NCBI GenBank assembly: GCA_037043015.1
Contig: CM073321.1
Coordinates: 36,000,101-36,064,100 of the forward strand
DNA from: Bryum argenteum
Taxonomy: Eukaryota > Streptophyta > Bryopsida > Bryales > Bryaceae
Direction of reading: 5' to 3'
Length of the DNA: 64,000 nucleotides
Below the pieces are notes generated by a model. The model ran no database searches. It saw only the letters and a program-made list of their open reading frames with translations, and was not told the origin of the DNA. The number at the start of each line of letters is the position of its first letter. The first letter of the stretch is position 1. This document shows positions 1 to 64,000 of the stretch, one piece after another. The translations under genes and the position numbers were made by a program.

Positions 1-791
1 TTGGGGATAATTCGCCAACTAGACGTACTGAGAGAGTTCTAGACCGGTATTAGGAGGATGAGCAGACTCAACCAGTGGAGGAGCTTGTGTCACGATCGAT
101 GTATTAGGATCCATGGCGAGTTGGTCGGAAGCAAGGGACACCTCAAAGGGAGTGTCTGGATTATCCCGAGGCCGGGGATTATCTCCAGCCGTATTAGGAT
201 TATTGCCAATTGCCTGAGAATCAGCCCCGCATGGATCTGACGCCTCTCCGGATCCATCATTACCACCGAGGACATCGTGGTTTGCTCAGGTTCCCTCTCG
301 GCCGTATTTGGCTGCTCGTGCAAGTCGGAGCCAATAGCTGCAAAAATATCCCCGGCCGGAGAGAATCACGGGCGGCCGTGCCCAACAATAGCAACATAGG
401 CTCCACCTCGCAGCCAGGTGGAGCCCCGGTGGACATCGCAGTATTATCCCCGGGGATAATCTACAAGAGGTCCGGTACTTGGGGCGTCTGAAGTTGAAGG
501 CAGCGGTCTCACCTCCTCACCTACAACAATTGCAGCAATGTGGGCTAGCATCGGTTGGTATTTCCCGGTCCTCATCTATTCAATCAATGCATCACGTTTT
601 GCGAGCTTCCTTGCGTCCTTCGCTTCCTATCTGGCTTTTTCTTTTGCCAGTCTGGCCTCCTAGGCCTTCTTCTTCATGTGCGCCCAGAAGTGTTCTTCAA
701 ACTTCACACCCAGAGCACCTAGAAGAGGCACAACTCCTGCTGCATTATCCATCGGGTCACTAGAGGGGTTGCAAACAACAACAACCTTCTA
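1..791. other. Downstream flank of copy 1 with family A palindromes
   Basis: No convincing gene is seen here. The stretch lies 3' of the minus-strand ParB-like copy 1. It contains a family A half-site at the very start (bases 1-11), degenerate family A palindromes at 160-182 and 346-367, and a perfect 18-bp palindrome at 443-460 (ATTATCCCC joined directly to GGGGATAAT). Short reading frames on both strands look like chance frames in GC-richer DNA. Confidence 0.5.
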
Positions 792-1779
792 TCACTTCAC
801 CGCCTTGTCGGCATACGGAGCTGGCACGTCGACCTTGGGCGCTGGACGGTCGACGACATAATATTCTGGCGTGGGATCCCTGCCGTCGTTGTCACTTAGA
901 TCAATGTATACGTGGTCGGCCGCCACAAATGCATTCATCGGTTTTTCCCGTCTGTTTAAGCCTTTGCTTTGAGGGGTTGTGTCCATTGCAGCTGCAACTG
1001 CAGATGTGGACATGGCGCAAGATGCCCCATCCACCGGTTGACTAGAAGTTGTGATCCCAGCCGCGAGATCGAGCCGACGCTTCAATGGCCTCCGCGAATC
1101 AACAAGCGCCTAGGGGTTGCCCGATGATCCAACAACAACATCTGTAGATGATTGAACTGGCATTGTCGTCGTCGTGACAAGCGTTGCCGGAATCACAAGC
1201 ATAGGCTCCTTACTAGGGCGTTGAGCTTCTATATTAGGCTCCTGCGCGTGGCAATTGTCACTCATCGAAGTGGAGCTAAGAGGAGATGTCTCCATTGCCT
1301 CCTCATGGTGCTGTGGGCGATAGAGGCGGAGATTGCATGATCGGGGATTCTCATGTAGCCTAATCAACCGAACAATCTTCCGAGTCGTCAGAATCGTCAG
1401 AATAGGAGTCGCTAAAAGAATCACCGCTATGGTTCTCCTCCGGGGAATCTAGATGAGTATCTAGAGCCTGAGTGTGAGAAACCGTGCACTCTTAGCTTCC
1501 AAGTCCGACAGGGGCTCAGGTGCAGAAGTTGATGGTTGGCTCCCCTCGAATGAAGCCCTCGTTACGAGGCTGAGGTCAGCCTTTACATCAGACAATGAGT
1601 TCTTCTTGGGGTCGTAGGGACACTTGTGGTGTATGAAGTCCCTATAGTCAAGACGGGTCCTTTAACCCGGAGAAAGCAAGTAACCCCTATAGTAGTGCTT
1701 GTCAACCAAGCCGTAAAAATCATGTTTCAGGATTTGCATGAGCAACGATGTAACAATCAGTGGCGTTGGACTGGGTATA

Positions 1780-1803
1780 GTTAATTCCGGTCGGGGGATA
1801 AAT
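1780..1803. repeat. Family A palindrome (degenerate), intron of copy 1
   Basis: A degenerate family A palindrome ending in GGGGGATAAAT. It lies just upstream of the acceptor at about 1771 in the intron 1771-2002 of copy 1. Confidence 0.55.
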
Positions 1804-1935
1804 GATAGACCTCGACAGTGGGTGAAAAGCAAGATATTCAACAACATGAATAGATAAAAATGAGAAAATCTAACTAGATGATATAGCCAAATATCTACAC
1901 TAGAATACAGTTAAAGTTACTAAAGCCCGAGAACT

Positions 1936-1958
1936 AATTATCCCCGGGCGGAGATAAT
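1936..1958. repeat. Family A palindrome, intron of copy 1
   Basis: A family A palindrome (left arm AATTATCCCCGG, right arm close to CGGAGATAAT) in the same intron of copy 1, immediately after the donor side. Confidence 0.65.
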
Positions 1959-3447
1959 GGCACTCTTTCGAGTCATGAGAGGAGTGTGGATGTTGTACTT
2001 ACCAAGGAGGCAACCATGAATTTTGAACCAAAGAAGATCCCAAAAGTGGAATGACCTTTCTTGCAGTATTTCCCGATGAGTCCAATGTAAAACTCCATCC
2101 GCACTTCTGAGTACTTAGTACTCCACTTGGCTTGGTTGTAATGCCCGCTATCCGTGTCATACGGCACAAGTGGGGCTTTCAGATCCAGGAAGTTGCTACC
2201 GATGAAGGCATTCCATTCTGGTGTCTTCTTGAACAAGAAAACGATCTACACGTCATTTGCAGATTTCTCTGGAGCTGGAGCGTTGAAGATCTTCTGAGCT
2301 TCTATAACCTGGTATTTTGACGTGCTCATTGTGTAGTTGGGGTGGCTAAGCTCAATCATCGCCTTTAGCTTATCTAGCTTCTTCGCAATGGAGTCCTTCA
2401 TGATCCAGACCCAAACAGTAGGCTTTGTGTAAGCTGGGCATGATATGACCGAGAAATTCGATACCAAGGATTTAAAGAACTCCTTTGCAGAATTGGTGTC
2501 CCTGCATAGCCCGAAGGCTGTGTCTCGCAAGTCGAACAGCCCCAACAAAAGTGTTCTTGCAGGCGCCTCCGTCGACCATCCGCTTCCAAGAGTTATGGTC
2601 TTCGAGTCGAAGTTTCGAAGATCAAATTCCTTGCTGGACTCCCGATGCTTGTTTTTACAGTGAAGGAAGTTCTTGAAGAAGTCCACGACGTTGGGGAACA
2701 TGGCCTTTAGCTCCTTGGCTGTCTTGCACTTCCCTTGATTCTGCAATCGCGTCGTGTAGAATTTAGCCTCAACGTGGCTGATAAGCATGTTCCACAACGC
2801 CGTGGAGAAGCCCTTCTTAGACTTCTATTTCTTCCATTCCTCATGGCATATTGCTCCGTCGTTGGGAAGGAAGAATGGAAGAGTCGGCTTGATTGCCTTC
2901 GGCTCTGTCCAAGCGATTTCCTTGCACTTGAGACAAATTATCCAATCTCCACACGCGTGATTTATTCGATGAAAGTATTTTGTCTTGCGGAAGGACAACC
3001 TTGGATACTTCATCGCTCCATCTGCAGTTTCAACATGCACGAAGAAAGTGATACCTCTGTCGATGTCATCATTGGTTAGATTTCCGAACTTCCTGAAGAA
3101 CTCCCCGCTCACATGATGTTCAATTTTGGTGAAGTAAGATGTGTTCATTCGATAAGGCGCACATGTGTCGGGGTCAATCAGATTTCCAAGCGAATGGAGG
3201 TCGAGGAACTCCTCGAACTTTTCGTACATGGAGTCCAAAAATGTGATGATCTGGATCTCTTGCTTAAGGTCATATGTAGTCAAAATTGTCTTTTGTGCCT
3301 TGTTGGGATTGATGCTGCAAAACTGAATGATGAGCGGATCTGTAAATTTCTGTGAGAACAAAGAGTTAAAGTAGTAGATGCAAAATTGTTACCTACTGAG
3401 AGCATAAAAATGGTTTTCTGTGTGCATTACTGAACAATATAGTCTAG

Positions 3448-3468
3448 TTATCCCCGGATCGGGGATAA
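3448..3468. repeat. Family A palindrome, intron of copy 1
   Basis: TTATCCCCGG, one centre base, then TCGGGGATAA: a near-perfect family A site. It lies in the intron between the ParB-like exon and the long methyltransferase-like exon of copy 1. Confidence 0.75.
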
Positions 3469-3625
3469 ATGATTACGACTTCCTCGTTATGGCATGAAGT
3501 TCTAGATGAGTCTTATATCAACCACTAAACTGAACAAGTGCTCAACAATTTAAGCGACATTATCTAGAGGGAGGGATTAAAACGAATGCAATGGGGGTGG
3601 ATATTGAAAGAAATATGGAGGGGGG

Positions 3626-3646
3626 TTATCCTCGGTCCGAGGATAA
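3626..3646. repeat. Family A palindrome with matched changes in both arms
   Basis: TTATCCTCGG, one centre base, then CCGAGGATAA. Relative to the family consensus, both arms carry the same substitution at mirrored positions, so the symmetry stays perfect. It lies in the same intron as the 3448 copy. Confidence 0.75.
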
Positions 3647-5146
3647 TCTTAGGGAAAAGGCTATTGTATTACCTAGTAATTGGTGGGATTGTGGATGAAG
3701 TTGTTATTTTGTTTCTTGTTCTCATTCACACTTGAGGAGGGACGGCAACATTCGATCCAAATAGACCTCTCTGGTTTTATTTGGTTGCCCCTCGTCGGCT
3801 GAGCGTGCTTAAGAGGGTTTGTGGTGTTGAAGAATGCCGAAACCGCTGTGAGGCACTTTAGGTCGGTATTGTAAAGAATGTGGGCATACCACGATGGAAG
3901 TTTTACCTTCCTTTCATCTGTCACGGGCTTGTTCTGAAGCTCCCTCGAGGCTTCCACGGAGTGCTGCCCATCAATGATGGCACATCTTTCATCCTTGATG
4001 GACTCCCATGTTGTCGGCTGCCTAGGGAGCAAATTTCCTGCGGCATCAATGGAGGTGATGATGATTGTCTGCCTCTTGTTGATATCTTCTAGCCTTGAGA
4101 GGTAAATCTTGATGTTCGTTATTATGTCCCTCTCTAGACTTTGTACAACCCAAGTGTGCTTTCCTCTTTCAATGGGCACTAGCTTCCGTTCTTTCTTGAA
4201 CAAAAAGGAGTCTTCGGAGCTCGCGTTGAAGTTTGTCTGCTCACAAGCAAAGTTCACATAGTGTGCCACTTCATTCAAAGGTTTGAATTTTTCCTTCTTT
4301 TGTCGAGCGGCCACTTCGACGATAGAAGTCAAGACCGATCCTTGACTTGCGCTGGGAGGGGGAGCTGTATGCTGCCTCTTATTTTGGGGGCAGCACTGCC
4401 TGCTACAATCACATCATTCATTAGCCTCTTAGCAGGCACTCAAGGAGTAGCCGGCACAGCAGCACTTGATAGCGGAGATGATGCTTCAGACTGCAAGGCT
4501 GGTGCAAAGGCGACAGGTGCCTTCTTCTTTGTTGGCGCTTTACTCTTTGATCCTTCATGCGACTATGAGAGTCTTGACAACATTGTCGTAAGCTTCTGAA
4601 CTATATCTTCTTGGTTGATGTTCTCCCAGCTATTAATGTTGTCCTCCAAGAATTTGAGAAAGGCATGTCGAGTCTTTTAGAGTTTTAGAAGGAAGCCCTG
4701 CGGGTTGAACTGTGCTCCGCAGTCTACTCCCACCTCTACCACTATTCGAAAGTGGTAAGGATCCCTACCCTCGTCCTGCTGCAGAAGCACACACCTCAGC
4801 AACATGTACTTGAGTCTGTGTGCTCCAAATGCTGTTAACCTTACATTTTGGTGTAAAGGAAGATAAAGGTCCATGTAGACCATCTTGGTCATAACAGGGA
4901 CATGATTCTTGATAATTTTCAGTGTCCAGCTGACGACCACTTCTTTGAAGATCCACAGATCAAGGCTTTTGTCACCGTTAACGCGCATGAAAGCGTTGAT
5001 CACGAAAGGGTGCTCAACCCTGTCTAAGGACATGTCAAGGGGATTGGTAGCGCTGAGTGCCATTGTATTGTCTATAATTGTAAATGTTGATGTCTGAATG
5101 AGGAAATTCTGTAACAATCTAAGGAGTAGATCAATAGACACATGAA

Positions 5147-5263
5147 TTTATCCCCGGACCGGAAATAAATATACCAAAGAACTGTGATCACTAAGGGGAG
5201 GTTGCTAGAGGTTTAGGAGATAATTCATTGATTGAGCCAGAGTATCCCCAGACCGGGGATAAT
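5147..5263. repeat. Two family A palindromes just 5' of copy 1
   Basis: Two copies (5147-5169 and 5242-5263) lie immediately upstream of the first recognised exon of copy 1. The second reads GTATCCCCAG, one base, CCGGGGATAAT. Confidence 0.7.
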
Positions 5264-5728
5264 GTCAGGGCGAGGACTATCTTTCATCCGGCGATTACTG
5301 AAGTACGGGTCATGATCTGATTGATTTCTTCTGTATGCTTGAAATAATCTAACGTGGGTGATTGTCTTTCGATTACACATGAGTTACTTCTACTAGTGTT
5401 GACGGTCTTGATGGACACGGAAGATAAATTTCTTGACTGATACTCATTGGAGGCGCAGCGTGCTTATCCTCTACGGTTGTAGGAGATTACGCTTCCTAAA
5501 ATTTTCCCAGGCCGGGGACAATTCCCAGCCTAGAATGGAGATTTAGAACCATGCAAAATAAAACGTCCCTAGGACGCAAACATGTTTGTTATATTTTGCT
5601 ACCTCTTAGTGGACATCTCGTTTCCGGCGGGAATTGTATGTTTATTCTCTGAAGTCACTCGGATTATACCAAAGTATGTGATCTTATTTGTCTGTCCGTT
5701 GTTATGGAACATGTGACAATTCGACGGA
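5264..5728. other. Non-coding upstream of copy 1
   Basis: No gene is seen. Degenerate family A sites are present at about 5463-5489 and 5499-5523, so this may be leader or intron sequence of copy 1. Confidence 0.4.
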
Positions 5729-6307
5729 ATTATCTCCGGCCCGGGGATAATTTTTTTATCTAGGTGATATCTACAATTAAGCTTAGGAATTATCCGCGAC
5801 GTGGGGATAATCTGCTGTTGTTCTATGAAAAATTGTGGCGAAAGGGCAGAATTATCCACGGGCGGGGGATATTTGATACTTCTATGATTGATAGTTACGG
5901 CTATGTTCATGATTCATCCCGGAGTCGGGGATAATGTGATGCCGTTTTATTGAAAATCATGGCCAGATGGCAAATTTATCCCCGAACCGCGGATAATTGT
6001 TCCTTTTAGGGTTGATAAATACGGGTATTTTCAAGATTTATCCCCAGGTCGGGGATAATGTACTGTTGTTTTATGGTAAATCATGGCGAAATAATTGAAT
6101 TATCGTCGAGCCGGTGATAATTAATACTTCTGAAGACTATATTTTTGGCTTTTTAAATGAATTATCTTCGGCGCGGGAATAACCTGTTGTACTTTTATAA
6201 TAAATCATGGCACAATTACAATATAATCCTCGGGCGAGGGATAATTCCTTCATACAGGGGACACATATTCGCCTATGCGCAAGATTTATCCCCGGCCCGG
6301 GAATAAA
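5729..6307. repeat. Family A palindrome array, ten copies at about 62-bp spacing
   Basis: Ten palindromes start at about 5729, 5788, 5850, 5911, 5974, 6037, 6098, 6160, 6222 and 6284. The consensus arm is ATTATCCCCGG, then one centre base, then the reverse complement. Spacers alternate between two related types: one holds a TTTTAT..AAATCATGGC core, the other an ACTTCT..TACGG..TTT core. The real repeat is therefore a dimer of about 123 bp with two palindromes per unit. The array is 5' of minus-strand copy 1, between its first exons and its GC-rich leader. Confidence 0.85.
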
Positions 6308-6929
6308 AATGCGAATCAGAGATAAAATATCATGCATTGACATGCAAGGAATCATGTGAAACAAAGCCTATATCTACAAATGACGGAGATTTTAGCATTC
6401 AACAACAATTTCAATCAATTCAAATTAATTCTTCAATCCAAGCAAAACAAATTGGAATGTGAGCTCACCAGAAAGATTGCTTAGTGATGGTGCTATAGCA
6501 AAGTGAAACCCAATTTGATGCTGAGTACACTGAATAATTGGTCTTCCAATGCCGCAAAGCAAAAACTTGAGAATTCATTAGTAAAGTCGACTGAATCAGC
6601 TAGCATGATAGTACCAATTTGCAGCTGGTGGATTGCTCCAAACTAAAAGACGCAATCTATACAGGTCTAGCAATTTCAATGATTAAAAATGCAAAAACTC
6701 ATCAACGAGAGAATCGGACGTAATTTGAATGTTGCTCCTGTTTAAAGCTATTCTGAAACTTGAAGCTGCTCCTTGTACCTCAAACACCTCACAAACACTG
6801 CTCCCACTCTTTCCACGCAAACCTCATCGACAACGACAACAATACAATAAACAAGCACAATCGCTTGCATGCAGCCACTCACAACTTGAAACTTGAATCC
6901 TGCAATGTGCTCAACCGCTGAGACTCAAA
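6308..6929. other. Non-coding, probable leader or intron of copy 1
   Basis: AT-rich sequence without a supported gene. It lies between the palindrome array and the GC-rich leader on the minus strand. Confidence 0.4.
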
Positions 6930-7200
6930 ACATGGAAAAGCAAAGCTACTAGGACCCTATACTCAAATGCGCAGCAACAAAGAATAGCGGAGCAACAATA
7001 TAGAACAGCGGAGCTGCAGAGAACAGCGGAGCAGCAGCAGAGAAGAGCACGGCGGCAGAAAGCAGCGGACGCAGTCAGAGCAGCAGACGCGAAGTTAACA
7101 GCAAAGAACAGCGGAGGAGCAGACGCGAACGGAGCGGAGCGCGAGTGAAGCGGTGTGAGCAAGGGAAGAGAATAAACTTAGGAAGAGAATGACGGCGGAG
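6930..7200 (-). promoter_or_regulatory. GC-rich pyrimidine-rich leader or promoter region of copy 1
   Basis: On the minus strand this is rich in CT, CTCCGCT and CTGCAGCTCCGCT words. Similar pyrimidine-rich DNA lies at the matching place upstream of the DUF7869 gene (12940-13200, minus) and of copy 2 (20510-20990, plus). I read it as a transcription start or 5' leader region. The open frame across it is low-complexity and is not taken as a gene. Confidence 0.45.
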
Positions 7201-7240
7201 GGGGGTCGTCATGACCCACCCCCATCATTACTCTTATGGG

Positions 7241-7310
7241 CATGCCCATGACCATATGCATGGGCATGAACATCTACGTGATCATGCCCATGCACATGGT
7301 CATAGGCATG
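7241..7310. repeat. Long imperfect palindrome, 29-bp arms
   Basis: Arms 7241-7269 and 7282-7310 are near-perfect reverse complements separated by 12 bp, and each arm is itself built of CATGCCCATG / CATGGGCATG words. It lies just upstream of the copy 1 leader and is unrelated in sequence to family A. Confidence 0.7.
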
Positions 7311-9186
7311 GTATGCTTGTAGCCTAAATTCTAAATTGGTGTATTCTAAATTGAATTCAATTACTTTGAATTCATGTATTCAGAGTTTGTATTCTAAAAT
7401 TGAATTATTATATTCTAAAATTGTACTATAAGTTGAATTAGAATATTCATCATTTTTCGTCTTAATTTGCTTTGGTTACAATTCTCCACGTACACAAATT
7501 TAAGTATTCTAAGTTTAGACTGTCATTTCGTAAATTATTTTAGCAAGTTCGTGTTCAAGGTTTAGTATTCTACGTCTAATTTTCTAAGTTAGGTTTCTAG
7601 TCTTCTTCTAAGTATTCCACATACTTAGTTCATTAAAAAGATTAGTACTCCAAGAACGTTATTCTTGCTTTGATAAATAGTCTTGTTCACATATTAATAC
7701 TATGTTTGTTACTCTAAACTTGATTCTTAATTTCGAATACATTTTTTAACTAAAATTTCTTTAACATGTCTTTTTGAATTCCGCCCTCATTATCCAACTT
7801 TGTTACTAATATTAGTATCGGCCTTAGGTTCATCTTTTGTGAAAATTGGGTATTTTTCTCAGCCTATTTGTACCTAAGAGACACATTTCCATAAACATTT
7901 TCATAAACATTTCCATAAAAGTTGTTGATGAACATACTTTAATCGCAATCCTATATTTCCATACTTCTTAGATTTATTCTATGTGGTTAGGTCCCAAACC
8001 CTAGTCCACACTCGAGAAAATGCACAAGAAGGAATTAGAGCCTAGAAATTGAATTTTTGCAAAGTGTCATCATAGATGTAAATGTAAAAGAGCTCTCTAT
8101 ATTCCAACCACACATTTCATAGAAGACTTGTTCGAGGTTATCTATATCGAATTTGGAGTCTTGGGGCTTAATAGATTGCGTGAATCTAACATGTAAGTAG
8201 TCCAAAGATCTCACAGAGTTTCATCATTCTCAAAATCAAACAAAAATAAAGGACTCTTAACTCTAAACCCTAAACTCTAAGCCCTAAACTTTAGACGCTA
8301 AGCGATAATTTTCAAGGGCATAATAAGCGTATTAGGTCTAAATACAAAATTTTAAATAAGTACTCCTTGTCTTTGAAATGGAATTCATACCAACATTGTT
8401 ATTATAATAAAATCTATGAATCTAAAAACCTCTTTACGTTAACCAAAAACCACTAGTTCTTTACATGTAATTTATTCTAATATATTAGTAAAAAATAGTG
8501 CTATTGGACTAGAGGAAAGTTTGAAAACATAACGAATAAAACATGGTTCATTGAAAGCCTAATTTGCACTCAACTTTAGGCCTTATGATATAAACATCTA
8601 TGATTGAATTAAGTTTTTTATGAATTTAACTTCTACTCTCTTATATATATTTGTACCATATGGGCATTTTATTGGGCTTTCTTCATTCTGTATTAAGATC
8701 GCACAATAAATGCTTAATCTGTATACAAATTTATCTAATAATCAATTATAGTTGAATTAAGATTTTATGATTTTAACTTCTATATTAGTAACACGTAATT
8801 CGTTATATTGGTAATATTCAAACTCTCAAAAACCAATCGATCTAAATTTCAACATATGTATCGAGCTAAACGCGCGTCTTGTAGAGCTAAAGTGAATACA
8901 AAAGATGATGAAAGTAGCAAACGCAAAATGCATTCCGACATCAATTTGCAAAAAGAGCACAATAAAACGATAAACTCAATAAAACTGGGAATCGACAATT
9001 AATGCCGAAAAAATACAAACACTTGAATCGTTGACCTTTAAGATACAACAACTGTACCAATACTTAACTACGGATATCAACCGCTAGCAAAGATAAGAGG
9101 TAGGACTTCTATGTGCATTTCTAAGATGAATTCTATTGACAAAAAGTCACGACACGATAAAGTGATAGCTCAAACTGCACTGAGGT
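7311..9186. other. AT-rich intergenic DNA
   Basis: No supported gene. Degenerate CCCTAAA-like words occur at about 8252-8290. The small frame at 8808-9002 has no recognisable features. Confidence 0.5.
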
Positions 9187-9211
9187 CATTTAGCTCGACT
9201 AGAATTAAATT
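9187..9211. repeat. Degenerate family B palindrome 3' of the DUF7869 gene
   Basis: The left arm CATTTAGCTCGA is intact and the right arm is decayed (AGAATTAAATTA). It lies just beyond the stop of the DUF7869 gene, so this gene has family B sites on both sides. Confidence 0.55.
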
Positions 9212-9241
9212 AGCATGCCCAAATAAACTAGGGATGTCAGG

Positions 9242-12186
9242 CTAGTCCTCTCCACCGTCGAACCGCTCAATACTTTCTTTGATGAGTTCGATTTGACGCC
9301 CCGATAATGAAATAATCGGACGCCGAGAGCCAAGTTTTGCACTTGATTTCCATGACATAAAAATAGCATCAGCATGAAGCCATTCCAGAATATGAGTGTC
9401 TTGAACTGTCCATTTGAAAGTCTTCTTCGTATCCCAACCAACATAGGTTTCCTGAACAACACTATTTTTTGATGCAGGTTGAAAATATTGCATTTGAATA
9501 GAGCTTGGATAGTTGTGATCAACATCGAAATGAGTTAAAGCCCTAGCAATCCAGAAAGGACGAGCATCCCCATCGGCTGGACGTAGAGCTACAAAATATC
9601 CAGCAAAAACATCTCGACCAACCTGAAACGACTCCCTTGGTCAATCACACAACCATCCGATAAAGTGCGGATCACGCCCATATTCCTCTCGCAATTTGCC
9701 AATATTTAAGAATTCTCGTGTCGTAGGTACTCGAGATAAAGGCCAACACCCGTTCTTCAAAAATGAAGACACTTCTATAGGCTCAACCGACGCAATGTTC
9801 ACAGCTCGCCAATAGCGAATAACAAATTCATGACGCCGACGAAATTCTCCAGATATGTCCTCCGCACATGAAGTCTCCCACATCTTAATAAACCCTCCAA
9901 TGCCTTTTACAATGTCGTCACGGTTCTTCCTAGGAATGGGCGCCAAAGGTTTCATCTCACCTGTAGGTAACAATGGTTTTCCTGTATTTCGGTCCTCTTT
10001 CCACAATTTTATCCCTCCATTAGTAGAAGGTAACTACTCATTGTCTGTGCATAACATCTTATACTGCATCATGGGCCATCCATTGTCATGCTTGTAAAAC
10101 TTGAATTGCTGACCCTCCGAATGCCCAACTAGAATTTCATCTCTAGAACCAATGTAGTCTTTGATATAACCCTTGAAGTCAGGTATTTCCTCTATCAAAT
10201 GAGGAATGACCGGCAAAGACTCCGCGTCCATAAATGACTTCATCAACTGAGGAAGTGTGAGAAAGTCATTCTCTTTGAGATTCATGCTCCAACGTCCAAA
10301 GAGGGCGTCAATATCTTTGTGGGTATGTCCAACTAACAAGAAATTGACATATACTTCACGGAACGCACCCATGTGTACCAGAAGAGACCAAAAGCAAACC
10401 ATAAATCTATTCTTGTTGTCAGAAGTTGCATTGTCCAGTTGCACATGCAGGACAGGAGGTAGAGGCTCCGCCACCCCCGAAACTTCACTTTCAGGAGAAA
10501 GAGAGATTAAACACCCTTCTTTTCCAAACAATATAGCTTCAAATACCGGCAGCGACCCTAAATTTGCGAATAATGATTTTGAATACGACATCGGAATACC
10601 TTCTAGATCTCGTAAAAGCTTTAATATTGATCCAACAATGTGATTGCAATCACTTGGATAAATATCGAGCCCATAATGAGCATACCGGACATCGCTATGC
10701 CCGTGCGCAATCATGCCAGTCACAGCAATTGGAAGCTTCATCAATGCATCATTTGCCTTTGTTTGATGTAAAAATACAGGGCACGAAGTCTTTGCATGAT
10801 CCATTTTGTCATGTATTATACAAAGTACATCTCTTGGCCTCTGAATAGAAAGAAAACGATTTGAGTAATAATACTCACGATGCGTTTTTTGATGATGCAA
10901 ATGCTCCTCTAGCTTCTTGATCCACATATTTTCTTCACATGAATCAGGTACCATAAACTTGATCATTGTCTCCATCCTGTCACAGGTTGAGCAACGAGCA
11001 AAGTTGTCCCTCAGCGCCTTCTTCGAATACTCAGAAAATTTTGACCTCCTAATCCTGCTAAGTGTGCTCTGAGAAATGGACTTCAAGCCCAGCCTCTCAT
11101 TGATGTCATTGATCCCAGGTATAGCATCCTTCCATTTGAAGGATGACGGCAAGGACCGAGACACAACCTTCTCACCATATGTCAACATCTTCGTCCTGTG
11201 AGGCATATAATCAACAACATTGTCAATGAATGTCTTCACAGTAGCTACAGCTTGCCTAACATGCAATCGTGGTTTCTTTTGACCAACATTGCCATGGTGG
11301 CGAGCACGTAGTCCAGCTGCAGCTTCTGCCTTCCTCCTGTAGAATGTTGAAATCGGAACTCCACTTATATGTTGCCATGCACGCGCGCAAACGTCAATGT
11401 CTTCAGTGGTTACCATCATTGTGCCGTCTGGAGCCTGATGAAAACGATTATGAACATCTATCTTGAAATGAGACTTAAATTTAAAACCCGACGCCTCGTA
11501 CATCTGCTTTCGGAGAGCCATAATTTTGTCTCGAGGGAAGGGTTGGCAACAGTTCTTACTGCAACAAATCTTGCTTGCAACCAAGTTGACTGAATCTAAC
11601 GTCAGAAGCTCCTCTTCTCTCTTGGTCCTTAAGAATCGTGAGTTCCGATGTCCCAACTCATACGGTCGCACCCCCTTTCTCTTTGGATGATTGCGGGCAT
11701 AAACAGCAACGTCAAATTGATCAACTCGTAAATGATCAAGTAGTGACCAACCCTCATGGATAGCATGGCTGAGCTTCCAACTCCTAGATCCATATATGGT
11801 CTCAGCAGGTACGAAGTCGAAATTCAAGCACTTCACGATCTGCACAACTACCTGATCTTCACATACGGGCTCGTCATTACTCTCTAACATTCTTTCAGCG
11901 TCCAGAGTCTGACAAATGCCTTCACCTACAACGTCTCCACTATCGTTGAGAAGTGTCACAAATTTAGTAACCCATTTACTTCTGGGCAGTCCGGGGCAAT
12001 CTTTTAAATGGTCCGGAAGAATAAGCTCGAAAGGACCATCCAAGTCCTATAAGACCACAAACAAAGATGAATTAGTACGAATGGATAAACTCAAGACAAA
12101 AATATATTAAGCAGAATTAGTAAGTCCAATACCTCAGAAAAAAGATGCTGAAAATCTCCGTCGCCATTGGATTCCCTCAATTCCAT
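9242..12186 (-). pseudogene. DUF7869-type protein gene, two exons, two in-frame stops
   Basis: Start ATG at 12186, exon 1 12133-12186 (18 residues), a GT-AG intron 12047-12132, then one long exon 12046-9242. The frame gives about 950 codons but is interrupted by TAG at 10034-10036 and TGA at 9641-9643; the same frame continues sensibly after each. Features seen: a Cys-rich stretch CCSKNCCQPFPRDK near residue 180; IIHDKMDHAKTSCP near residue 430; LDNATSDNKNR followed by LLVGHTHKDIDALFGRW near residue 565, the signature block of DUF7869 proteins of plants and animals; and a C-terminal part (VALRPADGDARPFWIA) like the chromatin-reader-like tail seen in such proteins. Spaced acidic residues suggest an RNase H-like fold (inference). 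Function is unknown; a transposon origin is possible. An untranslated first exon lies upstream, since an acceptor precedes 12192. Confidence 0.75.
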
Positions 12187-12287
12187 GATTACCTGAATGC
12201 CAGCAATAAACACACAATCATGAGAAATCATTGGTAAATTAATATACCTGCAGTCAGAAATGTCTATGACCATTGACAATGAATGGC

Positions 12288-12554
12288 CATTTAGCTCGAC
12301 TCGAGCTAAATGGGCATCGGGAAAACAGTTCGGCACGCTCACAATGCATGTGTATAAAGAGGACCATTTAGCTCGACTCGAGCTAAATGATCCTCTTAAA
12401 ATCATCTCCCAAGAAAAATCAAATAATACTTAGGTGGATGACCATTTAGCTCGAGTCGAGCTAAATGCTCTTCCTATGAATCATCAAGTACACGACTTCG
12501 TGAACTCGAAGTATTTTGATGTGGATGCCCATTTAGCTCGACTCGAGCTAAATG
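12288..12554. repeat. Family B palindrome array, four copies, leader of the DUF7869 gene
   Basis: Perfect 25-bp palindromes at 12288-12312, 12365-12389, 12443-12467 and 12530-12554: arm CATTTAGCTCGA, one centre base (C, C, G, C), then the reverse complement. Spacing is 77, 78 and 87 bp. They lie in the leader or first intron of the minus-strand gene, upstream of the acceptor at 12193. Confidence 0.9.
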
Positions 12555-12939
12555 AGCTTGTCCATATTTCATGCATTCGTGATAAGAAACTGCCTCGATA
12601 TTTGTGCACAGTTATTTGTGAGAATGATTCTTGGGAACTGTACAGAAGTAAAATAGTATATTTGCGTCAAAATCCGTGCACACCAAATCCGATGAAATCC
12701 ACTTTGCCATCAGGAATGCACCACAATGAAGGCAACATATGACCAATCAACAACAAATTCTTGTTACACATTGAAATTGAGGTTATTGATCAAATTCACC
12801 CTCACGCAGTGCCCGACAGCTGCAATACTTCAACGAAGGCCCTGGGCATTCTCAAATGCAGCACGCGCATCAACTCCAGAGCTACTAAGAGTCCCAAACC
12901 CTAATCAAAATTTACTAAACCGGAAGCACAAATGGGAAA
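12555..12939. other. Non-coding leader or intron of the DUF7869 gene
   Basis: No supported gene. It joins the family B array to the GC-rich leader on the minus strand. Confidence 0.4.
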
Positions 12940-13200
12940 CGGAGTATATGCGAAACGTAGTATAGTGAGACGAAGGGCAGAGGTGCGGAGGTGCGGAGGT
13001 GCGGAGGTGAGGCGAAGGGCAAATGTGTGAAAGTGCAGAGGAGCGGAGGAGCAAAGGAGCGGAGCTGCAGAGGAGCGGAGGAGCGGAATAGTGAGAAAGA
13101 AGAGCGAGCAACACCAAGCGGGAAGAGAAATGGCGCCAAAAAAGAGCACGAACTGAACAGAGAAAGGGCGCGAAAAAAGGCCACTAACGGTCAGAGAATT
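12940..13200 (-). promoter_or_regulatory. GC-rich pyrimidine-rich leader of the DUF7869 gene
   Basis: On the minus strand it is CT-rich with CTCTGCAGCTCCGCT and repeated CACCTCCG words. It shares CTGCAGCTCCGCT with the leader of copy 1. At 12980-13012 the plus strand has a short GCGGAGGT tandem. The open frames across it differ in every frame and are low-complexity. Confidence 0.45.
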
Positions 13201-15831
13201 TTGAGTAAAAGCGATGCGGTTGGGAACTTCGGGAGGAACGGGGAACTTCACAAGGAACGGGGACATCTTGGGAACTTTGGGAGGAACGGGGACATCTTGG
13301 GGGAGTAAAAATCATTTGAAGTTAAGTCACCGAGAAATCCGGAATATTTCTAAAAATAGAAGTTACATAATTGTAATAAAAAAACCGGATTTGCGAGGAA
13401 AATGGATAATCCAAACTCAAATTAACAAAATAATCTCATATTGGGCGCTAGAATGTTAACCCCTAAATGCGCCGAATGTCGAAAAACGACATTTTGGATG
13501 GAAGGCAGAACTTTGAATAGCCATATCTTCTTCATCCGAGGTCCGTTTTGGATGAAATCACTTGGGTTATGCTCCAAATCAAGTCTAGTTTGTATTGTAA
13601 AATTTGCAATAATGTATGAATTAATGGAATGCACTTTAGTGAAGACAGCTCTTCTATTTTATTGGAACTCCAAGCATGGGGCATGTATTATCATTGCAAG
13701 CCAATTATGTGAAATTAAAAATAGTTTTTCATGATTTGCTTTTTCATGGTCATGATCTTAAGGTGATTCTTAACAACTTTATAGTGACAAGTTTACTGAT
13801 GATAATGATAATGCTAATCAATTTGCAATGATGTTTCGTCAACATAAAAAGTAACAAAATGGATGATATTTGAGGAGCTATATCTCCGTCATCCACCGTT
13901 GGATTTCAACTTAATATTTTGGGATGGCCTCTAATTACAGTCTAGTCTAAGTGGTAAGAACCTTAACTAGATCTAAGATGTTTTGAAGATAAGGCATGAA
14001 ATTTAATGCAAAGGTTCTAGTTCTCGACTATTTTTCCTCTGTAAAATTTACGGTAATTTTTACCAAGACATTCATTTACATGGCTTTTATTTGAGCCAAG
14101 AATTTTGAAAAACTGATTTTTGTGGCGAGTTAATGTATGGCGAGTTAATGTATTATTAGTGAAGAAATTAGTCAAGTTTACATCAAACCATAAAACCGTA
14201 ATGAAAAACTCTAAACCCTAGACCATAACTAACTTAACTTTTGATATTTTAAAAATCGATAACTTTAATAGTAAAACTTTTACTATTGTTGCAAACATTT
14301 TTTACCACAATTCATCCGACGACACAATGAGAAAAAGAACTTCTAGTTGTTAAAGAGATAGTGTCATTTGTGATTTGAACCTTTACAAGATTACTTTAAA
14401 TAGAACATAGAGAGAAAATCATGAAAATATTTAAATACATGAAACTTATACTTAATAAATGTTCAGAGGGAATACAAATTGTTCATGTCGTTCACCTTGG
14501 ATTGATGTAGTCTTAACTATTTTTATTTTATTTTATACTAAATTAAGTACGCAGAACTTTGAAGAGTTTCATAGAGCTGTGATAGGATAGGAAATGAAGA
14601 GTAGAATTATAGAGTAATTATGAGAATCTATTTGCTTTACTTCCATATTTCAATCCTAACAATTGTTAAGTTTATTTTAGTGAATTAGCATGTGAAATGG
14701 TGAACGCGATTAACATTTGCTAAGCCTTTATGTCTAGCGTTTATGCTCAATTTATCAAAATCGACAATTGATGTGAAGTATTGTAAGATTCATATTTACC
14801 AAAAGACGTGTAATATTAAAAGATTTATACTTTGTACATTCGAACAATTATAGTAAATAAAATATTGAATTTATTTAAATGTCAATGATATTCAATAGGT
14901 TGGATGTGGTATTTTACAAGTGCATATTGTAAACATAATATTCAATATATTTATGTGAAATACTATTATATAAGTATCTAGACAATGAATACATTGAGGA
15001 ATTATACATTTATTACTTAGCTTTTTCAAGTGTATTATTACCATATATGATATTTAATTTAATATATAATTATTGGTTTAGAATTAAGTCTTCTTAACAT
15101 TCAGTGAGTAAATATATTTTACAAGTTTAGTATTTTATGTGTGATATTCAAACGTAAATATTTAGTTTCACTTCAATTCTTATGCTAAGATGATTTTTAT
15201 AGTATGGTATTCTAAACCTGTTTTCAAAAATTTAGAATGTATCCGCATTTACGCTTTCTTCTACAAAGTTGCTATCTAGCTTCTCTTTACATTTCAATCC
15301 TAAATCATTAACTTCAAAAATAATTAACCCTTGATCCTGAACCCTTTACACTTTAACCAACATCTTAAATTGTAAACTCTATAGCCTAAATTCTATACAC
15401 TAAATCCTATACTAAACCCCTAACCCTAAACACTTAACTTTGAATCATAACTACTACACTATAAAATATTATAAACTTGGTAGTTACTTAGAACTCCAAT
15501 CCGTATCAATGGAAAAATATCGAAAAACACAAATCTTAGATTCGTCCGTCGAACACTATATAATTTTTGAGGAAAACTAGTTAAAGGTATTTTTTGGTAT
15601 TACATAAATTTTAATATAAAGATTAAATTGTTTTATAGAATAAAGAATGAAAACCATATGTAAATAAAATAATTAGACAAGGTCTAAATAAAAAGTTATA
15701 AATCATTATAATGTTAGGCGTTTAGCAATTGATCCTTATGATTGAAGTGATATACTATTTCTGAACATAGTTCTTTTTCCTACAACTAATACAAAACACG
15801 TCACATTACATGTAAGGTTGCAACACGTATA
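13201..15831. other. AT-rich intergenic DNA
   Basis: A short GGAACGGGGA-type tandem stands at about 13225-13300. Otherwise AT-rich, with degenerate CCCTAAA-like words near 14205 and 15405. No supported gene. Confidence 0.5.
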
Positions 15832-17422
15832 TAGTGACCTTCAAAAGTGTCCCAATGTTTATAATTTGAAAGTTTGGTGAGTCACCACATAGTGATTGCA
15901 TGCTAGACTGACATGGCATCAATTTAGTTACATACTATCATTAGTAAGGTAATCAAGGAGCAAGGCTTACCACTTGTCTCTACATGTATGTGCATGAATT
16001 GAAGCTCTAGATATTTTCTCTTCATTGGGACAGTTTTGAAAGTACATATGAGTGAATCTTGTATGCATAGCAAGTGAAGTGTACATGCATTGTGAATTGC
16101 TTGGTTTGTGTTCTGTTGTGTGTATTTGTTCTTCTTGCGTCATATATTTGTTTCTTTCGTGTTTAGCTTCACAAGTGAAAATGGTGAGACCATTGTCCTG
16201 GGGAAGCAACAAGGTATACTCTCTTTGCTTCAAAAAGGTTGTAGTGTGAGAGAGATAGCAAATTCTTTGCATGTTGGTAAATCAAGTGTACAGAGGCTCC
16301 GTAAGAAGCATTTTCCAGATGCAAAGCTTTTAGTTGGAGGTAGACCACGCAAGTTGACAAGTGCAATGGAGCGGTCTTGTGTAACTAGTATAACAAGAGG
16401 GAAGGTGTCTACTGCAAGAGAAGCTACTAAACATGTGCAAGAAGTTTTTGGAGTACAAGTCAGTGAAGTTACTGTACGCCGTGGACTTTGTAGAGCAGGT
16501 TTGCAATCGCATGTGAAAGAAAAGAAACCACATTTGTCACGCAGTAATATTAGGGCTCGCTTAGAATTTTCCAGAAAGTATCAGCACTATTGATGACTGG
16601 AGTCACGTGATATTCTCAGATGAGACTAAAATTAATGATTTTCTTGGATGGGAGAGTTTGGTGTTGGGTTCGTGATCCACGGGAACTTTCGAGAGCGGAC
16701 CGTTATTCCGATTGTTAAGCATGGTGGTGGTTCTGTGATGATATGGGGATGTATGTGTATACATGGACCTGGCATGATGTGTAGAATTGAAGGTCGCCTC
16801 AATCAGCATGGTTATCAAAAAATCTTGGAGGAGCATCTCCATGGTACAATTCAAAAATATAATTTAGATCCATCGGGAGTCATATTTCAACAGGATAATG
16901 CACCTATACATACGGTAATAGTATGAAACAATGGTTTTCTAGGCAACCTTTTGGTGTCTTATCTTGGCTCGCTTTCGGTCTCTAGATTTGAATCCTATAG
17001 AAAATCTATGGGCAATTTTGAAAAGGAGATTGAATCGATATGACACACCACCAAAAGGGATACTTGAATTATGGTCTCGTGTGGAAGAAACCTTCCCTTC
17101 TATCACTGTTGATGATTGCAAGAGACTTATAGAATCAATGCCCAGACAAATAGCAGCTGTATTAAAATCCAGAGGAAAATGGACAAAGTGGTGAGGAATT
17201 TCCATGTTGGACGTTCAAAAGTGTACCAATGTACAGAGTAGCTTTAGGTTTTTTTCCTTTCTCATTGAGCGCTTCAATTTTGTTGGAATTTTTGTAATCA
17301 ATTAGTACATTGTATGTACTATTTCAATAAATTTACTACATTCCATTCCATGAGTTTCTCTTACCTACATTATTTTTTGAATGTAACATGTACAAACATT
17401 GGGACAGTTTTGAAGGTCACTG
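15832..17422 (+). mobile_element. Tc1/mariner-like DNA transposon with nested inverted ends
   Basis: Terminal inverted repeats of 29 bp at 15832-15860 and 17394-17422 (CAGTGACCTTC type, ending in CCCAATGTTT), each next to a TA target duplicate. Length is 1591 bp. A second, inner pair of related sequences lies at about 16024-16047 and 17207-17230, each reversed relative to the outer end on its side. The transposase gene sits between the inner pair. No palindromes of families A-D are inside. Confidence 0.88.
16160..17194 (+). pseudogene. Tc1-like transposase, broken
   Basis: The N-terminal part has helix-turn-helix features (SVREIANSLHVGKSSVQRLRKK, a GRPRKLT hook and a second HTH ending near 16593). 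Catalytic blocks follow: SDETK (first Asp, about 16640), GGGSVMIWGC (about 16722), QQDNAPIHT (second Asp, about 16890) and LDLNPIENLW (Glu, about 16985). The order and spacing fit the D,D34E class of Tc1. The frame changes near 16590, near 16650, near 16690 and again between 16920 and 16964, so no intact protein can be made. The Glu-containing block runs to a stop at 17194. Similarity is closest in style to animal and fungal Tc1 rather than to the D,D39D mariners common in flowering plants. Confidence 0.85.
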
Positions 17423-17583
17423 TATATATGGCCACTTAAACTAAGGAACGGTGCGGCGGGGCATTGAACTTGTATTATGTTTAAGAAGTATATTACGAGT
17501 TGTGGTATAGAAAAGAATGCGAGAATTTTCTCAAATTTACAACAATCTTTGATTAATCAGATTTCATGTTTCACTGTTGCAAT

Positions 17584-17677
17584 CACTACTCAAAAAGAGG
17601 GAGGTTTGCAATGATACAAACATTGTCCAAGTAAGCAATGTTTGTAACATTGGAAACCCTTTACTTTTCCAGTAGTG
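17584..17677. mobile_element. 94-bp CACTA-type foldback mini-element
   Basis: It begins CACTACTC and ends AGTAGTG, with an AAT direct repeat on both sides (17581-17583, 17678-17680), the 3-bp duplication expected for CACTA/EnSpm. The two halves are near reverse complements, with a TACAAACATTG / CAATGTTTGTA stem around a short loop. It has no coding capacity. Confidence 0.75.
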
Positions 17678-17680
17678 AAT

Positions 17681-19837
17681 ATGAATACTATGAATTTTTC
17701 AAATGGCCGGTTTACATTACACAAAAAAGGTAAGAAGATTCTCAATTTTATAGTTTATTAAACTATATTAAATCAAGATACTTATTATATTATATTGAAC
17801 TATATTAATTTTTATAAAATATACTAATATGTTTTATTTTACCATATTATACTATATTATACTATACGAAAATATATTTCTTATAAATGTATATTAACTA
17901 TTACAGAAAATGCTTATATATACTATTTTACTATATTAAAGTATATTAAAATAAATATTATTATATCATATCATCTTAAGTTATGTTATATTAAACCATA
18001 ATATATTAAATATACCTAAATCTTGTTCGGTCCATACAATCGTGGACAACTATCTATCAACAAGAAATTTCAATATCATAACATTTACAATAGATTTGGG
18101 ATCTTATAAAAGTTTGTTATAATAAAAGATAATAATGTAATAAAGGTAAATTATAGAATCATCACATCAGCAACGGTGTCTATCAAATATCGAGCATGTT
18201 TTACTAATGAGAGTTGTGTATGAAAAATCAAAAATATTTTTCCGTAATTCTATACCTTACAATCTTGAGAAACTTAGGTTTGCCTTTGTGTATTTGTTGT
18301 GGCAGCAGTGAAATCGCAAACTTTGTAAGAAAAAGCGCTGTACTTTTGACGATCTAACAACTCCTAAGCATAGAAGAAGCAGTGTTTCGACATTCTTGAA
18401 CATTGAAGAATGCAAAACGTTCGAGAGTTTGCTTCAAACTTTACGCACCAAATTGAGACTTAACACAAGTTTCGTGTCGTCCCTCATATTTCTTTTAAGG
18501 AATGTAAGCAATTGGAATAGAAAGCAATGTAGTAGAAGCGCAAGTGGTTCTTCTTGCATGATTCAAATCTTACAATCTCGCCCGTTACATTGGGCGTAAA
18601 AGTTTCCTCGTGAATTATGATCGTGACTAATGAAAATATAAATAATAAGATCTTAATTGTTTAAACTTTGGTTCTATTCACTAATTTTGATAAAATCATG
18701 AAATTAGATTTCTAAGATTCAGTTGAGATCTGTCTTTTGAATTTAATATTTAAACATAAATAAGCGGATTCTATGTGAATTTATTTGGACTTTAGTTCTA
18801 TACACTAATTTAAATAAAATGATATAAGTAGATTTCTAGAATCAGTTAGGATTCATATTCAGTTCTTGGGGGTACCTAAAGTGCATTTGAAAACAGGACA
18901 CTGGCTTAAACATGTACATAGTATGGTTATTAATCAATAATATATCCAATATCTTTATCATTGGGAACTTACTAGATCAAGTAGGCAAATATTTGTAATT
19001 GATATTGTTTATAACTTTTACAGTGACAAATTGAAACATGCGATATTTCGAGTCTACCTTGGTGGTTTAAGGATAACCGACATGTTTGGTTCTAATTAAA
19101 ACTGCTTTCATTTCTCATATTTAAATAAGTTTAAGATCAAACAACATGTACAAAATCTAGAAACATCTACAAAGATGTAAAAAACAAAATTGAATAAATA
19201 AATATGAATTTCATGAATTAGTAACAGGTAATTTATAATTAATGGTAATTATTGTTTTGCAATTTACGGGTGATCACTACTTGTTCATACATTCAATTGA
19301 ACAATAACTGACAATACAACAAATTTTATGCTGAAATGGGAGCCTAAGAATTGGCTAACAAATCTAAGAAAGGCATACATGTTTTACAATTCACCATTGA
19401 TTAGGAGTTGAGCTTTGAGGCTCTTTTAGAGCAATGATTGTAAATATTGCACACAAGTGCAATATATGCTAATTTACATTTAAATTTTGTTTAAAATTAT
19501 CTCTTTTGCAAAAACGGCTAAAACTCACAGAAAATTGTGATTTTAATTTTTACCTATTTTTATTGAATTTTCGCATATCTCTATGTAAAAGATCAATTTT
19601 TTTTAGAGGTTATAATATCGAAGAGTTAAAGTTATTTTCTAAGAGAACATTGCAAAGTCAATATAAATAAGAAATGGAAAAAAACGCTATTTCAGAAATC
19701 TTTTGGAAATGATTTTTTGAGTTTACGTAATATACCAAAATCATTATGCAAGAACACAAAAAAAAAAAAATTTTTTCATCTTTGAACATTATACTTTCAT
19801 GATCTATAAGAAAGCTAAATTGAAAATCTTTCATACT

Positions 19838-19898
<61 letters not shown>

Positions 19899-20509
19899 TT
19901 CTATCAAAGTTATAAAAACCACTTACACTCTCTTATTGCCCTTACATTTTTTGTTTTTACTTACTTTAAATTCTGTCGGATTATTGAATTCTCAATTTCT
20001 TTCTACAAATAGTTTCTTTTAGCATATAATATTTTTGACACGTTTACTACAAATATATGGTTTTATTTAGGTATTTTAGAAATGATAATCACTTCCTTAT
20101 ACAAACTTAAAATGGTTAATGTAGATGATGACATGCAGATTTTTTACCCCTATATTTTATTTGTAGGATTCTTTCATAGTTTTTAAGGTTCTTATTAAGT
20201 AATACAAGTACAACAATCTTGTTCACGTATTTTAATTATTTACATTTCACTTATTATTCAAAGTTTTAAAGTATTAAAACTTTTGCAAAAAACTCATAGC
20301 ATATAAAGTCGTTTTTTTCACAAGTTATAAATATCACCATCATTTTAATAAAAGTCCTTTTTAAGTTTTCAAAATCACTTTACCCACCTTATTTTGATTT
20401 CCTTCCAACTAATCATAGTTTTGAGCATACAAATATATTAAACTAATTGAATTCTTGAGAACAAAAAAAATAACATAAAGAAAGTTTAAAAAATAAAACT
20501 AGCAACCCG
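17681..20509. other. AT-rich intergenic DNA
   Basis: No supported gene. Contains runs rich in TATATTA words at 17750-18000 and a TA microsatellite at 19838-19891. The frame at 18396-18599 shows no recognisable feature. Confidence 0.5.
19838..19891. repeat. TA dinucleotide microsatellite
   Basis: About 54 bp of nearly pure TA repeats with one TTTA interruption. Confidence 0.95.
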
Positions 20510-20990
20510 GACAGCCCAAAGAGGTCGGCTTTGCTCGGGCAGCCCGAACATTCCGGGCAGCACCCAAATGGCGGTGGTCGGCCAGCTATAGGGCGAGAGC
20601 GACTTTCCGACCAACTCCTTCACCTCTCTCCGCACCGCCGCGCAGCTCCCGCACTAGCTCCCTGCTCTTTCTCCCGCGCAGCTCCCGCACATTCTCCTGT
20701 CGCTGCTATCTCGCTTGCATCGCTGCCTTCGCACCCTCGCCTGCGCCGCTACGTATCGAGCGAGCATTCCTTCTTGCGTTTCGCCGCTGCTGCGCCTTTT
20801 CCTGCCCGCCGCCGAGCTCTTCCATGCGTTTTCTAGCTCGCTCGTCCTTGTTTTGAGAATTTAGAGCAACTTTTTCACTTCGTTCCTGAGGTGCTTACGC
20901 TCGTGGCTCCTCCTTCTCTCGCCTGTGGTGCTTCACGCATCGTTGCTGCATCTTCATTGCAATTTTTGACGAGCGTCATTGTAAGTTGCT
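20510..20990 (+). promoter_or_regulatory. GC-rich pyrimidine-rich leader of copy 2
   Basis: A sharp change from AT-rich DNA to GC-rich DNA, with CGCAGCTCCCGCAC repeated at about 20640 and 20680 and long CT-rich tracts. Position and style match the leaders upstream of copy 1 and of the DUF7869 gene. The frame 20531-20836 is low-complexity and is not taken as a gene. Confidence 0.45.
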
Positions 20991-21166
20991 AATCTTGGAC
21001 TTTTAGGTTCTGGATTGTTTTTGCATTTTCATAGCTATTTCTGTACATTGCACGGCACAATGTTATGGAATGTTGCTCGCAGAGTAATGGAGCTCTTCCA
21101 ATTTGAGTTCTTCTCTTCGAAATTTGTGTTTTTCTACTGAAATGCGCTCATTTCAACTTTCAGCTC

Positions 21167-21230
21167 ATTTAGCTCGATGCCCTTTTCGCTCGATGCCCAT
21201 TTAGCTCAATGCCCACTTAGCTCGATGCCT
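21167..21230 (+). repeat. Four tandem 16-bp family B half-sites
   Basis: Four head-to-tail units (21167, 21183, 21199, 21215) of ATTTAGCTCGATGCCC type. Each is one arm of the family B palindrome followed by a short linker. They open the B array upstream of copy 2. Confidence 0.85.
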
Positions 21231-21276
21231 AGTTCACCTACATGAAATAGTATAATTCTCCTGGACAACCCAAGCC

Positions 21277-21949
21277 CATTTAGCTCGAGTCGAGCTAAAT
21301 GGTCTCGCACCTCGTTTCAGTGCAAGCCCATTTACCTCGGGTCGAGCTAAATGGACTCAACACTCTGGTTTAGGACAAGCCCATTTAGCTCGAGTCGAGC
21401 AAAATGGACTTACTGCTCTGTGGCAGGTCAAGCCCATTTAGCTCGACTCGAGCTAAATGGTCTCGAACCTTGTCTGAGGTCAGGCCCATTTAGCTCGAGT
21501 CGAGCTAAATGGTCTTGGACCTCGTTTGAGGTCAGGCCCATTTAGTTCAAGTCGAGCTAAATGGACTTCCTACTCTGTGACAGGTCTACCCCATTCAACT
21601 TGTTTAACTCGTTTAGCCCACTTTGCTCTTCGAACTCATTTAGCTCATTTAGCTCGTCAAGACCATTTAACTCTATTAGAGGTCAAGCCCATTTAGTTCG
21701 AGTCGAGCTAAATAGACTTACTATTAGGTTCAGGGTCAAGCATATTAAGCTCGACTCGAGCTACATGGTCTCCATCCTCGTATTGAGGTCAAGTCCATTT
21801 AGCTCGAGTCGAGCTAAATAGTCTCGGAGGTTGAGGTAAATGTATTTGAGGTTGGCTCATTTAGATCAAGTCGAGCTAAATGAGCTCGTAAGAGTAAGCA
21901 AGCTATAGCAATCCAGCTCAAGCTCATTTAGCTCAAGTTGAGCTAAATG
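21277..21949. repeat. Family B palindrome array upstream of copy 2
   Basis: Palindromes with arm CATTTAGCTCGA and one centre base at 21277, 21329, 21382, 21435, 21487 and 21539 (spacing 52-53 bp), a decayed copy in phase at 21592, half-sites around 21637-21663, then copies at 21690, 21741, 21796, 21858 and 21925. Spacers fall into two related types (GTCTCG..CTCGTTT and GACT..CTCTG), so unlike a CRISPR the spacers are not unique. The array lies in the leader or first intron of plus-strand copy 2. Confidence 0.9.
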
Positions 21950-22220
21950 ATCTCGCCACTGAATCAAGACATGTAAAATTACTTCCTGGATCTAATCGTA
22001 ACGATCATTATGATGTTACACTGCCCTTCTGAATCTTACATGTGATTCTATTTTGTTGAATGACAGTGATGCCGAGAACCAAAACCACTGCCAAAATTGT
22101 TCAAATGGCTGCGAATGCACTTGCCGAGCCTGAATTTGAAGTCCATATGGAAGCAGAGGAGCAAGAGTCTGTTCCTGAGGTTAGAGTCCACCTTATATCC
22201 ATATGCCCATTTGATGTGTC

Positions 22221-22245
22221 CATTTAGCTCGAGTCGAGCTAATTT
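22221..22245. repeat. Family B palindrome in intron 1 of copy 2
   Basis: A near-perfect family B site (last arm bases decayed) inside the 92-bp intron 22180-22271. Confidence 0.85.
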
Positions 22246-23681
22246 GCCCTCTGTAAATTGGTTATCCACAGGTTACCTACAACATGCAAGCACTGGAGGG
22301 ATTCCTTTAACTAGTAGATCTCGAAACAACAGACAATCTGCTTGCAGCTATTGCTGAGGACGCGCAATGGGGGAGGTTGTGGACCCCCAAGAACAATTCC
22401 ATCGTCTCTTGGTCTATTCGTCCGATGCACGAGACCCATTTCTTCTACTACCAACGATTGGGGTCTCACGGGGCACTTTTACCTTTGTGTCTTGATGCTT
22501 TTATCGGTCTTGTTACTTATGAAGACGCATACCTCCTGATCAAGTTCGAAGCGATGGAGGTCGAAGGTTTTGTCTTCACTATTGTATTTCCGCCCAATGA
22601 AGTCCGATTCTTCCACAACTTCATCCGCAATTATATGGTCGGGAAGGTCGATCCCACTCAGCTGCATCATCTTGACACCGGATTGCTACCGAATTTTTCG
22701 TCGCCAAAAGCCTTTGTAAGATCCTGCATTCCATACACCGCGCAAATTTGGAAGGCTCTGACTGATTTCGAGACTGCGAAGAAGAAAGGGAAGGCTCCGA
22801 TGAAACGGACTGGGAATCTACTGTTGCCGGCTCCATCCGAAAATGCTCCGTCGGGTCTAGGCACTCGTGAGGGAAGTCTAGGCGGGCAGGGATTAAAGCG
22901 GGCAAACCCGATCTCATCCAGCTCTGGCTCCAAAAGGAGCAAATCCTCCGGCAGCGCACTTACGTTCATGAACCCCACAATGAACGTGGTTGTCTCGGAG
23001 AAGGAGATCAAGTATGAGGAACCGACAAAGGCTCTCAAAGACTATTGGGGCAACTACGCAGACAACTATGTCCTTGGTCACGACAATCCGCTTGACGTGT
23101 CGATCGACCTGCTCGACCCTGCAGAACAAAGAGTCATTGTGAGATCTTTCGAACCGACCGGAATCGCCCATTACAAGAACATATTGATGAATTCCCTCGA
23201 TGTTAGTTCCAGGCAAACGATCATCATTATGCCGAAGATTAAAGATGAGCCTGAGATTTGGGATTGGGAAGTTCTGGTCCAAACTTGTCGGTTCCGGGTT
23301 ATCGATGAGCAGCACCACGTTCACGCTGCGAAACAGTTGATTCGTAACAAGAAGGTTGACGACGCGAAGATCCTTGCCCTGCGGACATGGAAAGCCCATG
23401 TTGTGTGGCATTCGGACATTAGCAAGATTCTGGACGTGTCGGCCATGGCGAACAAGACAAACAATGTTGGCACGTTCATTCCTTCCTAGGCAATGAACAT
23501 CAAGGGCGCAAGAAAGGTTTGGGAAGACTATGGCCGCCCGGTAAAACTGAAGAAGACACACCGACGTGAAACAACGGTTGAAGAAGATAACCATAAGCGA
23601 TATGAGATATGAGATTACTTGTTCTTTTTTGTTTCTGGTTGGCTTAATTCGCATTGTATGTCGACGTTTTTTGGGGATGTC

Positions 23682-23706
23682 GTTTTAGCTCGATTCGAGC
23701 TAAAAC
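23682..23706. repeat. Family B palindrome with matched arm changes, intron of copy 2
   Basis: Arm GTTTTAGCTCGA, one centre base, then TCGAGCTAAAAC. The outer bases differ from consensus on both arms in mirrored fashion, so it stays a palindrome. It lies between the ParB-like exon and the exon starting at about 23742. Confidence 0.85.
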
Positions 23707-24306
23707 AGCATAGCTTGTTCCTTATTCGTTTGGCTTTGGTCCAGACATTCGCGGCTGTTATGGTGAAGAGGTTTATGAGCATCAACACAAACGCGAAAGA
23801 CAAGATCTTCAGACCGTTCGACCTTCGCAACAAGCTCCTGATTATCACATCTCCGGACGACGTCTACGAGTTGTGGTCGAGGTTCATCACCGACTACGGA
23901 CTTGGAGAGCTGATCAACCCCGACACCGAGCTCCCATTTAATCAGGCGTAAGATTGAGAAACCGCCGCAAAGAAGTTCACCTTGAACAAGGAGTTCTTCA
24001 AGGGAATGAGGCAGCTAGACGCAGAGGATCTCGAGGTGTTGGCGTTGAACTTGTTGAACGAGACTCCGGATCGGACATTGCCTTACCCGAAGGTGGCCGT
24101 GAAGAAGCCTGCGAAAAAATACTTCCAGTGCATGAGTGCGAAGCAGTGGGTCGAAAATCGGAAGAGGAAGAACACCGTTGCAAGAGAAATGCACAACCTC
24201 AAGCCCTCGCTTGGTTTGTTAAACTCGGAGAGGCAATTTGACGCCGACAACTGGAAGAAGTTTAAGATGGACTACAATCTGATTCGTCAGATTATGTCCA
24301 TGCTTC

Positions 24307-24646
24307 CAAGGTTGTCATATCGGGCGTGTTGAGGTAATCAGGCAGGCAAAACGGGCGTACAAGTTGTCTAGGACGGACGGGCGTTTCCGCCCACCTTGAT
24401 TGTAGGGGGTGTGTTATTTTTCGTGGGAAACAAACTTTGCAGTAAAAAGCGTGTTTGGCGTTCCACGCGGCCCATACGCGGCGGCCAAGTGGCTTATTTT
24501 TCACCTAAACCCTTGCCACGTCGTCGTTTTTTTACCTAAACTAAAAGTCAACAGCCGTTTGACCCTATCGGGCGAGCCACAACTCAATCGGACGGACAAG
24601 GCGGACGGACGGGCGGGCGGCGTGCCCGCCCGGTATGACAACCTTG
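24307..24646. mobile_element. 340-bp hAT-type MITE inserted in copy 2
   Basis: Terminal inverted repeats starting CAAGGTTGTCATA with one mismatch in about 20 bp. The target duplication is a perfect 8 bp, CATGCTTC, at 24299-24306 and 24647-24654. The 8-bp duplication and CARRG-like end fit the hAT superfamily. It is GC-rich with GGACGGACGGGCG words near both ends and has no coding capacity. Homology to copy 1 runs up to one side and resumes on the other, so it inserted into an existing exon. Confidence 0.85.
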
Positions 24647-25457
24647 CATGCTTCTCTCGGTCCCGGGAGACTCGTTCTTCACCCTGTACCGCCAAAAGCA
24701 GACCAAGAATAAGAGTGCAGAAGAAATTTTGGAATATGCAGCCGAGTTCTTCAAGAAGTTCGTGGATGTCGAAGGGACATTTGAACCTCCTGCACCGATC
24801 GTTTACACGCGGCACTTCTACTCATCGTAATTCAGATTCGGGATTTGGGACAAAGACTACGCGTGGAGCCAATCTAACAAGTGTGACATCGGCTTGATCA
24901 ATTTGCGATCTGTCCCTGGGAGTGGAAGTAGAGTGGACGACACGGGGAGTCCATACTTCCAAGAATTCCTTGATGTCTGGGCAGACACCGTGAACAATCC
25001 TCACATCAAGAATCTCGAGGTCTGGATGTTGATCACCTCCAACATCGACCGCCACTGCCACGCAGTGGTTTACGTCAACAAGAAGTTGAAGGATGAGTAC
25101 GCTCGCAAGGCAGCCAACTACATGCCTTCCAGCAAGGAGCGTTTCAATGGCATAAGAGAGGGAAAAGCTTCAGAGAAGCACCTGCTCCCCTTGTCTAGAA
25201 GAGCAGCCACGCTCAGAATGTGTTGAAAACAATTCCCTCTGTATTCTACGCTCCAGACTTCCCCCTCTACTCGAAGGCCGGAGCGTACAGAGAACACGAC
25301 TTAGGTCTCAGTCACTCGGAGCTGTGATTGGAGTTCTACTGTCGTGTGTTGAAGATGTTTTCATCTCCGGGGGGGAAGTTTTTATCGATAATGGCTGGCA
25401 CAAAGCCAATGCTGGTTGGAATTGTAAGTACCTCGCGCTACTTCTCTTCCATCCGCT

Positions 25458-25513
25458 CGTTTAGCTCAAGTCGAGCTAAAAGGTCTCGTGCTCGTTTAGC
25501 TCGAGTCGAGCTT
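25458..25513. repeat. Two family B palindromes after the last exon of copy 2
   Basis: Sites at 25458-25482 (outer bases changed to CG and AG) and 25493-25513 (arm CGTTTAGCTCGA, right arm partly lost). They lie just past the donor at 25421, the same relative place as the family A sites in the last intron of copy 1. Confidence 0.75.
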
Positions 25514-26187
25514 GTCAAACCTTACTTTTTTGCTTTTGCCTCAATTCGGTCCGGGTAGTGGTTAGTAGTAGTAGGTGGAGGAAATAAAAGCCCTTATAAC
25601 GGCCTATCTGGGTAATGACCGGATAAGGTTAGTTTACCTAAGGACCTGCCTACCCTGGAATAGCCTTAAGCTTAGTAGGCAGGGTAGGGGTAGCAATTTT
25701 TAAAATTTATTTTAGTGTTGCTACCAGTCCGGGTCCAGCCTCCCCGCGCCCAGTCCGGTCAATGCAGACCCGGATAGGGCTTGGCCGATCTTTCACGGGA
25801 CCGGATACAACCCCGAAAGAGGTTTCCTCGGCAGGATATCCCCTGACTGGATAGCGACAGCCGGGTATCGAATGTCCACCCGGGTGTTGCCGGGCAGGGT
25901 ACGGTGGCGGGGCCAGGCACGGAAGGCTGAGCCGGGCGGGGAAACTGCTGGCGGTGGCGCCGACAGTCCCGGGCTGACACGCTCGTGATTATGATGCGCC
26001 GCCAAAAGCGCAGCCACCACCCCCACTCCGTTTTTGTCTTTAGCGGCGAAATTTGGCCGTTACCCCCCTTTTTCTCCCTCGCTTTCCGTGCTCTTTGCCG
26101 ACGCTGCCGCTCCCCAATTGTCGTACGCTTCGCCTCTCCACGCGTTTGTCCGGCACGCCATAGCCAGGAGAGGGAGAATACGGAAGA
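25514..26187. other. Junction region without a supported gene
   Basis: Sequence turns GC-rich from about 25730 with repeated CCGGG words. Several overlapping frames on both strands show no recognisable protein. It may be part of the unidentified unit that follows. Confidence 0.35.
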
Positions 26188-27400
26188 ATGGCCGGGGACA
26201 GAGCTTCGCATACCCGGAGTAAAATCATCCAAGCTGGCATTCCAATGGCGGAGGATGCCCGGGCGCAGTTGGTGCAAGACCTCACTTGGATGGGGTGCGC
26301 AGGATTGTACTGGGTGCCCTGGAACGTGGAGGACGCAAGGATCATCGAGGAGGCCGTGTCCGGGCAGGATCCACCGAATTTCGCAGACAACCCTGTCCGA
26401 GCCAAGCCGCATTTTTGGCAGGAGGCATGCTGGAGGGCGACGTACGGCTTCTCAGATTCCTCCACCGAATACATACAGGTGCATAATGATCCCTCTCTTG
26501 GTGAAATGTTCCACAACCCAGCGCATGAGCACATTGATACCGAGTAGAGGATTGTATGAATGCTTGGGAGCGGCATTTGCTTAGGTTCCTGGCCCCGATC
26601 CTTAGCCCGAAGAAGCCCCAGTTCGTCTCAAAGAAGCTCCTGAAGGCGATCATGGAGTCCTACTTGGGCCGGAAGCAAATTGGATGGGGACACATCCTCG
26701 AGGAGGTGATCATCCGGGCTTCGAAGAAGACCACGGGCGCGAAGGGCTGCCCCCTGGCGCCATTCATGTACTATTTGTACGCGCACTACGAGTGCCTCAA
26801 CCCGGAGGAGATCACGATCTTCCGAATACTCATAGAGAGAAGGAGGGACATGTTTCCCGGAGAAGAGATCCCTGAGGTGGGAGTCGCCGCTGCAGCCAGA
26901 CTCCTCCCCCAGGGTGCCTGCCCCCAGAGTAGGGGCACTCCCTCCGCCTCCACCACTAGCACCACCAGGACCGCCTGGCCCCAGAGAGCAGGGACCTCGG
27001 AGGACAAGACTAGGTGCACCCGGACCAGGAGATGGTGGAGCACCAGGACCCAATGCAGGTGGAGCAGCCATTCCAAGGCAGAGGGAAGCCGCTCCGCTAC
27101 CAATGGCGGAGGGAGGCATTCCACCCCGGCCAGCCACCACCCACAGGATGGCAACCGGGCTGTAGCTGAGTGTAGCTGCACCCGGGCCCAGCCATCAAAG
27201 TTCAACCTTGCCCGAAGTAGGGGAAGGCTCTCCGGTAGCCATGGCGACCCCTCCAGCCCCCGTAATTGCCTCCCCACCACCCCTGCAGCCTATACAGGGG
27301 AATGATAGTGACGGAGACGAGCTCCCTGTTCTACGCCAGAGGAAGTCAGGGCGAGCCCTTCGATTCGGGGAGACCGACTCCTCCTCTTTGCCAAGAGGAT
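26188..27400 (+). pseudogene. Unidentified coding remnant with proline-rich tail
   Basis: I do not recognise this gene. The first frame (26188-26547) has many Trp and acidic residues (YWVPWNVEDARIIEEA, PHFWQEACWRATYGF). After a stop and frame change a second frame (26556-26920) reads IGWGHILEEVIIRASKKTTG and GCPLAPFMYYLYAHYECL, which looks like a real folded domain. It is followed by Pro/Ala-rich low-complexity sequence and a short basic piece (LPVLRQRKSGRALRFGET). Its GC content is far above the flanks. It could be a host gene remnant or the front part of another mobile element. It ends close to the left LTR of the chromovirus at 27599. Confidence 0.4.
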
Positions 27401-27598
27401 AGGAGGTAGAGGCCGCGTTGTAGCCAGAAGATGCCGAGGCCAAGGGAGCTCCGCAACCAGCTCACCCTACACCGGAAGTGCGGACCCCGACAAGGAAGGT
27501 GCACATTGGGGAAATCCCCATTAAAGTCCTTCTCCTGGCAGATGGTCCGGCCGAGCGCCCAGAGCAACCCACAGCTGCGGAAGGAATGAAGTGGGTGG

Positions 27599-29120
27599 TG
27601 TCACATCCCTTTCCAAAGGATGCCCGAACACCGTGGTTAGCTGAGAGGACCCCGGGAGTGACGCCCCGGGCTTGGCAAGAGACAAGGTGAGGTGACCAAG
27701 GAGAGTCTCGAGCAAACAGCACGCAATTGCGTTGTGCTCAGGACAAACTTGGTACTGTGCCTTACATGGTTTGAACCCTTGTTCAAGCACGCACCCATGA
27801 GTCCAAAGAACGCGCGATTTGGAGTTTTGAGTCATGAGATATGGCTCTCCAAAGGTTGGAGCGCGTTCCGGGACACTCCGGGACTTGGGAGTGTTGCCTT
27901 TCGGGACTCAATGTGTCGACCTTCGTGGAGGGCGGCATGTTGCATATTGCTGGAAAGTTAATGACAAGGGCTTTCTAGGTTGCTAAGCCTCATGATGAGC
28001 AAAGCAATAGTCTAGGAGATATGGCTTCTCAAAGTGATCCGGACTTCGGGACTCGGGAATGTTGCCTCCCGGGACACCGAATGTTCAGAGGGGCATATCT
28101 CCCTTGGAACAGACCCGATTGAGACAAGTCGGTAGTCCATCGATATCTACTCAAAGAGTAGATGTCGAAAATGGGCTTGCACGTCCCATTTAGATACCTG
28201 AGCTAGGCGCTATCCCGATGAGAAGTTACGGCCCGTTTTTGAGACTAAGGCAAAAACGGGTGGTCTTCCAAAAAGAAAGTGTGTCACGGAAGGCCCCTCA
28301 ACACAAGAGGGGGGGGCTACCGAAGACTCGAGAGAGTACTATGAGGAGGGGTGGTCTCCCTCCTCACTTGCACATGGTGCCCTGAGGAGCCGGGGTGGCT
28401 CCAAGGGGTGAGGCTTGGAATGGGGCCTCACTCCCGCACCTTGTGGAAAATGGAGAGTGCTTTGGAGCATCTCTAAACATGGGGTTGGGAAGTGTCCCTC
28501 TCCAAGTTAGTCCCCGTGATAAGTAGTGCCGGTTCCCAGGAGTGACCGGGAATGGCTCAAGAAGGTGAGTTCTGGAAAGGGATTGTGGGAAACTCCCACA
28601 CCTTGGGCATTGTAGGATGCTCTTGAGCATCCCGCAACATTGGGTTGGAAAGAGTCCCGCTCCAAACTAGTCCTCGGGAAAGCTAGTGGCGGATTCCGGG
28701 AGGGTTTCCGACAAAGTCCCGAATGGAGTGAGAAACAAGAGTGGAAGGGAGACTAGTGGGAAGTTGGACAATGGATAAGGGCGGTTAAATCCGGGGGTGA
28801 TTAGTAGCACCCTTGGGAGCTTGGACATTTGTGGGAGGCCGCCCCGTGCCACCAAGTGGCATGCCCATGTGTTGGTGGGAGTTCCGGGTTGGCATGCCCA
28901 TGTGTTGGTGGGAGGTCCGGGTAATAAGTATCCGGTAATGAGTTATGGAGTCAAGGTGGGTTGGACACCTTGACTTAGAATGGTGCTAACATTGTGTGTG
29001 TGGGCACATGGAAGTGTTAGCAAAGTCGTGGCCGGTTGCTACCAACTAAGTGAGCTGGGATTCCGCTACCAAGTAAGGCTCTGTAAGAAAAAATGAGTTG
29101 GAGTAATTAGGGACGCGACA
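27599..29120 (+). repeat. 5' LTR of the chromovirus
   Basis: Begins TGTCACATCC and ends ..GCGACA, inverted TGTC/GACA ends. It contains a pair of direct repeats of about 35 bp near its 3' end (28857-28925). It matches the 3' LTR along its whole length. Confidence 0.9.
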
Positions 29121-29122
29121 CT

Positions 29123-29138
29123 TGGTATCACAGCAGGC
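29123..29138 (+). other. Primer binding site of the chromovirus
   Basis: TGGTATCACAGCAGGC directly after the 5' LTR closely resembles the initiator methionine tRNA complement used by many plant LTR elements. Confidence 0.7.
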
Positions 29139-29399
29139 TACGTAGCGGGATCCAATCAAGAGTAGGATGGCATGAGAGGCCGGAAGCTTGTGATGTGGCC
29201 CGAAGACACGTAGTTAAGGCTTTGTGGCCGGGGATGTTCTTCATGAGGAGTCTTCTTAAAGTCCATCGGAGGATCCGGTGGAAATAAAAGGGGATTAAGG
29301 GGACCAAAGAGAAGTTGCTAGTTGTGAGGAGGACACTCACCATGAGGAGGAAGAAAATCTTTTAAGTCCCGTTCCCGGGAACCAAGGCTACAAGAGGAA

Positions 29400-32300
29400 G
29401 GCATGAGAGGAAATGTTCCATGAGCTTGTCAAAACTCTTCAAGTCATGCAACAAGAGATCAAGGAGCTCAAGGGGAGGGTATCAAGCCTTTCTTCCCGCA
29501 AGTTGTGCAAGACCAGCTTGCCCTCTTCCTTCACGGGATTGGGTAAGGCAAAAAGGTCAAGGACTTCATTGTGGAACTTAAGCTCTACTTTGAGGCTCAA
29601 AGGGCTTGTGAAGAGGACAAGATCACTATTCTCGTGACCTTCTTGAAAGAACATGTTCATTTGCGGTGGACTCGTTTCCTAGATGAGAACGCAGGAGTGG
29701 TGAGCAACTTGACTTGGACCGATTTCAAGGGGATCCTAAGTGATCGCTTCACCCCAGAGTACCAAGAGATTTGGGATGGCATGGCCCTTGTGCAATTGAA
29801 GCAAACGGGCACCCTTCATGCCTATGTGAAGGATTTCAATGCACATTTGAATGTGCTCCCGAAGTTAGATGAATTGGCCAAATAGGTCATTTTCTTCCAT
29901 GGACTCTAAGGTTGGGTGGAGCGGGCATTATTCAAGATGCCGAGATTGCCGGAGACTTGTGCCGAGTTGCTCAAGTTGGCAAAAAGGATTGGTGATGATG
30001 AAGGTCACCAAAAAACCTCTAACGAGGAAGGCTCAACCGGAGAGCAAGGCAAATTACTATCCAAGAGCCAACATAAGAAAAATGGTTGGCAAAAGCTTTA
30101 GGGTGGTGAGAGTGGGCCTTCGAAGGATGGGAAGGACAAGTTTGCCAAGGACAAGCCCAAAGTAGGGACAAGTGCTAAAAAGAGACAAGTTATGTTACTT
30201 GTTTGAATTGTGGTGAAGAGGGCCACACGGCAATGCATTGCTCCAAACCAAAGGGCAACCCACTCCTTCATAAGTCCCGAAGCATTGAAGTGGATGGGCT
30301 TGCATTTGAGTAAGCAAGCTCATCCAAGTGAGGTTTGCAAAGAGGCAAGCCACACCAAACATGTCTTGTAGCAGCAGAAGAAGAAGTGAAGTGCGAAAAC
30401 TTCACCTTTGTGGAAAACTTCAAGATTTGTGAGATGGAAGGGATTGGTCTCATCTTATGTAAGACTTCCTTACATACCTATGGGGTAAAGATAATGAGGC
30501 GGCCATTGAAAGTGGTTGCCAACCCCGAAGACAAGGAAATTGAGTTAGAGTTCACCAATGCTCCCAACATGTTAGGGAGTAGGATCAACTTGGTAAACTT
30601 GGAGGAGTTAGAAGAAAACCCGGTTCTAGATGATGCTAAGGACCGATTTGGGACTTGAAGGGAAGAAGCCCACTTCTAACTCCACACCTCCCAAGCGTAT
30701 TCGGGAGGTGGAAAAGGCTTTGATGATGCCTTTTGGATTGTGCAACGCCCATCAACGTTCACAACCCTCATGAATACGGTGTTTCATCAAGAGATGGATG
30801 TGTTGGTCATTGTCGACATCGATGACATATTGGTGTTCTCCAAAACCGCGGAGGAGCATGCACAACACCTTGCAATTGTGCTTCAAAACTTAGGGACAAT
30901 AAGTGGTATACAAATGGAGAGAAGAGTGAGTTTGGCTTGCAAGTGATTGAGTTCTTCAGACACATTATGACGGGGCAAAGTGCCAAACCGGACCACAAGA
31001 ATGTGGAAGCAATCAAGAAGGGGAGCCAACCCACTTCACAAAGGGAAGTGAAGTCATTGCTTGTGTTGGCCTATTTTGATGGGAGGTTCATAAAGAACTT
31101 CTCCAAGATTGCTAAGCCCATGTTCGGTTTGCTTAAGAAAAACTTGGCCTTGGATGGGACCGATTCATGTGTGCAAGCATTTGAAAAAAAAAAAAAAAAA
31201 AATCTAGGAGAAGCTCTCCTCTCTGCCGGTATTGAAGTTCCCGGAGTTTGATAAGCCTTTTGAGGTGCACACCGAAGGAAGTGACTTTGCCATCGGGAAA
31301 GTGCTCATGCAAGAAGGAAGGCCAATTGCATGAAAAGGAGATGTTTGCCGTAGTGTATTGTTTGAAGATATGGCAACATTACCTTGGTCTCTATGAGACC
31401 AAGGTATTCACCAATAATGTTTCATTGAAGTACTTTGAGACACAAGCTAAAGTTACACCCAAGCAATTCAAGTGGCATGTTACCTTAGTGCTCATAAATG
31501 TGGAGTTGATTCACAAGCCGGGCCGAGTAAATGGGCGCCGGATGCACTAGGTTGGAAGGTGAACATAAGTCAAATACCACGCAAGTCTTGAGAGTGATGT
31601 ATGCGGGAGAAAGTGATTTGGCAAAACGGATAAGAGAGGCCTATATGAAAGACCCCGAGGCTCAAAAGTTCTTAGATGAACTTAGGTGTGGCATGAAGCC
31701 CAACCAAATCCGGCTTCATCAATGTATGATCAAGTTAAAGCAAAATAGGGTGTGTGTTCCAAAGGGCATGTGCAGGTTGAGTGTGCTTAAGGAGGAGCAT
31801 GACAACCGCTTGGCCGGGCATAGGGGGGAGAAGTCCACCATATGTTTGGTTTCAAAGAGGTTCTATTGGCCTGGAATGAAGGAAGACATTGTTCATTATG
31901 TGAAGACTTGTATCACTTGAATGTGAAGCCAACCGGGTGTCATATCAAAAGCAAGTGGGTTTGTTACGGCCTTTGCCTATCCGGGATGGTCCATGGGAGT
32001 GTGTCTCCATGGATTTTATTACAAGCCTTCCGGAGTCACGAGGAAGTGACGCCATCTCTGTGGTGGTGGATAGGTTTTGTAAGTTGGCAAGGATGGAGCC
32101 AACAAAAGGGATGGCGACCGCCTTTGACAAGGTGGTGCTCTTTTTCAGCGTTTGGTGGCGGCATCATGGGTTACCGAAGACCAAAGTGATTGGAGTGATT
32201 ACTTGGGTTAAGCGGTTGGTAGCCATAATGCATTGAGGCATGGTGCTATGAGTCAATCGCTGCCCAAGGTGGCTTATGTGTGAAGCCTCTTATGCCTAAC

Positions 32301-32920
32301 GACATAGCTTTTGAATGGATTGCAATCGGAGATGGAACAAAGCCAAGGTGCAAAAGACTTGGTAGCCATGAGATAGCAACTTATTGAAAAGGACCAAGAA
32401 AAACCTAGACAAGGCCCAAAGAGGTATGTGAAACAAGTTAACAAAGGGCGGCGCCATGAGGAGTATGAGGAGCGCTAAAAGGTGTGGTAGAATGTGAAGA
32501 ACTTCAACTTACCGGATGGCTTGACTCCCATATCCATGGCAAAGTATGTGAGTCCATTTTTCATTGCAAAACGGTTGTTTGAAGATGTGTATAAGTTGGA
32601 CTTACCACCGGAGACCATGATTCATCCCACCTTCCATGTGTCATTACTCAAGCCATATCATAAAGATAAGGTGAGGCTGGAACGCAAGCAAGTGTTGCGG
32701 CCTCCACCCGAACTACTTGGTGATCACTTGAAGTTTGGAGTAAAATGCATTATGAACTGCGGGATCACCAAGAAAAAGGGCAAAGAATACTTGGTGAAGA
32801 GGCGGGGGTACCATGAGAAGGAAGCAACATGGATTGAGGCCAAGTATATGGCCAATGCAAAGGAGATGGTGGAAAGGTATGAAAGCCAACGGAGATCCAA
32901 GACACCGAGAAAGCATTGAT
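29400..32920 (+). pseudogene. gag-pol region of the chromovirus (fossil)
   Basis: Parts recognised: gag-like segment about 29413-29885, zinc knuckle about 30195-30250, reverse transcriptase piece about 30740-30900, RNase H about 31250-31500, integrase zinc-binding part about 31780-31915, integrase core about 31940-32200 and chromodomain about 32750-32890. The region is broken in many places and no part looks functional. Confidence 0.85.
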
Positions 32921-33756
32921 GAGGACATCAACCTTTGAAGTGGGGGTGAATTACCACACTTGTTTACACCTGGCCTAAATTTTGTCTAGCATTTGGTGCA
33001 AATGACACATGTTCTAATACTTGGTTGACAATTAAGTTGCTGGCAAGTTCCTTGATTGCATGTTGGAAGTGAGATGAGTCCTAATCTCATTCTGGATTGC
33101 TAGGTTGGTTAGAAGAGGTTGAAGGATACACGAAGCCAATACTTGGAATGCTGCAAAACAGGGACCTTGGCTTGGGATTTGTGAGTGGGTGAACCCCCAC
33201 GACTCTTAAGCTTAGGACTTGCTCGGGCGGGAGCAAGGTAGTGGCACGGGCTCATAAAAGTGCCCTTTGCGGGTTGACCATCGTCAACGCATGGCTTGAT
33301 CACCCATGTCTCGGTAGAGTGAAGCAAATGCTAGGTCGGGCGGGACTTAGCATTACCCCTAGGCGAGCAAAGTTCACCACTTGAGAGCCTAAGTGTTTGA
33401 AAAGAGGGCTTGGTGTTGCAACCAAGAAAGTGTTGGTTAGCCTTGAATTCAATCCTAAGTCATGTGAGTATGATGGGCTAGTTGAGCCTAACTTCGGGCC
33501 ATTGGGGGCCTTCCAAGTGAGTCCCAAAGTGGATAGGTCTAGTTTATGTGGGTCCTTCCAAGGGAAGTCCTTGGGTGGAAAGGACCTTAAACCTATCGGG
33601 TGCCACCTTTGAGACTTAGCCATTTTCCAAGTAAAAGGATGCTTGGAGCATTGCGGGGCTAGCTACCCTGGAACGCAATGCAAGTGCCAAGGAGGCGGCT
33701 ACCTCAAGAACTTGGTACTGCCGACAAGAGAGATTGTCGATGAGGGCATCGACGCT

Positions 33757-33772
33757 GCTTGGTGGGGGTGAG
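33757..33772 (+). other. Polypurine tract of the chromovirus
   Basis: A G-rich purine stretch (GGTGGGGGTGAG) immediately before the 3' LTR, at the place where plus-strand priming occurs in this family. Confidence 0.6.
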
Positions 33773-35302
33773 TGTCACATCCCTTTCCAAAGGATGTCCG
33801 AACACCGTGGTGAGCCAAGAGGACCCCGGGAGTGACGTTCCAGGCTTGGCAAGAGACAAGGTGAAGTGACCAAGGGGAGTCCCGAGCAAACAGCACGCAA
33901 TGGCGTCGTGCTCGGGACGAACTTGGTGGCGTGTCTTACATGGTTGGAAACCTTGTTTCAGCACGCATCCATGGGTCCAAAGAACGCGCGATTTGGAGTT
34001 GTGAGTCATGAGATATGGCTCTCCAAAGTTGAAGCGCGTTCCGGGACACTCCGGGACTCGGGAGTGTTACCTTTCGGGACTCAAAATGTCGTCCTTTATG
34101 GATGGCGGCATGTTGCATGTCTTTGGAAAGCTCTAGACAAGAGCTTTCCAAAATGCTAAGGCTCGTGAGGAGCAAAACAATGCTTTGGGAGATATGGCTC
34201 TCCAAAGCATCGGGACTTCGGGACTCCGGGACTGCTGCCTCCCGGGACTCCCGAATGTTCAGAGGAGCATAGCTCCCACATAGAAGCTCCGATTGGGACA
34301 AGTAAGGAGTCCATCGACATCTACTCAAAGAGTAGATGTTGAAAATACGCTCGCACGTCCCATTTGAATAACTGAGCTACAAGTTAGCCCGAGAAGAAGA
34401 TACGGCCCGTTTTTGAGACTAAGCCAAAAACGGGTGGTCTTCCAAAACAAAAGTGTGTCACGGAAGGCCCCTCAACACAAGAGGGTGGGGGGGCCTACCG
34501 AAGACTCGAGAGAGTACTATGAGGAGGGGTGGTCTCCCTCCTCACTTGCACATGGTGCCCTGAGGAGCCGGGGTGGATCCAAGGGGTGAGGCTTGGAATG
34601 GGGCCTCACTCCCGCACCTTGTGGAAAATGGAGAGTGCTTTGGAGCATCTCTAAACATGGGGTTGGGAAGCGTCCCTCTCCAAGTTAGTCCCCGTGATAA
34701 GTAGTGCCGGTTCTCGGGAGTAACCGGGAATGGTTCAAGAAGGTGAGTTATGGAAAGGGATTGTGGGAAACTCCCACACCTTGGGCATTGTAGGATGCTC
34801 TTGAGCATCCCGCAACATTGGGTTGGAAAGAGTCCCGCTACAAACTAGTCCCTGGGAAAACTAGTGCCGGATTCCGGGAGGATTTCCGGCAATGTCCCAA
34901 ATGAAGTGAGAGACAAGAGTGGAAGGGGGACTAGTGGGAAGTTGGACAATGGATAAGGGCGGTTAGCTCCAGGGGTGATTAGTGGCACCCTTGGGAGCTT
35001 AGACATTTGTGGGAGGCCGCCCCGTGCCACCAAGTGGCATGCCCATGTGTTGGTGGGAGTTCCGGGTTGGCATGCCCATGTGTTGGTTGGAGTTCCGGGT
35101 TATGAGTATCTGGTAATGAGTTATGGAGTCAAGGTGGGTTGGACACCTTGACTTAGAATGGTGCTAACATTGTGTGTGTGGGGCACATGCAAGTGTTAGC
35201 AAAGTCGTGGCCGGTTGCTACCAACTAAGTGAGCCGGGATTCCGCTACCAAATAAGGCTCACTAAGAAAAAAAAATGAGTTTGAGCAATTAGGGTCGCGA
35301 CA
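33773..35302 (+). repeat. 3' LTR of the chromovirus
   Basis: Same ends and internal direct repeat as the 5' LTR. By eye the second half matches more closely than the first. Confidence 0.9.
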
Positions 35303-37320
35303 CCAACTCCCGGATGTTTGAAGTCTCGGCAGTACCTCGAGCCCTTGGTGCAGGAGTTGTGAAGCCTCGGCAGGCCGTCTTCAAGTGCCACCAGTATTGC
35401 CGAGGTCCGCGGAAGCACAGCCCCATCAGTCCGTCATGCAGCCACGCTAGCCCCGGCATCGAATTTGATGCCCGACACATCACCTCGGTTTGTGAGCCTC
35501 AGCCAGTGTCGGCACTTTGCTTGGCAGTGCCGGCAGTCCATCTTGTAGTCCCAACAGTACCCTGAAGGGTATCGGCAGGCCCGTCGGGGCAGTGACAATC
35601 ACGCTCTCATGGACAGCCTAGCACCCTTGCGAATCCCGGCACATCTCGTCGAGGATGTCTCGGATGCACGAATTCTCGGCAATCGGTCGTGAGCCCTTAA
35701 TGCAGTACAAGTGAAGCCTTGGCAGGCTGTCCCGCTGGTCCGTCGTTGTTCATCGGTGAAGGAGCTGTTGTTCCCCGGCAGGCCCTCCCGAAGGTGCCAT
35801 CAGGTGCTATCAGCGATGCCGAGGTCCCCGAAGGTGCCAGCAGCGATGCTGAGGACCACAAAGATGTAGCCCCCGCAGCCTTGAAGCCCCAGCAGCCCCG
35901 GCATTGGTCGTGAAGCCCGACACACCACCTTGATTTTAGAGCCTCAGCCATTGGCGGCGTTTCTGTGTCAGGGCTCGCAGTCCAGCTTGAAGCCCCGGCA
36001 GTTCCTTGGAGAGTACCATGAGGCTATTCTGAGCATTGAAAATCACGCTCTCAAGTAGGGATTGCCAATCCCGGCAGCCCTCTCTAGTGACAACTTCCAT
36101 GAACAGCATCGAAGGTGATGGTGGAAGTTTCCGGTTTTTAAAGACTTGGCAGTACCTCGAGCCACAGGTGCAGCACTTGTGAAGCCCCGGCAGGCCCTCA
36201 TGAAGCCCCGCCTGTCCGTCGCATATCCTCGATTAAGGAGCTGTGAAGCCCCGAAAGTCCATTCTGAAAGGATACCAGTAGTGCCAAGGTCCGCGGAGGT
36301 GTAGTGCCGGCAGTCCGTCTTGATGCTCCGGTACCTCGAGCAGCCCGACACACGACCTCGCTTTGTGAGCCTCAGCCGGTGGCGGCGTTTCCATTGGCTG
36401 TGCCGGCAGTCGGCTTGAAGCCCCGGCAGTACCTCGGAAGGTACCCGCGGGCACTTCAGAGCACTGACAACCAGACTCTCAAATACAGCCTGAATCTCCC
36501 CCCCCCCCGCAACGAGGTTTATGGTTTTGAGTTCCTGACGTTCGACGTCTCGGCACTATCTCGGCACGCCCAGTGGGGCATTCACCTTCCATAACTGCGA
36601 GACCTTACAACCATGCGAATCCCGGCACACCTCCTGTAGGATGTCTAGGACGCAGCAATCTTCGGGAGTCCGTCGTGAGACCTTGGTTCAGCACCTACGG
36701 TGGCCCGGCAGGCCATCCTCAAGCCCCGCTAGTCGGTCATAAATCCTCGCTGCTCGTACTTTGAAGCTACGGCAGTCCGTCCTGAGGTGCCAGCAGAAGT
36801 GCCATGATCCGCGAAAGTTAAGCCACGGCAGTCCGTCCTGAAGCCCCTTCAACACTGGCAGTTGGTCGTGAAGTCCGACACACCACCTTGTCTGAGAGTC
36901 TCAGCCGGTGGCGGCGTTTTCTTGGCTGTGCAGATAGTGTCTTGAAGCCCCGACAGTACCTTGAAGAGTACTTGTGGGCACTTCGGAGCACTGCTAATCA
37001 GGCTCTCAAATACAGCCTGAAAAACCCACCCGCATCGAAGTTTATGGATTTGAGTTTCCGGCGTTCGAAATCTCACCAGTACCTCGAGTATTGTCGGCAC
37101 GCCCAGAGGAGCATTCACCTTCCAGAACCGCGAGACCTTGCAACCCTGCGAATCCCGACACACCATCTGTGGGATGTTTCGGATACAGCAATCTTCGGCA
37201 GTCCGTTTTAAGCCTCTGGTGCAGCACCTGTGGTGCCCCGGCAGGCCATCCTCAAGCCGCACCAGTTCGTCATAAATCCTCAGTGTTGGAGTTGTGAAGC
37301 CTCGGCAGTCTGTCGAATCA
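35303..37320. repeat. GC-rich tandem repeat, about four units of 430-530 bp
   Basis: The words CCCGACACACCACCT (or close variants) recur at about 35471, 35916, 36344 and 36874, each followed by a GAGCCTCAGCC, GGCGGCGTTT, GAAGCCCCGGCAGT and CTCTCAAATACAGCCTG series in the same order. Inside units, GAAGCCCCGGCAG recurs many times. Units are diverged. It abuts the 3' LTR on the left and the hAT remnant on the right. Frames inside are not conserved between units, so I call no gene. Confidence 0.75.
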
Positions 37321-37339
37321 AGGACTTCCTTCTGACGTT

Positions 37340-38805
37340 ATGCAAAGATTAGAATTTAGCGAATTGTGTAGGTTAAAGATGGCCCTGTATTCTATGCTCA
37401 GAGAGAATTTGACGACAAGGCTCCTAGTACGGGCAAGGCTTGGCAGATCATGTGTGATCTTGAGAGACATATCCATACTTTGCATGCACCCCCATTCTCT
37501 TTGGAACCACTTGAGGTGGCCACCGCAAAGGAGGAGTTTTACCATTGGAAACGGCTCATGACAACTGATTTACATGGCGCGGCTGCACTTCTAAATCCGT
37601 ATTTACTACATGACCAAGAGTTAGCTGACGATCCTGATCTTAGAATAGCTTGCAAGCGTGTTTTACAAAAACTATGTCCCGCGAAGTATTATGCAGACGT
37701 GGTGAATGAAATTTTTGACTTTCGAGTAAGGGGTCCACCATCCCATGACATGTTGGAGCCTAAGACTCAAAAAATAGCTGCACATGCATGGTGGGAGTTT
37801 GAGGGTGCTTGTGCTAAACTCCTCTCTCTAATTGCAAAGCAAATACTAGCACAGATCGTGTCCTTGTCGGCTTGCGAACGCAACTGGGATAGCTACTCTT
37901 ATGTTCACGACAAGAAACAAAATCGGTTACTACCGAAGAGAGCTAATGACTTGGTTTACATATATTCCAACTCAAAATTGCTTGCGAATGATAAGTTGAG
38001 TGACGATGGCACGTAATACAAAGAGAACTTGGATTCAAAGGAAGACCAAGTACATGAAAACGATGAGGAAGCTGTCGAGGACGAATCAGAGTTTGATGAC
38101 AATGATATTTTTGAATTTGGTGATGAAGACGATGATATGACTTTCTTCTCCGCTTCAAATGATGAAGATGCTCTAAATGTTCACGATACTAAAGGTGATT
38201 TTATTGCTGATAGTGCTTCAGCGGATGATCTAGAGGATGAGCAGCCGTTAGCATGGTTAATGACTCAAGGCGGCATGGACAAATCGAATAACATCCTACC
38301 TGTTATGGCTAGTGGTTTACGGTTGGAAAAGGAGGCGATAAACGTGCAGACCACTGTGTGCAATACTACTGCGGGCACTATGAGCTCTGATCCGGTTGCG
38401 GAGAATATCGCATCCGGAAGTAAGGATCAACTATCTTTACCCTGTGCTACTCGCCGCGCTTTATTTCAACCCTCTACTGTAAGGGTTACGACAACCTTGG
38501 AGAAATCTTCTAAGGGTTTGGTGTCCTTCTCAAGAGCCAAATATGGGAGCATCTGTAGTGACTCGGATGTACCTTTGGGCACGTATTTAAATAATGTCAA
38601 TGTTCCTCGTAGTGCCACAAGGTTAGAGCACATGCTTGGTTCTTCCAAGTCGCATAAACGTAAATCTGCAACGGTTCTAATTGTTCCGCCAAGAAAACCA
38701 AAGATCCCTGTTAATCTCCCAGAATTTGATACTTTGCATAAATATGGGAATATACAATGTCCAGAGAACAAGCCCAAGATTAAACAAAAGGTTCCGAGCG
38801 ATTAG
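37340..38805 (+). pseudogene. hAT transposase, C-terminal part with acidic tail
   Basis: The frame 37450-38016 ends in the classic hAT dimerisation region: AHAWWEFEGACAKLLSLIAK, SLSACERNWDSYSYVHDKK and RLLPKRANDLVYIYSNSKLL. After an in-frame TAA at 38014-38016 the same frame continues for 258 codons (to 38805) with a strongly acidic stretch (DNDIFEFGDEDDDM) and a Ser/Lys-rich end. Such acidic tails after the dimerisation domain occur in some plant hAT proteins. The catalytic N-terminal two thirds are missing; GC-rich tandem repeats stand where they should be. Confidence 0.8.
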
Positions 38806-39590
38806 GAATATGATTCTGCGGGGTCTAGTGGAACTGAAGTAAAGGAAGATAGTAATTATAAACAATCCTCTGGTCCTGATGAGTAGATGAATTTTGCATC
38901 TTTATGTAGTATAGGTTCATCGAACTTATCCTTATTATAGATATTGTAGTTATAGTTTTTGTAGTACTTTATTCTTATACTCCAAATGCATTTGGAGATT
39001 CTATTGTCTACATGACTATATTTAATGTGTTAAAAAATTATATATATCTCTACATACTTGTCGCGGGATGGTCTTGACTCTCAAGCATAGAGAAGAAATG
39101 CACACTGAACCAAAAAAATTGCAACCCTTTACTTCAAAAATAATGCCCCATGAATCGATTGTGGCATTTTCATCATTTTTAAAACAACATCCATACAACC
39201 TAGGAAAAGCCTATATTTATACGTTCAAACTAAAGGTCCAACATCCGTTCAAACTGAAGGTAAATCTGATTGATCGATTTGAGCTATACTACGAATACGC
39301 GGTCTTTGGCTTTAATGGGCAATTCTACCGCCCTCTTCATATTCCCGATCCACGGCTGCAATTTTGCGGCTCATCTCCGCTTGCCAACTATCCTCCCATC
39401 TTTGCCATCTTGTCTCTTCCGCTAACTACTACGATCCACTTGTTTGTTACGTAAGATTTCCATGGCCTTCTCGATTCGTGCAATGACATTGTATACAATA
39501 CCTTCGAAATCATCCATTAATATAAATGATCCTTCTTTTGGATATAAATATAATATGTCCTACAAAACGAAATGGCATCATCGATACGCT
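38806..39590. other. Non-coding between hAT remnant and RING gene
   Basis: AT-rich 3' flank of the hAT remnant, then sequence that may be the 3' end of the minus-strand RING gene. No separate gene is supported; the frame at 39068-39454 has no recognisable feature. Confidence 0.4.
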
Positions 39591-41550
39591 TATCAAACTT
39601 CTTTACCGCATCCCAATAAGAGAGCTCTACATCTTAAAAAGAATTTTCCGGTATCGAAGTCTGGTATATTGCGGCTTCCTCCAATTTTGCAAGGACCATA
39701 GCTCTTCCAATTGGAGGATGATCGTACTTCTTGTACTCTTCTCCTAAGCCGGTTGAATGTGTTACTTTGTGCCACCAACCATCTTCTCCCTTTTCTACTC
39801 TCTTTGGAGAAAATCGAAAGAAACGGTTGTGTTTGATGCTCCAATGCCCTCCAAAATTACGACAAAACAACTCTCGTTGCTCTTCATCTTTAATGTTCCT
39901 CGTCCTTATCTCTATTTCGTAATCTAGTGTCATCCAAAATAGGGCATCTCTTTCCCCACCATATTGAATGCTTAGTTGGTGTTTTTATTCCTACTCCACT
40001 CAAGTGCATTTCTCCAATCAGAGTAGTGTAGAAATTTTTTTGGGAATTGATCCAGTGGAAGATTCCATCGGTTGAATTCGTGCCCTGATGGCATAAGATC
40101 TTGTATGCCCATCATCTCGTAGAATCTTGTGCTAAATGGGGAGCGACATACCGGACATACCGATTTTGTCATAGCATATCGGCATATGCAAGTAACATGA
40201 AAGTAATGGCTACATTGGCCTAACGTGTATTCTCCCTCTGGATCAAAATGATGTAGGCACACTACACATTTGATCTTAAGTATTGCCGGAGGAGGGTCGC
40301 ATGTGTTAATTACAATGCAAGCTGACTCTTGTAGGTGCGATGAGAATCTATTGTACGACGCCCATCCTTCCTCTATATCCAAGGTCCAATCAACATTCTT
40401 GTTTCTCCCCATCTTAGAGTAATTTGTACGCTCCATCATATCTTCTGCATCACCCCAAAAAGTGACCTCTATAGGGTCATATTGTTGTTTTGGACTCATC
40501 TCATGAAACTTCTCCAATGAAGCGTCTACAACTTCACGTGAATCTCTTGATTTAGCTGCAATAGCTTTGAGATCGTCTTGTGCCTTTGAATCCAAACTCT
40601 CCATATCTTGAAGTCGATGAACCCATCCCAACCATGGTAGTGTGCATGCTTGGAGTGGTGTTGAATCTATCGTTTTAAGGTGTTTCGTGATGCCTCCAAT
40701 TCAGCAACTACCTCATCTCTCCCTTTATTTGTAGCCTCCAACTTCATTGACCATGTTTTTGCATCATCATCCAATTTTGCAACTGCATGATCTCTCTCCT
40801 TATTTGCAGCCTCCAAATTCATCGCCCATTCTCTTGCATTATTGAGTGCATTATCTCTCTCCTTACTTGCTATCTCCAACTTCATCGCCCACACACTTTC
40901 ATCATTGTCTATTTCCACAATTGTCTTTCCCTTATCTTCTTTACCATCCTCTTTACCACCCGCATCATATTGTGAAAGAAAAAGACTGGATGAAGTCCCT
41001 TGAGTGCCCTTTTGTGATGCAGCAAACTTGTCCAATTCTTTTGAGTCTTCTAACAGAATCCCAGATACAATGCGAAGTGCTTCTTTATGATTTGCTTTTC
41101 CAGTTATCCGAATTGATTGCAATTCAACGTAGTACTCTGTAATGAGATTCTTTAGAGTTACGGTTTTTGCCTCCAATTTCTCAATGTACTGCTTATCCTT
41201 TAAAGCATCGTTCAGTAGAAGGTGATATTGATCTATGATTGCCTCATAATTTATGGCAGCCTGTAGAACATTAGGCATGATATTTGCAAAAGAGTGGCTC
41301 ATATCCACTAAACCAGAAGCCATACTAGCAAGTATTTTTGACCCCATTTTCATGCCGATCCCTACAACACATATGTGACTAGGCTTCGTACCTCTGAAAT
41401 CATTCCTGGCAGACCATTTTCTTTATCTACCACATTGCACCAATCTGCTATTCCGCGTGCGGTGGTCATAAACTCCTCCAATTTCTTATTACTTGGTACC
41501 GTACGCAAATACTGCTCGAAATTGTCCACCATACCCGAATTGGGACCCAA
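39591..41550 (-). pseudogene. Coiled-coil and RING-H2 finger protein remnant
   Basis: N-terminal piece at 41362-41550 (FEQYLRTVPSNKKLEEFMTT), then 40667-41353 with three near-repeats of WAMKLEIASKERD type that predict a coiled coil. Next is 39972-40631 with a RING-H2 finger: CVVC, then C-S-H-YFH-x2-C, then CPVC. RING-H2 proteins are usually E3 ubiquitin ligases in cytosol or nucleus. A frame slip near 39978 leads into a C-terminal piece (LFWMTLDYEIEIRTRNIKDE, GGHWSIKHNRFF) that belongs to the same protein. Another break lies between the coiled-coil and RING parts near 40650, which could instead be an unrecognised intron. It is convergent with the hAT remnant; a common origin with it is possible but unproved. 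Confidence 0.6.
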
Positions 41551-41838
41551 TCAAATTAAAAGACGTTTTTGAATTTTGCAGTGGAGACATTAATTTTGCA
41601 GTGCAAGCATTAAAAGACATTTTTGAATTTTGCAGTGGAGACTAGTATCTTATAATTGTGAAATCAGAAGTTGAAGTTGTATAGAAATTCATTAGTTGTT
41701 GTAAATAGGAATGCATTTATTGACTACTGTAAAGCGCTGAAATCATGATAAATTACGTGTAAAACACACGATTACAATGATAACATATAGAATAGGTAGA
41801 TGTGGATGTTGTTTTAAGTAATATGACCTTTAGGTAGT

Positions 41839-43310
41839 CTACTCTGTAACTTGATGTAGGATTCCCCTCTCTAGAATCATTTCCACCTCGTTGAAACTGA
41901 GGGTGGACTCGTGGATGAAGACGTTTCTATTGCTACCAAATTTCCATACCAATACCAACACGAAGTATAGGTGCGTGCAATGTCTATACGGTACGCCTTT
42001 TCGTCCTAACTTAGTAATGGTTTTTTTAAACATCGGGCAAGAACACTCAAAGTTTTCACTAAGAGATAGTTTATAGACTCTGAATCCTACTCCTAAGCGA
42101 CGATACACCCAAAACCAGGTTGTGGTATCATAGTTACCTCAAGTATTTTTGCCTCCATGGCACGAGCTAAATCAATGTTCTTCATGTGCTTCGGAGTCAC
42201 AACCTTGATGCATCAAAGAAGTTTAGACTTTCGTGATTTTGGCTACACATCAGCCTTGTCCGGCACTAGAATGTGTCAAGTCTCTCGGTAGGGCAGTAGT
42301 ATTGAATGTGCGGTTGAGTGGAAGCCGTTCCTTCTGTAGGAGCCGAAAGCCCGCATTCTCCAACACCTCTATTTCGCCACGTGTCAGGTTAGTCCCAATC
42401 TTCACGGGCCAAATTGAAGGAATGTGAGGTCGACCTTGTTTCCAAGAGAACGGCTCAATCCATTTACGACGACTACCTTTCACACAGTGCTCAAATTTGT
42501 CTAGACAAGAGAAGAACTGATCCAATATTTTACTACCAAGTTGAGGAGGATGCCATATTCTTGTGTAAGTTGGAGCTGCGGTAGCATTTCCGTTTTGAAC
42601 AATGCAAAATTTGCATTTCTTCCTAGCCTTAGCCATAATACCCCAACAAGCCTTGGATGAGGATTCCTTCAAACGGGCAATGTGCCATAGCCGCTCATTC
42701 ACTCTCGTCTCTTGGACAGCAATGACGCGCTCAATACTAGGTCCAGAAGAAGAGGACGGTCCTAGCGGTTGCTCCTAAAACTTCATCTTCTTCGTGGATA
42801 GTACCGAGATTCTCAACACGAGCTCGTGTGACCCTTCTCCCAATTTGAGGACGTGAGTAGCTCACGTTGTCAGGTTGATGAGGTTCATCTTTAGCACCAA
42901 TGGGAACATTTGCCTTACGTGTCCTGGAACCCAAAACCTCTGCCCCCTCCAGATAGGCGTCACGCGTACAAAAGCCTCTACTACAGGGAAGTCCATAACT
43001 GCCTTGTTGAGGCAAGATGGATTGCCGGATCAATTAGCTTGACGTTGGGCGGAGTAAAGACGCTCACGAAGTTCTTCTACAGATGGTCCATAATCACTTG
43101 CTCCGCCTTTGTTGAATTGATGGTGGCCAACCACTTGGAGAAGGCTCGAACGTAATTGTCTACGGCAGCAACCTAGTGATCCCTACCCTTATTGCCAAAC
43201 GCTTGCAACCATTTGTTATAGATGGACTCTGCAAGGTAACATGAAGGCATCTCTGCAAGTTCTTCTGCCAAATATCTTTTTTCTAGCAATGTGAAAACTT
43301 ATTAGAAGTT
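41839..43310 (-). pseudogene. MULE transposase C-terminal remnant A (SWIM finger)
   Basis: Read downward from about 43310: MPSCYLAESIYNKW-like and VAAVDNYVRAF-like sequence (match to the MULE at 49.9 kb), then WHIARLKESSSKACW and KIGTNLTRGEIEVLENAGFR (42250-42702), then a SWIM finger with C-x-C (FECSCPMFKK) and C-x-H (HCTHLYFV) at 41839-42108. Every piece has a counterpart in the same order in MULE remnant B. The catalytic part is absent. Several breaks. Confidence 0.7.
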
Positions 43311-43428
43311 TTTTTAGATCTTTGATTTCTACATAATATGGATTCAAAATATGAACATCCTCATAAAAGAGGAACTAATAATCTAGATTCCTAAAACATG
43401 AATTGCTAAGTCATTGCTACAGACGTAA

Positions 43429-43550
43429 CATTTCGGAATTGCACGGACAAGTGCCAGACTTGCGTGGACGCAAGTTTGGACTCCATTCAAATAGAAGGAT
43501 GATTTCTTCTTGAGGCGTGTGAGAGCGTGAAAACGCGCTCTTGTTTAAAA
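43429..43550. repeat. Repeat R copy 1 with family D palindrome
   Basis: Related to copies at 45343, 47224 and 47683. It includes a GCACGGACAAGTGC stretch and a family D palindrome (arm AGACTTGCGTC) at 43456-43477 with two mismatches. Confidence 0.7.
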
Positions 43551-44950
43551 TATTATTTAATGTGGTTTTTATTAAAGAAAAGTCAGCGAACCATGTCATT
43601 TGGAAGTAAATTGATGCAATTAGGATAATTTAATTATGAATGTAATATGTATGTTAAAAGTTAGTTGTTGGAAGGCCTTCGGTAGATTGTTTGGCGCGAA
43701 ATTAAGCTCTGGGTTAGAATTAGTAGAGAAGGACAACAGGAGGCAAGATCCCCCCTAGTGAATCCAATGAATGATGGGGAAGGACTAGAGGAGGGAAGAT
43801 CCCCCCTAATGAACCCAAAAAGTAGAAATAGGCTAGTTGCTTACATTAGAGTCGGACATTTTACTGTCAGCCTTTCACTTCTAACCTTTGATATCCATGT
43901 TAGTATTTATGATTGATTGTCTTGATTTTATTCACTTAACTTTGGGTGGTATGTGTGAGCTACTTGCATTAATGGAGCCGGTGATAGATTGGATGCTTGA
44001 AGGATGGAGCGCGTGAAGTAGTGACGACATTCATCCAAGAAGACCTTAAGTAGGGCTTTGAGTCTTGGTTGGGGTTAAGGTGAGCCGCCACTGTGGCGGC
44101 TCCATATTTTGTACTTGAGAGCTTGTTTTCGAGCTAATTGGAAACCTCTCTTTGTGTCTATCTATCTCTTCTTTTGTAATGATTAGTTAGTAGGAGAAGG
44201 AAGGACATGGGCCTCCTTCTCCCTCTTCTTGTCCTTCTTGTTCATCTTGATCTCTCTTGTGATGTCTAGGTTTTAGAAGAAGGAAGGCCTCACGCCTCCA
44301 TCTTAATTCTTGTTTCTCCCCCTCTTCCTCTTGTAATGTTTAATAAATAGGAGAAGGAAGGTATTGGCCTCCTTCTCACTCATCTTGACCTCCTTTTCTA
44401 TTAGGTTAGGAGTTGCATTGAAATCAAGTGTTTTTGGTCAATCTCCATTCAAGGCCGTTCGGTCAAATGCCCATCAGTCACTCGATTTTAGTCCAAGTTC
44501 AATGAAATCTTGAAAAAATTGTAGACCTCTAGTAGAGCTTTCCAATGGTGGTAAGCACGTTCAAATTGGAGTTATAGGGAGTGAGATATCGCCTCTCAAA
44601 GTTGGGGGTATTGGAAGAGTTCCCCCCCCCCCGGCGGTAAACAAGTCAGCCGCAGTAATTCGGCAATTTGTCACAGAATTTTGGGTGTATGATTCTGAGA
44701 TTTCTAGGATAAATAGAGCGCCAGTAGAGCTTTCCAATAATATATGGCATGCTCAATTCCAATACATAGGGAGGGAGAAATGACCTCCCAAAGTTGGGGG
44801 AGTTGAAAGAGTTTTTCTCCCCAGCGATTTTCTTCTTCTTCTCTCGTTTGCTTCTTGTTTTCTCTTTGTCTTCTCTTGTCTATTCCTCTTCTCTTCATGT
44901 AATCTTGTTCTTTAATCCCCTTGTGACCAATTTCCACCTCCTTGGTGGTT
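43551..44950. other. Non-coding with degenerate short tandem units
   Basis: Three diverged units with GGAGAAGGAAGG..GGCCTCCTTCTC hairpin words at about 44172-44230, 44262-44320 and 44330-44395. Two related stretches of about 110 bp containing AGAGCTTTCCAAT lie at 44521-44627 and 44704-44822. No gene is supported. Confidence 0.5.
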
Positions 44951-45480
44951 TTTAGGCTCACAAAGCGGCTTTGTGATTGTGCTGTTTTGTGACGAAGGAG
45001 GTGTCAGCCTTGCTTCTTCTCTTTGAATGTGGGTGCTGGCCGCCCTTGATTCGCTCGACAGCATGCTTGAAGGAGGCTCCTCGTGGTGTCACCAAGGTTG
45101 CTGGTCCTGCCCGTTTGCCGTGATGAAGCTCCTGGCTGAGCGCGCAAAAGGGCCTCGGGGGTCGTTCTTGTTGACTCGTTCCTCGCATGAAGGTGGCTCC
45201 TCAAAGTGTTGCGCAGGATGCTGTTGATGGTAGTTGATGGCGCTTACGCTGTTGGCTGAGCCTGCTTGAATTGGCGTGACGGTGTCGTTTTTATTTGCAC
45301 TGTTGTTGTGATTTTTTTGTTGAAGGCAGGAAGTATAGGATGCGAATTTCGGAATTGCACGGACAAGTGCAAGACTTGCGTCGATGCAAGTCTAGACCCC
45401 ATTTAAATGAAAGGATGATTTTTTCTTGAGGTGGCTTTGTGATTGTGTTGTTTTGTCACAAGGGAGGTGTCAGCCTTGCT
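44951..45480. repeat. Repeat block R with family D palindrome
   Basis: A unit with GGCTTTGTGATTGTG and GTGTCAGCCTTGCTTCTTCT words, repeated at 45430, 47300 and 47770. It carries a family D palindrome at 45372-45393 with one mismatch. The frames across it are not conserved. Confidence 0.65.
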
Positions 45481-45545
45481 TCTTGTCTATGAATGTGGGT
45501 GTTGGTGTGATTCCCTCGACAGCATGCTTGAAGGAGGCTCCTCAG

Positions 45546-45653
45546 GTGTCGCGAAGGATGCTGTTGATGGTAGTTGCTGGTGATGACGGTGTTGGCTCCG
45601 TGTCGCGAAGGATGCTGTTGATGGTAGTTGCTGGTGATGACGGTGTTAGCTCC
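45546..45653 (+). repeat. 54-bp tandem duplication
   Basis: Two near-identical 54-bp units (45546-45599 and 45600-45653), each starting GTGTCGCGAAGG. A third GTGTCGCGA follows at once and overlaps the start of the solo LTR. Confidence 0.9.
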
Positions 45654-45654
45654 G

Positions 45655-47136
45655 TGTCGCGACTCTAATTACTTCAATGTTTTTTATTCTTAGTGAGCCT
45701 TATTTGGTTACGGAATCCCGGCTCACGTAGTAGGTAGCACCCGGCCACGACTTAGCTAACACTTGCATGTGCTCCACATACACAATGTTGGCACCATTTT
45801 AATTCAAGGTGTCCAACCCACCTTGATTCCATAACTCATTATCTGATACTCATTACCCAAGACTCTCACCAACACATGGGCATGCCACTTGGTGGCACGG
45901 GGCGGCCTTTCACAAATGTCCAAGCTCCCAAGGGTAACACTAATCACCCCAAAGCTAACCGCCCTTATCCATTGTCCAAATTCCCACTAGTCCCCTTCCC
46001 CTCTTGTCTCACTCCATTCGGGACTTTGCCAGAAACCCTCCCGGAATCTGGCACTAGTTTTCCCGGAGACCAGCTTCGAGCGAACTCTTTCCAACCCAAT
46101 GTTGCAGGATGCTCAAGTGCATCCCACAATGCCCAAGGTGTAGGAGTGAGGCTTCCTTTCCATGCCTCACATTTTTGATCCATTCCCGGTCACTCTCGGG
46201 AACCGGCACTACTTATCACGGGGACTAACTTAGAGAGGGACACTTCCCGACCCCATCTTTAGAGATGCTCCAAAGCACCCTCCAACTTCTCCAAGATGTA
46301 GGAGTGAGACCCCATCCCAAGCTTCACCCCTTAGAGGCACTCCGGCTCCTCATGGCACCATGTGCAAGTGAGAAGGGAGACCACCCCTCCTCATAATACC
46401 CTCTGGCGTCTTTGGTAGCCCCCCCCCTCTTGTGTTAAGGGCCTTCCATGACAAACTTTTGTTTTGGAAGACCACCCGTTTTTGCCTTAGCCTCAAGAAC
46501 GGGCGGTAACTTCTTCTCAAGCTAACTCGTAGCTCAATTACTCAAATAAGCTTCTTGAGCCCATTTTCGACATTTATTCTTTGAGTAGATGTCGACAGAC
46601 TCCTCCCATGTCCCGATTGGAGCTTTCATATGAGAGTTATGCTCCTCTGAACATTCAGGAGTCTCGGGAGGCAACAGTCCCGGAGTCTTGAAGTCCTGAT
46701 GCTTTGGAGAGCCATATCTCCCGAAGCATTGCTCTGCTCCTCACAAGCCTTAGCATTCTGGAAAGCCCTTGTCCATAGCTTTCCAACGACATGCAACATG
46801 CCGCCATCCGTGAAGGACGACATATTGAGTCCCGAAAGGCAACACTCCCGAGTCTCGGAGTGTCCTGGAACGCGCTCCAACTTTGGAGAGCCATATCTCA
46901 TGACTCACAACTCCAAATTGCGCATTCTTTAGACCCATGGGTGCGTGCTTGAAGAAGGTTTTCAACCATGTTAGGCACCTTACCATGTTCGTCCCAAGCA
47001 CAACGCTATTGCGTGCTGTTTGCTCGGAACTCTCCTTGGTCACCTCACCTTCTCTCTTGCCAAGCCCGGGGCATCAATCCCGGGGTCCTCTTGGCTCACC
47101 ACCGTGTTCGGGCATCCTTTGGAAAGGGATGTGACA
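45655..47136 (-). mobile_element. Solo LTR of the chromovirus family, inverted
   Basis: About 1.48 kb matching the LTRs at 27599 and 33773 on the opposite strand, from TGTCGCGA to GATGTGACA, with no internal region. It sits inside the R repeat block; repeat sequence is found on both sides. No clear target duplication. Clearly diverged from the other two LTRs, so old. Confidence 0.85.
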
Positions 47137-47840
47137 GTGTGCCGGCTCAAACTTGCATAAAATTGTCGTTTTTGTTTGCACTGTGGTTGTGATTCTCTGT
47201 CCAAGGTAGGGAGTATAGGATGCAAATTTCAGAATTGCACAGACAAGTGCAAGACTTGCGTCGACGCATTCAAATGGAACGATGATTTTTTCTTAAGGTG
47301 GCTTTGTGATTGTGGTGTTTTGAGGCGAGGGAATTGTCAGCCTTGCTTCTTCTCTGTGAATGTCGGTGTTGGCCTCCCTTGATTCGCCCGATAGCATGCT
47401 TGAAGGAGGCTCCTGGTGGTGTTACCGAGGTTGTTGGTCCCGCCCGTTTGCCGTAATGAAGCTCCTAGCTGAGCCTGCAAGAGGGCCTCGGGAGGTCGGT
47501 TTTGTTGACTTGTTCCTCGCAGGAAGGTGGCTCCTTGATGTGTCACCTAGGATGCTGTTGATGGTAGTTGATGGCTATGACGCTGCTGGTTGTGTGTGCT
47601 CGGACTAGCATGACGGTGTTGTTTTGGTTTGCACTGTTGTTGTGATTTTTTTACGCTAGGCAAGGAGTATAGGAGGCGATTTTCAGAATTGCACGGACAT
47701 GTGCAAGACTTGCGTCGACGCAAGTCTGGACCCCATTCGAATGGAAGAATGATTTTTTCATGAGGAGGCTTTGTAATTGTCATGTTTTGAGATGAGGGAG
47801 GTGTTGGTCATGCTTCTTGTCTGTGAATGTGGGTGGACGA
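47137..47840. repeat. Repeat block R, continued, with a perfect family D palindrome
   Basis: Two further R units. A perfect 22-bp family D palindrome (arm AGACTTGCGTC plus its reverse complement) is at 47706-47727; a copy at 47252-47268 has lost its right end. Confidence 0.75.
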
Positions 47841-48540
47841 GGCTATTTTGCGAGCGGTGAGCGGTGAGCGAAGAGCGGTGAGCCGTAAGTTTTGGATTAT
47901 TTTGATAAACAATGGATTCTGAGCAGTAAGTTTATAGTTTCTGTCAAACTAATAAGAGTATTGGATGTTTTTTTCTAAATAAAGATTAAATTGGGACCTA
48001 TGACTGTGGAATGTTTTTGTGGATATTTGTGGAGATTGGTCCTATGGATACTTTGTCAACGGTAATTGGGGATTGATGTGTACTGTAATTTATAATAAGT
48101 AAGAAAAATGAATCTCCTTGCACGGCCTTAAATGTAGCTATACAGTTGTAATCGGAAAGACACATACCATCTCACATGTGACTGGGAAGAAACATACCAT
48201 CTCACAAAATTCTAGAATCTTGAACACAATACTATTTCAAAGTTGTGAAAACTTACGGATTCAATATAATCACACTTATTGTTGCAGTAAAATGACAATT
48301 TTGAAATTATGCAAATAAGACTTATTGTCTCAGTAAATATAGTCTTACTCTTTCGTAAATTTAGGCTTACAATTTTGACAAAACTTAGATATTTACTAGT
48401 TTAATAAAATGGTTATGCAGCATTTGAACATAGAAATAAAGGTGGAACGTCAAATATCTTGTAGTGGCCCTTTTAGTCTCACTACTTCATGATTAATCCA
48501 AGTAATGAATACATATGTTTCCATGAAGAAACAAAAATCT
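47841..48540. other. Non-coding AT-rich DNA 3' of MULE remnant B
   Basis: A GAGCGGTGAGC tandem stands at about 47855-47892; a related GTGAGCGGTGAGC is at 59063. No gene seen. Confidence 0.45.
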
Positions 48541-51500
48541 CTAAGAGTCAAGGTGCTTCAATAAGCCACTCTCTAGGACTCGCTTCACTTCATTGAAGGT
48601 CAAACTAGCTGCATGTATGAACGTATCCGAATCTGAGTCCAAGCCACAAACGACTGTAAACAAATAGTATAAGTGCTTACAATTGGCCCATTGACCTGGC
48701 TTCCCAAGTCCCTTTGTTGCCATCGCCTTGAAATTAGGACAAGTGCATGATGGTATCTGCGAAATTGTCAAGAAGTACTGCTGGACCTTTGGAGGCTTTC
48801 TTGAATCCAGTAAGACAATGCATCCCAGCGCAAGGCTTGGAAGCATGCACAAGTTGCGCACTTTGGCGTTTAACGAAAGTGCAGATGCACAATTATTGGA
48901 ATGCTTAGTTGACGGGGCCTTCTTATAGCGTCGGATATTCTTTCCTGAACGGCGAGTGGAAAACTCATCCGGATATGCCGGCATTGGGTAAGCCGATAAG
49001 TCCAGTTCCAATGGCTCGTCTTGAAAGAGTCTTCTCGGTGACATCTCCTTCTGTTGTGGAAGCCTAAAGCCTGCATTTTCTAAGGAGAGGATCTCTTTAG
49101 AAGTCAAGTTAGTCCCTAGCTTAACCTCTGGAACCTGCGGCACTGTGATTACCACTGCCGTTTTGTGCCCTTCACGCACCTCTCAATGTCATCGTTGCAG
49201 AAGAAGAATTGCATAGTGTCTTGTCTATTCTTCCGGTAGTTCTTCATTAGACCTGTCTAGGTTGGAGTTGGGGTGCTCTTCCAGTCTTGCACAATCCGTG
49301 CCACACACTTCTTATTTGTAATAGCTTGTTGAGCCAAACAAGCTTTGGCGGATGTCTTGGAGAGACGTGCAATGTGCCATTGAGAAGGATCGCAGATGGT
49401 CTCCTCTATAGCAGTGACGTGGTAGCAATCTACTTGCGGCAGAGATTGCTGACGGCAAAGGTCAGCTTCCTCTTGTTCGCTGGTTGTGGGAGAGTCGGCT
49501 ATCACCTGAGTTGTAGGATACTCGCTCTCTTTGCGTGCAGATCTAGTCTGGACACGAGGTCTTGGAACACTGATTTTATCACGCCTTTCAGACTCACGCT
49601 CATCTCCGAAAGCATTATTAGAATTGCGTTTTAGAGAAACAAATACCTCTTCTCCTTTAAGATGCGGGTCTTTGGTGCACCACTCATCAACACCGGGCAT
49701 CTTAAGAATCGCTTCGTGAAGTGATTTGGAGTTTTCTGTTTTGGCTGCAGATCTATGTGCGCGTCTGAGCGTGAGCTCCTCTTTTGAAGGACCGTTTCCA
49801 GGACGCTCTCCTTCCAAGAATTGGGAGTACGCAATACAATGCATGAACGCTCGCACGAAGTCGTCCACGGCTGCCACATACAAGTCGCTACCCCGATCTC
49901 CAGACTGTTGCTTCGACTTGTTGTGAATTGGTTCCGCAAGGTTGCATGATGGCATCTCTGCAAGTTCGTCTTCGCTAAGATTCTAGAAACATTGGAAGTA
50001 GATCAGTTAGCTCAATATTGGATAAGTCAAAGTTGGCCAAGTTTGAATGCTACAGAACTTGAATGTAATAGAAAGAGTTTCCCAGCTCCATGAAGCCTCC
50101 CCATTGGCGATACCAAAAGTGTCAGAAGGCTAGAAGTGTCGAGTCGGGGTAATCCTCGCTTACTCGACGCGCTAGATGACATCCACCATGCTCGAATAGC
50201 TTGAAACTTTGTTTCGGCTTCTGCCATTGACGTGGCATTCTTGTATTGATGATAGAGTTTTCGGTGTTGAGCTTGGAGGTCTTGCCGGATGTCAGCCTTT
50301 GTGTGTTTTTCTAGGGACTGGGTCCAATGGAAGAGGCAAGTCCCTTCTCTGACAATCATCTTCTCAGACGCATTTCCGCTCCTATAGACGATGCGAACCG
50401 CATTCCAATTAGCCTGGGAGCTATCGGCCATAAAGCCCTTGAAATTCACATTCTCAACATCGTGCTTTGTCATAATGGCATTCAGGTTCTTCCAAACAAC
50501 CGATTGGGCTGTCGTGTCCTCAGACTGCATGTCGCATGTTGCGATTGTCATGACTCTGCAATATTTAGAATCATAAACGTGACAAGCCATCGCCGTTCAC
50601 AATCTAACACGTTTGACGTGGTCAAACATTATCCACGCATTCTCCAAGTCACCCCCACACTGCATTCGCTTCACGAGATCCACTCCGCAACCCGGCCCGA
50701 CTTAAGACATTTTAAAGACAAAAACCTTATCTATATCCTCTCCTTGCCTTGGAAACATGTTCTTTTGGACGAACTTCCAATTGCTAGCAGCACGTTACTG
50801 GGTAATACTGTCCATGACTCCAAAGCGACGGATAGCCTTGTATGTGGTGACTGTGTTACAAATGTTGGGAGAGGTGACTAGGTGAGGTGTTTACACCGGT
50901 CAAAAATGACTTGCAGCTCGTCCAGTTCTAAGATCTTCTGTGGTTCTCCTTCTTTAGCAATGAGGAGTGGGCCCAGTACTTCTTTTGCAGTTTCAAGCAC
51001 AATTGCGGAGCGAGTGACTAATGGAGTGCGTTCAACTTGCTCTCTAATCAAGGTGTCAGTTAGTTCAATGAAGTCCCGATGATCTCCTGACTTGACGGGA
51101 TGGTCGTGACACCCCAAGTGCACACAAGCTCTTGTCATCTGAGGTGTCGCAGTGAAATAGTAGATCTTGGCAGTGCAGACAGCTACACAAGTCGGGGAGA
51201 CATTGCAAGACTTGCAAACAACGATTGAACGAGTGGGTGGCATAGACCCCACCTCAAACACCTTCTTAGATAATCCATCCCACTCAGTTTCATTCAAATG
51301 GGAAGTTCTGTGGTCTCGCCGAAGATACTCACAATCACGGTTGTCGCAATGGAGGTGGCCGAAACAAGAAGACGTACGAGACAAAAGATTCAGATCATTT
51401 GCAATATTTGATGAAATTGTACGAGACCAAGCATGGCCATCGTACCGTCTATCCATTTCACGAAGCTGCTTGGCCTTTGTGTTCTGACCGTAGTCACCTA

Positions 51501-52184
51501 ATGAAGGAAGTCCAAAGATAACATCTCCATTGTAACGAGGGGGGAGGTAATCAACCTGCTGGAGTTTAATTACATCAAAGTTAATTCGAGATAAGACATT
51601 CTTGGATCATTTAAGAGCTCCAAGACGCATCAATGAATCAATGATACTTTGAACAGGACTTGTCCCAACCTAGGACTGACCAAGAGTACGAGAAAGACTA
51701 TTAAGAGGAGCTGATTCCTTAAAATGTACGTTTGGACGTAGGGTACCTTGTACTTCACTCTCTAATCGAATAACTTCAATCTCACTATCAGAGTCATCAC
51801 TCAACTCATAAATTGTTTCTAGACGAGGCTCAATTTTGAGTCTAGACAGTACTGGTCTCTCCATGCTAAAAGTAGACGACTCCCTAGGTGTTCACTGGAA
51901 CCATCAAACACAGACTCTGAGACTCCATAAACACAGTATTTTCCGGGCTTCAGCACCCAAAACGAACCGACATGATTTTCTCCTCTGGTCTGACTCTGTG
52001 CATGTGAAAGAAGACCGGTTTCATCGTGAAAAACTTCTTCCTCGACAAAGACAGTGTCCTCACGAAACTTAAACTTAAACTTAAATCTCAAACTTAATGT
52101 TGTACAAGTGACTTTAGCATGACGGTCTTCGCCTAATGGAAAGAGGACCAAAACAGAATGATGATTAGCACAAAGAAAGGCCAT
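48541..52184 (-). pseudogene. MULE transposase remnant B, nearly full order of domains
   Basis: Read downward: N-terminal part (51819-52184, then 51670-51864 with YELSDDSDSEIEVIRLE). A Cys/His-rich zinc region follows at 50878-51456 (FGHLHCDNRDCEYLRR, then CKSCNVSPTC, HLGCHDHPV), like the DNA-binding front of Mutator proteins. The MULE catalytic region is at 50027-50590 (VMTIATCDMQSEDTTAQ, FMADSSQANWNAVRIVYR, TCLFHW). Then come VAAVDDFVRAFMHC, CDPSQWHIARL and VKLGTNLTSKEILSLENAGF. It ends in a SWIM finger (CTCPNF and CKH, near 48700). The frame changes several times (near 51860, 51460, 50800, 50590 and 49180). Mutator-like elements move by cut and paste in the nucleus. Terminal inverted repeats were not found by eye. 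Confidence 0.8.
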
Positions 52185-53029
52185 AGTATTCCACAGTGTA
52201 ACGCTCAATCACTAAATTCAATACACATCTACTCAAAGACTTGAAGTGTCGTTTGATATAACAAGTACTCTGAGCATTGGAATAGGAGATATATATAACA
52301 AGGAAGAAATTACGTTGTAAACTTGTAATTTATGTGATAGTAAGCAAAGTTTAAGAAGGTAATAGTGGATTTTGTAGAGTAATTAAGCTAAAAGACGGCT
52401 AGAAAAGCTATAACCTATGCTTGGTAGGTGGTCGTATCATACACATGCAAAATTTGTGATGTTTAAGTGTTTTTAAATTAGTAGACTCCAATTGCTGGCA
52501 TACATTTTAAATTAAGGAAGATACAATATAGATTAGCAAATCAAGTGATAAAGATGACGGTCGCCACAAATACTGCAGAGAGCAAAATAGTAGCTCTGCA
52601 GTTATAGATTAGAAGGAAGGTCTTTAATAGCTCTGTGATGAATTATTAAGTGACTGCCGTCATAAATTTATTACTTGACAAGTTGTTCAATAGTGGGAAA
52701 TAGTCACAATTTTCACGTTACCAAATATAAGTCATGGTAGAATAAGATATTCTTGATTATATCTTAGCGCCGACAAATTCAGTGTAACATTAGATTGGGT
52801 CACTTCTTACAATAAATATCTCGTGATTTAAAAAAGTGTAGATTGATTTGATATATCTATGGAATTATGAAGATTAGGCCAGCTCCAGAATATTCACTCT
52901 CTTAGACTTGACTAAGATATAAAGGGTCTGTACACTTCAGTTTTTGGTAGAGATGATCACTAGAGCGAAAGCAAGAGCAGATAGGGAAGTGAGGAAGACT
53001 ATTAATAATGGGTAAGTAATCATGAGCAA

Positions 53030-53099
53030 AGTCGGCTGTAAGTCTTTACCTGTTTGCCTCTTTCATTTATGGGCAAGAGGAAAATACTTACAGCCGACT
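53030..53099. repeat. 14-bp inverted repeat around a 42-bp loop
   Basis: AGTCGGCTGTAAGT at 53030-53043 and its exact reverse complement at 53086-53099, with a second short inverted pair (GCCTCTT / AAGAGG) inside the loop. Confidence 0.8.
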
Positions 53100-53333
53100 A
53101 GATTTGGGCCAATTCTATAAACATACACCCCTAGATCGCAGGCCCAACAATTCACTCATGTACAGATTGTACTACAACATCCCACTAGGCCTCTTGCTCA
53201 TATTTCAAAAATTGATCCAAATTCCGGGCTTGATAATGGGTGAGTATATTCATGTGCTTCATGCTATGGAGCCAAAAAGTGAAAAAGGTTTCTCCCTTTT
53301 AAAGCCATGTTGAGATATAGATTTGAATGCCAA

Positions 53334-53480
53334 ATACGCCTATGAATGAACTGCCCATGAATGAAGTGCAGGAATGAAGCGCCGTGTGAATAAGCGTCGA
53401 TGAATGAAATGCCGTGAATGAATAGTCGATGAATGAAAGGCCGTGAATGAACTGTCAATGAATGAATTGTCGTGAACTGC
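53334..53480 (+). repeat. GAATGAA-based short tandem repeat
   Basis: About eight irregular units of 15-18 bp of the form GAATGAA..GCCGT or GATGAATGAA.. lie upstream of copy 3. Confidence 0.75.
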
Positions 53481-53713
53481 TGTGAGCTGTTATTGCCTCG
53501 GTAATGATGCAGGCATTTTGAAGTGGAAAATGTGAGGACATGCGCAGGTCTCGATCGTGAGTCCGACTCATCTAATCGTTCCGTTCTTTGAGATAAACGA
53601 GATGCGGCTAGAGCTCAAGCACATCACACTTTCTGCAATGCGTGGGGTGCGATATCATCACAAATTTTTGTAGTTCAATTTTAGGGTTTTAAGATGTAAA
53701 TCTCGTAATGTTT

Positions 53714-53729
53714 GTCTCGGTACTGAGAC
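53714..53729. repeat. Family C palindrome
   Basis: GTCTCGGTACTGAGAC, one mismatch from the 16-bp palindrome GTCTCGGTACCGAGAC. It lies beside a GC-rich patch (53790-53890) that may be the leader of copy 3. Confidence 0.75.
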
Positions 53730-54775
53730 TCACATGGCACTGTCTGAGAGTTGGAAAGCCGTTGTATGTGTCGGAATCCGCCAGTGTTGGCGATGGCACT
53801 AGCGATGGCGCCCTCTTTGCTGGTCGTCACCCCCACACTCGTTGTGGCAACCGTTTTTTCTTGTCGGTGCCGAGAGACGGCCGTGATAGTCAATAGTAAA
53901 TTTTTGGACGGTGGTCACTCCTTTCGCACGGATAGACACTCCCTGCTGCTGTTTGTTTGAGGTCTTTTTGGATGAGTACACATGAAATATATGTGATCTT
54001 AAGTTGCTTCACAAGCTTTGGAAATGATCTGAGAATCCGGAAATGATAGAAAAGAATGGAATAGAAAATGTAAGGACCGTTCGAAGTGAAAATCAATACA
54101 TGATAATATTCCTGTCAGAAGTTAGAATATTCAAGAATGTACCGGTTGTGGGAATGCATATACTACTCGGTGTGAAAATATTCTGTCCGCGTGCGTGTGA
54201 GGGTTGATTCTTCTGTGGATATTCTGTCAATTCAACGAGACCTGCTTTGTTGTTTGTATTGACTATTCGATGGGTCGATGAGTTACAATAGAAACTACCA
54301 TGTAGATGGTTTGGGAAGGAAAAGGATCTTTGTATGTGGGGGAGTTGTTCATTTTGTTGTTTGTCTTCGCGACCGAATTGTGTAGCACTTGTTTGTCATC
54401 TGGAAAGACATGCAAATATATAGTACGACACAATAATAGTAGATCTGCACAAGTAGTTTTTAGTGCATCCAATCAAAAAAGAAGATATAGCAGGATTAGT
54501 GTCTCATGCCAATACCTTTAAAGAATGCCGGATCCTGACGGTACCTTGACGGTTCCTGTGATCCTGATGGGAGTCTTACTTCATTCATGTGTCCAACTAC
54601 CGCAAATTGTTCTAGCTTTAGATGAATCATGAGGCATTACGTTTCGTGAGGTGGTTGACATCCACATTAGATTGGACACTCTTAGTAGTCGATGTAGATA
54701 GAACCTGAAAGCACTTGATAACTGAAAATTGAGCTTTCTCACAGATATCGATCAGTTGTATGTGTCGAATTGCCC

Positions 54776-54854
54776 GTCTCGGTACCGAGACAGTAGTGAG
54801 CAGTTTTTGAGAGTTGGCTCGGCAATCTTTAAGTGGGTGTCTCGGTACCGAGAT
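54776..54854. repeat. Two family C palindromes 63 bp apart
   Basis: GTCTCGGTACCGAGAC at 54776-54791 (perfect) and the same with the last base changed at 54839-54854. The spacing of 63 bp is close to that of the family A array. Confidence 0.85.
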
Positions 54855-55239
54855 AGTACTCGGCGGACAATGCGGCAGTCTTAGCGAGGATGCTATATCT
54901 CGTTTTCCACTGAATGAGCTGAAAATGGGTGTCGCGCTAGTCTTCTAATTGCCATGGGTGTAACTTCCTCGTGAGAAATTCATCTTTGATGGGCCTGGAA
55001 CAGCAGAATGGGGAGGTATGTCCCATTGGCCATCGTATCTCATGTAGAGGATTTCAGCCCTTTCTGGTTTTGGAAATATGTGTCTCGGTACCGAGATGCA
55101 TGCTCGCACGTACAAAAATTAATCGATTGCCTTCACCTATCTAGAGCCTCATTCAACTTTCTAGAAGTACATGTAACCAGTTAGAATTAGTTAGATAATC
55201 ATTGACCAGTCATTGATTGATTTTTCTCAGGTACTTCAC
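54855..55239. other. Leader or intron 5' of copy 3
   Basis: Non-coding, ending in an acceptor (TTTTTCTCAG) at 55230. Contains the family C site at 55082-55097. Confidence 0.45.
55082..55097. repeat. Family C palindrome
   Basis: GTCTCGGTACCGAGAT, with only the outermost base off the palindrome, about 140 bp before the first coding exon of copy 3. Confidence 0.85.
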
Positions 55240-58200
55240 ATGGACAGTGAGAAAGACTATGATGGTGGAGACGCGGCCTCTTTGAACGATAACCTGGTGA
55301 GTGTGTGAAGTTCAATATCTCAATGGCAGATTCTAATGTTGGTAGTGGATTTTTGTTTTGGCTAATGATTTTCATTTCTGTTTGTAGATGTCATGTAAAT
55401 TCTAGTGAGATTAATTTCGTAAAAAGTTTGATTTAGTTAATTATTGTGCAACTCAGTTATACCTACTAGATTTGTTCTTCATCATTTAAATATTGAACTC
55501 TGTTTTGTAGGTAGAGAGCCCCGCCGCCCATGATGTACCCGCTGATTCTTCACCATCAGCGATTCAAGCTTCATGAGAGAATGCAATTGATTTAGATTCT
55601 GATGAAGGTCAAGATGAGGCTGAAGAGGGGCTTGACGAAAAAGATGCATTTGACGGAGATGAAGATGACATCAGATCCCGTCAGAAATTGAATTCCGTGA
55701 CCACGATCTATCAACTGAGAGTCCAACCTTTTAGTTCATCAAGGTTCAATATTCCCCTATGTAGGATGTCGGCCATGCCTATGGTGAGGCCCACACTCTC
55801 AACTGATCTTGCTAACTTAGAGCAAGAATTTGTCCATGGCTATAGAGAAGGCTCCTCTGTTTTCTATGTGACAATAACAGATGACGAAGGCAAAACACGT
55901 GAGGTTATTCAAGCTGATGAAGCATCTTGATGTCCCATTTGGAGTGCCAAAAATGAAGAATTTAATTCCTTTCTTCAGTCTGTTCCGGAGTTGGCTAGTT
56001 TCAAGAATTTGATGTTCTTCGTATGTGATGGTAACCATAGACGTCAGGCTTGGTTAAATCATATTCAAAGGCTTCACAAGAAAGAAGAAGCTTGGCATTA
56101 CTCAGTGGACAGCATCCTCCTTGACACGAAAGGAAAAATTGGTGTTGTTATGCAAGTGATGCATAACATCAACAAGTAAGTTTTATATCTTGATCTGAAT
56201 TCTTTTCCATGTTAAATACTTTGATTGCACTACTATTATGATATGCTCATGCCCTCTCTTTGATTCATAATTGTAGACATACTGAAGACTCTCACGTTAA
56301 GACCAACCTTGTTCACACCCTCTTTAGAGTTCAGAAGTACGGGCTCATGCCACTTGAACAGTATCAAGATATATTGACTCCATCGGAGATTAAGAGGTGC
56401 AAGAAATCTCAGAATGCAAAGACGTGGTATACATTGAATCTGCATGTATTCACGAACTTCATCTTCCAGTTATGATCTATATGTGAATTGGCTCACTTGC
56501 TTATATTAGGGATGAGGATGTCTCCTTTGCTGATTTGGGTATTTATATGTTTTCACTAAAAGTACTGGTGACATTTAATATTAAACTTTGTATATCGATG
56601 TATGCAATTTGTTTACCACAAGATACATTGAAATTTACTTAATTAAAATGACAAACAAAGGTAAATAATAGCATTTTCAGTGACAGAGTCTATTTTTTTG
56701 CAGCACGAACTTGGACTCCCAGCAGATGAGGGTGTTCAACAACTCGTGGAGCAATCAGACGGAAATGTGTCCGCTGCTGAAAAAGCAACCGCAATGAAAG
56801 TTGCTACCAAACAGAGAGTCGAGGCACTTCATAAGAAAATGTCAAAATTAGTTGCTGTGGCAAACCCGGAGTTGACAGAGAGATGGCTTCGAGAGGTATG
56901 AACTCTACTTCTAAAATCCATTTTTCATTATTCAAGTAATACTATGACTCCCTTTATTCTAATAAATCGCTCTTTTCTTTACAGAACGAGCGTCACTATA
57001 GCCTCAACTTGATTACACCGGATCTAAACATAGAGAAGCTGCAGTTAATTGTCACTGCAAAAGCATCTGCTGCTTCTAAAATCAAATGGTTGGAATATTT
57101 CAATTCCTCTGCATCAACATGCGAGGCCCACAAACTGCCCCTCAAGCCCACCAACGAGGAGAAATTGGGTGTCTTTGTTGCCAAAGCGTGTTTTTGGGCA
57201 GGAGTGAGTTTGTTAAATCTAATTGTGTTGATTTCATGTGTGTTGATTTCTACTATATGAGCTTAAATGTTTTCTTTTTACGCTCTGACGTGACTTGAGT
57301 TCCTTTAAGTACTGAGTCAATGTAAAGGAATGTGATGTGATTTGTACAACAATGATATGTTGTGATTACAAATAAATATTGATTACGTTTGATGACTTCC
57401 ATGCTACTGATTCAAGTAACAATATTCCCTCTTTTCCCACAGATATCCGAGCAGGCTTCCATTATCTTTGAAGAAACCGTGCGTCAAGATAGACTGGTTA
57501 TCAATTTTGAAGTACCCGGCGAGCCTTTAAGCTTGGTTGCATACATCGAGGACTGTAGGATGAAGTTATGGAACAATGCGTTCCATACTTTCTTCCGAGG
57601 GCAGGATGCTTTTAACAAAACTTACAAATTTGTGAGTTTTAATGGACCTGACTTGATTGTGCGAAGAGAGCTATTTCGGTGAGTTTTTCTTTCAAAGTAT
57701 TATAGTTCTTATATTTTGCATATTAATTTGGTTTTTGTGTGCAAAATATTTTGATTGCAAGGTATATAGTCATGGCCTTCTTTGTACTCGCAAGTACTTT
57801 AAGTACGAACTTTTTCCGGAAGGAGCAATAAGCAAAGAAGATCTCCCCATATTTCTCTCCGCATGGCTTGATAGGTCGAACTCAACGTGCATGTTTTCAG
57901 CAAATCAACAGCGCACGTGGTCAACCTCGCACCTTACGGGAGGTGGATGGTACCTTGACCGTGCTCCTAGTTTCACTCCTTCCTTTGAAACTGAACTTAG
58001 GAAGTCAAGGGAGGTAGTTGGAGAATCTAGTGTTGAGATGGTTGATTTACAGGGCATAGAAGATGAGCATGAGAGGGCAAGGGCCCTCTCACGACGTCTA
58101 GAAGAAGATAGGAAGAAGGCCATGAAGGTGAAGGAAGCAGAGGAGAAAGCGGCCCAGAAAGAAAACTAGAAACTCCGGAAGTCTCTGGAGAAGACTAACA

Positions 58201-58930
58201 AGAGAGGAAAAAAGAAGATGAACCCTCCTCGAGAGCCACAAGATAAAATCCATCTGGGCCTAGTCCCACATGCGACTCTAGTTTCTAGTTCAGAAACAAT
58301 TCTCATTATCTGAAAGCTTAGACAAAACTATAGAGTGTGCACAACTTAATTAACTTGGAGCTATAAAATACAGAAAGAGAAAGACATGAATTGAAATGAA
58401 ACATCATTGTAGTAATGAACTAGTGAATAACTTAAGGAATTAGGCAAAAACTTTATCAAGCAGGGGTGGACATGTTCAACAATTATATACAAAAGATAAT
58501 TAAACACAGTAGTACCTTGGAAATGAAGCTTTTCAAATCATCAAATAAAGGACTTAAGCTGCCAGTGTTTAATTATCTTTTGTAAGAAAGGACTAAAGCC
58601 CGACACTATAAGGGATCTGCCGCGAATGTACCCTGCGTAGACTTGATTCTTGCAGATCTTCCAGAGGGTCTTTTTGTTCCGGGAATTTCAAATCCACCTT
58701 CGTCTATCCCTTCCTGGAAGAGAGAATCTGAGTACTGGTTACAAACACTCTTCGATTTTGCAGACCATCACCTGCAAGACGATGGAGCAATCATTTTATT
58801 TCATCCATTTTGAATGACTACGAAGTCAAAAATTCTTGGATATTGCTCTACGTACGGTTTTGTTGTTCGCAAGGAGTGGTGGGGTATGAACCGCCTTCAC
58901 CTGACGTCCCCAAAGAATTAAGACTTAACG
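55240..58930 (+). pseudogene. ParB-like / N4-N6 methyltransferase-like fusion gene, copy 3
   Basis: ATG at 55240. Exons about 55240-55296, 55511-56175, 56278-56445, 56704-56895, 56985-57203, 57443-57678, 57795-58320 and 58586-58930, nearly all with clear GT-AG borders that match those of copy 4. The N-terminus is acidic. The ParB-like motif VCDGNHRRQAW is at about 56021-56053, followed by WHYSVDSILLD and MHNINK. Middle exons carry ERHYSLNLITPDLNIEKL and LWNNAFHTFF. The last exon carries VDLILADLPEGLFVPG (motif IV position, 58636) and DDGAIILFHP, as in beta-class N4/N6 methyltransferases but with DPPY replaced by DLPE. The motif I exon is missing; unrelated DNA begins near 59050. A few in-frame stops mark it as decayed. 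Closest relative is copy 4, in convergent orientation. Confidence 0.7.
58489..58583. repeat. 19-bp inverted repeat in an intron of copy 3
   Basis: ACAAAAGATAATTAAACAC at 58489-58507 and its exact reverse complement at 58565-58583, loop 57 bp. It lies in the intron before the methyltransferase-like exon and may be a small inserted element or a hairpin. Confidence 0.8.
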
Positions 58931-59672
58931 GTAAGATTAAGCTTGTAAAATTAACGTTCAATCTCACTTCTTGGATTGTACATACAAATTTTATTTACTC
59001 TATTGTAAGTAAACTAAAATACATTTTTTGTAATGTGCAGACCATGAGGTGGGGACGTAGAGGTGTGAGCGGTGAGCTGTGAGGTCCAACATTGCATGGG
59101 TAGACGTGAACATTTTTAAAAAAATTTGTGAAAGATAGGGACTCTATGACCATTGATTTAAGCATTTTTAAAATTTGTGAGGATTACTTTAGTCCAATTG
59201 AGTACCTCAAATCCGTGGATTTAGATCCTATTTCCATGTAAATGTGATCATGGCCCCATTTTATAAATCATTAAGGAGGGGATCCTGGCCCCGTATTTTA
59301 TTGTCGTGTAGAAATTAGGGCTGACGTCATTGATCCCAAATCATATGAAATTAGAGGTCACCATTGTCTCTCAATATGATTTAATATTTTTTACACATTT
59401 TTATTTGAATTATGGGATCAAAATTATATTTTATTTAGTGACATTGAATTTGGATAGTGATTTTTACATTAGAATTAGGGTTGACGTCCTCATTTCCATT
59501 ACAGTGAATTTTATTTCGTGAAGCACTTAGTGTATGTTTAGATATCAACGATAATCACGATATGTAATAATTCAATACCGAATTCAAGAACACATAAATA
59601 AATAGTGTATTATGGCAATCGCAAATACATGGCGCTACCAAGTCGAGTGCCTATCGGAAAACAAAGCACACA
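58931..59672. other. Non-coding between convergent copies 3 and 4
   Basis: A possible acceptor stands at 59040. From about 59060 the sequence (GTGAGCGGTGAGCTGTGAG, then T-rich DNA) resembles that at 47855 and no longer fits the gene family. No gene. Confidence 0.45.
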
Positions 59673-62600
59673 CTAAGCAGAAGGTGTAGCACCCTTGAAG
59701 TGCAGGTCACACTCATCAGCCTCAAAGTCTATGTACTTACGCACACTATTACTACGTGTAGTGTCAGACAAAATGGGAGATGGTGCTTCAGCAAACTCTT
59801 GAGCAAGACGCTCAGCGTAGTAAGGTAGGGTGAATGTTGATGGAGGGCTATTGTAGAGATGAGCGTTGCGAGTCAATTGCTCTTTCAGACCTGCGATGCT
59901 AAAAGTACAGAGAAAGTCAGTACAATATAGTTGTAAGAGCAGAAATTTGAGAAAAAAAATAGACGATGATACTACGCACCAATAAACTTCCATGGCTTCT
60001 TCACTGGCGGTTTGTCAGAGTCATAATCTGGGGGTGGGGCCGATTCTCCACTTTCTTTATCAACGGGAGGACCATTCTTGTAATCCGCTAGTACACCATC
60101 AAAGATTTCTTCGTCAGGTTCCATGGCGATGAGGTGGCGGTTTGAGCGCGCGCAAGCAATTACAGATGCACCTAAAAAATCAGAAGCGCATGTTAGAAAT
60201 GCGAAATGTATAAACGAGTTCTAAAGTTGCGTTTACGGATACGATGCCTCTACTTGCGCTCCAGTCGAAGACTATACTTCCGTTGTCCGTGAGACAATCT
60301 ACGAAACATTGAATGAAAGAGGAGTCCTTCTCTCGTGAGCCTCGCCATGGTGTACCGTCTGGACGAGTACGCAATGTCTCTTTGTCTGCAAAGTTAGAGA
60401 GGTGGACTTCCTCATCAGGTATGATTGCCACACCCGCGTATGCGTGTGCCACTTGCCGAGTTTTCGTGTTGTTCGAGACTAGTGGAACTTTGAAAAAAAG
60501 TCATTTTGAACATAAACTTTGTTATGGAAGCAGTGAGTCTGCAAAACACAAATATAGATATATTAACATACGAGCATAAAAGGCAGTAATCATAAATTGT
60601 GAGAATGGAAACTACAAACAGCTCCGTACCTCTTTCGGGTGCGATACGGTAGAGGCCATTGGGAGTGGATTATATCTCCACTAGTCTCGAACAACACGAA
60701 AACTCTACGTATGGGTTTCGGAATTGAGAGTACGCTCGATTTTACGACATTTGGGATGCATCAGAAGAATGGCTCCAATGTCTGTGAGGTGGTAAGCGGC
60801 AAAGATATAAAGGTTCTCAAAGTAGTTTTTGTCACGCCTGTTCTAGGATGGAACTTCCGTTGGAGACACACCCGGTACAGGTAAGTTCTCTGGAGCGTCT
60901 GCAAAAATGAGATCAATTCCTGGATACTTGGGATCATACTCCATCGCCGAACACGGGTACTTTTGGTCTTTCCCAATCTGATATAGAAGTCAATAATTAG
61001 ATAGTGGCTAATAGATTTACAAGTACAAAACGTAATTAGGGAGGTTATTAATGACAAATGTACGAAATAATACCTTCTTGATGTGCTGGACGATATCGAG
61101 GATTTGCGAATCACACTTTCCAGTCTTCGACGATTGATGAACCGAATCTCCAATGTTTCCTTTCTCGAGATACATAGGTAGAGTGACTGTAATTTTTGAC
61201 GAAGAGCTGCTACCAATGTGATTGGGTTTCAGAAGAGGGCGTTTGGCGAATTTTGGCTGACTGAGACGGCGAGGAGACTGCGGAGAGTTGTGGTCAACAG
61301 TAAAGGACACAAGAGGGGATCCTGCATTCCTAAGTCCACCTCCGGAAACCTTAGTCAGACGTGCACCACGTCGAACGACATTGACTGTCGCACCATGTGA
61401 AGTTCGAGTAAGATCAGGGTCCTCGGGACCTTCCAGTTGGAGAGGAGCAATTTCTCTGGACTGTTGTTGAGGATCTTCTTCAGGATCCGGAACAGCGTTG
61501 GGTCCCTCCTTCTTTGCTTGAGCTTTGGGCAGTGCAGCCGGGTAGGTGGTGGAGAGCATGAAACACGTGCGCTTGGTAGAATCGAGAGGTCGTCGTCGTC
61601 ATCATCGATCTCCATGGGTGCATCGCCTGCTACAAGTGAACCGAGGTTTCGAACAAGTTCTTTCTCCTCGTGCACAAAGTTAGCCTGACACTCAAGAAAG
61701 CAACCCTTCGTCATCAACTGTGCGTTAGTAAATTGCCTCTGTTGGGATTCAGAGAAGATGCTAGAGGGATCGTTTGTGACTGCAACGTCTTCCAACTCCA
61801 AAGGAATAGACCATGAAGCTAATGCTCCCTTCGCAACAAGCTCTTGCTTCAAGTACCTACAAACAGAAGAGCAAATTAGAACAACGGAATGAAATATGTG
61901 AAACAGAATTTGTTAGTAGAGAATGAGCTAGCGGTTGGCATACCGGAATAACAATCGTTTGATGGTGACTTTGCCACCCCCAATCTTATAAATATCTGTG
62001 CCTTTGATGAATTTTGGGCCGGCATTTGGAGCAAGGTAGTTGGAAAAAGCATTCTCCTAGTATAGCAACCTCCACTTCTCGACATATGTGGATGGCTTGA
62101 GGACAGCATCAGACTACAGAATGTTGAGATTCTCTTTCTCAATAAGCTTCTCCAATTCAAGAGATTTCTCCAACTGAACAATCATATATAAAACACAATG
62201 AAAAATGTATTATTCAAATGGGAATAGTAAGGTAAACAGAGAAGTAGGGACCAAATTACCTGTGCCCATAGAGAAGCACAATGGAGAAATGTAATCAAAC
62301 TTTTATCCTTCATAGGGCGGTCCTCCGGGAAGTGAGTTCCACCATTGCAACCACATTCTCTTGAATTTGAAGTGAACATTTGTAGTTGCTACCATGTGGA
62401 AGCGATCGATTGTCATATCCGGTTTGAGGATTTTGCTGTAGTGTGCATAAATCTGCACACAATACGGATTGGAATACAGAATTTAGTATTGGAAAGCAAT
62501 AATATATAGGCGCAAATGGAACCTTAAAAACTTGACATACACACCTCTTTCGGCAATACTCTTCCAAGATTGTAATTCGCCACTGCGACCATTTTGCCGA

Positions 62601-63989
62601 AATTTTTGCCACGGATTGCTTTTAGTTCTGCTTTGATCGCATTATCCATGGCACTCCATACTCCCGGCCCCGATTGCTTCTCTATCGGGACACTGGCATA
62701 GTAAGCGGTCTCGGCATCGTCCGATGCTTTGGCTAACCTCCTCTACAAAAGACAACCAAAAGATAAGAACATGTGAAAAATGAAATATTATGTCCAAGAG
62801 ACAAGTACGTGTAACAAATACTTATCGAGTATAAAAACTTAACAAACGTCTAGGGTGACTGGGTACCGAATTTCTTTCTTGGCCCTCGTGTTCTTGCAGA
62901 TTCTGTAGTCCTCTGGACTTATGAGATCTTTGAAATCATGCAGTTTCAGTTTACAAAATTTCCTCATGCGTTGAAGTTTAGCACAAAGGCTGTCTTCAAC
63001 ATGGTCATGTTCAGTAGACCTACAAATCAAAATGAGAAATTAGTAACGTTAAAGGGAGATAAATTATAGAACAATTTGAAGTTTAAGAATGAGATTTCCT
63101 CTTACCAGTTGATGTTATTCATAACGTCGAGGAGCAAACTGCTCTCCCCGCGAGCATCAAGGATGATGCAGTTGACCGAAATATGCCACGTAGCATCCAA
63201 CTTATGGTACCTTTCAATGTGCCGCATCCACGCCATAACACGGTGGTTACCTTCGTAAAAGTACCTGCCGATGAGATGATGGAGATCTGGATCCGATCCC
63301 AACGTCTTGTCGAACTCGTCATTAGCCTCTCTCCAAAGCGTATCCGTAAACACATCAAAGGCTATCGCGAGGGCCAAGCCTAACTCATTCACCAATTTTC
63401 TGAAGTCTTGTTCCGATATTGATCGAACCTTAGGATAACAATGAAGGCGACACAATGGAATCATCATGCGAGATTTCTTAACAGGTTTGAAACGCAACCT
63501 GTTGATAATGGCGATTGAATCACTCTTGTGAATCATTCGCATCTCGTTTGCACTCCATTCTAGATCTTTGGTTTGGAGATGAGGGGGCATGTGAACAATC
63601 CCCACGTGGACACCTCCCGGCAATGCAAGTTCCTTATCATCGGAAAGAGAATCGTGTCCATCATCAGCATCGAATGTTTGAGGAAGTTGGGCAGTCTCCG
63701 ACGGACTTTCGTGGGGAACCGCATCGCTCGAGCCTTCTAGTATTTGTTGGTCAGGAACTACCTCGTCATCACCAATGATGTTTTCATTTTGGTCGGTAAC
63801 AGGAGGTTGAACATCTTCTTCTTCCTCTAACAGAGAAGCTTGTAATAATCTCATCTGGCAAGAAAAACAACCAAGTACAACAATGCACATACATAATAAG
63901 AATATGTCAAAAAGATAATGAAAGATGAATATAATAATAAACTTGATATATAAGAAAGTTAATAAATAAGTAGCATATAATGTGGACAA
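59673..63989 (-). pseudogene. ParB-like / N4-N6 methyltransferase-like fusion gene, copy 4 (best preserved)
   Basis: Exons with clean GT-AG borders: 63106-63854, 62848-63019, 62545-62742, 62260-62452, 61944-62173, about 61076-61856, 60630-60977, about 60236-60452, 59980-60171 and 59673-59890. An acceptor before 63854 shows at least one further exon upstream, beyond or near the window edge. N-terminus acidic (EEEEDVQPPV). ParB-like motif YFYEGNHRVMAW near 63254, then WHISVNCIILDARG and MNNIN. Middle: HYSKILKPDMTIDRF. Methyltransferase-like: GIDLIFADAPENLPVPG (motif IV position, DPPY is DAPE), IGAILLMHP, then NGSIVFDWSASRGIVS spliced to ASVIACARSNRHLIAMEPDEE, a good motif I layout. C-terminal exon ends EADECDLHFKGATPSA. 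Only about four breaks, so it is the youngest-looking copy. Palindromes, if present, would lie beyond 64000. Confidence 0.72.
60458..60705. repeat. 28-bp perfect inverted repeat within copy 4
   Basis: 60458-60485 and 60678-60705 are exact reverse complements (GAGTTTTCGTGTTGTTCG at the outer side), 192 bp apart. The right copy is coding sequence of the 60630-60977 exon; the left lies at the border of the next exon. It may be an inverted duplication or the ends of a small inserted element; no target duplication is seen. Confidence 0.85.
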
Positions 63990-64000
63990 TAATCTATTTA

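Follow-up and report, generated by a model that had tools for sequence, protein, structure and literature searches.

Bacterial ParB binds parS, a short palindrome. Among transposons, two described systems come closest to the genes considered here. In Arabidopsis, VANC/VANDAL elements combine an element-encoded protein family with arrays of short, family-specific motifs; in the parts of the reports available to us, these motifs occupy introns and the stretch ahead of the transposase gene, are private to each family and are replaced between relatives, and the VANC21 motif, YAGTATTAY, is non-palindromic and arrayed in a single orientation (PMC5735166, PMC10398659). In algal transposons (Ectocarpus Sola1), a ParB-like domain is fused to an N4C/N6A methyltransferase, and the accessible sections of the report propose that this protein binds the DNA of its own element, refer to Iyer 2011 and a 2025 Bostrychia paper, and say nothing of palindromes or of target arrays private to a family (PMC12477816). 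A limited literature survey found no report of palindromic targets for such ParB-like transposon proteins and no paper on DUF7869; going by listings, it also found no relevant paper on palindromic transposons in bryophyte or moss genomes, and nothing on such elements under ParB/CTP/parS spreading in plants. The sequence-only reading of the present locus had known of no pairing of this kind in plants, which is too strong given VANC and its family-specific, non-palindromic motifs as described in the available part of PMC5735166.

The window, a 64-kb stretch of DNA analysed as a whole, holds four ParB-like gene copies. Gene A (1973..5147, minus strand) consists of coding pieces 4677-5147, 3673-4413 (with the motif IIDGQHSVEA), 2825-3388, 2246-2824 and 1973-2245, and has at least 152 matches in the genome. 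The first coding piece of gene B (22311..23489, plus strand) ends at a stop where relatives continue, and reads RVIDEQHH at the position of the IDGQHH found in all eight relatives of B. It is followed by further plus-strand ORFs at 23613..25464 (23613-23951, 23958-24332, 24831-25226 and 25156-25464), which resemble the pieces of gene A (27-34% identity between gene A and gene B pieces) and the last of which are methyltransferase-like by eye. The coding pieces of gene C (55577..58166, plus strand) include CDGNHRRQAW in 55940-56176 and are followed by a 3' part that is methyltransferase-like by eye (58640..59080, plus strand), while the fourth copy, gene D (60940..63998, minus strand), carries EGNHRVMAW. 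Between these lie a DUF7869 (PF25273) ORF (10034..12046, minus strand; Pfam E 2.8e-42), with similarity running on in ORFs to about 9242 and 66 scored matches genome-wide, and the ORFs of a SWIM-like protein (48541..51606, minus strand), so named by eye from a CxC...CxH end and with no Pfam match at all. No tRNA was found in the window.

Support for the ParB-like assignment came from several partial sources. The ParB-like proteins gave no match above cut-off to the Pfam ParB domain or to any other Pfam family. In a low-confidence structure model of a gene B relative (P0002), however, 15 of the 16 best-ranked structures were ParB, Noc, KorB, PadC or sulfiredoxin. E/DGNHR was present in 12 of the 13 rows of alignment A2 (the exception being P0017), and we take this DGxHR-type motif to be box II of the ParB/sulfiredoxin superfamily. 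A phage family of ParB-like partition proteins, phrog_1033, matched below threshold (E 0.025-0.35) in four of eight proteins scanned, six of which hold the ParB-like part. These observations point weakly to a ParB/sulfiredoxin-like fold, in keeping with the identity first proposed. Likewise, a DNA-methyltransferase-like tail is weakly suggested, as had been claimed, by sub-threshold matches on one protein piece to PF01555 (relative L020; E 0.015, 15.7 bits against a cut-off of 26.7) and phrog_3008 (E 0.014). The tail is probably degenerate. At the motif IV position of gene C, where a DPPY-type motif would presumably be expected, two relatives read ADLPEG by eye, a replacement that would probably abolish catalysis. 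The NCBIfam scan gave no meaningful match, and a search of solved structures by sequence gave two meaningless matches for D and none for alignment A1. A profile search of a protein collection returned the eight known relatives and one more, and a scan of viral and prokaryote contigs returned no relative. Profile comparison found no homology between the A/B and C/D proteins, a weak negative because the alignments held few diverse rows.

Palindromes in the window were located by a consensus scan of families A, B and C with shuffled sequence as control, and are about 16-21 bp long across families. Family A gave 20 sites in 0.17-6.3 kb and one doubtful C-rich match at 44.6 kb; with an equally loose setting, three shuffles yielded 7, 5 and 4 matches, so that chance may explain the weakest A sites. 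Its palindromes, TTATCCCCGG-N-CCGGGGATAA and variants, lie scattered among the coding pieces of gene A and in its 3' part (161..5252) and form an array in the gene A leader (5148..6306), with a spacing of ~62 bp at 5.74-6.30 kb (from 5740). Family B gave 20 sites and none in the shuffles. These include an array of ATTTAGCTCGA-N-TCGAGCTAAAT in the gene B leader (21278..22243; spacing partly 52-53 bp, at 21.3-21.55 kb), TTTTAGCTCGATTCGAGCTAAAA at 23683..23705 directly before the gene-A-like part of gene B (from 23706), two degenerate palindromes at the 3' end of that gene (25459..25515), four perfect palindromes in the DUF7869 gene leader (12289..12553) and a weak site at 9.19 kb. Family C, GTCTCGGTACCGAGAC, gave four sites (53714..55097) and none in the shuffles, one perfect (54776) and three with one mismatch (53714, 54839 and 55082), between the probable transposase ORFs and gene C.

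Across the three families, sites stand in leaders, in the gaps separating coding pieces and beyond the 3' ends of genes, and the families did not mix, each lying with its own ParB-like gene as the sequence-only reading had stated. Its description of high copy number does not hold for C in the window. Family B, said to accompany the gene B copy only, was absent from A and C but also stands at the DUF7869 leader (12.29-12.55 kb). Most sites lie outside recognised exons, where all had been placed, but the weak A match at 4979 (5 mismatches) falls within a coding piece. Three B sites (23683-23705, 22221 and the first bases of 25459-25481) overlap stop-to-stop ORFs, and the overlapped parts, judged by eye, are probably introns or 3' ends.

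Genome-wide, seven palindrome families had between 34 and 1,873 copies each and none when reversed. The palindromes are linked to the genes, and the exclusivity seen in the window was upheld for the families tested. B palindromes stood ahead of all eight B genes in the stretch tested, counting genes within stretches covered by the listed palindromes and dropping second pieces of counted genes. D palindromes stood ahead of 17 of 26 close D genes, the window's own gene D included, and ahead of none of 43 cousins, counting only genes in the stretch covered by 100 listed D palindromes and again dropping second gene pieces; those of gene D itself lie just beyond the window at about 64440-65570 (L006 440-1570). 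ParB-like gene C was present at 17 of the 18 other C-palindrome loci, and part of the 49.7-51.6 kb DNA recurred at 10 of the 18. Among seven further cousin-gene leaders, five held palindrome arrays (three of them of one family) and two were weak; cousin genes retain an array, of a different palindrome, and subfamilies carry different palindromes built on a common 21-bp plan. Each palindrome family is private to a gene subfamily and common to its copies. A separate palindrome for every single gene copy, as first supposed, was rejected, families being shared across each subfamily's copies. By eye, the leader filler of D resembles that of cousin L038.

The DUF7869 and ParB-like genes were divergent in 28 of 29 pairs of B type, and both leaders held B palindromes in both B elements read. 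The ParB-like genes and their palindromes therefore probably belong to two-gene mobile elements, a context missed earlier, in which the DUF7869 protein is probably the transposase of the B element and the SWIM-like protein probably that of the C element. The ends of the B element were sought as inverted repeats shared by its two flanks, but no match exceeded 12 bp and the longest ones were pieces of the palindrome.

As in VANC/VANDAL, so far as the partial sources describe it, family-private arrays occupy introns and the region upstream of a putative transposase gene and show tandem-repeat dynamics; unlike there, the motifs are palindromic and the probable transposase is a DUF7869 or SWIM-like protein. 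Compared with VANC/MULE, the putative B transposase matched DUF7869 only and the ParB-like proteins matched no Pfam family. To our knowledge, VANC proteins are not ParB-like. The algal elements, in the portion of their description available, share a gene of putative ParB-methyltransferase type on the strand opposite the transposase but differ in transposase superfamily; here, several subfamilies occur in one genome and the methyltransferase is probably degenerate. With bacterial ParB-parS and Noc/KorB the proteins may share a fold, the best model matches being ParB-type, and short palindromes cluster near the gene; unlike those systems, there are many sites per element and no Pfam match. Accessory proteins of the ParB-methyltransferase type are already reported in algal transposons; the limited survey found none with palindromic targets.

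On balance, we favour a reading in which, family by family, the ParB-like protein would bind the palindromes that belong to it and govern or shield the element, much as VANC proteins do for VANDAL elements of Arabidopsis with non-palindromic motifs. Each element family would comprise a probable transposase gene, a divergent ParB/sulfiredoxin-like gene with a methyltransferase-like tail, and arrays of one palindrome in gene leaders and introns. We infer that the protein would bind its own palindrome, putatively as a dimer, and that many sites in control regions could prevent the host from silencing the element's genes or could regulate their transcription. Protein and palindrome change in step, so that each family would act on itself alone, a hint that the protein tags no element other than its own. 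A more specific version is tentative and, in our view, doubtful: ParB-fold proteins would load at private palindromes in both promoters, spread as clamps and prevent silencing, with an origin independent of VANC and a lock and key evolved separately per family, as a eukaryotic counterpart of ParB-parS.

The palindromes might instead be sites of the element's own transposase, with the ParB-like gene a passenger. Transposase-bound repeats are needed for transposition in Ac/Ds or En/Spm, arrays here also precede the DUF7869 gene, and its product has diverged together with the palindrome (74-77% identity between B and B2 types). Yet the ParB-like protein changed more over the same comparison (51-52%), the sites lie in leaders and introns ~8 kb apart inside the element, and in C elements the putative transposase that accompanies the ParB-like genes and palindromes is of another, SWIM-like kind. 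We regard this alternative as unlikely. Still less probable is that the arrays consist of repeats, selfish or neutral, that grew by slippage or hairpins and are linked to the genes by common descent only. Spacings of 52-53, 62 and 30 bp have the regularity of tandem repeats, flanks in D and B2 are nearly as conserved as arms, and the D and L038 leader fillers look alike. However, tandem repeats account for only part of the array spacing, arms are more conserved than flanks in several families, and the G and H arrays combine uneven spacing and conserved arms with variable flanks; moreover, one palindrome stands in two leaders of a single element, and subfamilies and cousin genes keep the 21-bp plan and the arrays while differing in palindrome. 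The least probable alternative, that the protein methylates its own palindromes at N6-adenine or N4-cytosine and so marks the element, could draw on the methyltransferase-like 3' part and on the algal precedent in the accessible text of PMC12477816, but ADLPEG in gene C would probably leave the protein non-catalytic.

Under the favoured reading of self-recognition by the ParB-like protein, the proposed class of accessory proteins gains candidate targets in family-private palindromes of up to 1,873 copies, and self-recognition of a mobile element becomes testable with one protein, the sister palindromes serving as built-in controls. If correct, these elements would add a second example, built on different proteins, to the VANC principle of a transposon that evades silencing for its own benefit alone; they would also form a natural library for tracing how the DNA specificity of such a protein shifts. 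One further family, E, is D-like and lies at 43457, 45373 and 47707 (43457..47726), upstream of SWIM-like ORFs at 41839-43033 on the minus strand.

The consensus scan kept the palindrome families of the ParB-like genes A, B and C apart within the window, as the sequence-only reading had claimed. Family A was present at 20 sites between 0.17 and 6.3 kb plus one doubtful C-rich match at 44.6 kb, family B at 20 sites and family C at four, while three first-order Markov shuffles scanned with unchanged settings gave 7, 5 and 4 matches for A and none for B or C. Families A and B formed arrays with local regularity, spaced by ~62 bp at 5.74–6.30 kb (5740–6296) and by 52–53 bp at 21.3–21.55 kb (21288–21550) respectively. 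The high copy number attributed to every family did not hold for C, which is sparse in the window with one perfect and three one-mismatch sites. Nor was family B limited to the second ParB-like copy, since four perfect B sites also occupy a second leader, at 12.29–12.55 kb, immediately in front of a minus-strand ORF of 670 codons that matches PF25273 (DUF7869; E = 2.8e-42). The leader of the fourth ParB-like copy (gene D; 63.1–64.0 kb, minus strand) falls outside the window edge; the neighbouring 10 kb was fetched for it and an unguided palindrome scan performed over an 84 kb stretch. This placed four sites of a further family, D (GCCTTGCGTGGACGCAAGGC), each with no more than one mismatch, upstream of gene D at ~64.44–65.57 kb. 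At least four related palindromes were present in 5 of 69 windows of 1.2 kb, namely the arrays of A, of B in both of its leaders and of D, plus a single TA-rich place; the C leader scored only 3 with this scorer.

Across the genome (258.8 Mb, 25 contigs), exact matches numbered 805 forward and 810 reverse for A, 1873 for B, 48 for C, and 51 and 116 for D, with 34 for B2, a cousin subfamily of B, and 127 and 875 for G and H, two families found later with cousin genes. The backward-read patterns of all seven gave no genome match. Gene C was beside C palindromes at 18 of 19 loci, the window counted in, locus L016 being the exception. On contig C1 the listed B palindromes span 0–2.64 Mb, ~5% of which lies within 2.5 kb of one, and B palindromes were located 0.37–1.43 kb upstream of all eight B genes listed there. 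Among the matches listed in the same stretch, a 6-kb radius contained no B palindrome around any of the six A-type genes and no A or G palindrome around any of the eight B genes. Counts for D genes are limited to the stretch spanned by 100 listed D palindromes, where 17 of 26 genes of at least 63% identity had a palindrome within 6 kb upstream and none downstream, compared with 0 of 43 D-type genes of at most 59% identity (Fisher 5e-10). Nine of the 26 close genes had no palindrome and, among the matches listed, 27 of the 100 D palindromes had no D gene within 6 kb. In the covered stretch, A palindromes were upstream of three of four close A genes and one of four distant ones; the fourth close gene (C1:237101) lacks them, and G palindromes lie 5.6 kb from it, next to a nearby G gene. 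Among the matches listed, three of eight B2 genes but none of 97 B genes had an exact B2 palindrome within 3 kb upstream. For exact G palindromes, counted up to 6 kb upstream, the figures were 6 of 24 A-type genes under 55% identity and none of the 17 more similar ones (Fisher 0.03). One A-like site with two mismatches was also seen in each of five of the 18 other C loci (L009, L012, L019, L021 and L024).

The B arrays belong to a probable two-gene mobile element, in which the ParB-like gene and a probable transposase gene point away from each other. The DUF7869 protein gave 66 scored matches out of 2362 first-look candidates in the genome, in 29 cases a listed B gene was no more than 15 kb away, and 28 of these matches point away from it, with a median gap of 8.6 kb. 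In the element at C1:513–526 kb, 20 B sites lie in the ParB-like leader and 14 in the DUF7869 leader. DUF7869 matches below 79% identity numbered 23, of which five lie ~9–10 kb from exact B2 palindromes and a sixth is accompanied by a B2 gene; the leader of one of these (L045) carries a 30-bp array whose unit is related but less symmetric. For the C element, part of the SWIM-like ORFs at 48.5–51.6 kb was found again beside gene C in 10 of the 18 other C loci, some of which end earlier. Judging from copy number and layout, the DUF7869 and SWIM-like proteins are probably transposases; element ends were not found. The unguided scan also picked out family E (GACTTGCGTCGACGCAAGTC), with sites at 43.46, 45.37 and 47.71 kb (43457–47726) having 2, 1 and 0 mismatches, upstream of other SWIM-like ORFs (41839–43033, minus strand); it resembles family D and is split by a probable solo LTR. 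A second DUF7869 gene, of ~73% DNA identity, lies just left of the window (L005, 338–3102); both its leader and its 3' region contain degenerate B-like sites of 3–4 mismatches.

Protein searches separated subfamilies at 51–52% identity to B (8 listed), ~29–46% to A and 50–60% to D. For seven cousin genes, one choice each, 1.2–1.5 kb of upstream sequence was fetched, and palindrome arrays were present in five leaders (L040, L041, L042, L043 and L044); in 105 trials with shuffled cousin leaders the score did not exceed 2. The leader of L040, a B cousin, holds 24 sites within six mismatches of TTTAGGTRGC-N-GCYACCTAAA, three of them exact, mostly in 30-bp steps, for which the unguided scorer chose an overlapping register with eight copies. 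The L042 leader carries TTCAACTCGA-N-TCGAGTTGAA. Because TATCGTCG-NNN-CGACGATA is common to L041, L043 and L044, these represent one family or close sisters. Scores for the two D cousins were 0 (L038) and 3 (L039), with 12–13-bp palindromes within 111-bp tandem units in the former and one imperfect 22-bp palindrome inside a repeated motif in the latter.

A common 21-bp plan, in which inverted arms flank a centre of one to three free bases, underlies families A, B, B2, G and H, whose half sites are TTATCCCCGG, TTTAGCTCGA, TTTAGGTRGC, TTATCGTCG and TTCAACTCGA respectively; C (16 bp) and D (20 bp) are even-centred. Arms were more conserved than flanks 14–24 bp from the palindrome centre in most A/B-type arrays: 1.44 versus 0.33 bits in A, 1.68 versus 0.24 in H, 1.67–1.91 versus 0.66–0.75 in three of four B arrays and 1.48–1.93 versus 0.38–0.61 in G and G-like arrays, arm values being inflated by the choice of sites for palindrome similarity. 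Firmer than these values are the almost random flanks and unevenly spaced sites of H and G. Tandem copying may explain more in the fourth B array (C1:8292, seven sites; 1.82 versus 1.01 bits), in B2 (1.36 and 1.63 versus 1.01 and 1.06) and in D (1.91 versus 1.76; four sites). A spacing of 52–53 bp recurred at C1:514942–515840. Spacings of 52–53 and 62 bp are close to five and six DNA turns and might put sites on one DNA face, although tandem copying may explain them equally well.

Linkage within one element is expected from descent, therefore exclusivity alone is no proof of recognition. More weight falls on the cousin families having a different palindrome built to the same plan. The simplest reading fitting the layout, exclusivity and turnover is that each ParB-like protein would recognize the palindrome of its own family and act on the gene leaders of its element. 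Arabidopsis VANC proteins bind family-specific motifs, with arrays in VANC and VANB introns and upstream of VANA, and bring about loss of silencing (PMC5735166, PMC10398659). The anatomy is alike, whereas the proteins here are different and the motifs palindromic. In Ectocarpus, a Sola1 element carries a gene encoding ParB-like and methyltransferase domains on the strand opposite to its transposase (PMC12477816); therefore this type of protein has a precedent, and so does the principle. As far as the literature searched reaches, the present analysis adds family-private palindrome arrays that match protein subfamilies and are replaced from cousin to cousin.

Contig C1, ~17% of the genome (44.1 of 258.8 Mb), holds 82 of 105 B-type ParB-like and 52 of 66 DUF7869 matches among those listed, and may, as a guess, be a sex chromosome or other repeat-rich chromosome. 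In the window, two direct 1.5-kb repeats, 90% identical, lie at 27593–35303 on either side of Ty3-like retrotransposon ORFs (29.5–32.9 kb, by eye). A third copy, isolated and inverted, occupies 45.65–47.14 kb (45654–47136). The pair probably bounds an LTR element, and the third copy is probably a solo LTR. A Tc1-type transposase ORF (PF01498; 16096–16593) is located inside the middle stretch of the B element, and an ORF with a hAT dimerization domain (PF05699) at 37372–38016.
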